Shown here: piece by piece, positions 1-64,000 of the stretch
How the letters are laid out: each line of letters begins with the position of its first letter
Position numbering within the stretch: position 1 is the first letter of the stretch
Assembly (NCBI GenBank): GCA_964035545.1
Contig: OZ037768.1
Location: 24,330,819 to 24,394,818 of the forward strand
DNA length: 64,000 bases
Direction: 5' to 3'
From: Bugula neritina
Taxonomy: Eukaryota > Bryozoa > Gymnolaemata > Cheilostomatida > Bugulidae
Position numbers and translations under genes: made by a program
The notes under the pieces: model-generated
What the model was told of the DNA's origin: nothing
The model's input: only the letters and a program-made list of their open reading frames with translations
Database searches by the model: none

Positions 1-168
1 CGAGTTGACGCGAATCTCTTCCCGTTCAATAGGAGCCTGGCGCAATTTTTTTAATCAAGCAGTGCTTGATCCTGACATACCGTAACGTAGCACGGTCAGC
101 CCCGCCACGTTTAAAATTGGCTGACATTTGCTGTTACGGTCTACGTTACGGCAAAGTATGTCTGGGGA
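1..168 (-). mobile_element. End of a TIR transposon (same family as 55.3-57.6 kb)
   Basis: Read on the minus strand, this stretch starts with CCCC at 165-168 and then shows, in order, a TTACGG-rich terminal block, CGTAACAGCAAAT, a GGCTGA box, and the 17-base palindrome ATCAAGCACTGCTTGAT (plus-strand near 53-70). The same series in the same order opens both copies of the TIR element at 55317 and 56968. Only one end lies in the window, so size and insertion site are unknown. No coding sequence is visible. The match is by eye and the family name is not assigned. Confidence 0.6.
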
Positions 169-249
169 GAAAAGCTATATACTATTAACTGCTACTGCTC
201 CACTTGAGAGCTAAAAGCACTCAATTCTGAGAGATTATCTCCTTTGCAG

Positions 250-3200
250 TTGAAAGAAGAGATGGAGCACTCAGAGATTGTGAGAGAGATGAGTCAGGAG
301 ATTCTGCTGTTGGGAGATCAGATGCAGAACAACAGGATTCCTCTGGCAACAAATGTATCTAATGAGTCAACTGGTGAGTCATAGCTTGTCTGGTGATGAG
401 TCATAAGTTATCTGACCAGTCATAGTACATGTGGTAATGAGTCATAGTGTATGTGGTGATGAGTCATAGTATATGTGATAATGAGTCATAGTGTATGTGA
501 TAATGAGTCATAGTACATGTGGTAATGAGTCATAGTGTATGTGGTGATGAGTCATAGTATATGTGATAATGAGTCATAGTGTATGTGATAATGAGTCATA
601 GTATATGTAATAATGAGTCATAGTGTATGTGATAATGAGTCATAGTATATGTGGTAATGAGTCATAGTGTATGTGGTGATGAGTCATAGTATATGTGATA
701 ATGAGTCATAGTGTATGTGATAATGAGTCATAGTATATGTGGTAATGAGTCATAATACATGTGATAATGAGTCATGATAATTTATTTGATATGCATGGAA
801 TTTCTAACTATTATCCTCTGCTATATTATACTGTAGAAGCTTCTAGTTTCAGACTGTATCAGCACTGCATTATGTTTTATATACAGTTTTGATTTACAGT
901 CACTGATAAGATTGGCGTTGATGTGGTACTCAAAGCAACTTCCTACTCTGAGACTAGCATACACACAGTTGATATTAGTGAAGCCTTCCTTGATAAACTC
1001 TACGCACACCCCACTCTACCTGTATGTATAGCTAGCTCCTCCCACCCTACCTGTATGTATAGCTAGCTCCTCCCACTTTACATGTATGTATAGCTAGCTC
1101 CTTCCACTCTATCTGTATGTATAGCTAGCCCCTCCAACTCTACCTGTATGTATAGCTAGCTTCTCCCACTCTACCTGTAGGTATAGCTAGCTCCTCCCAC
1201 TCTACCTGTATGTATAGCTAGCTCCTCCCACTCCACCTGTATGTATAGCTAGCTTCTCCCACTCTACCTGTACGTATAGCTAGCTCCTCCCACTCTAGCT
1301 GTATGTATAGTTAGCTCCTCCCACTCTTTCTGTATGCATAGATAGCTCCTCCCACTTTACGTGTACGTATAGATTTAATTAACATCCTCATTACAGGGAG
1401 AAATGCACTCTGATACATATGGACTAAAGTCTAGCAAGTCTGAGATATATGGTAAGCATTATGTTGTATATATTGGTATTTTAGTTTCACTGCCATCCTT
1501 AGAGATATTATACTATACATATATATCTATTATCTCTGGATAATTGTATCTTTATCCTATACAGTACTGTGCATTTCTAGCCATCCACCTGAGTTGTTTA
1601 TCTTGTATCCTAGCAACCACACCCATAGTAGCCGTCCAATCAGCTACTCCTCCCACCCAATCACCAAAGTCTTCCCTCGCATCAGAATCTGGAGCCACAC
1701 CTACTCAAGAAGTCTTTTCAAGAGCCACGTCTGCAGCTGCCAAGGGCACATCCACACCCACTAAAGACACGCCCACTGGTTCTCTAACCACACCCCCACT
1801 TCCTCCAAGAGCTTCTTTTGCCTCCGCCCCGAAAGAGAAACTTTTTCTGTCTCAGCTTGACCTCGCCAGTCTGATGAGGATAATGCCGTCAGAGTTGGAG
1901 CCCGGCAGACCTATGACGGCGGTGAGTGATGACCTCCGTGCTGCCTAGCAATTAGCTGGCTGGCCCTTCGTGGGAACTTTACCCCCTACGGGTTACCTTG
2001 TGTGTACTACGCTACTCTCTAGTTACAGTAAGCTACAGGTGAGTTAATTTAGATGTTGACTGGTGTTTAGGTTCATGACTCAAGGGCTGTGGAAGGTGCC
2101 AGAACTAGCAAGACTGAACATGAGAAGGTGGCTAAGCATCGTGGATCTAAACCTCTCAGTGCGAAGGGCAGTCTCAAAGGGTCGTCGGCAGTCAACATGG
2201 GTGTGTATTCTGGTACTCAGTCTATGTCTGGTGTGTATTCTGGTATTCAGTCTATGTCTGGTGTGTATTCTGTGATTGGATTATTTGTAGAACTACTTGC
2301 AGTGTTAAAAGTAAAAAGCATTACTTTATTGTGATGAAGTGAATGTCTATGAAACAAAAACAACCTTTTGTAGTTAATTGTTAAGCTGTTTTGTCAGTTT
2401 TGTGATGTTTTTAGATCTGCCAAAATCATATTCAAATAAATAATTGTAGCCCAGATTCCTAGTTTAGCTTCTGATAGTTCCTCTACCATCCCCGCTGATC
2501 ACATCAATGACAGAGAAAAAGTTCATGGTAGGTTTTCATGCCAGCATTCTGTTTTAGTAATACTTACTGTCATATACTCTGACTCATTGTTATAGTGCAG
2601 ACTATCATATACTCTGACTCATTGTTATAGTGCAGACTATCATATACTCTGACTCATTATTGCAGTGCAGACTATCATATACTCTGACTCATTGTTGTAG
2701 TGCAGACTATCATATACTCTGACTCATTGTTGTAGTGCAGACTATCATATACTCTGACTCATTGTTATAGTGCAGACTGTCATATACTCTGACTCATTGT
2801 TATAGTACACACTATCATATACTCTGACTCATTGTTGTAGTACACACTATCATATACTCTGACTCATTATTGCAGTGCAGACTATCATATGCTCTGACTC
2901 ATTGTTGTAGTACAGACTATCATATACTCTGACTCATTGTTGTAGTACAGACTATCATATACTCTGACTCATTGTTGCAGTGCAGACTATATTGACGCTA
3001 GCAACTCATACAAATGCAGTGCTCAAGGAATTTGCAGGTCTCCACGTTCTGCCCAGGTGAGTCGTGCGAATGCCAGGAACCGTCTCAGGTAATAACTGGA
3101 CTCACTATAACTCTTTGTTTATTTCGTGTTCGATCAGACATTAAACAGGATGAGTTTGGTTTTCATTAGCCTGATTTCCGTCTTTTGTGGGGTTAATCAA

Positions 3201-6200
3201 TCTAAGGTAACTGATGCTGCTAAACATGTAGCCTTGTTCCTTGATGATGGCATAATTAATATATAATGATGCGGGAAAGTTTGCTCCACGGACTGCCTCT
3301 TCTGCATGTATTATATTATACTTGTTCTGTAGACGAAACCTGACTGTTAATGCCTCCAAACAAGAGAGAAAAATGTCCTTCCCAAGCAGGTGCGTGTGAA
3401 CTCTGGTCAGAGTGTGGCAAGGGACTTGTGATGTAATTTCCTGTAAGATAACAGAATTTACTGTATGATGCATATCTGCTGTCAGATGTGCATCACTACA
3501 CTCTAGAATGTTCTCTCGTTGCTTCAGGACTGCCTACTCTCTTAAAATCCCGTCAAAGATGAGTCGTAAAAGTAGTCAGTTACGGAAAGATTTCCGGGAG
3601 TTGTTTGCGCTATCGCAAGGCGCCAGCGGGGCTGTGAGTGGCAGCACCGGCAGTGGCGGATCTAAGCACGGGACACACGCCAGCGTCACCAGAAGAAGCA
3701 CTCGGGTTACCAATGACGGGTTACCTCTCATCAGTGAGTCAGATACTCCCAGCTTGGTATATGAAAGTACATCGAATAGACTGGGGTCTCTTGTTACTCA
3801 GAACAACACGGAACGGGGGCTGGAAGAGTACTATGAGTGAGTTGCAAATAATTCATTTTATAAACTCTTACTATTTGATTTTTAACTATTAATTGAAAAT
3901 ATTTGTATATTGCACTTGATTAGAAGTTCTCTAAAAGAGTAATCTGTCTGTTTGTCCACTGCATACGGTGAACTACTGTGTCTACCTTCAGTGTGGCCAG
4001 CAACATCATCCTCGATATTCCCTTCCAGTCCGCCAAAAATAGCTTAGGTTCTGAGGGTCCAGACACCAACAACAATGCGACCGAAGAGAGCGGGGAGCCA
4101 GGAGATTTCGGAGATACTGGAGAGGTGGGTGAGGAGGAACAACTGGATAGAAATAATAATGCTAAGAAACACTCCGACGATAAAAGTCAAGGGTGAGTTT
4201 CCTTATGAGATGTAGAAGGGTAGCACTGAATAACAGGCAGTAGAGGGCAGCACTGAATAACAGGAAGTAGAAGGGTAGCACTGAATAACAGGAAGTAGAG
4301 GGCAGTACTGAATAACAGGAAGTAGAAGGGTACCACTGAATAACAGGAAGTAGAGGGCGGTACTGAGTTACAGGAAGTAGAGGGGTGGTACTGAATAACA
4401 GGAAGTAAAGGGGTGGTACTGAATAACAGGAAGTAGAGGGGCAGTACTGAATAACAGGAAGTAGGGAGGCGGTACTGAGTTACAGGAAGTAGAGGGGCGG
4501 TACTGAGTATATTATTAATTCTTTTTGTTATTTTGTTTTACTGTTGACCTCTAGAGTTCAGGAAGGCTCGAGCTCTCCAAGCACAACAACTCAGTCTTCC
4601 GTACCAAAGAGTGCCAAGCGGAACTCCCCACAGCAACGCCTCTCTGACCAGAAGTGTAAGTATGAGACTAGCTAATCATACAGAGTGTTATAATGTGTGC
4701 TGCCAGTTTTATACTTCTCTCTCATTGGCCTACAGTGCTGCCAGACAGTCAGCCAGCCAAAGAGGCTCAGCTCCTGTATACCAACAGCTTTCTCACCGGA
4801 CCAAACTCTCCCAACCAATCAGAGCTCTCCGATTCTACAATCATTCCCATCAGCGGACTCGCCGTCTCTAAGACCTGGTAAATGTCGTCTGCTGCCTTCT
4901 TTTTCCACTTAGCTGTGTGTGCTTTGTTAGTAGAGCTCAGTGTTAGTAGAGCTCAGTGTTAGTAGAGCTCAGTGTTAGTAGAGCTCAGTGTTAGTAGAGC
5001 TCAGTGTTAGACTGAGAGACTGAGATACTATTAGACTGAGATCGTACTGTTGGTTGTTAGGGGGTCGGAAAGGAGAGCCGAAAACAGCAGCCCATTTGCC
5101 AGCAAGTTAGCCAGTGTTCTACAGATGTTTAAAATGCTGTCTCCGGCAGCCACAAGAGGGAAGAGCAAACCTCGAGCCTCGCTGGAAGCCGAGAAGTGAG
5201 TCATTGTAATAAATTTAGCTCCTTGTATGATGCCGTTACGTATTAACTCTATAATATAGTTTATAGACTGTTGGCTGCTTAATTCTAGTAAAACATGATT
5301 CAGCTGCATTTATGCTGCAAGACACAATTTATCGGGAGATTTCATTAGAACTAATGCATAACGGGTTGATAATCAGCCTGTAGTATGCGCAGACTGAGAT
5401 TTATTTTTAGCAGGGAGTTGGTGAAATGAAAAGTAATCTATTAGTCTAATAGATTGGGGTAATTGTAATTTGTAATTGTAATTGGTTGTAATTAATTACA
5501 TTTTTTCAAGTAATTGAATGTAATTTGTAATTGATGTATAAAAATGTAATTGTAATTGTAATTAATTACATATTTAATGTAATTGATTTTTACAATTACT
5601 TTATAATTACATGTCAATTACTTCAAAATTTGAAATCCTAAAAGTTTCATACTTTTCCTACCATGCCTACTGTTAAATAACAAATTCAGATTAATTGTCA
5701 ATGTGGTATAGTATCACTGTTGAGTACAAAGGAGGTTCAGCACTGTCAAAATTGCCCCTGCTAGTTGGACCCTAGAAGTGAAATTGCATAACTTTTATTT
5801 ATCTCTTGCGAGAACAAAAATAATTGTAATTAATTACATTGCCATGTAATTGTAATTGTAATTAATTACATTACTATTTGACTGTAATTATAATTGTAAT
5901 TGTAATTGACAAATTATCATGTAATTGTAATTGTAATTAATTACATTCACATGTAATTGACCCCAACCCTGCTATTAGAGATATTTTATACTAGCAACTC
6001 AGTTAGGTAGAAAGATAAGGACGGAATATTCAGTCTGAGCTGAATTTTCCTAGGTTGTTCCAACCCTGGCGGTGAGATAACTCCGATAAATAGAAATTAG
6101 TTCTGAAAGTAGTATTCGGTCTGATATGATCATTTCTCACTTCGTTTTAGAGATGTGGAGATAAATCTGATTTCTGCCACACCACGAACTTCTCACCGAG

Positions 6201-8591
6201 TGAACTCTACATCTGGTAAGTTGAGTGGCATTGTAGCGGTACAGTGTGTAAGGAGTGGTATCATAGCTGTACAGTGTAAAATGTGTTATTATTTCCATTT
6301 CAGCCAACTATGAGAAATCTCTTCCAAGGAGTGCATTCGATGAAAGCCAACAGTTGTTTGTCCAGCGTGGAGCCAAGTCTAAACTCAGTATGATTGAGTC
6401 TTCTATGGGAAAGGAAGGAAAGAGCTTCAAAATCATGAGAACTCTGGGAAGAAAGTAAGTGTTACTATAAATAGACAGTGTTACTATAAATAGACAGTGT
6501 TACTATAAATAGACTGTGTGTATTATAAATAGACAGTGTATACTATAAATAGACAGTGTTACTATAAATAGACAGTGTATACTATAAATAGACAGTTTAT
6601 ACTATAAATAGACAGTGTGTACTATAAATAGACAGTGTGTACTATAAATAGACAGTGTGTACTATAAATAGACAGTTTATACTATAAATAGACAGTGTGT
6701 ACTATAAATGGACAATGTTTACTATAAATAGACAATGTGTACTATACATAGACAATGTTACTATAAATAGACCTAGTGTATACTATAAATAGAGAGTTAC
6801 TATGTGGTACTCCCTGTAAGTTGATATTGTGTGTGCAGGACCCAGGCTATGCCCAGCGAGTTTAATGTGGGGAGGAAACCTCTAGTCTCCAGCCGCACTT
6901 CTCTCAATAGTCTTAGGAAAGCCTTTCTCCACAGGAAGCACGTGAGTAGATGTGAACTATTAAACTCTGCTGCGTTATTTATTTACTGAATTTGACAAAT
7001 TTAAGAACATTTTATTCTTACATAACTTCATAGTAATTTAGACTCACTATTTTGTGGGATTTCTACTCAGGTTTGGTTGGTATCTTTTCATTCAATTTTT
7101 TACTTTTAGTATTCCGATCACATCTTGCAAAGACAATGGCTGATGCAAGAAATCAGACGGGTTTTACTGGAACACGAACAAAGAGCAAACAAGTGGAATG
7201 AGACAGTAAATAATTGTCACTTGGCCATCCACACACTGGAGGTGAGAAGATTAGATATGTTTTGACATGTGCTCAAGGTGAGCCAGGTGCTGACATGTGC
7301 TTTTTCCAAGTGTCAGGAGAGGCCACCCAGTGTGTCACTTGTAATGTTTTACAAGCCTATAGTGTCGCCTGTCATGTATTGCTGACACGTCGTGGCAGGT
7401 GGAGACTGAGTGGACTGACATTGTGCTACTCAACTACTTGTACACTCTGACAGAGCTGATGGAGAATATGATGGAGAGAGAGCACTTGCTATCACTTGTC
7501 TCACAGTGCCTCCTCTCCTTCAATGATGACATCTGTGTTGACAAGTCTGACAGAACAGTGAGTCACCCTTTCTACTGCAGTTTTCAATCATGACTCAGAG
7601 TTGGTTTCTCTTTGTTCGTGCCAGATTTCGCTAATAATTTAGGTTCAGGCACAAGAGCTCTAGTGAATAATGAAAACATACGAAGAGAAAAGTCAAGTGA
7701 ATAAACATATTTTTCTAATCAATAGAATCTGTCTGATTATTCACCACTTCGCAAAAGTGAATGTTTTTAAATGATTTATTTGTGTCATTTGATAGAAACT
7801 TTAGATTTTATTGATTACCACCAACCCAAGTAACTTCCTATTCTTATGGGATAGCTATGTTCAACTTTGTGTTTATTTGTTACTACTCTAAGGCTGCCCT
7901 CTTGCATGTAGAAGTGCTGAAAAACACATCTGAAGAACCTCATGATATTAGGCTGTGTAATATATTAATTTCTCGCAAGAGACTGGTTGATTAGTCAGTA
8001 GCTTCCCACATTCATGAGTCCTTTCAGAGTTGTTAGAAAGTTCTCGTGAATGTTTTGTGTCTGTCTAAGATCTTGTGGAACTGCAGCTGAAACACTGAGT
8101 TACTCATTTCTAGTTTAATGGGAGACCAGCGTGGAGCCTGCTGCACCTCGTCAAGTCTAAAGTCGCTCGACACGACTCAACTCGCCGAGCTAGTAACTAC
8201 GTGGAAAAGGAGATGAGTATAGACAGAGGGTCAAGCAGCTCCAGAGCAACTGAGTCCGGGTGGGTCACTGTTGACTCTCTGAGTAATGTGATGAGTGGTG
8301 TACAGAACTTATACTATTTCTCTATCTGCTTCTGCTCTCCTATGTTACTTCACCTGCTGTGCCACCAGGCCACCCACACTGCTGGCCTGGCCACCCACAC
8401 TGCTGGCCTGGCCACCCACACTGCTGGCCTGGTGGTGCAGACACATTGCCGTATGACTCATTGGTCCTGTGACATATTTTAGGAGTATCGGCGCTATGGC
8501 TCCTGTTGGAGCGCAGAAAGACGACAGCTTTGAGAAGATGCTCTTTGGTCCGAGGAGATCATCTATGGGAGCATTCAGCCCGGACCCGTAA
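250..8591 (+). CDS. Unrecognised Ser/Thr-rich multi-exon protein, 3' part (19 exons, 884 codons in window)
   Basis: Exons, all bounded by AG/GT and continuous in phase: 250-373, 900-1021, 1397-1451, 1614-1921, 2071-2200, 2468-2527, 2986-3088, 3528-3836, 3992-4192, 4555-4655, 4736-4877, 5061-5195, 6151-6215, 6304-6454, 6839-6941, 7110-7241, 7399-7557, 8114-8259, 8483-8591 (TAA). Summed length is 2655, an exact multiple of three. The 5' end lies upstream of the window. The first two exons are acidic and helical. The middle (exons 4-14) is low-complexity, Ser/Thr/Pro-rich and basic in patches, as in scaffold or cytoskeletal proteins. Exons 16-17 give a compact, probably alpha-helical block with many Leu, Trp and Cys residues, including LQRQWLMQEIRRVLLEHEQ and LLNYLYTLTELMENMMEREH. 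The tail is short and ends FGPRRSSMGAFSPDP. Exon 4 could also begin at 1582 through an upstream acceptor in the same frame. I do not recognise the family and assign no function. Confidence 0.85.
376..775. repeat. 22-bp minisatellite, intron 1 of the first gene
   Basis: About 18 imperfect copies of a 22-base unit containing ATGAGTCATAGT start directly after the donor at 374. The donor itself (GGTGAGTCAT) resembles the unit, so the array probably grew from the splice-site sequence. Confidence 0.9.
1009..1375. repeat. 31-bp minisatellite that includes the exon 2 splice donor
   Basis: About 12 copies of a 31-base unit. Each unit contains ACCTGTATGTATAGCTAGCT. The first copy spans the real exon 2/intron junction at 1021/1022, so each later unit carries a duplicate of the CT|GTATGT donor. 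Confidence 0.9.
2201..2268. repeat. 30-bp repeat at the exon 5 donor
   Basis: Just over two copies of a 30-base unit containing GTGTGTATTCTGG. The first copy starts exactly at the splice donor after exon 5. Confidence 0.8.
2567..2990. repeat. 35-bp minisatellite that includes the exon 7 splice acceptor
   Basis: About 12 copies of a 35-base unit containing ATACTCTGACTCATTG. The last unit supplies the polypyrimidine/AG (TTGCAGTGCAG) and the first bases (ACTAT) of exon 7 at 2986. Most units end in GCAG or ACAG plus ACTAT, so the true acceptor is preceded by many decoys. Confidence 0.9.
4205..4510. repeat. 28-29 bp minisatellite after exon 9
   Basis: About 11 copies of a unit containing ACTGAATAACAGGAAGTAG, starting a few bases after the donor at 4193 and filling most of the intron. 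Confidence 0.9.
4922..5010. repeat. 16-bp minisatellite after exon 11
   Basis: Six tandem copies of GAGCTCAGTGTTAGTA, almost without variation, about 45 bases after the exon 11 donor. Confidence 0.9.
5454..5971. mobile_element. Non-autonomous hAT-like element in intron 12
   Basis: The right end reads TTGACCCCAACCCTG, the complement of a hAT-style CAGGGTTGGGGTCAA terminus. The left end starts TTGGGGTAATT and lacks the outermost CAGGG. Flanking 8-mers are CTAATAGA (5446-5453) and CTATTAGA (5972-5979), an 8-bp target duplication with one change. The interior is built almost entirely of TGTAATTGTAATTA-type blocks in both orientations and has no coding capacity. Family-level assignment rests on the 8-bp duplication and the CAGGG terminus. 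Confidence 0.75.
6455..6800. repeat. 19-bp minisatellite starting at the exon 14 donor
   Basis: About 17 copies of a unit containing ACTATAAATAGACAGTGT. The donor after exon 14 reads GTAAGTGTTACTATAAATAG, so the first unit overlaps the splice site. Each unit also contains a TATAAATA TATA-box-like string, which I treat as coincidental. Confidence 0.9.
8366..8434. repeat. 21-bp triplicate in the last intron of the first gene
   Basis: Three near-perfect copies of a 21-base unit containing GGCCACCCACACTGCTGG, within the intron before the last exon. Confidence 0.85.
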
Positions 8592-8673
8592 CCCCGAGTC
8601 TTCATATCAGCTCTCTGTGGTAGATGTGCTGTGTGTATGTTACCAGTTCATGTATTTATTGGTTATCAAATAT

Positions 8674-8686
8674 AATAAATAATAAA
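8674..8686 (+). terminator. Polyadenylation signal of the first gene
   Basis: AATAAA at 8674, repeated at 8681, lies 83 bases after the TAA stop of the Ser/Thr-rich gene and is followed by an AT-rich stretch. It is the only clear poly(A) signal between this gene and the convergent TRPV gene, whose stop codon is at 9057. Confidence 0.65.
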
Positions 8687-9056
8687 CTAAATATAAAGTG
8701 TATTTTTTATCTTTATTTATAAAGCTAAAGTTTAATCATTAGAAATAATTTATTACGCTGGACGGAATGAAATATCTTATAAAAATAAATCTAAAGAATA
8801 AATTCACTCAAAGGAAGATTTCTGTAATATCAGCTGATTGGCTGAACCTGAACCAATGAAGTGAGAGAATGAGGTGTGTCTAGCACAATACCACGTAACA
8901 AACTCGTCATCACTAGTATACCCTGTATACCCTAGGATATTATAGTATAGTTTAGTATAGTATATATTGATTTAGTTGCATTGATTGTCATTGGCTGAAA
9001 TTCATATGAAATGACCGAATTTCATTTTGATTGGCTCATTATATGCTGAGTATGGC

Positions 9057-12000
9057 TCAGGCCATAAGAGAGCGACGAGGCACCATGGTCTCCGTTAGCT
9101 GCTCCACTGCTGCCGCCAGGTCCTGAGAACCAAACATGCTGACTCTGGCCAGTCTGCGGTGAGGCACGTGTCTGCTGCTCACCTGACCGTCCCCTGACTC
9201 CGAGAATATTGTGTGGAAATCTATCTCTAAATTGGAGTTGTAGGGGTGAAGGGCTTTCAGCTCTTTGATGCGAGAAAGCACCTCCTTTACTGTTCTCTGT
9301 CAATTACATAGAATACACACTTTACACCTTCACTACGTAACTCCCTGCAGTGTCCTACAGTCGATATATCTGATTACCCTCCTAACTCATACTAAACTGA
9401 AAACTTGCTGTCAAATATGCAGATTTAGTTTGTGCTTATCTCAAAAATATTCAACAGAAGAAGATGTGCGCTATTATATGGCGGTTAAACACCGTGTTGA
9501 AAAGTAAAATCTTTAAGCTAAAGTAAATTTCTTATTTGTATGCAAATTGCTAAAGGTTTTCCATAATGTAAAGAAAAAGGTGTTTTATATTCGAAGTGTG
9601 TTTTCTAAAAGGAAGGCTGACAAAAGTATTTGGGAGAAGTGTCATTAGAGTCTCAGAAGCTTTCATAAATTCACTTAATCTTCTCATTTTAAGCGTTAGT
9701 AAATTCAATAAATCTCAAAATCAAGACGTCTGAATGAAACTGTCAACTCACCTTCCAATTTCTTACGGCATCTTTTCTCTGTTTTGATTTAGTTTTGGTT
9801 GCTGTTTTGATAACCATTAAACCTCTAAAATCTATTTTCCCTTCCACAGCTTCAGCTGTAACAAACAGACAAACAAATGCTGTTGAAGAGTGTCTAAAAT
9901 TTAAATTCGCAGTTGAGAAAATTAGATAAGCAATGAGTTTATGTGGTGCACATTTTTCTATAGAATGTTGTAATAATATAAATATAGTATACTCACGATA
10001 TAAGCCTTTGTGAATATCAAGAGGGTTTTCTATTTTAACCGAGTATTTTTGTTGAAATTTAAGCAAATCCTCTTTGGAGAAAGTTTGTTCCAACATGATG
10101 ACGATCTTTGCCCACTGGTGGATCCAGTCTTTCTCTGATTTGATGATGATTTTGTCAAACGTGGAGGCCATCATGGCTATGAGCATGTTGATAAGTAGGA
10201 TGGGCATTATGAGCATGAACAATATGAACACTATCATAGTGAGTAGCGGGTATTCAGTCATCTTGAACTCGTCGTACTACAACCAACCCGTTAGATAGTC
10301 AGTACGTAACATCAGTATTACACAATGTACGGAGAGGTGAACCGTAGAGTGGAACTGAATTATATACTCTAATAACGCAAGAATTATTCTATCAAACAGG
10401 AAATACCTCAAACTCGCCGAAAGTAAAGTGCACCAGTGATGTCACAGCTCCAAGAACTGTCTTGAACGTCTTGACGCTGCTATCATCTATGGTCTTATAC
10501 ATCCGATAGAAAGCTGCAACACAGTTTAGTGCTTGTACTTACTATCTGTACGTACTTTATATACTTACTATCTCTACTTACTCTATATACTTACTATCTG
10601 TACTTACTCTATATACTTACTATCTCTACTTACTTTATATACTTACTACCTGCATGTACGTACTTTATATGCATTATAATGATACTCACTTGATTTATGT
10701 ACTTATGTACTACTAGTAATTACTGATGGTACACCGACTATAGATAAACAGAACAAGCTACTTACAGATAGCAAAGCCGATGTACATCACAACGACTATT
10801 GTAAGGAATGGCAGAAGGTCTTTCTTAATGTAAATGAAGAAGATGTTGATCAGTGGTCCAATGTGAATTGTTACCCTGCAAAATACAGCACACAGTGCAC
10901 TCTACATACAGGAGGTGTACGAGGGCTATGTGAGAACAACTCCAGTTAACATTAAAGTTGTTTCGGTCCACATCAATAGAGTTTATATTTATTAGTTAGC
11001 TTTGACCTTCACATTTCTGTAGAATACAATTTGAAATATGATATAATTGAGAAAAAATGAAGATATTTACTTGTGAGGGCCAGATGGGAAAGCGACTCCA
11101 CCAATAGACTAAAGTTACTATACAATAGCAATCCTACTTACTTGACAAAAAAGAGTATCATAGTCCAAGTCAAGGGAAGAGCTAATATAAGTAAAGTTTC
11201 TTCTGCTTGCCTGAGTTTGAATATTATATCTTTGTTAGAGAGGTGGGGCATGCTAGCCAGCCTTACTGGCACTACGGCTAGCTGTAGAATGCAGCCTATT
11301 AGATAGAGCGCTTTGAAAGGAGCATTTGTCTAAAACAAATAAAAGGAACAAACTGAAAAAATATCTTAAATCTTGGATATATAAAATTCAAATTTCAAGA
11401 AAGCTATCAAAAGTATGAAAAACATTGCAGTAAATTTAGGCATTCAAAATTACTCACAAGGTTGGCAAATGAAGAATAGACACCAAGAAACCTTATTTCC
11501 TGTGTGTGTAGAAAAAGTACAACTACACAAACTAAGACTGTACAGATCTCTGTAGCGAGTCTAGCTTTGTCATTTCTAGTTTGAAGCAACTGAACTTCAG
11601 TGGAGGGTCTCAGCCAGACGGAAGCTGTTAGCATTATCAGGTGGAATATCAGGAAACACAGTCGGAGGAAAAATCTCTTCTGTTAACAGAAAGTAGATAA
11701 CTCCTAGTAGAGCAGACAACTGACAGTAGAACAGACAACTCCTGGTGGAGTATTTTCTTCCAAACACCTTTTAAAATCTAAACATTTTTATTAAACATCG
11801 AACAGTTTAAAAAGCTGCTTATACATGGTCACATGTGTAGAGATTTCCTGAATCTACAAACACTGTCCAACATATTGAAAGAAAATGCGTGGCAATAAAA
11901 CAAATGTTGACATACAAGTATAAATATGGCATTTGCTTTCTTTAGTAAATTATACGGAGTTACTCACCTTTGCGAAAGTTTTCCACTTTTCATCTAGGAG

Positions 12001-12879
12001 TTGTCTCAACACTCCAGACTGGAGCATATCTTTGTGTTGTTCAGTTTGTTGGTCTAATGTGATCATAAGAGAGGAATTCCAATCTGAAATATAAATTTGG
12101 ATGGTGAGACAAATCCCGTACTTTTGATAAATAATTACAGTTCAAAGGTCAATCTTAACAAAGTAAATATTTCTAACAAATTCCAGATAAGTAACATATG
12201 CATATAAATTATTAATTTACAAAATGGCAGTTTCTATAAATGCATTGTATATTGTACAGTTGCTAGATGTCTTTACAATATATGTTATATATATACTATA
12301 TACTGGCTGCTAGTCATGTGACATATATCATATTTCTATTCAGCGATTGGCTACTACAATCTAGGTAGACATGTAATTTACTCACTCATTCCACCATTTG
12401 GTCCAATTGTGTCCACAGCGAGAATAGGGTAGATGGAGCAATGGACATTGCTAAACCTCCACAGCTCCATTTTCTGCAACTCCATGATCTCTGCAAACAC
12501 TTGATGTCTACCCAGTCTGTTAGCAAGAGCTAGAGGAGTTAAGCCGTCTACTGTGTGTTCAGTTCTGTTAATACAAGATTAAAGAAAAATAAACCAACTG
12601 TGAGACATCTTTGGTTATCAGGTCTCTTTCTCTTCCTCTCCTCTCCCACCCACTCTCTCTCTCTCTCTCTCCCACCCACCCTCTCTCTCTCTCTCCCAGC
12701 TACTCTCTCTCTCTTTCTCCCTCCCTCCTTCCCTCTCTCTCCCTCTCTCCCTCCCTTCCTCCCCCTCTCTCCTTCTCTCCCTCTCTCCCACTCTCTCTCT
12801 CTCTCCCACCCACCCTCTCTCTCCCAGCTACTCTCTCTCTCCCCCTCTCCCCCTCTCCCCCTCTCCCCCTCTCCCCCCC

Positions 12880-12917
<38 letters not shown>

Positions 12918-15900
12918 TTCTCGAAGTAGCAAAACAAATAGTTTGATAATTAATCTTCACCTTAGAAAGTTTTTCTTCCAGTGGTCAGCTTTCTTCAAAG
13001 GATGACGTGCGGCGTATGAATACATGCCTCGTTTGTCCTTGATGACCACCATGTGGAGGACCGTGTTACCAAAGGAGTCTTGTAGGTTGGGGTCGGCGCC
13101 CTTTGATATCAGGTAGTCGTAGATAGACTCAAGTTCTAGACAGGCTGCGAAGGCTAGAGGGTACTCCCCGTAATACGCATCCCCTGTGCCACAGTGAAGG
13201 TCAAATCAAGGTCATACATGTTGGATGGCTGATCTGTACTACATTTAATGTTATCAACGTTTTTCAATTTAACCTAACATCTTGGGTAATTAATGTGACT
13301 AAACACATAATAAGGGATAAATTACATGACATGTCACAATTTAAATAATGTGACCAAATGATCATAAAAAGCACAATTTAGACAGTCATAAAGTAGAAGT
13401 TGTAAACCATTCCCGGAGGGACAAATCTAAAAGCTGTACCCACACATCTGCTTGTCTTACCTTCATAGTCAGTTACAGCAGCTTTGGGAGTAGTTTTCTG
13501 ATCTTCTGGTAGAAAGAACCTGCCAGTTGCTCGTTGATTAACATTAGCACCTTTTTCCACCAAGAGCTTCACAGACTCGAGGTTGCCGTGGACCACAGCA
13601 AAGTGAAGGGCACTTTCACCTGCAGTTTATCAGCGGGTTTAACAAAGAGCAAATGTGACAAGCATAATTATTTCAGTTTTATTACATAATGGAATACCTG
13701 AGCACTTTCAACTTAAATGCTACATAAACAGTTAAGAATTTAGGACAAGCAAAAAATCATAAACAGGAATGCCTACAGCTTAGCTGCTTTTGTAGTGACT
13801 TTCACAGTGACCTTCACAGTGACCTTCACAGTGACCTTCACAGTGACCTTCACAGTCCTGTGCTAAATACTCTGAATTGCTAAATTTTTTGTCCAAAGAA
13901 TTGTAGAGATAATAATTTGAACAGCAGTCTACAGAAAGTAGACAAACTGATTGTTGCATTTGATTCGTTAATTGTAAGCGTGTCACGGCTTACCGTAATA
14001 CTCTTCTGCTTCATAGATGTCTAACACAAGTTTGGGGTAGAGGTCAAGAAGAATCTTGGCGATTTCCAAATGCAGGAGAGTATTGTTGAGGTAACAGAGA
14101 TGCAATGCAGTCTCCCCCACAGCGCCTCGGAACTCGAGATCCCAACACGCCTCGTGATCCGTGAACCGTATGAGCTCATGCTTCCTGTAGTCAACTTCCG
14201 TGTCAACTTCCTCTGCGGCTTCCAACAGGCCTTCAGCCTTTCTAGGCTCTGTCTGTCAACAGAAATGAGTTTAGAGGTCAATTTGAAAATTACAAGTATT
14301 AAAAATAGAAATAACTAGTCAAAGTACAACATTGCAATCTCTATTTTCTATGTTCATTACAAAAATGAAATCTATATGCTAGTATTTAGTGTAGAGTGTA
14401 AGATATTTTCTCTAAGTAAATAGAAAATATTATATTGTAATCATTTCATTGTAACATTTAACACAACTCATCCAAATGTTCAAATTTTTTTTTTTTTTTG
14501 TTTACTTGTTTTGAATCTCTAACTGCCTGCTTGCATCTTGATTGGATCAATAATAACAAATTTAACTATAGTTATAAGTCTATTGAACAGTTGACTGCTA
14601 AAAAGGTTTTCATAAGTTTTATATATCAACATAATTCTATTTCTTATTAAGTGTTGAAATGAATATAATACATTATAATAGTCTGTGTGCTTAGTTTCAC
14701 TTGAGCTAATTGAATACAAGGCTGAGAGTATTTGCTGCCGTTGCCACCAGCATTATATAACAGTAGCATGTTACTGTCAACCAGAGTTATTGATCTACGC
14801 TAAGTCAGCTGTGCAAACTATTGTGTAAACGCATAGCCCTTTCCTGCTGCCATTCAAAAGAATAATGAATAAAATATAAGAATACATTCTACATTTTAAT
14901 AAAGAATCAATTATATGATAGATCACACAGGAATTTAGTGCATAGAAAGTGAAGAAAACAGATTTATAATAACTGTAGCTGCATGCATTCCACAAGTTAG
15001 AGAATGAAATATTAGCACACAGTTGAACACAATCAACAGGCAAAGCATAATATCTCTAGTTAGATTCATCAGAAGCGCCAACAGAAATTATATAATCTAT
15101 TATAAAAATGAAAATATATATTGTTAGCAAATTTTAGTAACAAAACATCCACTGTGAAACGTGTTTAAACTTAACATTAAGTTACATTGCATATCTAAAT
15201 GCTGTCATTTCTATTTCTACAAACTTGTGGGGAGAAAAGGAAATGTTAGAAGATTTCACACCAGAGCAAACTTAGAAACTCTGTAAGAAGCTTTAAGTCA
15301 CACAATTAACATATATAGGGACACCCCTATAGACCCCTACCTCTCCATATAAATTGTCAAATCTGGTCCTCCACTATGAATAGCATAAACAAATACATTG
15401 ATAATATATATATGCATAATATGCATAATATATACATATATAACATACATACATCTATTAAATACATACATCATAATATAATATACATAAAGAATATAGT
15501 ACAATTCAACATCTCAAATGAAAACCTTTCCCATTATAAGTATAGCTTTAGGACATTCAATGTTGCTATAAGAGTTATACATGTATATAAGCATATTATA
15601 GGTAGTAAGTTAGTACACAGCTTTACAAACCAGTTTGCAATCATTTGCATCTTCTGCCACCTAAAAAATTTTATATCCTCAAAAAGTTTGGATTTTCTTG
15701 ACTTAAAACATGTATGTGCACCAGAAAAATAGACTAAGTTACTAGTGATGGGAGGGGGTAGTAGAGAAATAGACTGAGTTACTAGTGATGGGAGGGGAGT
15801 AGAAAAATAGACTAAGTTACTAGTGATGGGAGGGGGTAGTAGAGAAATAGGCTAAGTTACTAGTGATGGGAGGGGGTAGTAGAGAAATAGACTGAGTTAC

Positions 15901-16892
15901 TAGTGATGGGAGGGGGAGTAGAGAAATAGACTGAGTTACTAGTGATGGGAGGGGGTAGTAGAGAAATAGGCTAAGTTACTAGTGATGGGAGGGGGTAGTA
16001 GAGAAATAGACTGAGTTACTAGTGATGGGAGGGGGAGTAGAGAAATAGACTGAGTTACTAGTGATGGGAGGGGGTAGTAGAGAAATAGACTGAGTTACTA
16101 GTGATGGAAGGGGGCAGTAGAGAAATAGGCTGAGTTACTAGTAATGGAAGGGGGTAGTAGAGAAATAGAATGAGTTACTAGTGATAGGGAGAGAGGATAA
16201 AACTTGCCTAGGATCTCATAGTAGAAACTAATTTAACCTAAGCACCTCAATTTGCTCGACTAAGTAAAGGGGGGCTCTTACCGACTGCCCGTCTTTCATG
16301 CGACCCATCCACTTGCAGTAATCCTTGTGTTTGATGACGTCTGAACTGTTCCCCTTGTGGTAGAGGTAGGCACTGACGTTCTGTATACACTCCCTCCTCA
16401 CAGCCTCTGGCCCCTCGTCTTCGTATAGCCTCATCAGGTCCCCAGTCTGCATTATATTCACCAGCTTGTAGACTGGGTTCTCCGCTACTTCCTGTAACAA
16501 AGGAGAGGATATCTACAGGAAATGCTATACAGTGTGTATCTACAGATATAACATCCTGTACAGTGTGTATCTACAGATATAACATCCTGTACAGTGTGTA
16601 TCTGTAGAGATGTTGATATGCATCTAGCTGCAAAATGCTTGGAAATATAAATTTATAGAAAATGGTTTTTATCCAAGTTTTGTGGCTGGCATGCAAGTTT
16701 TTACCATAACAAACTTCAAGAAATAATGATTTGACATAGGAAAGTGTAATACTGTTCTATTAAATATCAAATAGAGAATACACCATGTTTTGGTGATGTG
16801 ATATTTCGTACCATATTCTGCGCCCGCCATGCCTTCTCCTTGTCAATATTTTCTTTGTGATGGAAGCAGTGCCAGCAGCTGAGTGAAGCCAT
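9057..16892 (-). CDS. TRPV-type cation channel, complete (14 exons, 825 aa)
   Basis: Exons 5' to 3': 16812-16892, 16282-16491, 13994-14252, 13461-13619, 12961-13183, 12386-12564, 11968-12083, 11458-11679, 11142-11329, 10766-10875, 10407-10513, 9997-10276, 9752-9855, 9057-9296. All junctions are GT-AG and in phase; the sum 2478 is divisible by three. The ATG has an in-frame TAA 9 bases upstream. Ankyrin repeats occupy about residues 120-350 ([60 protein letters not shown]). Membrane segments: S1 near 411-432, S2 near 452-470, S3 near 488-506, S4 near 525-545, S5 near 560-580, pore with FTFGEFE near 612-618, and S6 [17 protein letters not shown]6 is followed by a TRP helix with [13 protein letters not shown]. 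The length is normal for TRPV proteins. The protein should be a plasma-membrane or ciliary Ca2+-permeable tetrameric channel; closeness to the invertebrate OSM-9/OCR/Nanchung/Inactive branch is inference from the S6-TRP-helix wording. Confidence 0.93.
10530..10670. repeat. Minisatellite in TRPV intron 10
   Basis: About five copies of a roughly 26-base unit with TATATACTTACTATCTGTAC, close to the acceptor of exon 11. Read on the minus strand, the units contain AGTAAGTA, which resembles a donor. Confidence 0.75.
12618..12924. repeat. 300-bp pure polypyrimidine tract in TRPV intron 5
   Basis: Nearly uninterrupted C/T on the plus strand (GA on the coding strand), built of CTCTCT, CCCTCTC and CCACCCA blocks. 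Apparent reading frames through it are repeat artefacts. It lies about 40 bases from exon 5 and 55 from exon 6, so it is transcribed as a purine-rich intron core. Confidence 0.9.
13794..13857. repeat. 12-bp repeat in TRPV intron 3
   Basis: Five copies of TTCACAGTGACC, about 140 bases from the donor of TRPV exon 3. Confidence 0.85.
15725..16192. repeat. 40-bp minisatellite in TRPV intron 2
   Basis: About 11 copies of a 40-base unit containing GAGTTACTAGTGATGGGAGG, ending about 80 bases from the splice donor of TRPV exon 2. Units vary mainly by one or two bases in the G-run. Confidence 0.9.
16501..16612. repeat. 31-bp repeat beside TRPV exon 2 acceptor
   Basis: About three and a half copies of a unit containing TACAGTGTGTATCTACAG, starting about 15 bases upstream (minus strand) of the exon 2 acceptor. 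Confidence 0.8.
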
Positions 16893-19600
16893 TTTGTAGT
16901 TTTATTTAGTTTCTGTGGATACTTCCAGTGGTGTTACTAGCGCCATTTCCCCAGCTGAGTGTATTTACACGCTGTCACACTCTAGCTGCCACACGCTGTC
17001 ACACTCTGTCACAAGCTGCTGTAATCTTCTAAAAGACAGTTAGATTGTTACCATAAAATAGTGGAAGGGATAAAAGAGTCCTTCATTTACTTTTCTATTC
17101 ACTCATATGCAGCTTATGGAAAGCATTCGATGCAACCTTCCAAACTGATTCAAAGAAAAGGTTTTAAAAATAAGGGTAAAGTTCTCTCAAGCTAAGGGAA
17201 TGATACTTTAAAATTACTAAATTTTAATTCTAAATAGATTGAGCACCAAGAGCAGCTGCAGAATGGAGTGTTTCTGGTCACCCTCAATATGTACATCTTT
17301 ATAAGTAAACAGTCTGCGGCTTACATGGCAATAAAGATCTGTTTTAGCCTTGAGGAAAAGGCAATTATAGACATTAGAACAAGGGGTAGTGTCCAGTGAG
17401 ACAAAAACGTAGCTAAATTTAGGAAATACTCTCATTGCAGAATTGCATAACTTTGTTTTAATGCTACAATATGACTCATACAGTGGGAGTTATGCCTCCT
17501 GGTAAATATATACGTACTTAGTGAACCACCTGAACTCATAGTGTCACAGTGTATAGTGTCACAGTGTCGTATAGTGTCACAGTGTCATATAGTGTCATAT
17601 AGTGTCATAGTGTCATATAGTGTCATATAGTGTCACAGTGTTATATAGTGTCACAGTGTCATATAGTGTCACAATGCCATATAGTGTCACAGTGTATAGT
17701 ACCCTAGTGCAACACTCACAATTGTGTTATTAGAATTTTATCAGACCACAACAGGTGTACTGTATTTATAAACTACCAGAATTATAAAGTGCTATATGAG
17801 TTAGAAGCAATTAGTAAAAGTTCTCTATTGCTGTTCATAGCTACAACATAAAACACTAGTAGAGAGCCTATCTGCAAATATTGACGTATCTAAGGTATTG
17901 GGGAAGAATAATGGCCGTATAAATAATCCAAAATCAATCTTACAGTACGCAGCCTTCATGTGCAAACAATTTCTGGATAGAAGAGGTTTATATAATATAT
18001 ATTCTACACATTCCTTCAGCATAGTATACTTATTAGCATAATATTGAATTCCACAACTTCCAGCAAAAATAAATTAAATATACTAAAATTAGCAGTCATT
18101 CTATAAATAGATTTGAATCCAACTTTTTCAAGTGAATGTTTTCTTGAAATTTTGAGATTTCCAAGCCTGTCCTTTCCTCTCTCATTTTTTATACTAAAAT
18201 TTATAGATGATGTCCCCAGTTTATCCTACAAGCTGTATTATGAAAGTTTATAGTCTAAATTTAAGTCAAAAGTTTCACTAGAACAGCTGTAAATGCGTAT
18301 CATGTGAGTAGAATTAAATGATGGTAATTGTACTCGTACTTACTAGAAATACTCAAATTGAGTGCCAGTGAGTCACAGTGAGATTGAGTCACCTGTAAGT
18401 CAGCAGTGAGGGGGAGACAGAGTCAGCAGTGAGGTGGAGACAGAGGCAGCAGTGAGGGAGTATAACTAAGTCAGCTGCTGAGAGAAAGTAATACCAGCTC
18501 TTTCTATTAACAACCACACCACGTTTCAGAGTTAGTATAGCTACTGTTTACTGTCCTACTATTAAAGTATGACTGTTTATTTGATACTAAGTTGATAGAG
18601 CCTACGTTTCTATTAGCTATTAGTTGGTGTGTAGAACTTATCTTGAGCCTTTCGTGTTGATAACAAAACTAACTGCCGTATTGACTTAAGGCACTAAACA
18701 AATCTATAGCCATTGATTATTCACTTTCAGTACTATTGTTGTAGTCACCTTCTCTTTGTATTAACTCATTCAATAATATTAGCAGTGAACAGTAAAAACT
18801 CTGCTTTAAATTTATATAAAATGTATTCATGTGTGAGAAACATTTTCAAATATAAAAGCAGCTGTGTTCATGTCTAAAATATACCAGAGTCGTTTTCTAT
18901 TGAATAGAGAGCACAACTCTCACTTTTATACATAATGCTATAATATACACAGTAGATACATTCTGTATAGTACATAAAGTAAATACAGTATATCTAGTAT
19001 ACATACAGTAAATACTTGCACTACAAGTAATACTTACCAATAACCTTGAGGTAATTTAAACCTCACTCCATTCTAACAAGTTTACTGCATCCCTGCAAGT
19101 CCAAAGCTGTTCCAAAGCTTTTTTCTCTACTAAAAGCTGTGATGTCATAACTCCAACCAATTCTATCAAAATAGTTTTTATTAAATATTAGTGGATAATA
19201 TTTATTCAGCTTTTTTTATTTACTTTTTGTCAATAAATGTTTTGAGATTAACAAACGTCAGAATAATTTGCTGAATGAAAGCAATGCATAAGCATTTCCG
19301 TAGAAATAGCAAAGTTGTATGTTCTGGGAGCTGTAAAGTCATATAAATGTATTTTCACAGCATCCTTTGAGTTGAATGAATTTTTTTAAACTTGTCAAAA
19401 CAACATCTTGAAGTAAAACAGAATTCTCCGGCAATTTTGATGCCTGAAGTCACTTATTTAAAAAAATTGTCAGTTTCCAGTTGAAGTACTGATTAAGATA
19501 AGATTGTAAATGAACTGACTATAACAGGGGTGTACTATGTACTGACTAACAGGGGTGTACTATGTACTGACTAACAGGGGTGTAACAATGTACTGACTAT
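16893..19600. other. TRPV upstream spacer
   Basis: No supported exon. It contains an array of ATAGTGTCACAGTGTCAT-type units at 17535-17702, short GTCAGCAGTGAGG repeats near 18360-18470, and three to four copies of a unit with CTGACTAACAGGGGTGTAC at 19515-19617. No TATA-type core promoter for the TRPV gene could be chosen with confidence. Short open frames at 17217-17435 and 17825-18022 have no splice context or recognisable content. Confidence 0.6.
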
Positions 19601-19752
19601 AACAGGGGTGTACAATATATTGGTGATGGATTTCGAAACAGTCTTTGTAGAGAGTGATATGTTTATTTTATTGCATAAGTATTGAAAAAACATCTATAGG
19701 CCGTAAATATTTTAATAGTTATTTATATATTTATTACAGAGACTTGTTATTA

Positions 19753-19967
19753 TTTGCTCAGATAAAATATAGAAGCTTCAGTTACTTCATAAAGTACAAT
19801 GACAGCCAAAGCAATGGCAACACTCAGTTGCAGTATCCTGAAGAACTCATTGCGTTGAGCTCCTTGCTGTTGCTGCTTCTCTTTTTCCTGGCGTTTCCTG
19901 ACCTCCCCTTTTCTGTGGAGGACATTTTGTTGTTTTCTCATCTTGACGTAGTCTGGCAGCTCTTGTT
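19753..19967 (-). CDS. Orphan exon: basic coiled helix with an LSxAIAL tail, copy 1
   Basis: A CCCACACAG acceptor precedes an open frame beginning KQELPDYVKMRKQQ, followed by a highly charged Lys/Arg/Gln/Glu helix and RNEF-LQLSVAIALA, with a TAA about 70 codons in. A second copy lies at 32.3-32.5 kb. The charged helix is conserved between the copies while the last residues differ because of a small indel. It could be a terminal exon of a gene whose other exons I cannot find, or a duplicated relic. The LSxAIAL motif loosely resembles a ubiquitin-interacting motif, but the usual acidic residues are missing, so I do not assign one. Confidence 0.4.
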
Positions 19968-20001
19968 TCTGTGTGGGGAATTAATGTTTAGATAATTTTG
20001 T

Positions 20002-20839
20002 ATCCCAACTATTTAAAACATTTGAATAAAGTTTTATATAAATTTTATAAACATTTTCAGGAGATTCAATAATTTTTTGTAAAGAACTTTCTAGAATGTA
20101 GTTTATTAGAGAATATTAACATTTCTCATCTTATATTTTGTTATACTACCACAGGTTTACAATCTAACTTATGAATATTTTATCAACAGTATGTTACAAG
20201 TTTTAAATGTTGAAATGGTAAAATGATAGTTCAACAATTTTGTAGCAAAAAACTAATAGCTATGTGTGAACAACTTATTATATCAATATACACAAAAGAG
20301 CTTTCAGAGTCTAGAAACTTCTATAGATTCTATAAATTTTCTACGGTATTTAGAAATATTTTGACATGAGAATTGCTACTCAACTATAATTCAAATACTA
20401 AACTAAACAGAATATGATTTTTGAGCAAAATAAAAGAAAGTATTGATTTATTTTGTATTGTATAGATTGTAGCATTGACTTGTGTCTTTTAGACTGACTG
20501 CATGACTTCCACTATTCTGTGTAACATATTCAATATGCTGAATGCCTGTAGTCACACCTCAGTTAGACTAAAATGAATGGCGGCTATGTATACTAATACT
20601 TATATGGAGTACAGATTGGTTGGATGTAACATTTCAGAAAATATGAACCAAAATAACATGTTCAAAACTGGTAGCACCTAAAATTAATATGAACTGGTCT
20701 AAATACACTGGTCCGGATACACTGGTCCACATACACAGGTCCACATAAACTGGTCCACATAAACTGGCCCACAAGCTTAAAGTGCACATGCCTAGTAGCT
20801 GCCAGGATAAAAGACACAAATTCAATGCAAGGAATAAAG
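20002..20839. other. Spacer between the orphan exon and the TIR element
   Basis: Nothing coding is supported. Homology with 32.5-32.6 kb continues to about 20100, so the duplicated unit is larger than the exon. Three to five short copies of ACTGGTCCACATA occur at 20694-20772. Confidence 0.5.
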
Positions 20840-20841
20840 TA

Positions 20842-22169
20842 GGGGTAACGGGGGCACAATGGTCATAGGGGTACAAAAAGCCGGCCAAATTGTGAGAGAA
20901 CTTATTGACTTAGAGTTGTGATTTTTTTTCATAAAAAAATATTGACATAATTATTCAGATTTTGTAGTTTCAACACTTGCGGAACATACGTGTTGAAAAA
21001 GCGAGTAAAAAACTGTTTTTACCTACTTTTTGTAAATTTTTTAGGATGTCGTTGAAGCCTTATAACTTTTTACATTCAAAGGCAACAAGCCTAAATTTTA
21101 CTAATATTGTTGCCATTGCTTGTCTCCTAATTGCTTAACTAGTATAACAGCAAACACTGAAATAAATTTTCCTCGAGGCACATTTATTTTCAATTTGGCC
21201 ACACGGGGCACAATGGGCCACGCTGACCGGGGCACAATGGGCCACCTGATTATTGCACTCTGATCACTGTTATTAGTTTGTTTGCCCAAAAAGTTGGTTG
21301 AAATGTTACTAAAATCCATAGATATAGCCATTTCTGGCTTTTTTGAAAAATATCAAAGACATCATGGTATGACTACAGAACTACAAGTTGAAGCTCCCCT
21401 AATATATACATCTGGTGAGGTTATAGCTTTGCCATTTTATACATTATACAAAACACTCTGCTGTTGCTACTAGTAGACAGTCATGATAATCATTATATAT
21501 TACACCATTGAGAGAATATACATGTATTTGACTAAAATAAATTGTGATTTGCTCATTTGCTCCCCCCTCTTCCTTCCGTACTCTAGCCACAAACCTCAGC
21601 CATGCATGCACCTTAGCTACAGTTTATAGAAAAAAGTCCACTCGAAATTTTGTAGTACATGTTACTAAAGCTTTTTTTAATAAACATTCCTCTGAGGTGA
21701 AAATAACAGAACATTTTTAGTTCCCAACAGTCATGATAATGGCACTGTAGAACTGAGTGATGTGCACTTGATTTTGCCTTCCTCTGCTATATGTAGTGGC
21801 ACAAACTGTACAGCTAAAACATGAATTTTGCTGTTATAGATCTGAAAGAGTATCTTTATTTATTTATAATATTAAATAAATAAAGATCAGATGTAACAAA
21901 ATAAACAAAATTTCAATACATTTGTTGTGTCCTACCCAGTGGCCCATTGTACCCCGGTACCGGGGCACAATGGGCCGATTTTTTCGCCATAAAAATTTCC
22001 TTATTCTGAGAGTTGTGAGAGAGATAGAAACAACAAACTGGTACCTGTGATAGACAACAGATGCAGCATTAAGACTAGAGATTATTGAACTAGTAACTTG
22101 AAAAACAGACGAATGAGAGCAACAAATGCAAAATTCGGCCCGTTGTGCCCCCCCCCCCCCCGTTACCCC
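20842..22169. mobile_element. TA-flanked TIR element with GGGGCACAATGGGCC boxes
   Basis: Left terminus GGGGTAACGGGGGCACAA; right terminus is its complement, with the C-run expanded to 14 (22148-22161). TA lies outside both ends (20840-20841, 22170-22171), consistent with a TA target duplication. The sequence GGGGCACAATGGGCC or close variants recurs at about 21205, 21230 and 21964, and 21947-21982 is a 36-base near-perfect palindrome of this box. No transposase motif is recognisable, so it is probably non-autonomous. Which TA-targeting superfamily is not decided. Confidence 0.7.
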
Positions 22170-22171
22170 TA

Positions 22172-23100
22172 CTGCTGAAGAAGAGATATAAAAGAGACAG
22201 CTGAGCAGCTATTCTTACCTTTTGTTAATGTAGAGCTGTAAAATCAAATGAATTTCATTTAAAATATGTAAAACTTTCAATGAATGGAATGGAGACTTTC
22301 TCTAGTTTGACAGTGGACTGCTGACTACATCATTTAACCAAAGGAAAACCGAAACTACTGATATAATTTGAATCAAACTTTAAAGCCACATTTAAAGCCA
22401 TTTGGTGCTCACCTATTATATTATAGTCTATAGATATAATAGCATGATGCAATGTAACACTTGGTCAATAGTGTGATAGACCCCTCTATAATCATCTGCA
22501 AAAGAATGACACTTAACTATGGGCAAATGTTAAGTATTACGTAATCACTCCTCAGTGTGTGTGTGTGCGCGTGCATGTGTGTTGTATTTTACAACAAAGT
22601 AGAGTAGAAGGAACTGCATTCATTTGTGATAATTTTTAATTTATTAATTGATGTCAGTTTGCTTCAAGAAATAAGGATTCTTACGAAGTACGAGAAAATT
22701 AAAGTTGTTTTTCGAAGTAAATTGAATTATACTTTGATTTGTTCTATAGAATTAAATGCAATAATTATTAGGTAATAAATAGTCATTGTATTCGAAATAG
22801 AAAAATGATAAAGAAAACTTTTTTGACCAGCTATTTACATAAAAAATAATTTATATAATACATATTTTATCTTTTTGAAAAATATAATTAATGGAAAGTC
22901 ATATTTATACATTACGTTGGTGTTAGTCATTGCAAAATGATCTCAAATATATATTTCAGTTGAATTTTATTCAATTAAATCATCTTTCATTTTGTATATT
23001 TCATATAATGACAATATAGAAACAACTAATTATAATAACCCTTTTTAGTGTTGTAATACTTGAGTAACAGGGGCAATACTAGTAAGAACGATCTGTGTGA
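22172..23100. other. AT-rich spacer downstream of zinc-finger gene A
   Basis: AT-rich DNA with a short GT run near 22556-22583. No exon, repeat array or poly(A) signal that I can choose with confidence. Confidence 0.5.
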
Positions 23101-23104
23101 AACA

Positions 23105-26100
23105 TTACGTTCGAAATTCATGGATTTTTCTGTGACGGAGAAAAGTCCCACTCTGTCTGAATCTCTTGCCACATACATCACATTGATAGGGTTTCTCTCC
23201 AGTGTGAGTTCTCATGTGAGTGGATAACGTACATCTGTCTCGGAAATACTTCTTACAATATACGCAGACGTATAACTGTTTCTGCTGGTGATCCTGTGAC
23301 ATGAATAGAAAGAAAGGCAAGTTTATGCAAACTCACATCAGATATAGCAAGCAGATGTCTTTAACACAGTCTGTTCTCCAGCTTCACAAAGGAAACAGGA
23401 TATAAACTTTGAACACAAATTTAAGTAAAATTGCAAATGATCTGTATTGTAAATTCTTTCTACTAACTTCTATTGTATAAACTCTAGAGTTGATGTGGAA
23501 TCAAGTTTCTATTTATAAGAAAATAAAATGTATTGCAGGCTTGCGACTCACTATAACCGTCAAGAAATGTCTACTGGAACTACACACCCACTTTATATGC
23601 ATTAAACATCTTTTCAGTTTGAAAATTTCTTCACTTTGATAAAAATGAGAAGCTAGAGAGTAAAATCAGTAGCTATTAATAAAATGGCTCATTTTCATGA
23701 TTATAAAATTTTCACTTTTCTTGTAAAACGTTTCTTTTTAACTGGTAAACGAGTTTCCAGCTTGAGGATTGATAGAATTCAGTTTTATAACGTTTTGAAC
23801 ATAACATACTTTCACAAAAATTTAAAACTTTTTGGGCAAGCAATGAGAGATAAGTCATAAAGAAGCATGGAATTACCTGTAAATGTTGAAGATATTGACT
23901 GGGCGTGCTCAGTTGAGAGAAACATATGTCACAAGTATACACCATAGCGTCTTCATGTGTTGCCACGTGTGCTCGGTAATCTCGAACTTGTCTGTAGGAT
24001 TTACTGCATACCTGTAATGGTAGAATACTCTTACACCAATTGTTGTAAGTTTACAACTCTTAGCCAAGGGCCACACGGTGCGTATTTTCGCGTGCGAAAA
24101 TTGAAATCACAAGTAGCAAAGGTGTCCACTGTGCGCGTTGAGAAAACCTTCGCCCTTGTCGCTCTGCATTTTCAACGCAAGTGCGAATCGTCTCTGTCGT
24201 CGTCACCTAATTGGCTGGTAGCTATTCAGCGAGCCCAATTTCTTTATTTAGTGCTATATTCCAGTAAATTGCGTTTTATTGAAAGCGAGTGCGATTTAAA
24301 AATGAAAGCTTTATTTATCACGCATCACTGACGCTACAGTGGACACCTTTGCTACTCGTGATTTTAATTTTCGCATGCGAAAATACGCACAATGTGGCCC
24401 TAGGCTAAGTGCACATCTTTAATTAGAATATCAAGTTTACAACTCTTAGTGTATCTCCCTAATCGAGGCAATATCTTGCAGGTGAAAATATTGACTGGTT
24501 TGGAGACTAAATGTAAATTTTATTAAAGTAAAACAATTCTATTGTGCTAATTTATAAATAAACTTTGAGCAACCACTAAAATAGTTTTTATTTTGTAGCT
24601 TAGATTATTTTGTAAGTAACAAAAATTGACTTTATATATGTATATGTATACGTATACATATATGTATACATATATGTATACATATACGTATACGCATACA
24701 TATACGTATACGCACACCCACACACACGCACCCGCACGCGCGCGCACACACATATATATATAATAATGTAAGTTATTAGCTGACAGGTGTAGGGATTGGG
24801 ATATTTAGAACATAGCTTGAAGACGATGTTTTCACGAGTTAGATTTGGTGTCTTTATAATGTCCTCACTTTTGCCTGATGTTAAGGTTTTGATTTGCTCT
24901 TTGTTGGATCTAAAAATCAACACTTGGAGCATTATAGTTTCAATTACAGAAGCAATATTTATATGCATCAGCAATACTATTATAGTAACTTACAGAATTG
25001 CATTCTCAGCTGCTTTTCCTAGATTAGTTACTGTATAGTAAATATACTATATTATATAGTATATATATACTATATTATATTATATTATAGTATATATACT
25101 ATATTATATTATAGTATATATACTATATTATAATATAATTAAACAAGAATCTTTCAGTAATGCTGATGGTTCAGTCATGAATTCAATATTATTTCTCAAA
25201 GCCAATTTGCACAAAAATTGCAATATGTCAAAAATGTTTTCATATAGAAAAATTTTTAAAAGAAAGTTGGATTAGTTTTATGTGTTGAAGATGTTGAATG
25301 TATGTATCTACAATTTGCTTTACTTACATCTTAATAATGATTGGTTAATGAATATCTTACAAACACCTTTAAACTCATAACTTATAATAGGAATATACTA
25401 CAGATTAAAGTATGCAGTGTTACTGCTTGAAATTACCTCCCCACTACAAATGCCACCAATTTTATAATATTACAGGTTTCAAAACCTATCTTTACCGAAA
25501 CTCTCCATTTCTGTGAGACCCATGATGCGACTTATTCGAAAGATCATGTGACACGGCAGCAATAGGCATATCGCATTTTATATTCAAACATCTTCAGTCT
25601 AAAGACATTGATTATTGCTCTTTCCCCTACCTCCCATATTTTGTGTCATTAAAGAAATTAATAAATGTGTAATTTACATACAAGTCTGTATAAAAAAACA
25701 AAATTTTGCTATAAATACATTTTGCTATGCAAATGACAGTTTATTATTATCTAATATATCTTTGCAGTACACAAAGCATTCCGTCAGTTGGATTGATAAG
25801 TCTTTAGACTTACTATAATAGAAAAGTTCTACAATTCAAAAGCTTGAGCAAGACTTGTATCACTAATGATTTTGAAGATATTTTTATATACATTTCTGAT
25901 AAATTTTAGTGAAAAATACTTCAAATAGTCAATCAAGTTAAAATGTGCAATTACACCAAAATATTCCAAAAATAGGTATTGGTAGGGTAAACTGCTAAAG
26001 TATATTAGTATAATTGAACATAGTATGTGGTATCGTAAAATATGGCACCAACAGAATGGAGAAATAATCGTAAACGAGCAGTAAGTCATTTTAAGTTGGT

Positions 26101-29100
26101 GTTTTACTTGAGTCACCAGGCAGAAATCATTTTATAGGATGAGAAAAGAACCATTTATTTGAAAATATTTGTAGCATTAAAAGTCAGCTATAAATACCAA
26201 ACCTATTTGATAACTTGAAACAAGTTATCTACTTACTTTTCTACTTACTTCTCTACTTACTCCTCTACTTACTTCTCTACTTACTTCTATACTTACTTCT
26301 CTACTCACTTCTCTACTCACTTCTCTACTTACTTCTCTATTTACTTCTCTACTCACTTCTCTACTTACTTCTCTACTTACTTCTCTATTTACTTCTATAC
26401 TTACTCCTCTACTTACTCCTTTACTTACTTCTCTACTTGCTTCTCTACTCACTTCTCTACTTACTTCTCTACTCACTTCTCTACTTACTTCTCTACTTAC
26501 TTCTCTACTCACTTCTCTACTTACTTCTCTACTCACTTCTCTACTTACTTCTCTACTTACTTCTCTACTTACTTCTCTACTTACTTCTCTACTTACTTCT
26601 ATACTTAAGGACTTACCTCTCTACTCAGGGTGATAGTAGTATAGTGAGTGTTGTCATGACAGCAGCCAGTAAATGTCAATAACTAGGGTTATACTAGATT
26701 AAATGTCAACTTCTCAACCATGCAGGAGCTATGCTAGGATTTAACATCTAGTCAGCACGAAACTAAGTGATTTGTATTCTTTTTGAAAACTAATTGCTTG
26801 GAATTGAGAAATGCAGGTACTTTGAGTATATGCCAAGGTGACATACAGGAAGCATGAGTTACTTCTCTCTAACCCTGCATTCAACAGATAATTAGCTTCA
26901 TTCTCTACCCCCCTCCCCCACCCACCCCCTTATCCTGCTCCCCATGACAACGTTGCTTACAATATTTATGAAAATGTCTTATCAAACTGTGTGTTTTTGT
27001 TAACAAAAGGTACATTATATGTAAGATAATACTGAGATGACTGCAGAAGAAGAAATGAATGAAACTGAACAAAAGAAAACACATTGAATATTATGTTCCG
27101 CCAAAAATTACGAACCACACCATGCTAAACAGAAATAAACACAATTTTATAGTTTACAAGTGGTTAATTCAAACTTTCAATTTTCAATTTCTGTTTATTT
27201 ACTTTAAGTAGGCAGCTGATTTCATCCGGGCTTAGATGACGGCCACATTTACTCGTGCCTGGGAATTCATCTTCTAGACCGAAATACATCTCTTACAGTA
27301 ATCACTATTTTTAACATCAATTATTGCGTGCCATTTAGTTCTCACCAGGAATGCATCTATCAATCATTCACAGACCTGTGGTTGGCATAATTTAGGGAAG
27401 GAGAGCCAAGAACTACTGGATATAAACCACAAACAGATGGATGTCAGCTTATTCTAAGAAAAAGGGGAATCCCCTTGAAGTCACTAATGGTCAATAAATC
27501 AGGGCTATCCATCAAAATCCTGAAGGGTGTGTCGGGCTATGTTATTAATTATAAAGTTATGTATAATATTATGTATATTACATTCATTGCATTTCTCTGA
27601 ATTCGGTAAATTGTATTTATCCTTAGTACAAAGTTTTGCTAAAGGGTACATAATCTCAATTCCAGTGTAACAACAACATTCAGTATTTCCAACCATTATA
27701 GTGTTGAAGGTTTTTATATGCTGACTGGTAGAAGTAGTCAAGGGGGGGATAATATCTTCACATTTTTGTAAACCTTGTAACTAGTTAACCTTTCAATGGC
27801 TAAAGTAACGTGTAATAATAAGCTATATTAAAATAAGAAAGTATAGTAAGTAGAGTATTATAGCGTAGCGTAGCGTAGTATAGTATAGCATAGTATAGCA
27901 TAGCATAGTATAGTAAGTATAGCATAGCATAGTATATAGTAAGTATAGTATAGTAAGTACAGCATAGTATAGTATAGTAAGTATAGTAAGTCTGGTGTTA
28001 TAGTGAGGAATGTAAGGGAGATGCTAAAATTATTATGACCAATTCAAGTGCCTGGATGCAATGACTCATCTCTGGTGTGCGCAAGCAATGACATATTATA
28101 TAGAAAAGCGTGCAGTGTGGGTGCGTAGTAATAACACGTAACATACAAGCATCTTCTATTTATAAACCTGGTTTTAGTCTCACTTACATGTGTCCATCTT
28201 GCACGTTTTCCTGTAAAACAGAAATGAAACACCAGTTACCTGACTACCAGTTAACTGACTACCAGTTAACTGACTACCAGTTAACTGACTACCAGTTAAC
28301 TGACTACCAGTTAACTGACTACCAGTTACCTGACTACCAGTTAACTGACTACCGTGTTTCAGTACATACTTTGTAGCAGGAGCAAATTAAAATGGCTGAA
28401 CGCATTTGGTCAGCATAACTTCATTGTTTCTTGTAAATATAAGAGTTGAAATAAGTTGAAATGACTTGGAAAGGCTGGTGAGACATAATTTATTGGTTCC
28501 AGCTGATTGGCTGGTTCCAAATGAAGGCGATTTCAGTTTGTTATTTTGTTCTACTTTATTATTAGGTTTGCAAAATAACTATACATTTGCGAGTTTGACT
28601 GAAATGGGTGTCAAAACATTAGCATAGCTAAAACTATGACTAAAACAATACGCCAGTCTATTTATACTCAGATCTCTTGCTTTTACAAGCCCTGTGAGCT
28701 ACAAACAACTAAAATTAAATGACAGCATATGTTTGGTCAATTATAATCAGGCAACTATATTCAAAAGCTTAAAATAGCAGAAATTTTATTTAAAACTATG
28801 AGTACCTGTTCGTTAGAGTTTAGAAAGTGAGTCACAGCGTCTGGGGTGGGATTAGAGTTTAGGAAGGCTTTGTCTCCTGTAAAATATTTAAACAGTTGAG
28901 ACTCTCAATTCACCCATGCAGCTGTGTTGTAGTGAATAATAATTTAAGTTAATAAGCAATGCCTCCCATAATACACACTGACACACGGAAACTGTGTATG
29001 CCATAATACACACTGACACATGGAAACTGTATATCTCATAATACACAGACACATGCAAACTGTGTATCTCATAGTACACACTGACACATGGAAACTGTGT

Positions 29101-31541
29101 ATCTCATAGTGCACACTGACACATGGAAACTGTATATCTCATAATACACACTATTTTCAATCATTTAAGTTAATGCAGCCTTCTGAGATCACTTGAGATA
29201 TGATAGACAATAATATCACAAGTAATTTTGCATTTCACTGGTTAGTAGAACTTTGATATTGTTGCAATGAGCCTTCAATTAAAACAGCTTTTTGATTGGC
29301 TAAAAATGGTCTTGAAATAAATTACTGTAAAGTAGTCATTCCACGGGTTTTGTATTAAATCTTTATTCTAGACAAGTTTGCTTTTAAAATATTCACATGG
29401 AAGATAGTAGGTAGTAAAAAAGGACATGCCACATTGACTAGGATGCTCTGCTGCCAATATGGTGGCTATAGTTCACTGCAGAAATAATATTCTGCAGTAG
29501 ATAATCTGTAATAACTATGAAACATACCACTTACTCTACTCAAATAACCCTTAGCGCAACTTGTCTTTCTAAAACCTTGAATCAAAATCTCTAATATATT
29601 CACAACTCTACCTTTGATGGGTTTAATAAATTCCCCTAGTGGTGAGAGAGTTAGGTGAATAAATCTTCTTAAAGGATTGCTCTATCTTGTCTAATAAATG
29701 GCCATTTAGGTCAAACACACATAATATTGTGATTTTCTAAGCATGAATTGACAAAAAGCATTTGACCAAAGGTAGAAAAAGTTAGTTGAAGTTGAGGGTG
29801 TAGATTGGTAACAGCCAAAACGCCGATTTTGAAATGAGCTGGGAAATGTGACGTAACAGCGCCAGCATTCCTGCTGGTCACGTGACTATACAAATGAATA
29901 ACTATAGAAATATGACTGTGAGATGTGATCTTTCAGCTCGTAATTTGTATATTTATAGAAGTGCAAATGTGAATTATCTCAATCTATAGTTTTTTGACAT
30001 GTTAAATAACATGTATGTGATAACATTAGGCCATATTTTGCTTGTAAACATAGAAAAAAGCATTGCAAAAACATGCATTCTTTAGGATGAATGCCTGCGA
30101 TCGATCTAAACTAGGTCAGATTGTGCAATATTACGGGCACACCAAAGCTGACCTATATAGCGCACTGTAACTGCTTGAGCGTTATTGGTTGATGTTGCGC
30201 TCAGCAACCTTGCATACTTGCACGTGCAGCATAGTTACTGGCGTTCACACGTCACGTATTAGGCTATTCTTTTTCATGGCTGAAAATTTTACCTCCCTCA
30301 AAATTGGAATTTTGAAAAGCTGTTTTCTAGGCATATATCCTTTTGCAAAGTCACAATTGTTTGCATACACATTAGATTATAGCTCATAATTATAATGTGA
30401 TTGTAATAAACTAAGATAGAGCAATCCTTTAAATGTTCTATTTGAAGAATGACTTTCAATTAACAGTCATGAATCACCGTTGGTATATAACTTATGACTA
30501 GTAGCTGTTAGAAAGTGGCCAAGCTCATTGGGGCATACCAGCAAAATTTTGTAGATCGAGATTGATTAAAAAAGTGTAGTACTTTAGCACAGATGGCTGG
30601 CTTTGCCAATTATAGCCTTTTAATTTGGTCTTGTAATGCTAACAGCAAAAAAGTGGTTTTCCAACATCAGACAAGTGCCATATGACAACACAGGATGCTG
30701 AACGCAGGCGCACAATTGCAAGTTCTAACAGTTTTGTAGGAATTTTCTAACTGCAGGGGAGTCACATTTCACACCTAAATGTCAAACCAAAAAGCTGTCA
30801 ACTACATCTAAGTGAATTAAGTCTAGACCTGTACACCAAACCGCAACATCGTGACTTCAACATATAAATTAATTTCTATTCTCAACACTTTAACGTAAGT
30901 CTTAACATACAGTTTCAGTTTGTTTTCTCTTCACGAGATAAAGTCTATCATTCTGGTAACTATATACTTAAGTTTATATACTTTAAATTATTCCCAGCAC
31001 AACACTCCACATACCTTTAGACTTGATAGAGTTGCAATCATATAATGAGAATTCCCTTGGGTCTTCTAATTGCCAATATGTGTTGTAAGATGATTTAGTA
31101 TCACTGTAAGTTAGTGTAGTATCACTGTAAGATGATGCACTATCACTATAAGTTGGTGTAGCTTCACTGTAAGTTAGTTTAGTATTACTATAACTTGGTG
31201 TAGTATCACTGTGAGTTAGTTTAGTATTACTATAACTTGGTGTAGTATCACTGTGAGTTAGTGTTTCACCATAAAATGTTCTGTTCTTATTTAGATGAGT
31301 TCTCAAATCAAGTGCTTGTAAGTTGTCTTCCCACTTTGGATAGTGTGAGTACGCTGGATAGTCAACTCTGAGGCCATCTCCTTCTACAAACAGTGTTGAG
31401 ATGTTCAGAATAGAGTACTGAGTCTAATTGAACGCCAAGTAGACACACCAAACAGTACTCACTTTTCATACCTTGAAGATGGCTGCCCTTGACTGATAGG
31501 TCTAAAGGTAGAGCGTATTCCTCACATTGCCTACTCATCAT
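23105..31541 (-). CDS. C2H2 zinc-finger paralogue A (7 exons; one splice donor lost)
   Basis: Exons 5' to 3': 31472-31541, 31015-31383, 28806-28876, 28188-28210 (23-base microexon), 24780-24909, 23877-24011, 23105-23293 (stop). Phases agree throughout and the sum 987 would give 328 aa. Residues 12-16 are PLDLS, the classic CtBP co-repressor docking motif. Exon 2 holds about 11 copies of a 7-residue Thr/Ser/Tyr repeat (TYSDTTP type) between a conserved WEDNLQALDLRTH block and a PREFSLYD block. The last exons encode four C2H2 fingers with a TGEKPY linker between fingers 3 and 4. It is probably a nuclear DNA-binding repressor. Odd: after the exon ending NPYTCQ (24780), the next bases are CT, not GT as in B and C, and a TA/CA microsatellite follows. 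As drawn, the two halves cannot be joined by a normal intron, so A may be a pseudogene or use another donor. Confidence 0.75.
24063..24405. mobile_element. MITE with about 70-bp TIRs in an intron of zinc-finger gene A
   Basis: Left arm starts GCCAAGGGCCACACGG and continues through TGCGTATTTTCG, CAAAGGTGTCCACTGT; the right arm is its complement, ending GTGGCCCTAGGC, with only scattered differences over about 70 bases. TA lies outside both ends, within a CTTA/TAAG context. The interior has no recognisable coding. The homologous intron in paralogue B lacks it, so the insertion postdates the duplication. Confidence 0.75.
24632..24765. repeat. TATG/TACG/CA microsatellite next to the lost donor of gene A
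   Basis: Compound TATATG, TATACG, CACACA and CGCGCG repeats ending 15 bases from the expected splice junction at 24780. Confidence 0.9.
25034..25138. repeat. TATAGTATATA microsatellite
   Basis: Alternating TA with interspersed C and G, forming several short inverted repeats; in the long intron of gene A. Confidence 0.85.
26228..26612. repeat. 12-bp (CTACTTACTTCT) array in an intron of gene A
   Basis: About 32 units of CTACTTACTTCT and one-base variants. It gives long open frames on both strands (YLL- and REVS-type repeats) only because the unit is a multiple of three. Minus-strand units contain AGTAAGTAG, another donor-like string. Confidence 0.9.
27843..27996. repeat. TAGTATAGCATAG array
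   Basis: Irregular 5-base-based array (TATAG, CATAG, CGTAG, TAAGTATAG) in the intron between the microexon and exon 5 of gene A. Confidence 0.85.
28232..28354. repeat. 15-bp (CCAGTTAACTGACTA) array beside the microexon
   Basis: Eight copies of CCAGTTAACTGACTA, starting about 22 bases upstream (minus strand) of the acceptor of the 23-base exon of gene A. The unit contains the palindrome AGTTAACT. Confidence 0.9.
28962..29155. repeat. 35-bp minisatellite in intron 2 of gene A, shared with gene C
   Basis: About five copies of a unit containing CACACTGACACATGGAAACT. The same unit lies at the homologous place in gene C (61830-61935), so the array predates the split of these paralogues. Confidence 0.85.
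29673..30428. mobile_element. TTAA-flanked TIR element in intron 2 of gene A
   Basis: Termini AGGATTGCTCTATCTT and its complement AAGATAGAGCAATCCT, each bounded by TTAA (29669-29672, 30429-30432). This pattern fits elements that duplicate TTAA (piggyBac or Kolobok type). At 756 bases with no recognisable transposase it is non-autonomous. Confidence 0.75.
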
Positions 31542-31586
31542 CTCTGAGTTCTTTCAAAACGACTGGCTGATTTCAGCCATACGTAT

Positions 31587-31665
31587 GCACATGCCCAGTC
31601 ACCCTTCATACCAGTCTGGTGTACGGCCTTCATCGCTTGAGCAGTCGTTTAGTAGGCGTGTCTTA
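31587..31665 (-). promoter_or_regulatory. Conserved promoter block of gene A
   Basis: On the coding strand, TAAGACACGCCTACTA lies about 110 bases and GTGACTGGGCATGTGC about 45 bases upstream of the ATG at 31541. Both boxes recur at matching places before genes B and C. They probably mark the core promoter or 5' UTR. Confidence 0.55.
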
Positions 31666-32299
31666 AGCCATATTCTATTGTCTTATTGGTCAATTGTCTA
31701 ATAGTAGTCTGTTTTACTAGTTTTAGCCTTAGAAACCTCAGAGCGCTCACCTATTGTTAAATGGACTCACCAAACCTTCCCATAAGCCGGCATATCTAAG
31801 CTGTATAATACGCTATCTAGAAAAACTGTGTTGGTTTTCGATGTGACAAAATTTAAACTCCTAGCCTGAATAAAGTTATCAGGTCTATTTGCTCAATTTT
31901 AATATTGCCGTGCTAGCTAAACCGACCAATAGACAGAGCTAACTGAATCACCGTGGGCAGTTATGTGCTTCAAGTCAAAGGCCTAATAGCATCGAGAATA
32001 TTTTTATTAGTAAATCAATTTGAAGTAAATAAAATTATATCTTTCCTAAATGAAGAAATTCACTATACATATATATGGTCTATGCCATCAGCCTTGTGTT
32101 TAAAGTTGTTTGCTTTTGGCTAAAATATACTCTAGAAGAACTTATGTACACTGTTACTAGTCTTCATGTAGCCAATTACAGTTGAATATCTTGTAATCTT
32201 TCCAGCTAGTCAAACTGCTATACTTCTACTACTGCACTGTCATTTTTAATAGCTGTTTGTATCTTTACTACAGAAATTTGTTGTTAGCTCCACAAAGAG

Positions 32300-32491
32300 C
32301 TACTTCATAAAGTATGACGGCAGTGCTAAAGCAATGGCAAGACTCAGTTGCGACATTTGGGAGAACTCATTGCGTTGAGCTCGTTGCTGCCGCTGTTGTT
32401 CTTCCTTCTGGTGTTTCCTGGCAGCAGCTTCTCTGTGGAGGACAGCCTGTTGTCTTCTCATCTTGATATAGTCAGACAGACTGTGTTTCTG
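32300..32491 (-). CDS. Orphan exon: basic coiled helix with an LSxAIAL tail, copy 2
   Basis: A CCCACACAG acceptor precedes KHSLSDYIKMRRQQ, a Gln/Arg/Glu/Ala-rich helix, RNEFSQMSQLSLAIALAL and PSYFMK then TAG. It pairs with 19753-19967; homology extends about 100 bases on the intron side and 60 beyond the stop. The conserved reading frame through the helix suggests it was coding in at least one copy. Its partner exons are unknown; the phase-0 entry does not match the phase-1 introns of the neighbouring PAN/mucin locus. Confidence 0.4.
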   Translation of the reverse strand, partial: QKHSLSDYIKMRRQQAVLHREAAARKHQKEEQQRQQRAQRNEFSQMSQLSLAIALALPSYFMK

Positions 32492-32620
32492 TGTGGGGAA
32501 GTACAATATTGTTTAGACAATTTATATTCCAGCCATTTAAAGCATTATAATATAATTTTAAACATCTTCAAAGGATTCAACAATTTTATGTAGAGAAGGT
32601 TCTAGAATATAGTTAATATG

Positions 32621-32650
32621 TATATATATATTATATATATATATTATATA

Positions 32651-32727
<77 letters not shown>
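32621..32727. repeat. (TA)n microsatellite
   Basis: About 50 TA dinucleotides with a few TTA interruptions at the left, about 130 bases beyond the orphan exon. Confidence 0.95.
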
Positions 32728-32729
<2 letters not shown>

Positions 32730-32920
32730 TTAAATGCATTTTCTTTCTATGAATTCCCTGTTGAGTCTAACAAAGCCACTGACCTTTACATCTCTAGTGC
32801 TTTAGGTCTTGATTGGATGATGTTTTTGACTCACACAAGAATTGTTACATGACCATATAGCACATAGCATATAGGATAAAGTACATAACATATAGCACAT
32901 AGCATATAGGATATAGTATA

Positions 32921-33601
32921 TTAGCTGATTCTTTGGTGGTAGTAGTGATGGAGGTGGTAGTTGTGGTGGTAGTTGTGGTGGTAGTGGTGGTGGCAGTGGT
33001 AGTGGTAGTGGTGGTAGTAGTGGTGGTGGTAGGTAGTGGTGGTAGTGGTAGTAGTAGTGGTGGTGGTAGTGGTGGTAGTGGTAGTAGTAGTGGTGGTGGT
33101 AGTGGTGGTAGTGGTAGTAGTAGTGGTGGTGGTAGTGGTGGTAGTGGTAGTAGTAGTGGTGGTGGTAGTGGTGGTGGTGACATCACAAGGCACGTTAGAT
33201 TGGTAGTCATACCTCTGGTTTATAGGACAAACTCGTAGTATTGTGTTATAGTTGGCGCACTGATAGTATCTGCTGCAGGAACAAGGATCAGCCTTGAGTC
33301 CTTCTGCTTCAGTGCACACAACATCTGGGGAATTACAGTAGTATGCATCACATTTGGGGACTTACAGTAGTATACACAACATCTGGGGAATTACAGTAAT
33401 ATACACACATTATATGTTATAGTATCTGTACATTATGGCATAATGTGTTTTCTGGTATGAGTATCATATTATTATGATCATACTCACCATCTCCACAAGT
33501 AGTAGTGGTAGTCATAGGCATTACTGTAGTGGTAGTCATAGGCATTACTGTAGTGGTAGTCATAGGCGTTGCTGTAGTAGTAGTCAGTATTGAAAGATTA
33601 G
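32921..33601 (-). CDS. Alternative 3' end or second gene: mucin-like exon plus partial chitin-binding domain
   Basis: Two exons in phase: 33488-33601 (Thr-rich, three copies of PMTTTT-type repeats, ending TTCG) and 32921-33324. The second opens with a type 2 chitin-binding (peritrophin-A) domain: Cys spacing C-x5-C-x9-C-x13-C matches, but the sixth Cys is missing because the domain runs into poly-Thr coded by (ACC/ACT)n. A shift inside the triplet array then turns Thr into Tyr/His until a stop. No signal-peptide exon is found for it alone, and both introns are phase 1, so it may be spliced to the upstream exons at 35.3 or 34.6 kb. Alternatively it is a decaying duplicate of the 34.1-kb exon. 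Confidence 0.55.
32933..33178. repeat. (GGT)n/(AGT)n triplet array, coding Thr on the minus strand
   Basis: Imperfect trinucleotide array with a higher-order unit of about 33 bases (GGTAGTAGTAGTGGTGGTGG inside). It codes the Thr tract of the minus-strand exon. The Gly/Ser and Val frames on the plus strand are shadows. Confidence 0.9.
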
Positions 33602-34122
33602 CTACTTAAACCCTCCACAGTTCTAACTAGTAAACTAATCTCAAACTATATACGTACATGTTTATTAAAATGTGTTATGGGATATTTTATAGTAACATTT
33701 ACCATATTCTCATTCGTTGTTTAGTGACTATTTCTGGTGATTATATGTGGAGGAGTAGAAGTTGCATTCACAGCATTACCATTTAGCTATAGAATGTAAT
33801 ACAACACACGATATATTCCATGTAATACACCACACAATATATTCCATGTAATACACCACACAATATATGCCACGTAATACACCACACGGAGGAGTTATAC
33901 ACATGATGATTTAGCTTAATAAAGTAAAGGTAAGAGTAGAAACACTAGCAGGTATTTATTAAAAGTTTTTTAAAGACTCTACTTTATGAATTTTACTAAT
34001 AAAACAGATATCAATGAATGTCGCGAATTTTCACAAAAGCATGAATACAGAATGACAATAAAATGGAATCTGCAAGCAAGTAAACTGATTAGATTAGTCT
34101 ATAGCTAGCTTCATACTGGATA

Positions 34123-35575
34123 CTATTTCCTGTCAATTTCACACTCCACCGTGTCCGGGTGAACGCACACCCGGATGTTGCTGTTGTAACGTGTTCCCGA
34201 GGCACAGTTCTGTAGAAGGGGCACTGAGTGACTGCACTGGTAGAATGAGGAGCAGGAACAGGGGTTCGGGTAATAGCCAAATGGGTCCGTGCAGACAACT
34301 TCTAAAATTTGAAGTCCAAAATAAGAGATGTTGTGAGTTATTATAGTTTGTAGCATTAGCTACAGTATATACAACATGGTGGTATGTCTTCCATAAAATA
34401 TTTATAGCTCCATAATGGAGTCTGTAGTTATAGCATATAACTATCATGTCGTATATAAATAATATACTTGTTACTTATTACTGTACAAATTTATAACTAT
34501 TATAATACATAGAGTAGAGTTGGTATATGATAATTAAAATAAAATCACCTGATATTATGATAAGTATATGTGCATTATTGTAACACAAAAACAACTGCCA
34601 TGTATAGAATATAATATATTAAATGTTGAATAAAAGTCTTACCACAAGATTGTAGCTCTGTACTTGTAGCTACAGTTGTTGGTGTAGTTGTCGGTGTACT
34701 GGTGGATGTAGTTGTTGGTGTAGTGGTAGATGTACTGGTAGATGTAGTTGTTGGTGTACTGGTAGATGTAGTTGTTGGTGTAGTGGTAGATGTAGTTGTT
34801 GGTGTAGTGGTAGATGTAGTTGTTGGTTTAGTTGTTGCTATTGAAGCTACAGATGTTAGAGTTGGTTTGTTGGAGTTGTTTGTTTCAACACGATTAGCGC
34901 TGTCCAAATTGGAATCAACTAAAAAAAGTAAAAAGCAGGAAAATATTAGTTTTAATTGAAATAATATTCAAATATTTTTAGCTGCAAGCCTAAGTGTGGA
35001 GTTTCAATAAAAATCTGATAAATAACTTAACTGAATAATTTCCGCACTTTTGCATGTCATGTGCGAAAAGAAAATTATGATTAATATCAAAAGTTAATTT
35101 AATTTAAATGTATCCGATTTAGAATATGTGGTATCTAACAGATATTTGCAAAACAGAGTCCAGTGAAAACTGCAAGTTTTGCGATGAGCAGAAAACTTAA
35201 ACGCAGCAGACAGCTAGTTGTGGAAACTAGCAGATATTTAGGCACACACATTTTTCCAAATACTTGAGTCTTATTTATTGCTTATTTATCTCTACCTTGA
35301 TAAATGGTTAAGGAGTTATCCTTCTTGCATTGAGGACAATTATCACCCAAGGTCAAGGTTCTGTTGGAATTGGAAATGTAGCAGAGTTCCTTTGTCTCAG
35401 AGTACCCGAATGTGTTACAGCTGATGTCTAACTGAAGTAGGCAAATACCTCCACACTCTATTGCTGATCTTACATCATAGAAAGTGTATGAGGGGTCAAT
35501 GGTGGTGAAGTGAGGCTTTCTAAAGCTGATGCCACAGTTGTTAGCTGAGAGGGCAAAGATCAGCCACGCCCACAT
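34123..35575 (-). CDS. Secreted PAN-like / mucin / chitin-binding protein, 244 aa
   Basis: Exons 35296-35575, 34643-34918, 34123-34301 (TAG); both introns are phase 1 and the sum is 735. The ATG at 35575 starts MWAWLIFALSANN, a good signal peptide; an AG acceptor 8 bases before it (TTGCAG) suggests a spliced 5' UTR. Residues 15-93 have six or more cysteines in a PAN/apple-like pattern (AIECGGICLLQLDISCNTF, ELCYI). Residues 94-185 are a Thr/Ser/Pro mucin tract of TTTSTTTPT-type repeats, expected to be O-glycosylated. The last 59 residues are a peritrophin-A domain with ideal spacing C-x5-C-x9-C-x12-C-x7-C (CSSFYQC, NCASGTRYNSNIRVC). It is probably an extracellular protein of a chitinous matrix, gut lining or mucus. 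The exact PAN assignment is less certain than the other domains. Confidence 0.85.
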
Positions 35576-35607
35576 TGTAGTCTGCAATCAGGTGAGTAGT
35601 TATAGAG

Positions 35608-36005
35608 TTAGTATATCAGTTAGAGTTGGTAGAGTAGTTAGAGTTGGTAGAGTAGTTAGAGTTGGTAGAGTAGTTAGAGTTGGTATAGAGTAGTTACAGT
35701 TGGTAGAGTAGTTAGAGTTGGTAGAGTAGAGTTGGTACAGAGTAGTTAGAGTTGGTAGAGTAGTTAGAGTTGGTATAGAATAGTTAAAGTTGGTAGAGTA
35801 GTTAGAGTTGGTAGAGTAGTTAGAGTTGGTAGAGTAGTTAGAGTTGGTAGAGTAGTTAGAGTTGGTAGAGTAGTTAGAGTTGGTAGAGTAGTTAGAGTTG
35901 GTAGAGTAGTTAGAGTTGGTAGAGTAGTTAGAGTTGGTAGAGTAGTTAGAGTTGGTAGAGTAGTTAGAGTTGGTAGAGTAGTTAGAGTTGGTAGAGTAGT
36001 TACCA
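35608..36005. repeat. 18-bp minisatellite upstream of the PAN/mucin gene
   Basis: About 21 copies of AGAGTTGGTAGAGTAGTT, starting about 35 bases upstream of the first coding exon. If the acceptor at the ATG exon is used, this lies in a 5' UTR intron, once more close to a splice site. Confidence 0.9.
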
Positions 36006-36097
36006 AGAGTACAGCTAAGAGGCTGCTTGTATTTCTCTGAATCTGGTATATCATCTTTGTATGAGGTTGTTGTTTTATATCTCCTATGGCGTATTGT

Positions 36098-36100
36098 AAC

Positions 36101-36185
<85 letters not shown>

Positions 36186-36208
36186 ATAAAATATATATAG
36201 AATATAGT

Positions 36209-36272
<64 letters not shown>
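36098..36272. repeat. Two (TA)n blocks
   Basis: TA runs at 36098-36182 and 36207-36272, separated by AGAATATAAAATATATATAG. Confidence 0.95.
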
Positions 36273-36275
<3 letters not shown>

Positions 36276-36687
36276 TGTATAAGATAATCTACACTAGTAG
36301 TTTATATAGTATAATACATACTGAAATCTCACCTTATTCATATCAGGGGGACAAACAAGTGCTGACTGTTCAGAGACAGCATATATGTAGATGCCTCTCC
36401 ACTCCTATTCAGAGTCTGTGGCGATAAACTAGTTTTATTTATAAACTAAGATTACTTGAAATAATCGCTAATTCAGGAAAAATAAGATGGCAATTGGATG
36501 ATATTAGAAATGGGAAATCTATAATAGGCTACATATAAGCTATAAGTGATGTGAATGACCTCCGGTATATTCTAAAGACTAAAATAACTAGATTGAGGTT
36601 CACTGACCTTTATATTGAGTAATTAGGTTACTCTAGTATCACACATTATAATTGGAAATATTCTTATCACCTTTCATTTTCTTTATC

Positions 36688-36822
<135 letters not shown>

Positions 36823-36829
36823 TTGCACA

Positions 36830-39030
36830 TATGAAGTTATTACTCTATTAAGAACAAAAATTGGTACAAAACCGATAAAATCTTGGTAGGAGTTGTTTAC
36901 ACATGTATACAAACACATAAGATAACATAATTTCAGTATACTAGAAGTCAAATGGAATAAAATTGAGTTAAACATATTAACATGATATTTTAAAAATCAA
37001 GCATGTTTTACTAAATAACTAACCCACACCTTGGTTAGACTATAATGTAGACTAGCAAGTAGTAGTATACCCCACAACAGCTATATGGAATGGAAACATT
37101 TACGTATATGTGAGAGTTATATTTTCATAAATTTAGGATATATACCAATAGCCAGTATAAAACCCCTCAACCACTGATAGGTGGGAGGGGTTAGAGATAG
37201 TTGGGAGGGGTTAGAGATAGGTGGGAGGAGTTAGAGATAGGTGGGAGGAGTTAGAGATAGGTGGGGGAGATTATTGAAAGTGTTGAATAGGACAACTCCC
37301 AAGCGCAAGAAAGGTGCAGTGAATAATTCTATTGCAGACAACTGACATTATTTATTGAATGTAAGCACTAGAAATAGCTTTAAATTCCATGACATTTCCT
37401 GGTAGTATGCCATGATTATCACCATTTGCTGGTCAAAATGAACAGATCCTAAGTGTATACGTCCTAAACGCTCAGTGTTGAATGAGACAACTAAACCAAA
37501 GTTGAAACATTCAACAAAATAAACTATGCTTTGGAAAATGTAGCTGTTCGGTATGTATGCGCCGAGAATTTTCAGCCGCAGAGCTTGTAGGTTCTATCAG
37601 TTTATTTGTATGCTTGCTGGTAAAAACTAAACAATATAAAATAAGAATCACATAAGTGATATGCATGCATGAATGTGGTTAGACACTAGTATAAAAAGAA
37701 ACAACTAACAGTAGTTACTATAAAAGCAAAATTTCAGGTGGCAGCTTAATATAGAATGTCATTAAAAGCTTAGAGTACAATATGCGAACTAACCTCTTTG
37801 GTCCTGCATAGGAAACTCAGTAAATTCCATTGAAAAACTGTACATTAAAAATAACAGCAGTTTTGGTGAGAGTGATTCTATTAAAATTACAGAGAGTTTA
37901 TATACTCAGGTTGTTGTTACTGTACCAGGAAAAAATATGTTAAATACACAAAATCATTCTTAAGATTAATACCGCAGTAATTCTGTCTCAAAACTTGGCC
38001 AGCATTAGCTGCAAAACCCTAGCTAGGGTATCAACATATCCCTAGCTAGGGTATCAACATAACCCTAGCTAGGGTATCAACATAACCTCAGCTAGGATAT
38101 CAACATAACCTTAGCTAGGATATCAACATAACCTTAGCTAGGGTATCAACATAACCTTAGCTAGGGTATCAACATAACCTTAGCTAGGGTATCAACATAT
38201 CCCTAGCTAGGGTATCAACATATCCCTAGCAGAGGTAGAGCAGGAAGGACAGTCACCCCAACCACAATGACATAACTGCAGATCTAATAATCAGCACAAG
38301 GTGGATGAGTAATGCAGCTGCTGACATATATGTCACCCAAACAAAAATGAAATAGGTCATGGTTTTTTATGGTGAATAATGTAGTAGGCATTGCAAAGCC
38401 ATTTACATACAAAGTTTGAGAAATCTAAGATGAAGATTTTGTAAAGCAGAGATTTTAATGTCTATAGAAATGATTTATCAGCATTTTGAGCAAAGCTGAC
38501 AGAAGCAAGTAAATGGAATCACTTTGAGCGTTATGTTGATATAGCAAGATTTCTCTTGACTATAAAGCCAGCTAGTGTGTCACTCAGTACTCCCCTATAT
38601 ATATTCACCCAATTACCTCAGACTATAACTAAGTGTTGGTATGCTGTTTCTCACACTTGGTTAATGATATTATTATAGCTAACGTTGACCTCTAACTAAA
38701 TTCCATAATGATATGGTCCACATCATAGGGTATAGGCTACCTTGTTTCTGCCTCCATCTTGGTTTTAGTGCGTGTTTTTAGCCAGTTTCAAGGTGCTCAG
38801 TATAAGAATTGAATCTATTCTGGGACAGGAAGTCTTTCAAATGTGACATTAGACGGCAGCCATATTGATTGAAAGCAATGATAATTTTCTTCAATGTCAT
38901 TTGGGCAGTGACAAATGTCATGTATGAGTCATAGAAATTATAACCTTTAATGAGCCAATACAAACGATAAAGACATCCACCGCAAGTGTGGGGAGAAAGG
39001 AGAATTAATTATGTTTTGACATTAAAACTA
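36830..39030. other. Spacer with two minisatellites
   Basis: No exon supported. It contains a 20-base array (GATAGGTGGGAGGAGTTAGA, 37178-37268) and a 22-base array (CCTAGCTAGGGTATCAACAT, 38012-38232, about 10 copies, with a palindromic CCTAGCTAGG core). The segment near 38840-38880 (GACGGCAGCCATATTGA) recurs near 48150 and 54870 as a dispersed repeat. Confidence 0.6.
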
Positions 39031-39046
39031 GGTTGTGAAAGATAAA

Positions 39047-39057
39047 GGGGATTCCCC
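39047..39057. promoter_or_regulatory. Palindromic kappaB-like site upstream of gene B
   Basis: GGGGATTCCCC, which matches the consensus for Rel/NF-kappaB (GGGRNWYYCC), about 1 kb upstream of the gene B start. The same 11-mer in a related context lies at 63947-63957 upstream of gene C and at 27464-27474 in an intron of gene A. Function is inferred only from the motif. Confidence 0.35.
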
Positions 39058-39915
39058 TTGCTTCAAGTTGTGGTGAGATAGGATTGATAGTTTCATGCAA
39101 ATAGTTTCATGTAAATATTAGCGGAATGTTGGAGCACCACCCCCCCCCCCCAATCCCTACCAAAACAAGCTCCTCAAATAATTCTAATACGTTACCAGTA
39201 TAAAAATTTAATGTTACAGGGAAAAAGGTAAAATTCATATAGTTTCATGCACAGCTTTATCAAACTACAACCTTTACCTTTTTCCACTATCATTATATAA
39301 ATTATTTTTAGAATACTGAACACGCAAAATCAGCTTTAAAACTTTTACTAAAAGTTTCTCATTCAATTTTATTGAAAATTCTAGGTTTGTAGTGCATGTG
39401 CAATAAAATAGTTTGCTCAAACATAATAATTTTGGTTTCAAAGCAAGAAAGAGCAATGATTTTGCGTTGCGATCTTAACTCTATGTTTCTTGTACCTACA
39501 GACGGAGTCTATCAGTTTCGACCTCTTATTTAAAGCAAAGGAAGTAACATCCAATAACCATTGTTGGATTTGCTTACCACTAGTGTGTGAACCCTTTATG
39601 CATTGATCAATTTTATAAATCTATGAATATTAAATTGAAGATTATGAAGAGCAGAAGCAATATTTTGAAATTCAACTTGTCACAATAGTTTTTTAAATGC
39701 AGTTTAAATGGAATGCGATTTTTACTGAAAAACTGCAGGCTGATAATTCGTGACTTCACTGGATATGGTTATTGAGGTATAACCAGTTGACTGACTTTTC
39801 AATATGGCCGTCCAAACTTATAACTATGGACTGGCAATCTGATAGACAGACTCTGGTCAATCAAAAGACTTGATATAAGTTACAATGGTGAGATAGTGGA
39901 TTGGTGGACTTGTAC

Positions 39916-40038
39916 ATTGTCAATTGGTCAATACGATCATATGATCGCTGAGGACACGCCTACTAAATGACAGCTCATTTTCGCAAGGTGAAATTAGTAC
40001 ACCAGTACAAGTGTAGGAGCAGTGACTGGGCATGTGCA
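39916..40038 (+). promoter_or_regulatory. Conserved promoter block of gene B
   Basis: CAATTGGTCAA near 39919, GAGGACACGCCTACTA at 39950-39966 and GTGACTGGGCATGTGCAC at 40021-40038, the last 32 bases before the ATG. The same boxes in the same order precede genes A and C. Confidence 0.6.
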
Positions 40039-40069
40039 CTATCAGTGAAGTCAGCCTTCTAGAGCAGGT

Positions 40070-43000
40070 ATGATGAGTCAGCAATGGTATGGATATGATT
40101 TACCATTAGATTTATCAGTCAAGGTCAAGTATGTTCAAGGTATCTGATATAAATATATTTAAAATGCTAAATTTTGTTTGCCTGGCAGGCCTTAGGTTCA
40201 ACATTTCAATATGAAGACTGAACATTTTCTGTAGAAGTAGATCATGGCTGCAAACGCAATTCTCCAGTTCATGATCGAAAATCGGAATGGGAAGACAATT
40301 TACAAGCACTCGATTTAAGAACTCACCGAAATAAAGAAACCACAACTATGCACAGTGACACTACACCAACTTATAGTGATACTACACCAACTTACAACAC
40401 ACATTGGCAGTTCGAAGATCTAAGAGACTTCTCATTTTATGATTATAATGTCAACATGTCTAAAGGTATGTGGATTGTTGTATTGAGATTAATTCAAACC
40501 ATATCACATAATTTAGTAATAACAAAAAATTTAGAATTTATCTGGTCAAGAAAAAACAAACTGAAACTATATGTTACGACTTATATTAGAGTGTTAAAGA
40601 TGGATACCAAATCATACCTTTATAAAAATGCAGAACATCCAGTAATAGTTTATTGTTGGTGATGGTATGCACCAGTCATTATAGTTAAAGAGATTTTATT
40701 AATCTCTTTAACATAAAGAAACATTATTTCAATGTTCTAGAAGTGCATTATAGTGAGTTACACTGACACTGACAATTGTGAAAACATTGATAATTATTAA
40801 AACCCAGTCGCATGTATGCATTTAGAGTTTCAACTGTTAAATTCTTTTATAGAAGACAATATCCTCCTGGACTCTATTCCCACTCCAGACGTTGTGACTC
40901 TCTTTCTGGGCTCTAACAAACAGGTATTCAGATTTTGGAAAATAAGTTATACTTCTTTCTACTTTAGAATAGTTTAATGATTAACCCAACGTTTGTTAAC
41001 ATATAATTTAGTTGTTTGCAGCTAACATGACGTTTAAGATTATAAAATCTTTGTATATAATAACTTGCTTATTGCTTTACTCATAGTTTTAGCTATGCTA
41101 CTGTTTTGACACTCATTTCAGTCAAACTTACAGATTTAGTTATTTTGCAAACCTAATAATACAGCAGATCCAGACCCCAAAATGGTAATCTTCCATCCAT
41201 CAGCCAAAACCGCTAAATCATGTTTACCAATATGCAAATAATATGCCATTAGCCATTTTGAACTGTGTATGAGTATTATTAATCATGCATAATGTGCACC
41301 TGTGAGAGAGACTGTACTAACACCAGAGTTATAAATAGCATCATCATGTCTTTAAAGTATAGCAATTGCTACACTTTCACTTGATACAATAGTTACTTAC
41401 TTACTATACTTACTCTACTCTACTATACTATACTATACTATACTATATACTATACTATATACTCTACTATACTATACTATACTTACTATAATACTATATG
41501 CTATACTATATACTCTACTATACTATACTATATACTATACTATATACTCTACTATACTATACTTACTATAATACTATATACTATACTATATACTCTACTA
41601 TATACTCTACTATATACTATACTATACTATATACTATACTATATACTCTACTATACTATACTATACTTACTATAATACTATATGCTATACTATATACTCT
41701 ACTATATACTATACTATACTATATACTCTACTATACTATACTATACTATAATACTATATACTATACTATATACTATACTATATACTATACTATACTATAC
41801 TATACTTACTATAATACTATATACTATACTATATACTCTACTATATACTATACTATACTATATACTATACTATATACTCTACTCTACTATACTATACTTA
41901 CTATAATACTATATACTATACTATATACTCTACTATACTATACTTACTATAATACTATATACTATACTATATACTCTACTATATACTATACTATACTATA
42001 TACTATACTATATACTCTACTATATACTATACTATACTATATACTATACTATACTATATACTATACTATATACTCTACTATACTATACTATACTTACTAT
42101 AATACTATATGCTATACTATATACTCTACTATATACTATACTATACTATATACTATACTATATACTCTACTCTACTATACTATACTTACTATAATACTAT
42201 ATACTATACTATATACTCTACTATACTATACTTACTATAATACTATATACTATACTATATACTCTACTATATACTATACTATACTATATACTATACTATA
42301 TACTCTACTCTACTATACTATACTTACTATAATACTATATACTATACTATATACTCTACTATATACTATACTATACTATATACTATACTATATACTATAC
42401 TATATACTTATTATAATACTATACTATATACTATAGTTACTACTCATTATATGTACTATACTATACGTGCTATACTATATCTGTTCAAAGTTGATTTGGT
42501 GCAAATTTCTCAGAAAGTTAAAGATATTTGCTCACTTGACTATATTTCTACCATGTGGTCAGCATATACAAACCTTCACACTAATAGTTAAAAATACTAA
42601 ATGCTGTTTTACATAATAATAATAATTGAGATTTTTATGCCCTTCTAGCAAAATTTTGTACTAAGCCAAGTACAAACTGCTAAGTTCTGGGAAATGTAGT
42701 GCATGATAGAGCACTGATTAATGAAGATTAACATTGATTTATAAGCATTTAGGGCAGGGCTGTCCAACAGGCGGCCCCAGGGCCGCATGCGGCCCCCAAG
42801 CCTACATTTATGTGGCCCTCAAAGGCATAACCAATAAAATTATTTTGCACACATATATGAATTGGAGTAGAAAAACTACCTTTGAAATGTCTTATTAATA
42901 TGCATGCTAAACACATGCAGCCTGCAGTAATTATTGGTACTTCATTGTGAATGATTCATAAGAATTTGGGATAAAGTAATTTGAAAATTGCTGAATATGC

Positions 43001-45942
43001 TGTGCCCCCCCCCAGCCCAAGTTAAATTTTACAGTGTGGCCCTCACCATAGAATATTCCATTTCAGTGCCCTCACTCTGCTTTTAAATGGAGGTTGGACA
43101 CTCCTGGTTTAGGGGATTCACCTTTTCCTTGAAATAAGTTAACCCCCATTAGCTTGTGGTCTATAGCCAGAAACCAGCAGCTGTTGGCTCTTGTTATTTT
43201 TAGAATATGTAGGCAGCATATCTGCAAATGATTGACGCAGCACATGTTTAGATTAGTGAGAACCAAATGGTACCACATATTTGTTGCTACTGGCAGTAGT
43301 CATTACAGCACAAAGGTCTCTTAGGCTGGCTGATAAACAACTCTACTACTTGTAATAATCACAACAGATCTCTTTCTACAAACTTGAGAAAGTAACTTAG
43401 GTCAATATGGCTGCTATCTAAATCAGCTGCTTTAAATGAAAGCTTAAGCAACATAACTGTTCAAATAATGTTTAAATAAATCCCTGTGAATGCTACAAGT
43501 ATATCTTTTAGACCAAATGGAAGACAGAATAAAAGACTTTGAAGTTGCACACTCTATTCTTAAGTATATTTTTAATACGTGCTTAAGTTACGATTTTAGT
43601 AGCATGCTTTTAATGAACCGTTTAGTCCTTCTGCTCAGGAAACATTACAAATACAAGCATTCAAATTATCAAACTTATAAAATAACTCCAACTTCTTTTC
43701 ACTAAGTTTCTTATGAATATGAGGTAATAAATTTGTTAAAACTTTAGTATTAATTGCTAGCTGTTTGAATAAGCTTTAATATATTGTGTTGAATTTTTAA
43801 TTTTTTCCTAATCGTCAGTCATATAATAGAAGATATCCTTGTCTAATTGTAGCTCTTGGTCTAAAAATACTGCAGAAATAAATATATGCCATACTTTGTT
43901 TATCAATTGCATGAGCAACATATTAGTTGTCATATATTTGAAAGAGATATCTTTACTGTAAACTGTGGCAGCCAAATGAAGGTCAAAGGCAAGACAAAGG
44001 TGAAGGTCAACATGTCATGAGCACACCAAAACTTCCGACTCAGCAAACTGTCATATTCAAGGCATGTTCTGAACGTACAAATCCCTACACCTGTCAGGTA
44101 TAATTACTTATACTAGTCTACTCTTACAGTATCCAGATGGTTTCTGGTCTTCGGCCCCCTCAAGGCTACTTTCAGCTGATTGGAGTTGTTCTCTCTTAGA
44201 TATCCAAATACCTTTTCACTATAAGGAAGTTAATATTATTCTTGAGCAAATTTTACTTTTTGATCAAAGCTACAAATATTTAGTATATCTAAACCAGGCT
44301 TCTAGAAATCTATCATCATTAGAATCAAAAAAATAAATTTTACAATGAAAAAGGGTAAACTATAAGTTCAACAACCTGCCAAGCTGTGTTTGTCCTAAGA
44401 TATGGCAGTTATGTCATATTATGTCATGTTGTGTTTAGTATGTTTGTGATGCTAGTGTGTTGAGTATATCATATGCTATTATACTATATGTTGTGGTGCT
44501 AGTGTAAGTTTAGTATATCATATGCTAGTTTACTATATGTTGTGGTGCTAGTGTAAGTTTAGTATATCATATGCTAGTTTAGTATGTGTTGTGGTGCTAG
44601 TGTATTGAGTATATCATATGCTATTTCTAAGGTCTTACTTTCAATCAAAGAATTAGATTTTCATATATTTCTAATGAATAAGTAGAATAACTGCTTAATT
44701 GTGAGATACCATTCATTATATAAGAATAATATCTGTAAACCAATTAGTATTGACAGATCTAAACAAATAGCTGAGATATGAAACCAGTCAATATTTTTAC
44801 CTGCAAGATATTGTCTTGATTAGGGAGATACACCAAAAGTTGGAAACGTATACAGCGGTTAGTGTAAGATTATTATAACATTGCAGGTATGCAGTAAATC
44901 CTACAGACAAGTTCGAGATTACCGAGCACACGTGGCGACACATGAAGACGCTAATATATACACGTGTGACATATGTTTCTCTCAACTGAGCACGCCCAGT
45001 CAATATCTTCAACATTTACAAGTAATTCCATACTCCTTTACCATTGATAACTCACTGCATGCATGTGTGAAAATATCTTTAAGCTTTTTGTAAAAAAATT
45101 TCATATTTAGAATAAAACTGATTTTATGACTGCTGAGACTTGCATAGAATTTAGACTATTACTAATTGAAAGAAGATTGTTGGTAAAACTATTGCAATGT
45201 GAATAATTATTTAGGGAATTTATTATATGTATAATAGAATAAAGTTGACCAGTTTATTAATTGACAGGCCATCTTGTTTTAACTAACTTCTTCTTGTCTG
45301 TCACATTTTTAAAAACAAATAAATTTTGGGGCTAAAACTGAAAACACATCTGATGCAGGAAAGTCAGTGGGGGGAAGAGGAAGGGCTGTCACCAGTAGCT
45401 CCAAAACATTCTGCATGAATAAGCAAGCTTATCTCTAATAATGTGATATGCAGTTCATTTTAGTTTTTACTGGTTTTTAAATATATTTTCTATTAAAGCA
45501 ATTTCTTAGCTGTTTAGTGGGTTGAAATACATTTTCCCTTCACTTAAATAAAACAAAGATTCCACATCAACTTTAGAGCTTTCTGCTCATATCCTAGAAG
45601 TTACCAGAAGACTTTACGACACATTCGCATCTAATCATACTTTGAGACTTTATAAGTTGTTTCCTTCATGAACTTGGAGAGCAGACTGTGTTATAGTTTT
45701 GTTTGTTATATTTAATGTGAATAAACTTGCAGTTTTATCTGTTCATATAACAGGGTCATCAGCAGAAGGAGTTATACGTCTGCGTATACTGTAAGAAGTA
45801 TTTCCGAGACAGATGTACGTTATCTATTCACATGAGAACTCACACTGGAGAGAAACCTTATCAATGTGATGTTTGTAGCAAGAGATTCAGACAGAGTGGG
45901 ACTTTTTTCCGTCACAGAAAAATCCATGAATTTCGGCCGTAA
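40070..45942 (+). CDS. C2H2 zinc-finger paralogue B, intact, 273 aa
   Basis: Exons 40070-40139, 40235-40465, 40853-40923, 43972-44097, 44887-45021, 45754-45942 (TAA), all GT-AG and in phase; sum 822. PLDLS at residues 12-16 is a CtBP-type motif. Exon 2 keeps the EDNLQALDLRTH and RDFSFYDY blocks with only two units of the Thr/Ser repeat. Exon 3 is short and acidic (EDNILLDSIPTPDVVTLFLG). Fingers: C165/C168/H181/H185 (split by an intron after residue 166), C193/C196/H209/H213 (split after 211), C221/C224/H237/H241 and C249/C252/H265/H269, with linker TGEKPY before the last. There is no KRAB, BTB or SET domain in the six exons. It is expected to be a nuclear sequence-specific factor, probably a repressor if the CtBP motif works. 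I do not recognise a named orthologue. Confidence 0.88.
41394..42475. repeat. 1.1-kb compound CTATA satellite in intron 3 of gene B
   Basis: Arrays of CTATA, CTATATA, CTCTA and TTACTATAATA combine into a higher-order unit of about 150-230 bases. Long open frames of Leu/Tyr/Ile through it are artefacts. Confidence 0.95.
42755..43106. mobile_element. Non-autonomous hAT element, 352 bp
   Basis: Termini CAGGGCTGTCCAAC and GTTGGACACTCCTG are near-perfect hAT inverted repeats. The flanks ATTTAGGG (42747-42754) and GTTTAGGG (43107-43114) are an 8-bp target duplication with one change. Subterminal GCGGCCC-type boxes (GGCGGCCCCAGGGCCGCATG) are typical of this group. No coding sequence. It lies in intron 3 of gene B. 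Confidence 0.85.
43110..43450. repeat. Intron segment homologous (inverted) to 54.8-55.3 and 60.27-60.55 kb
   Basis: On the minus strand this reads GAGATCTGTTGTGATTAT, GTAGAGTTGTTTATC and GTGCTGTAATGACTACTGCC in the same order as gene C intron 3 near 60310-60420, and partly near 55290-55316 and 57657-57683. It shows the pre-insertion state of the gene C intron. Confidence 0.7.
44420..44635. repeat. 60-bp-class repeat in intron 4 of gene B
   Basis: Three to four copies of a unit with GTTGTGGTGCTAGTGTAAGT and ATATCATATGCTA, between the exon ending NPYTCQ and the first full finger exon. Confidence 0.75.
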
Positions 45943-48900
45943 AATTTTTAAACTAATGCCAAACATTCTCATTACTGGTGGTGGAAATATTATTGTAGTT
46001 GCATCTTGCCTATACTAATATAACATCATATGCTCTAGTATTGCAAGGTCATCCTGTTTTACTTTACAATGTTTAACTAGTCTGCGTGTATACATATAAC
46101 TACGATGAGCTTTTTTCTTATATATCTAATTATACCGCAGTAAAAGACTATTATGCAATGCTATACTGGATTTAAACCATCAATTTATTATAATTAAACT
46201 TTTACAAAATACAAAATATATGATATACATATGAGCTAAAATTAAATATAAACTTCTCTATCTATTTTATACATCAAAAACATATTGCAGTTCTATTAAA
46301 ATAGTAAGTAAACACAGCTCTGAGGTTAATTCCCATGATTTTATAACAATTTTAATTTCTTGGAGGAAACCTAGCCAGCAACTTGTCAGTAAATTAAATA
46401 TTGTAAAAGTTGATGTACTTACTTTTGCTGTAATATGTGTTATAAGTGGCCCAAAATCAGTTTACTTGACTGTATTACTTGGTCATGGCATTCTTATCTA
46501 TTCTTGGATTTATTTTACTTCGCAATTTCCTCAAAATCTAATTGTTTTGTTAAATGTTAATAAATATGAATATCTTACAAATGTGTGTCAGAGTTTATAG
46601 TATTACAATATATCTCATTTATAGCATATTTAATTTAAATTCTTTGTGGTATTAGGCTACATCTGCTAGACAAAGATTGTTAGCAAAGCATTGTATTAAA
46701 TTCCTGTTGATAAATACATTGTAAATAACCAATAAGAAAAGGTAGGATTAGCCAAGCGTTCATATAGATGCAATAAGAACAAGGAACTATGACCCTATGT
46801 TTTCAACAAACTAGCTTTAGATAAATTCATCTTCTGCTATAACTTAGAATGTTTTGAGTGGTCAAGCTTTCAGCACTCTGGCACTGACACCTTGGCAAGC
46901 AAAAAGTTGGCAATGTCCAAAAGTCTATAAACATATTTTTTATAAGAGATAAATTGATTAAAAACATGTAGCTTGTTGTCTTTAAACTTGGCTTTCCCTC
47001 AACTTACCTCTCAACTACACAGCTATTAATAGCTGACTTCATAGGATAATAATTTTAGACAACAACATTGACTTTGTGCTAAAAACAGGCATATTTTAAC
47101 TCTATCAAGCTGATGATATTAATTTTTGAATAAAAATAAAATTACACATTTTTTCTAGTTTTTCTTCCAGTTATTTTTTGAAATGAAAATCGTTGAATGG
47201 ACAGAATATAGTCTTCCATTGAATACCTAAGCGTAGTTTAGCTAAGTTATGGCTAACCAAAATTAGATTAACTCCTTTATTAATGCAGTTATGCAGTTGC
47301 ATATGAATCCAGGTGCTTACAATACCTAAAAAGTAGCTGCCAGGCAAGCTATTCATGAATAAGTTTAATAATTTGAAGCTGAAATTCCTGCCAACTTTTT
47401 GACACAATCTTAAAAAAACGCAATTTTTTGATATTGCGAATACTGTTGAAGGAAAGAGAATCTTTTGGTGGCCCTATTTGTACTAGAGGCATGAATTGCA
47501 ACTACCAAGTAGACAGTCAGCAAGAGTGACGGAAACAGTTACAAAATGTAAACAGTAATCGTAAGGATCTCTTATAAGTTATAATAACATGTGATGGCCG
47601 TTATTTGACTCACTAAATATCTTATTATATACTGCTATTGCTTCTGAGAATTAACAAGCCTCTTGAATTTATATATAATTTCTTTGCATGCCACGGCATT
47701 GCAAGAGAAAAAATAAACTCATGGCTGATACTTTAATTCTGCAAACTGCTATACTGAAACCTTCATGCACCACATAATGATTTAAGCTGCAATAATTGAA
47801 GTTTCATGAATTTACCTAAATTGCATAACTGTAATTCTGAGTATGATAAACTGAATTAAGCACAAATTAAGCCCTGTTGAGTATATTCATTGCTAGCAGC
47901 ATATCCAAGCAGAATGTCCAAACTGCATAGCCTCATATTATTATGGCCCAAATCATATCATATGGATGAATTGTTTGCTGCTTTTGTTTTTAATTTGGTT
48001 TATGGAGTGCAAGTCTCTTAGCTAGTTTATGGAGTGCAAGTCTCTTAGCTAGTTTCGAGGTATTCGTTGTAAAAGGAGATGACTTACATCTGCTGACGTA
48101 CAGCAGTTACTGAACATTACACTGCAAGAAGGCGCGAAATCCTACGGCAGCCATATTGAATGAAGACTAAAAGGAAATTATTTCACGGAATCTAATTGTG
48201 ACAAAACCACCACCAGTATGGAACGCAATTTAAACCTTTTAGTAAATTATCAGAAGAAATTAAATTTAAGAAACATCCAAGATGGTTAACTAATTGTAAA
48301 ATATCAAACACAGCTAAAAAAAGTTGTTTAAATCAGAAATAATAAATTGCTTGTCATTTAGCTAGCGCACTTCTGAGTTTCAAGGTCTAATTTCTAATTG
48401 AGCTTTTCACTTTCTGTGTTTATATCGCTAATTAGAACATGCAGTTTTATCAATAGTATAGTATAGTGAGCATCGTGTTAAGTGTGAATTAATATAGTAT
48501 ATAACAACACATATTAACATGCAACATTTATGGTATTCACTTGCATGATGCATGTTATGTGTTGTTGCTATATCCCCACTTAACTATACTGTATATCAAG
48601 TACCTGAATACATATCTTGGCTATAGCTATAACTTAGCTAAGCCACACTTGGCTGATCAATGGAGGACAATTCTGTCCAATCATTCATTTTCTATTTCAA
48701 AAACTAGCTCAAAGAAAAACTAGAAACAAATTTGTAAATTAAGTTTTTATCCAAAAACTTATATTATCAGCTTGATAAATTTAAAATAAGCCTGTTTTTA
48801 GCACAAAGTCAATATTGTCATCTAAAACTATCATCAGTCAGCTATTACTAGCAGTGTAGGTGAGAGGTAAGTTGAGGGAAAGCCAAGTCTAAAGACAAAT

Positions 48901-50000
48901 CACATGTTTACAATCAACTTATTTCCCATAAAAATGTTTGCACTTTGCAGCATTGCCAACTTTTTGTTTGTCAATTGGTGTCATTGCCAGAGCTGTGAAA
49001 GCTTAACCACGCAAAATATTCCATGTGGCAGAAGATAATGAAAACATTGCGTCATAGTAACCTTGTGAATATTGGTTTTATGAACATTTGACATGTCACC
49101 TTTGTTAAACCTATCTTTTCTCAGTAGTTATTCATGAGGTATTTTATCAAGATAAATGCCAATTTAATAAGATGTTTTTGCTAACAATCTCTGTCTAGAC
49201 TCTAGAATCTAGCAGATGGAGTCAAATACCACAAAGAGTTTAAACTAAATATTTTATAAATTGGTATAGTAGTGGCATAGCTATCAGTATAACACCAAAT
49301 CTAAAAACCTTTACAAGTTAATGTTATTTAATTGGTATTTGAGAAAACAATGGCAGACTTGTGGAGAAACCTTTGAAGTAAAATAAATCCAAGAATAGAT
49401 AAAAATGCTATAATCAAGATACTAAATATGGCCAAGTCAACTGTTTATATATTATAGTAAAAGTAATTACATCAACTTTCATGATTTCTAATTAACTAAT
49501 AAGTAGCTTCGTAACTCGGATTTTCTCTAAGAAATGAAAATTGCTACAAAATCATGCAAATTACCCTTGGAGTTATACTCTCTTTTATTTTCTGTTTCAA
49601 CAACACTGCAATATTATGCTTTTGATTTATAAAATCTATAAAGAAGTTTATGTTTAACCTGAGTTCAGATTGAAAGAGCTGATTAATTTATTTTTAGCTA
49701 TAAATAATTTTTTTTCTTTGTAAAAATATAATCATAGTCATGTATGATTTAAATCTAGTACAGCATTATATAATTAAATTAAATATAAGTCGTTCACCAG
49801 GTGTACATGTTGAATATATAACAAGAATGAAGCCATTACCATAAAAGCCCAATTATATACAGACTAACCATGCGTAATGCATAACAAGATTGCCCTGTAA
49901 CACTAGAGTATATGATATTGATATTAAATGCAAAATGCAACCAGATAATATTTTCATCACCGGTAATGAGAATGTTTGTCATCTGTGTGAAGTATTAAAT
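45943..50000. other. Tail-to-tail spacer of genes B and C: axis of a large inverted duplication
   Basis: No exon is supported. Segments on the two sides match in inverted orientation, for example 46330-46530 with 49330-49500 and 46860-47260 with 48620-49010 (AAAAGTTGGCAATG / GCATTGCCAACTTTTTG; GCTTTCCCTCAACTTACCTC / its complement). Together with the finger exons of B and C, the midpoints fall at about 47.95 kb. A 27-base direct duplication (GGAGTGCAAGTCTCTTAGCT inside) sits at 47998-48056, close to the axis. Confidence 0.75.
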
Positions 50001-51734
50001 TCAAAGCTTATGGATTTTTCTGTGACGGAGAAAAGTCCCACTCTGTCTGAATCTCTTGCCACAAATATCACATTGATAGGGTTTCTCTCCAGTGTGAGTT
50101 CTCATGTGAGTGGATAACGTACATCTGTCTCGGAAATACTTCTTACAGTATATGCAGACGTATAACTCCTTTTGCTGGTGACCCTGTTATATGAACAGAT
50201 ATAACTGCAAGTTTATTCACATTAAATATAACAAGCGGATTTATACCAACACAATATGTTCTCCAGGTTAACGAAGGAAACGGGTTATAAAGTTTACAGG
50301 TATATGATGAGTATTGTAAAGTGTTGTAAAGTCTTTCTGGTAATTTTTATGGTAGAAGCATAAGGGCCCAAAGTTAATGTTAACTTTTTATTTAATGGAA
50401 GGGAAAATGTATTTCAAAGTTACAACTTACTATAAAATCCCTAAGAAGTTGCTTTAATAAAAGATATACTTATGAAACTAGTAAAAACCTTATAAAATAG
50501 AACAAAGGGTATATTATGTTATTAGAGTTATGCTTGCTTATCCATGCAGAACGTATTGGAGCTACTATAGTTCACCCCCTCCCCACCACTTGCCTGCATC
50601 AGATGTGCTTTCAGTTTTAGTTCTAAAATTTATTTGTTTTGTAAAATGTGAGAGGCTAGAAGAAGTTAGTTAAAACAAGTAGCCATAGAACCTAACAGTT
50701 GGTAAACTGCATGGTTGACTTTATTCCATACAAATATTAAATTCATTGTCAACATTGAATAGCCTAGTTGGCAGTCTTTTTTCAGCTACCAATAGTCTGG
50801 TAAAACAGTCCCTTTTTAATTATTAATAGTCTAGATTTTAGTTAAATCTCAGTAGTCATAAAAATTAGTTTTATTCTAAATATCAATTTTTTTTGCAAAA
50901 AGCTTAAAGATATTTTTTAAACATGCAGTGAGTCATCAACCATAAGAGAGTATGGAATTACTTGTAAATGTTGAAGATATTGACTGGGCGTGCTCAGTTG
51001 AGAGAAACATATGTCACACGCGTACATCATAGCGTCTTCATGTGTCGCCACGTGTGCTCGGTAATCTCGAACTTGTCTGTAGGATTTACTGCATACCTGC
51101 AATGTTATAATAATCTTACACTAACTGCTGTAAGTATCTAACAGAGAGCAACTTTAATTGGCTGAAAGTAGCTGTGAGGATTGTCTTTTTAACTGAATAT
51201 TACAAGAGTTATAGATTAATATAAGTCAATACCTGGCAGGTGTAGGGACAAGTAGACTCAGAATATGGCTTCAAGATGATGGTTTGTTGAGTTGGAAGTT
51301 GTTGCGTTATACTTTCACCTTCACCTTTGGCTTGACTTTGACTTCCACCTTTGGCCGAAGCCAGAGCTTTGTCCTGCACCTCATTTGGCTGCTGTAGCGA
51401 AGAGTGATTTGAAATGTTTGACAACTAATATGTTGCACATGTAATTAATAAAAAAACACAGCATATTCTAGTTAGGTTATTTTTAGATCAAGAGCTACAA
51501 TTAGACATGCATCTTTAAGTAAGGCTGATAATTAAAATAAATCAAAACTTCAAAATCAAAAATTCAGATTATCCGAGCAATTAACACTAAAGTTCTACCA
51601 AATTTGTTATACTTCATATTCATGAAAAATTTTAGTGAAAAGAAGTTGGAGTTATTTTATAAGTTTGATAAGCTAAACACACATATTTGTAGGTTGTTTT
51701 ACATAGACAAGTACTGATTGGTTAAACTAGAATC

Positions 51735-51974
51735 TGTTGATATGGATACAATTTTCCACTGTAATGACAATGAAAATTTATAATTAATAAATAACCATAC
51801 TAGTGATTGTCTTCTCTCTGTACGAATACTTTATTATATTACCCACAATACTTTTCTTATAGTTCTTTCTCTTCTTCTTTATAAGTAAAATACAACAGTC
51901 TTGTCAACTACAACTCTACTAATTTTATCCTAATATTTAACACAAATAAGATGGCATCAATCTCCAACTCAACA
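51735..51974 (+). repeat. 5' LTR of the copia element
   Basis: 240 bases, TG...CA ends, contains TACGAATACTTTATTATATT and an AATAAA-like TAATAAATAA string near 51784. Confidence 0.9.
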
Positions 51975-51988
51975 GGTTATGGGCCCAA
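51975..51988 (+). other. Copia primer-binding site: internal initiator tRNA-Met
   Basis: GGTTATGGGCCCA is complementary to TGGGCCCATAACC, the anticodon arm of animal initiator tRNA-Met (anticodon CAT). This is the half-tRNA primer used by Drosophila copia, not a tRNA 3' end. Confidence 0.8.
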
Positions 51989-51999
51989 AAGCAAGCTAC

Positions 52000-52800
52000 A
52001 ATTTAATGGAGACTCTATACATCTTACAAAATTTGGAAAACACGATTTATGAACTACGAGTATTTATATACACTGGACTGTGGCGTACACAAAGCCATCC
52101 TTCCATTACCAACTGATGAAACTGAAGACACAGACTTTAATAAGAAAAATAGAAGAGCATATGCCTAGTTGGTACAAGTGCTAGACGAAAAATCACTTCA
52201 ACTCATAATAAAGGATGCTGAGAATGATGGACGTAATGCTTTGACAATTCTAAGAGACCTTTATGCAGGCACAGAGAAACCTTGCATCATGACACTCTAC
52301 AAAACTCTAACTACTATTACTATGACTGACACTGAAAACGTTACTGACTATCTAATACGTGCTGAATGTGCTGCCACAGGACTCAGACTAGCAGGTGAGA
52401 CTATATCTGACAATCTAGTGATAGCTATGCTATTAAAAGGATAGTTCACACGCAGAGAGAATCAAGAAAAACATTAAAAGAATTTAAAGCTGCCCTACAC
52501 AATCATGCTAATACCTGTCAGAGCTACTGCACATGCAACAGCACTAACAGCTCAAGAAGATAATAATTACAAACCCCAAGTATGCACTCGTACACAACCT
52601 AACCCGCAGCCAGTCAACAAACAATGCCTCTCATGTGGGTGCACTAACCGCAGCACCAGGGAATGCAGATCAAAATTTAAACTCATATGTAACTTTTGCC
52701 ACAAAAATGGACACATTGAAAGCGTATGTTTCCAGGAAAAGAAAACACGGAGTGCACTACACACATCAACTCACCAACCTACAAACTTTACACATAATGC
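52000..52800 (+). pseudogene. Copia gag remnant with two zinc knuckles
   Basis: Pieces in different frames: a helix-rich UBN2/gag-like part at 52169-52444 (RDLYAGTEKPCIMTLYKTL), then knuckles near 52626-52725. The first, CLSCGCTNRSTREC, has Arg in place of His. The second, CNFCHKNGHIESVC, is intact. Stops at 52168 and 52443 break the frame. Confidence 0.8.
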
Positions 52801-54429
52801 CAGTCTAACACAGGCTGACACAACTACACACAAATCACTCAAACAAAACTTGACAAGACACAAACTACTAGTTGACTGTGGAGCTCCTTACCACATTATA
52901 AATGACAAAAGCCACTTTACAAGTTACGACTCAGACTTTAACCCAAATAAACATTACTTAAAACTTCCTGACAGATCGACATAGCAGCAACACACTGGCT
53001 ATAGCAAGAGGAGTAGCTGAATACATTTTACTAGATAACAGCAACACACCTCACGCAGCCAGACTCACAAATGCACTGCTAGCACCAGAATTCCCAGCAA
53101 GCTTATTCTCTGTGAGAGCTGCAACAGACAAAGGAGGTACAGTAATATTTACTAAAAATACAGCCAAACTGACTTCCCACAACACTACATTCAACTTAAT
53201 CAGGGATGAAAATCTATTCTTTCTGCCAACGAATACAATACAGCAGACTACAACCACTGTGACTGACCACACAACCACAACTAGACCTCAAACAGCTAAC
53301 TTGACAAAAAATCTAAAACCTACTGAGAAAGCATACATAGCTGAATCAACTTTGGCAGCCAAAACCCTTCATGAATGGCACCTAGCCTTAGGACACATGA
53401 ATGATGACATTCTCTCCCTGGAAAAAGGGATGCAAGGAATGAAAATTGCAAACACTAAAACTACAAATTGCCAAGTGTGTACAGAAAACAAACTTACACG
53501 ACAACCAAAATCAGAGGACATTACAGAGATGCTACAAAACTTTTGGAATGTGTGCATACAGATATATGTGGACCGATAGAACCTACATCACGTACAGGAC
53601 ACAAACACGTGATAAAATGTGTTGATGAATACACTAGCATGTTGTTTGTATACACTCTATGCACAAAGAATGAAGCAACAACTGCCCTTAAAAGGTTCAT
53701 TTCTGACATAGCACCCATTGGAAAGGTTAAATAAATACATAGTGACAATGGTTAGGAATATGTCAGCAATACGTTTCAATCTGTTTTATAGAACATTGGC
53801 ATAAAACACTCCACTACAGCTACCTACACTCCGTATCAAAATGAGAAAGCTGAACGACATGGTGAAGTTTACTGGTGATGGCCCGATGCATAGTATCCGA
53901 CTCTTCTCTACACAAGTCTTACTAGCCCTACGCTGTTCACTTAGCCCAATATCTGAGGAATCGTGCCTACCAAAGACGCACTGGAGCCACTGCTTACAAG
54001 ATGTTCACAGAGATTAAGCCAGATATGAAGCACATACACAGAGTTGGATTGCCATGTACATTCTACATTGGAGGCAAAAAGCAGAAGCTGGACCCACATG
54101 GTCAACACGGCACTTTCCTAGGGATCGACCCACTGAACCAATCATATTATGTATTGAATGGCAAGAACAATAGCATACTGACTACATGCAACATACACAT
54201 ACACCAGGATTCTGACAATACTGACACCACATTTACTGACTTTGAACATACTGACGAAGTACAAACTACATTAATGCAAACAGAGCAAGCTACTTACAAT
54301 GAACAGAAAACTCCAACAATTTCAACCAACACAACTCCAACAATTTCAACTGACAGACCAAAATGTAACACAGGACTACCAAAATACCTTGCTGATTACT
54401 ACACCATGGCTACAATTGACTACGCCTAA
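52801..54429 (+). pseudogene. Copia protease-integrase remnant
   Basis: Protease start LLVDCGAPYHII has DCG for the catalytic D-S/T-G. The GAG-pre-integrase finger (HEWHLALGHMNDD ... CQVCTENK) is at about 53370-53490. The integrase core keeps D in HTDICGP (53553), D in HSDNG (53739) and E in YQNEKAERHG (53840), but these sit in several frames split by stops and indels. The C-terminal integrase part (IGGKKQKLDPHGQHGTFLGI) is in the frame at 54001-54429. No polymerase follows. Confidence 0.85.
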
Positions 54430-54469
54430 GCTGCTACACAGCTTATCCCAGCTACAGATTGAGGGGGCG

Positions 54470-54712
54470 TGTTGATATGAATACAAGCTTCCGCTGTTAC
54501 GACAATGAACATTTATAACTAATAAATAACCGTACTAGTGATTGTCTTCTTTCTGTACGAATACTTTATTATATTACCCACAATACTTTTCTTATATTTC
54601 TTTCTCTTGAACTTCTTTATAAGTAAAATACAGCAGTCTTGTCAACTACAACTCTACTAATTTTATCCTAATATTTAACACTAATAAGATAACATCAGTC
54701 TCTAACTCAACA
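54470..54712 (+). repeat. 3' LTR of the copia element
   Basis: 243 bases matching the 5' LTR, directly after the purine tract at 54461-54469. Confidence 0.9.
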
Positions 54713-55316
54713 GAACCAAAGGGTATTCGCTTAATCAAAATATACGCAAGTAGTGAGCAGCTTCAAAGCCTTTTATCCTGTCCTCGATTTGTTCTAAAAG
54801 ATAAACTTTAGCATTCATTTGAATTGATTTAAACATTATTTGCACAGTTATGCTGCTTGAGCAGCTGACTTAAACGGCAGCCATACTGAACTCTACTGGA
54901 GTCTGTGGCTAGAGGTCAGAGCAGATTACACACTGCGTTGCCATGCAAGCGAATGAATCCCTCGAAGGAAAACCACACATTCCTATGCAATCCCCATGAA
55001 GCTATCTTCTCTTTGCAATTGTGACCGCTGATGTAAAATGTAAATTACTATGGCCAGCTTTGAGTCAGTGTTCATGCCCAATGACAATGTAATTACTGCT
55101 TTTGCCCCCATTTTTGCTAGATTAAATTCATTAAATACACAAACTGTGAGTTAATTTATTTTAAACTAAAAAAGCACAAAGCAATGAAAGCATAAGATAT
55201 TTTGAGACCAGTAAACTAAATGCAACTGTCTCCATAGGGCAGATGAAAAATATTATTATCGCATAATGCGATAATGAAAACTTAGTAATAGTAGAGTTGT
55301 TTATCTGCCAGCCTAA
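54713..55316. other. Gene C intron 3, host sequence between transposons
   Basis: No exon. 54840-54920 (GAGCAGCTGACTTAAACGG) and 55280-55316 match the inverted segment in gene B intron 3 and the direct copy at 60.27 kb. Confidence 0.5.
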
Positions 55317-56024
55317 CCCCTCATTCACACTTACCATACTGTACGCTGAAACAGCAAATTTCAGCCATTTTTGTTACCATTCGGGCTGAATCATACCCGG
55401 TATACTTTGCGGGGTTGATCAAGCACTGCTTGATTTAAAAAATCACATCAGGCTCCCATTGGGCAGAGTTGTTATGGTACTAAAATTTAAAGACTATTTT
55501 CCGCTGATTTATTTTAATAGCTTATTGTTGATTTAATTTAATCAATTCAAAAGTTTCAAAGGATTAAAAAAAAATTTTCGGCTTGTTTAAATTAAACTCA
55601 GCTTAAAAATCTAGCTTTTGTTAATTACAAAAGCTAGCAAATCAAAAACTTAAAAAATTAATTGGACGGCCTAAATATTTATTATTCAAATTATTTTGTA
55701 CAATTATTTTAAGGGCACATATATTTAAAAAAGAGATATTTTCTTTTAATGGCTTTTAACTAGTCAATAACATTTAAATGACATCTTTTGAGAAAAATGC
55801 TGGAACAAATTTGTGAATAATATCCAAAGGTGTACAAGTCACTGCAGACAAGAATTAGCCTTATTATGATTGGTCACAGCTCAACGTCATGTATTGTATT
55901 TTTTTAATAACCCCTCATTCACACTCGCCGTAACAGCAAATATCAGCCATTTTTACAAATGTCTGAGCTTCCTGTACAGCGTTGCGGTACGGTAGGATAT
56001 TGGATATAACTGTCCAATGAAGTG

Positions 56025-56871
56025 TAAAGCTGCATGTACACAGGCCGATTTTTCATGAAAATCGGCCGATTAACTGCTAGGGATTTTTTAGGAATTTTGA
56101 AAAATCGGCGATTTTGCTTTTGGCCGATTTTTGAAGCGATTTTCAGAATTGAACATGTTCAATTTATTAGTATTATTCTTGATTTTTACTCATGTATAAT
56201 ATAATTTATAACTTGTAGTTTATATGTTGTTGTTTTTATATTCATGTAACCAGTATTAGTGTGAGTATCTCAACTTTACAATTTAAATATTTTCTTAGAG
56301 AACAGTTTGCCGTGATCTAGAGTTTCCATTAACTATAAACAATAACGCTTGAGTTAAACTTCTAGTTTTAAACTAAATAGCTTAAAAAATTTGGTAAGTG
56401 ATGTTAACAGTGTAGCTTAGTAATTTGTGGATAATTATAGATATTAAATCTGGTTAAATGAATAGCTACCAAGCCAGCTATTTGCTTTTTAATTTAATAC
56501 TAAAATTAGCTATACATTTTTACGCAACTTCCAAATGCAGCAAGCTGTCAACAAATTGTACACGGCCAGTTTATTTTATTCAGTTTTTATTTATCAGAAC
56601 ATCAGAATAAACAGAAATGTCAAAGTTGAAATATTTTGATTGATTACTATGCCAAAGCACATGCAACTGATCTTGACCTCTGCTCATAAACCTAAGAAAG
56701 TTATATAGACTGAGAGCCATCTGCCAATAAAACACAAGCAAAAAAATAACGGGGGGGGGGGGGGGGGGAATAAAAATCGCCTAGAAAATCAGCCGATTTT
56801 TTAATCAGCAATAGCGAAATCGACAAGTACAAAATCAGCTGAAAAAATTGGCCTGTGTACATGTAGCTTTA
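56025..56871. mobile_element. Inner TIR element (GTACACAGGCC termini)
   Basis: Left TAAAGCTGCATGTACACAGG and right complement ending CCTGTGTACATGTAGCTTTA, with further ATCGGCCGATTTTT boxes inside each end and an 18-base G run near 56751-56768. Non-coding. It sits inside the remains of the first copy of the outer family. Confidence 0.75.
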
Positions 56872-56962
56872 CCCCCTGTTCACACATTGCCGTATAGTAA
56901 ACAAACAAAATGGCAAAAATTTGCTGTTACGTCGTAGGATACGGCAATGTGTGAACAGGGGG
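56872..56962. mobile_element. 91-bp MITE with TTA target duplication
   Basis: CCCCCTGTTCACACATTGCC ... GGCAATGTGTGAACAGGGGG with TTA directly outside both ends (56869-56871, 56963-56965). The 3-bp TTA duplication fits PIF/Harbinger-type elements. Confidence 0.8.
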
Positions 56963-57683
56963 TTATTCCCCCTATTCACACTTACCATACCGTACGCCGT
57001 AACAGCAAATTTTAGCGATTTTTGTTAACATCCGGGCTAAATCGTACTCCGGTATACGTTGCGGCGTTGATCAAGCAGTGCTTGATTCAAAAAATCACGA
57101 GGCTCCTATTGGGTAGAGTTGATCTGGTACTAAAATTTAAAGAACATTTTCGCTAGTTTATTTTAATCGCTTATTTTTGATTTAATTTAATCAATTCAAA
57201 ATTTTTAAAAGATTAAAAAATCTTTATCCGGCTTGTTTGAATTAAACCCAGCTTAAAAATCTAGCTTTCCCTAATTACAAAATCAAGCAAACCAAAAACT
57301 TAAAAATGATTTGGACGGCTTAAATATTCATTATTTAAATTAGTTTGCACAATTATTTTAAAAACGAATATATTTAAAAAAAAATTCTTTTCATGTAATT
57401 GCTTTTATTTAGTAAATAGCATTTAAATGACATCTTTTGATAAGAATGTTGCGAATAATTTGTAAATAATATTCAAAGGCGTTCAAATCACCGCAGACAA
57501 GAGTTGGCTTTATTATGATTATTCACAGCTCAACGTCATGCATTGTACTTTTACGGCAATGTGTGAACACCCGTTGACAAAATGCAACAGCGTCGCCATT
57601 TTATTTTTGCTGTTACGGCGTGTGATACGGTAAGTGTGAATGAGGGGAGAGAGCTGTGTGCTGTAACGACTACTGCCAGTAAC

Positions 57684-57919
57684 TGGAATATAATGTGGTT
57701 CATCTCTATAAAAGGGATGGTATGGAATATAACGCGGTTTATAGTATTTATCAGATTAGCTACAAGCTAACCTGAGGTGATTGGCTAACTGCTCTACAAC
57801 CATGTGGGATTTCCTACCAGCTTGTATGGCTTGGATATTGGCTATTGAAGTGATAGAAGTAAAGACCGCAAGAAAGCACTTTAACACAGACTGTCTAGTG
57901 AGTAGGACCTTACATTGCA
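57684..57919 (+). repeat. 5' LTR of the gag element
   Basis: 236 bases with TG...CA ends; CTCTATAAAAGGG near 57704 is a possible TATA box. Confidence 0.75.
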
Positions 57920-57937
57920 TGGCGCAGTCGGCATGAT
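57920..57937 (+). other. Primer-binding site of the gag element
   Basis: TGGCGCAGTCGGCATGAT is complementary, with one mismatch, to the 3' end of tRNA-Ser (ending CCTGCCGACTGCGCCA). It starts directly at the LTR end. Confidence 0.75.
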
Positions 57938-58353
57938 TGTGGACAGTCAACAGTGGGGGAGAAGTGAATAGTGGAAAAGAAATAAAGAGTGAAGCAAAAT
58001 CAAATAGTGGAGTCTGGAGAAAAATAAAATTGTGCCTAGTGGAGAAGAATCAATTTCAAATAGTGGAGAAGAGCAGAATCAAATAATAAAGGGGAGACAA
58101 ACAGTGGAGAGTAACTATAAAAGTTTATTTCGAAATACAATTGTTGGGTTTAGTTTCAGTCTGTTTTATCGGTAGAGTAAGTGAGATTTAGAGGTGCTGG
58201 TAAGAGTGGAGAAATTAACAATAAAGAGTAAGAGTTAGTGGAGTGATCGTGAAATAATAATATCATTATTTATAATTTGGTTAGAATATTAGATTTCATT
58301 AATTTAAGGGTTATTGAGCTTTCTGATGGTGGTAATTAGAATTTTAGACCATA

Positions 58354-59373
58354 ATGGCAACTAGCACTAGGCTCACCAACCTCAATCAGTTTCCTATGGT
58401 AGTTTTGAGCTCCGATAATCAGAGTGATGGTTTTAAGAAATGGTTAGTAAAGTACAACCTGGCAGTTCGATTAGCAACCCTTGAAATGGGTACTGAAATG
58501 CTGTCCAATATTGCAGTAAATAGATTTAGAGGTGAAGCTAAGTTTTTAGCTTTGCTCAATGCCATTGGAGATAAGGGTATTGATGTGTTACAATCTTTAA
58601 GATTTGATCTTGAAAGGAATTTAAGATTCGTTGAAGGGGCTAATGTAGAAGACTCTAGACAAAGGTTTGCTATTAGTATGGCAGTAGTTGGTTTAAGAGA
58701 CAAATATCTTAGAACACAACTTATGCTTAATGAAAATATCACTTGGAAAGTGTTGTCTGATATTTTGAAGACTAGGAATATTGCTAGAGAATCTGCTACA
58801 ATGGTTTCTAAAATTAGATCTAGTAGTTCTAATTTGAATAATAACTTTGCTAACATAGCTGAAGTTAGAATTAAGTCTGACAGAGTAGCAAGTAGAAGGT
58901 CATCTCACTATGATAATGATAGACATGAAGGTAGATATAGTTCTAGAGATAATAGTCGTGATTATTCTCACCACAAGTCTCCAGATTATAGGAGTAGACA
59001 TAGAGCTAGCAGTAATAGTAGTAGTAGCAGTTCAGACAGTTTATGTTACATTTGTCATAAACCTGAACATGTTGCTAGGCATTGCCCAAAAATAAGATGC
59101 TATGCATGTGGAAAACATGCCCACATTGCAAGAGACTGCAGAATGCGTAAGGCTCAGAAAGACGAAGATTACTCTAGTAGAAGTAACTATAGAAGTCAAG
59201 GGAGTAGTAGTTCAGATAGAGAATGGTCAGTGGATAGTAAAGATAGTTCTTCTTGGAGATCACCTAGAACTAGAGTTGTCAGGTCTAGTAAGGTTAGGTT
59301 TATTGATAGTGAACCATACGATAGAGCGGAAACATGGAAACAGAATCTAAGTGTTAATAGTAGAAATTGTTGA
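58354..59373 (+). CDS. Retroelement Gag with two CCHC zinc knuckles, 339 aa, intact
   Basis: Starts MATSTRLTNLNQFP; residues 1-165 form a helical capsid-like region, about 165-230 are an SR/Arg-Ser-rich linker, then knuckles CYICHKPEHVARHC (231-244) and CYACGKHAHIARDC (249-262), and a second Ser/Arg-rich tail. The whole frame is open although the element has no polymerase. A protease start in the +1 frame follows directly (VEFVLDTGADVSKITED, 59366-59440) and stops at 59441. It would act as a virus-like-particle structural protein if expressed. I could not decide between Gypsy and BEL affinity. Confidence 0.85.
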   Translation: MATSTRLTNLNQFPMVVLSSDNQSDGFKKWLVKYNLAVRLATLEMGTEMLSNIAVNRFRGEAKFLALLNAIGDKGIDVLQSLRFDLERNLRFVEGANVEDSRQRFAISMAVVGLRDKYLRTQLMLNENITWKVLSDILKTRNIARESATMVSKIRSSSSNLNNNFANIAEVRIKSDRVASRRSSHYDNDRHEGRYSSRDNSRDYSHHKSPDYRSRHRASSNSSSSSSDSLCYICHKPEHVARHCPKIRCYACGKHAHIARDCRMRKAQKDEDYSSRSNYRSQGSSSSDREWSVDSKDSSSWRSPRTRVVRSSKVRFIDSEPYDRAETWKQNLSVNSRNC

Positions 59374-59684
59374 GTTTGTTTTAGATACTGGTGCAGATGT
59401 GTCTAAAATTACTGAAGACACGAGTAAAACATTAGCACTTTAGTTTCACAAAGTGATAGAGTTTTGACGAGTGCCGACAGCTGTCAGTGTTAGGCAAAGC
59501 CGAGGTTGTTTTAGAAAACAAATTTAGGAAAACAGTAACTATATAATCTGTACGTCATTAAAGGTTTTAGGTCTAATATACTAAGCTTGAAAGAATTGAA
59601 GAACCATAGTCTGTTAACTGTAATTAGCACTGATGCTCAGTAGCTAGGGAAATTACCAGTGGGCGACCTAAGTCAAACACCTGG

Positions 59685-59880
59685 TAAAGCGGATGCGAAG
59701 GAAGTCCACCTCGGTGGCACAGTATTAGCCCACCCTGGTGGTGCTAAAGATGATCACTTCAGTGATTAAGTTCACAACCACTCTGGTGGTCAGGTTATTG
59801 TCCACTCTGGTGGTCAGGCTAAAGTCCACTTTGGTGGCAAATTTGAGAGCTACTTTGGCGATAAACCAGACAGTGTAGTA
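59685..59880 (+). repeat. VHxGG-coding repeat in the gag element
   Basis: Five or six imperfect copies of a 24-30 base unit around CCACTCTGGTGG, itself a short inverted repeat, coding VHSGG-type residues in one frame broken by one TAA (59767-59769). Confidence 0.6.
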
Positions 59881-60001
59881 TACATAGAAGTTGGTACTTT
59901 GTGCTACCAGGCTAACTGGTATTTTGGTGTTACTGCTCTACCCGACAAACCACTCAGTTCTATGCATTACTTTAGACTACTAAATTCCTCAAAGGGGAGC
60001 A

Positions 60002-60249
60002 TGGAATATTATGTACTCAATTCCACGTACTGCTTTATATTAAATCCCAAAAAGAGGAGCATGGAATATAATGTGGTTTATATTACTTATCAGATTAGCT
60101 ACAAGCTAACCTGAGGTGATTGGCTAACTGCCCTACAAGCATTCGGATCTCCAACCAGCTTGTACGGCTTGGATATTGACTGTTGAAGTGATAGAAGTAA
60201 AGACCGCACTCTAACACAGACTGTCGAGTGAGTAGGACCTTACATTGCA
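60002..60249 (+). repeat. Right LTR copy of the gag element
   Basis: Matches the 5' LTR over its last about 190 bases (CAGATTAGCTACAAGCTAAC through TTACATTGCA). A PPT-like AAAAAGAGGAGCA plus TGGAATATAATGTGG recurs inside it at 60048-60075. Confidence 0.75.
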
Positions 60250-60865
60250 TGGCGTAGTCGGCAGGAGTCATGTAGAGCAGATGACTTAAACATTGAGCTT
60301 TACTCAAGTCTGCAGCAAGAGATCTGTTGTGATTATAACAAATAGTAGAGTTGTTTATCTGCCAGCCTAAGAGACCTTTGTGCTGTAATGACTACTGCCA
60401 GTAACAACAAGTATGTGGTACCATTTGGTTCCCACTAATCTAAACATGTGCTGCATCAATCATTTGCAGTTGACATGTTCCAGAAAAAAAACAAAGAACC
60501 AGCACCTGCTGCAAGTGACCACAAACTAATGAATCCTTGACACACTTCACTTATGCAGTATTAAAATATTATTGTATATGTTAGTTTTCATTTGCATACT
60601 GTTTCAAGGTTGGATGCCCAAATAATTTTGTTTTATAATGAGTTTTGTGCGAGTATGTGCTGAAGTGATTTGGGATTTCTGATTGCCTGAAAATAAATTT
60701 TTCTTGGGATTTCTGATCGACTGAAAATAAAATTTTCGGTCAGCTTTGACTTTACGGCTACTATAAAACTTATACTAATTATAGCTAACTTTCATTGCAT
60801 GCTATTTTTAGCTGCTGCACTGCACAGCATAATCACTGATATGGCTTCAAAGTTTAAACTTTTAA

Positions 60866-60867
<2 letters not shown>

Positions 60868-60950
<83 letters not shown>
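60868..60950. repeat. (TA)n microsatellite
   Basis: About 40 TA units, left of the palindrome. Confidence 0.95.
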
Positions 60951-60954
<4 letters not shown>

Positions 60955-61025
60955 CGTAGCGTGAGTTTTTAAAAAACAGCAGATGAAAAAGTGCTCAAAT
61001 TATTATGTGTATAATAATGAGCAAT

Positions 61026-61324
<299 letters not shown>

Positions 61325-61827
61325 AAATAACTAATTTAGCAGTTTGGCTGAAATGAGTGTCAAAACATTAGCATATCTCAGCGTCATGACTAAAACAATA
61401 AGTCAGTTATTTTATAAACATATTAGTTTATATTTTAGAAGTCCTGCTAACTGCAAGCAATTAAACTTAAATGGAAAATAACTTCTGAATTGGAGGACTA
61501 TTCTAAACTAAAATAAATATCAAAACATATTTCCCAAAACACGAATACCTGTTGGTTAGGAATTAGAGAGTGAGTCACAACCTCTTGAAAGGGACAAGAG
61601 TCCAGGAGGTTATTGGCCTTGTCTCCTGTAAAATAGTTTAAATGCTGAGACTCTCAACGCACCAATACAGCTGTGTTTTAGTCATTGTCAACTTCAGGTG
61701 GTGTGAAAAAATTTCACAGGGTAATTTATTTGTATTTACATTTCTATTCACTAATCTAATTTTACTCAAGCATAACACTCTAAATTCATGCATAAAAGTT
61801 ATTATGCTAGAATTAGTTAATAATTGC

Positions 61828-61935
61828 AGTGTATCTCATAGTACACACTGACACATGGAAACTGTATGACTCATGGTACACACTGACACATGGAAACACT
61901 ATATCTCCTAGTACACACTGACACATGAAATGTGC
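61828..61935. repeat. 35-bp minisatellite of gene C, shared with gene A
   Basis: Three copies of the CACACTGACACATGGAAACT-type unit, at the place homologous to 28962-29155. Confidence 0.8.
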
Positions 61936-62159
61936 TTGATATCTATTTTCAACACTTTAACATAAGTTGTAACATGCAGTTTCAGTTTGCTTTCTCTTTG
62001 CCAGGTAAAGTTTGCATTTTAGTTATTACTAACTTATATGTAAGTTTACTGACAGTGTGATATGATTTGAATTATTCCCAGCACAAAGGTCTACGTACCT
62101 TTAGACTTAATAATGCTGTAATCATATAATGAGAATTCTCTTGAATCTTGTTACTGCAA

Positions 62160-62810
62160 AAATGTGTTGTAGCATCACTGTAAGTTAGTATAGTATTATT
62201 GTAAGTTGGTGTAGTATCACTGTGAGTTAGTTTAGTGTCACTATAAGTTGGTGTAGTGTCACTGTGAGTTGGTGTAGTGTCACTGTGAGTTAGTGTAGTA
62301 TCACTGTAAGTTAGTATAGTATTATTGTAAGTTGGTGTAGTATCACTGTAAGTTGGTGTAGTATCACTGTGAGTTGGTATAGCATCACTATAAGTTGGTA
62401 TAGCATCACTGTAAGTTAGTTTAGTATCACTATAAGTTAGTATAGTGTCACTATAAGTTGGTATAGTATCACTGTGAGTTAGTGTAGTAACACTGTAAGT
62501 TAGTTTAGTATCACTGTGAGTTAGTGTAGTATCACTATAAGTTGGTGTAGTGTCACTGTGAGTTAGTTTAGTATCACTGTTAGTTAGTGTAGTGTCACTG
62601 TGAGTTGGTGTAGTATCACTGTAAGTTAGTATAGTATCACTGTAAGTTAGTGTAGTAACACTGTAAGTTGGTGTAGTAACACTGTAAGTTGGTGTATTAA
62701 CACTGTAACTTGGCATAGTATCAGTGTAAGTTGGTGTGCTGGTACTGTGAGTTAGTCTAGTGTTACCATAAGTTAGTATATTACCACTGTGAGTTGGTGT
62801 AGTATCAATG
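62160..62810 (-). repeat. Expanded 21-bp coding minisatellite in exon 2 of gene C
   Basis: About 30 copies of a 21-base unit that codes TYSDTTP/THSDTKL-type heptads on the minus strand. It is open over more than 600 bases. The homologous array has about 11 units in gene A (31087-31270) and two in gene B (40352-40394). Confidence 0.9.
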
Positions 62811-63127
62811 CAAATAGTCCTACTTTTCTTATTTCGGTGAATTCTTAAATCAAGTGCTTATAAATTGTCTTCACATTCCGATTGGCACTCATAAACTGGA
62901 AAATTGCATTTGCTGCCATGATGATGATCTACCTCTACAGAAGATGTTCAGTCTTTATTTTACAAGTGCCTGCAAAGCAAATGCACAAAACAGTACCTAG
63001 TTTAAATATATTTATATCAGATACCTTGAATGTAGTTGACTTTGACTGATAAATTTAATGGTAAATTATATCCATCCCATTGCTGACTCATCCTACCTGC
63101 TATTGTAGAAGGCTGATTTCACTAATA

Positions 63128-63240
63128 GTGCACATGCCCAGTCACTGCTCATAAATTTACCCTGCTGTACTGATTTCACCTTTAAAAAGAAGCTGGCTTT
63201 TAGTAGGCGTGTCCTCAGCCGTATAATCCTATTACCTATT
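63128..63240 (-). promoter_or_regulatory. Conserved promoter block of gene C
   Basis: GTGACTGGGCATGTGCAC about 37 bases and GAGGACACGCCTACTA about 110 bases upstream of the ATG at 63091 on the coding strand, followed further upstream by CCAATAGG (rc of 63235-63242 region), as in genes A and B. Confidence 0.55.
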
Positions 63241-63259
63241 GGTCAACAGGCAACGTACA

Positions 63260-64000
63260 ACTTGATGGATTTAACTTATATCCAGCCTTCTAATAATCAG
63301 AGTCTGTCTATTAGACAATCAATCGGTGGTTATGAACTGAGTTGGTCACATTGAAAAGTCTGTTAACTGGTCAGACTTCATAACCATATTCAGTAAAGTG
63401 ATGAATTATTACCCTGTATAGTTTTTCAGTAACAATTGCATTCAGTTTAAATTACTGCATTTAAAAGACTTTTATAATGAGTTTCAAAATATTTGTTCTG
63501 CAGCTCATAATTTTAAATTTAATGTTTATATATTCATAAAACCATGATCAATGCATGAAGGGTTCACGTACTAGTAGTAGACAAATTAACTAATAGTTAC
63601 TAGATATTACTTCCTTTGCTTCAAAGAAGAGGTCGTCTGCCTTCTGTCTGTAGAAACAAGAAATGTTATAGAGTCAGGATGACAACTTAAAATTTTTAAA
63701 GCTGTTTTTTGTGTGTTCATTATTCTAAAATCAGTTTAAAAAGTAAAGGCTGCAGTAATTGATTTCTCTGTGCATGAAACTATATAAATTTTATCTGTTT
63801 TCTTTCAAGTACAAGTTTTATACTGGTATTAGAATAGTTTGATGCGCATGTTTTGGTAAGAACTGGTGGTGTTCTAGAATCATGGTAATATTTACATGAA
63901 ACAATTAAGTAAACTCAGACTCGCATCTCACCACAACTTAAAGCAAGGGGAATCCCCTTTATCCTTCACAACCCAATTTTGATGTCAAAACATAATTAAT
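63260..64000. other. Upstream flank of gene C, inverted match to 38.9-39.9 kb
   Basis: On the minus strand this follows the flank of gene B almost collinearly (ATTAATTATGTTTTGAC at both outer ends, the GGGGATTCCCC site, TAGACAGACTCTG-type sequence near the promoter). No exon is seen. The homology runs to the window edge, so the duplication continues outside. Confidence 0.65.

Follow-up and report, generated by a model that had tools for sequence, protein, structure and literature searches.

Bryozoans are a poorly studied phylum, and few of their own regulators are known. Among described zinc-finger families, a homeodomain is defining for ZEB and a BTB domain for HIC and ZBTB. The consensus for CtBP docking reads P-x-D-L-S-x-K in its extended form, and short motifs such as PLDLS can persist for partners other than CtBP. 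ZEB binds CtBP2 through a single PLDLS together with two auxiliary PLNLS motifs (PMC2749851), and a direct interaction between ZSCAN4 and CtBP2 has been reported (PMC3940611). The locus considered here lies in a window of 64,000 nucleotides of Bugula neritina (contig OZ037768.1, positions 24,330,819 to 24,394,818). Sequence comparison indicates that it is probably a tandem array of a lineage-specific bryozoan C2H2 family whose members would act as CtBP-recruiting repressors. Because lineage-specific C2H2 families are common in animals, such a finding is only modestly surprising.

Gene B (40070-45942, plus strand) is intact, with six exons, GT-AG at all five introns and an open frame of 273 residues. 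Exon 1 (40070..40139; MMSQQWYGYDLPLDLSVKVKYVQ) carries the CtBP-type motif and has a phase 1 donor. The symmetric (1-1) exon 2 (40235..40465) encodes a second motif, ALDLRTH, together with 2 heptad unit cores, and precedes a short, mildly acidic exon 3 (40853..40923; phase 1-0). Exon 4 (43972..44097) ends in YTCQ, which supplies the first Cys of finger 1. Exon 5 (44887..45021) supplies what remains of finger 1 along with the greater part of finger 2, and exon 6 (45754..45942) encodes the rest of finger 2, both later fingers (3 and 4) and the stop codon. The zf-C2H2 profile scores 53 bits, against a Pfam cut-off of 25.2, in four stretches that correspond to four in-register fingers; above Pfam cut-offs, gene B contains C2H2-type fingers only. 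The first-pass annotation had described a short "acidic" exon. The exon exists, but its charge was overstated (net about -3 in B, counted from the translation), and acidity was dropped as a defining feature because the charge is only mild.

The 5' flank of gene B (39930..40069, plus strand) contains two boxes common to A-D. The shared promoter boxes already proposed from the sequence were confirmed, as all four tandem copies contain GACACGCCTACTAAA and GTGACTGGGCATGTGCA without variation. Flank and exon 1 together find four matches in the genome, all within this array. The span previously given to the family, 23105-63091, is bounded exactly by the end of A's stop codon and by C's start codon. 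A three-member family, however, proved too small a count. It has at least five members, a lower bound obtained with 141 of 617 candidates scored. Gene D lies just outside the window, ~2.8 kb to the right of its end, and is intact (425 aa; GT-AG at 5/5 introns; PLDLSVK present). Gene E, the fifth member, is located on contig C7; its exons 1-2 were searched for and not found, and a 5,000-base N run lies upstream of E. The layout attributed to A, B and C holds for exon order and, in outline, for intron phases (1,1,0,0,0), but not for integrity, as exon 4 of A and exon 2 of C are damaged. The plan of the intact genes B and D comprises an N-terminal PLDLSVK, LDLR, a Thr/Ser/Tyr-rich repeat that varies in length and, at the C terminus, four C2H2 fingers.

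The same plan recurs outside this assembly. Protein P0001, from the other B. neritina assembly, is a full-plan relative (58% over 99%), and three proteins of Watersipora subatra (P0005, P0009 and P0114) combine PLDLS with the same finger block. These separate gene predictions agree in joining the PLDLS exon to the finger exons, as had been supposed, and all four show C2H2-type fingers only in Pfam at E up to 0.001. By sequence, nine fetched proteins form the family (P0001, P0002, P0005, P0009, P0011, P0032, P0060, P0061 and P0114). Identity in the finger block is 59-80% for the relatives and ~43% for the best others, among the best 22 rows, in register. This comparison required >80 aligned residues, a length that P0035 cannot reach because it covers the last exon alone, and the 22 rows do not include P0011, which is out of frame past exon 5. 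In B and the four relatives, the helix of finger 1 reads Q[VA]RDYRA and that of finger 4 Q[SI]GTxxR (5/5 each), and that of finger 3 is Dx[CY]TLxx, with Tyr in P0114 only. Helix residues -1, 2, 3 and 6 are unchanged in fingers 1 and 4 and nearly so in finger 3.

A query with residues 1-160 of B by itself gave 5 matches at E up to 1, with W. subatra absent; the case for kinship with Watersipora therefore depends on the motif and the finger block. Ranked by E-value over the whole protein, P0114 falls below several long multi-finger proteins from other phyla among the matches listed. P0035, a 158-aa piece (63% over 26%), resembles the last exon with apparently the same exon start, and a restriction to bryozoans is therefore not proven; to date, the family has been identified with certainty in no other phylum. 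The view that no named family has this plan was sustained by the searches, which gave none among the matches listed; the full-plan relatives are bryozoan and bear automatic names or no names. Among the publications listed, none names the family in its title or abstract opening.

The N-terminal motif lies outside the DNA-binding domain. The PLDLS/PLNLS first described for exon 1 reads in full PLDLSVK in A, B and D and PLNLSVK in C. The six-frame translation of the window contains PL[DN]LSVK three times and PL[DN]LS likewise three times, whereas 30 shuffles within 200-base blocks gave means of 0 and 0.5, respectively. PLDLS is present in all seven family proteins whose sequence includes the N terminus (P0001, P0002, P0005, P0009, P0011, P0061 and P0114); P0032 and P0060 start downstream of the site and thus fall outside this count. 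It is found in 0/201 non-family proteins among the 210 fetched, an overlapping set of 101/101 matches of one search and 120 listed of 271 of another, which is not a census of bryozoans or non-bryozoans. The possibility that exon 1 reflects reading through a 5' UTR donor (CAG/GTATGA in B and D) was not adopted, since Watersipora retains PLDLS at the protein level. A second LDL motif, overlooked in the first-pass annotation, follows as LDLR ~35 residues beyond PLDLSVK in B and D. In the form [AP]LDL[RT], it is present in 8/9 family proteins and absent from P0009; R or T occupies the position of the consensus S, and in Bugula A replaces P.

These features make the family proteins putative CtBP-docking proteins. 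It is rather unlikely that PLDLS is kept for another partner or for none, with the proteins acting as activators or architectural DNA-binding proteins without CtBP. The Thr/Ser/Tyr-rich stretch would equally suit an activation domain, but PLDLSVK fits the extended CtBP form, and PLDLS is conserved from Bugula to Watersipora where most of its surroundings are not. Moreover, a CtBP exon was found in the genome, with E 7e-38 to CtBP1 vs 6e-8 to the next enzyme family.

Exon 2 also encodes an array of a 21-bp, 7-residue unit, whose cores number 9 (A), 2 (B) and 30 (C). Its description as a symmetric heptad exon applies to A and B, but fails for C, where an in-frame TAA occurs and the length is 2 mod 3. 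Arrays are visible by eye in P0002, P0032, P0060 and P0061 as well, P0001 has about one unit by the same inspection, and none is visible by eye in the W. subatra proteins (P0005, P0009 and P0114). Synonymous changes account for 3/32 (A), 1/6 (B), 11/69 (C) and 10/44 (D) of the unit differences, with 26% expected without selection. Purifying selection on the heptad sequence was rejected for lack of a synonymous excess, and the array looks like an in-frame coding minisatellite. That it is instead a functional domain, for example a low-complexity region tuned by phosphorylation, appears quite improbable. Units are spaced by 7 or 6 codons throughout A, B and D, no stop interrupts the 61 units scored in A-D, arrays recur in the four fetched proteins, and the unit YSDTTPT presumably resembles the polymerase II tail heptad. 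Yet the synonymous shares in A-D fall below the expectation, copy number ranges from 2 to 30 and drops to about one in P0001 and to none visible in W. subatra, and tandem repeats abound in the window (81 rows from the repeat finder).

Two of the four neighbouring copies, A and C, have a damaged exon. Gene A (minus strand) retains exon 1 with PLDLSVK (31472..31541), exon 2 with ALDLRTH and its 9 unit cores (31015..31383), exon 3 (28806..28876), exon 5 with the same parts of fingers 1 and 2 as in B (23877..24011), and exon 6 with fingers 3 and 4 and the stop (23105..23293). GT is found at 4/5 of its donors. The exon 4 remnant (24780..24909) ends in CT instead, and the frame is also lost there, as its length is 1 mod 3 with an assumed acceptor, the nearest good one, picked by the analyst. 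Gene C, also on the minus strand, consists of exon 1 with PLNLSVK (63025..63091), exon 2 (62099..62934), exon 3 (61549..61625), exon 4 ending in YTCQ (51233..51388), exon 5 (50962..51096), and exon 6 with fingers 3 and 4 and the stop (50001..50183). Its exon 2 has the TAA before ALDLR and a frameshift, and so is not a working symmetric exon. When this exon is omitted, translation of C gives an open frame with four fingers; omission of exon 4 from A would, by exon lengths, keep the frame and leave three fingers.

An ordinary birth-and-death of a duplicated gene, in which A and C are decaying pseudogenes while B, D and perhaps E work, has a little less than an even chance of being correct. Besides the lost donor in A and the stop and frameshift in C, gene C has copia-type and other gag-like pieces in its intron 3, and dN/dS is weaker in pairs that include C. 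Nevertheless, both genes keep open frames in their other exons and GT-AG at their other introns, A has intact zinc ligands in fingers 2-4 and C in all four, and skipping of the broken exon would maintain the frame in each case. P0011, an A-like model from the other B. neritina assembly, bears on both sides. It passes directly from exon 3 to exon 5 without exon 4, so that the loss of exon 4 may be common to both assemblies. However, it is out of frame beyond exon 5, for which model error and real damage are both possible. As far as the letters tell, broken exons in two of four tandem copies fit decay as well as use.

In the finger exons (NG86, 306 bases), dN/dS is <1 in 10/10 pairs of A-E and weakest with C (0.53 for C-B, 0.42 for C-D). 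Comparisons with E give dN of 0.10-0.11 and dS of 1.0-1.3, with silent sites near saturation. Among A-D, dS is 0.07-0.18, and silent sites are far more alike than the intervening intron (57-79% identity). It is conceivable, albeit unlikely, that the copies compete for one DNA site with finger exons homogenised by conversion, and that exon loss and repeat length tune corepressor recruitment (C without the second motif) or DNA grip (A without a whole finger 1), making a bryozoan-specific CtBP-recruiting set.

Under the favored reading, a family of CtBP-recruiting repressors, the array would have arisen through tandem duplication in the Bugula line. The fingers would hold the proteins on one shared DNA site, and PLDLS, aided by the weaker second motif, would dock into the CtBP cleft. 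Docked CtBP would then bring a corepressor complex and turn nearby genes off. Unless these two copies are decaying, a finger protein could come from C only if the repeat exon is skipped, at the cost of the second motif, and from A only if exon 4 is skipped, at the cost of the first Cys of finger 1. A family with a clear cofactor guess may provide a handle on lineage-specific gene regulation in bryozoans.

The closest known proteins are the W. subatra 'che-1-like', 'zinc finger protein 271-like' and 'ZSCAN4-like' proteins (P0005, P0009 and P0114, respectively). Like B, they have PLDLS before the fingers, their four-finger block is 59-63% identical to that of B, and two of the three possess a second PLDL[RT]; unlike B, P0005 has a fifth finger ahead of the block. 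The label of P0114 is unfitting, as no SCAN domain is detected in it at E up to 0.001. ZSCAN4 shares zinc fingers with the family, but membership was rejected since SCAN is likewise absent from B (Pfam, E up to 1). ZEB resembles the family in pairing DNA-binding zinc fingers with several PLDLS/PLNLS CtBP motifs (PMC2749851). Gene B's 18 Pfam rows include no homeodomain, so ZEB membership was rejected, and HIC/ZBTB membership fell because BTB is absent from the same rows. Generic Krueppel-type C2H2 proteins (ZNF568, ZBTB, Kr-h1 and others) share the C2H2 fingers, often with TGEKPY-type linkers; they differ in a finger block at most ~43% identical among the best 22 rows and in the absence of PLDLS from the 201 fetched. 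The proposed bryozoan PLDLS four-finger family, by comparison, combines a finger block above this generic level with an N-terminal PLDLS.

The zinc-finger family that carries a PLDLS motif is real, and its finger part is firm at the level of sequence comparison. Protein, Pfam and literature searches, including one with the gene B protein, gave no named family with this plan, in agreement with the first-pass annotation; within the reach of these searches, the family is without a name. Gene B, on the forward strand, has six exons with GT-AG boundaries at 5/5 introns, and its open frame encodes 273 residues. The first exon gives PLDLSVK; the second is symmetric and contributes two heptad unit cores besides ALDLRTH. 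With YTCQ at the end of exon 4 and VCSKSY at the start of exon 5, the junction of these exons falls inside finger 1 (C-Q-V-C); finger 2 is split over exons 5 and 6, and fingers 3 and 4 lie within exon 6. Gene C, on the reverse strand, likewise has six exons and GT-AG at 5/5 introns. Its exon 2 is 2 mod 3 in length and contains an in-frame TAA in place of the CAA of A and B; without this exon, the frame is open and encodes PLNLS and four fingers. Gene A, also on the reverse strand, has GT at four of five donors, with exon 4 ending in CT; the length of that exon, with the acceptor picked by the analyst, is 1 mod 3. Judged from exon lengths, omission of exon 4 keeps phase 0 on both sides, and finger 1 loses its first cysteine. 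Genes A and C may be used via exon skipping, or they may be decaying copies. The proposed PLDLS/PLNLS first exon is borne out by A, B and C; the symmetric heptad exon proposed for all three genes holds for B and fails for C.

The family had been described as three-membered, and two further loci extend it. The B protein was searched against 215,847,546 bases in 295 contigs; the B. neritina assembly tzBugNeri2.1 is described as 216,009,554 bases in 320 scaffolds, with chromosomes 4 and 7 of 24.8 Mb and 15.81 Mb (PMC11480708). The finger exons of A, B and C were matched, together with those of D (88-92% identity) and E (64-70%); among the matches listed, all others reach at most 73% and cover short finger stretches only. 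Gene D (contig C4, 24397623-24404425, reverse strand; search with the B protein and splice model) is intact, with six exons, GT-AG at 5/5 introns, 425 residues and 21 heptad unit cores. Gene E, on contig C7, has exons 3-6; in the finger block it shares 99% identity with P0001, a prediction from the other B. neritina assembly. Exons 1-2 of gene E were searched for and not found; a run of 5,000 N lies upstream of exon 3 (C7, about 2031628-2036627) and may hide them. The candidate promoter boxes GACACGCCTACTAAA and GTGACTGGGCATGTGCA, previously noted as shared, are invariant in all four tandem copies (A-D), and the four genomic matches of the gene B flank plus exon 1 all fall inside this array.

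Best matches of gene B include three B. neritina predictions, namely EB796_016202 (P0001; 58% over 99%), EB796_006473 (P0002), which resembles exons 1-3 of B, and the A-like EB796_010036 (P0011), whose frame is lost after exon 5, as well as Watersipora subatra predictions; both species belong to Cheilostomatida. The EB796 gene set consists of AUGUSTUS predictions with transcriptome hints (PMC7576161). When residues 1-160 of B were the sole query, five proteins matched at E up to 1 (P0001, P0002, P0032, P0060 and P0061), none of them from W. subatra. Aligned in register with B, the four-finger block is 80% identical in P0001 and 63%, 60% and 59% identical in the W. subatra proteins, against 42-43% at best in non-family proteins (best 22 of 210 proteins). 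Ranked by E-value over the whole protein, P0114 of W. subatra falls behind long multi-finger proteins from other phyla, as expected when the scores of numerous generic fingers accumulate. In a small finger-block tree, A-D stand apart from the rest (0.97), E pairs with P0001 (0.95), and one branch unites the three W. subatra proteins (0.90); branches within A-D (0.44, 0.53) and the position of two outgroup proteins (0.67) are weak. This grouping suggests that the family multiplied separately in the Bugula and Watersipora lines.

Outside the fingers, the two assemblies named B. neritina diverge strongly: matches of E to P0001 across exons 3 and 4 have 76% and 80% identity, and gene B and P0002 share 74% over 45% of B. 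Cryptic lineages or fast change may account for this. The W. subatra protein P0005 has an additional finger ahead of the block, from residue 179, and a remnant of this finger may survive in Bugula as the cysteine that precedes YTCQ (FKAC in B). The 158-residue P0035 resembles the last finger exon, with an apparently identical exon start, and could reveal how far the family extends.

Among A-E, dN/dS of the finger exons is below 1 in 10/10 pairs, most clearly against E (dN 0.10-0.11, dS 1.0-1.3) and most weakly for C (0.037/0.071 with B, 0.029/0.069 with D). Within A-D, finger-exon dS is only 0.07-0.18, whereas intron 5 identity is 57-79% (alignments of the A intron are poor) and downstream flank identity 44-85%. 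This disparity suggests that gene conversion keeps the finger exons of A-D alike, although constraint on silent sites may also produce the likeness. Exon 1 of A shows differences from the other copies at 16-19 of 66 bases.

Heptad unit cores number nine in A and 30 in C, beside the two of B and 21 of D. The arrays advance in steps of seven codons, with six in places in D and one step each of 14 and 10 near the ends in C. No stop occurs in the 61 units scored across A-D, and the synonymous share of unit differences (A 3/32, B 1/6, C 11/69, D 10/44) falls short of the 26% expected in the absence of selection in all four genes. The heptad stretch resembles a minisatellite kept in frame, not a sequence maintained for its letters, which agrees with the earlier designation as a coding minisatellite.

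Tandem repeats are very dense over the window (1-64000; 81 finder rows, some of them for one and the same array). Gene C intron 3 contains copia-type retroelement pieces in opposite orientation to the gene (52169-54429, forward strand), with gag and SH3-like domains above Pfam cut-offs and a pre-integrase below, and a gag-like open frame of 341 residues with a CCHC zinc knuckle (58348-59373, forward strand). Between A and B, open frames on the reverse strand (32924-33361 and 35285-35587) show a peritrophin-like chitin-binding domain with a long Thr run and a PAN-like domain, all below Pfam cut-offs.

We infer that the family most likely consists of CtBP-recruiting repressors. Among 210 fetched proteins, PLDLS occurs in 7/7 family members that reach the N terminus versus 0/201 others; the looser P-x-[DN]-L-[ST] occurs in 6/201 non-family proteins. 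In Bugula-type proteins the second motif reads ALDLR; among the three W. subatra proteins, two have PLDLR or PLDLT, and P0009 lacks the motif. The genome carries a CtBP exon on contig C2 (about 9937876-9938199). For ZEB, CtBP2 binding is described as relying on a single PLDLS motif together with two auxiliary PLNLS copies (PMC2749851), a motif set that makes plausible both a putative two-motif CtBP docking arrangement in this family and the PLNLS of gene C.
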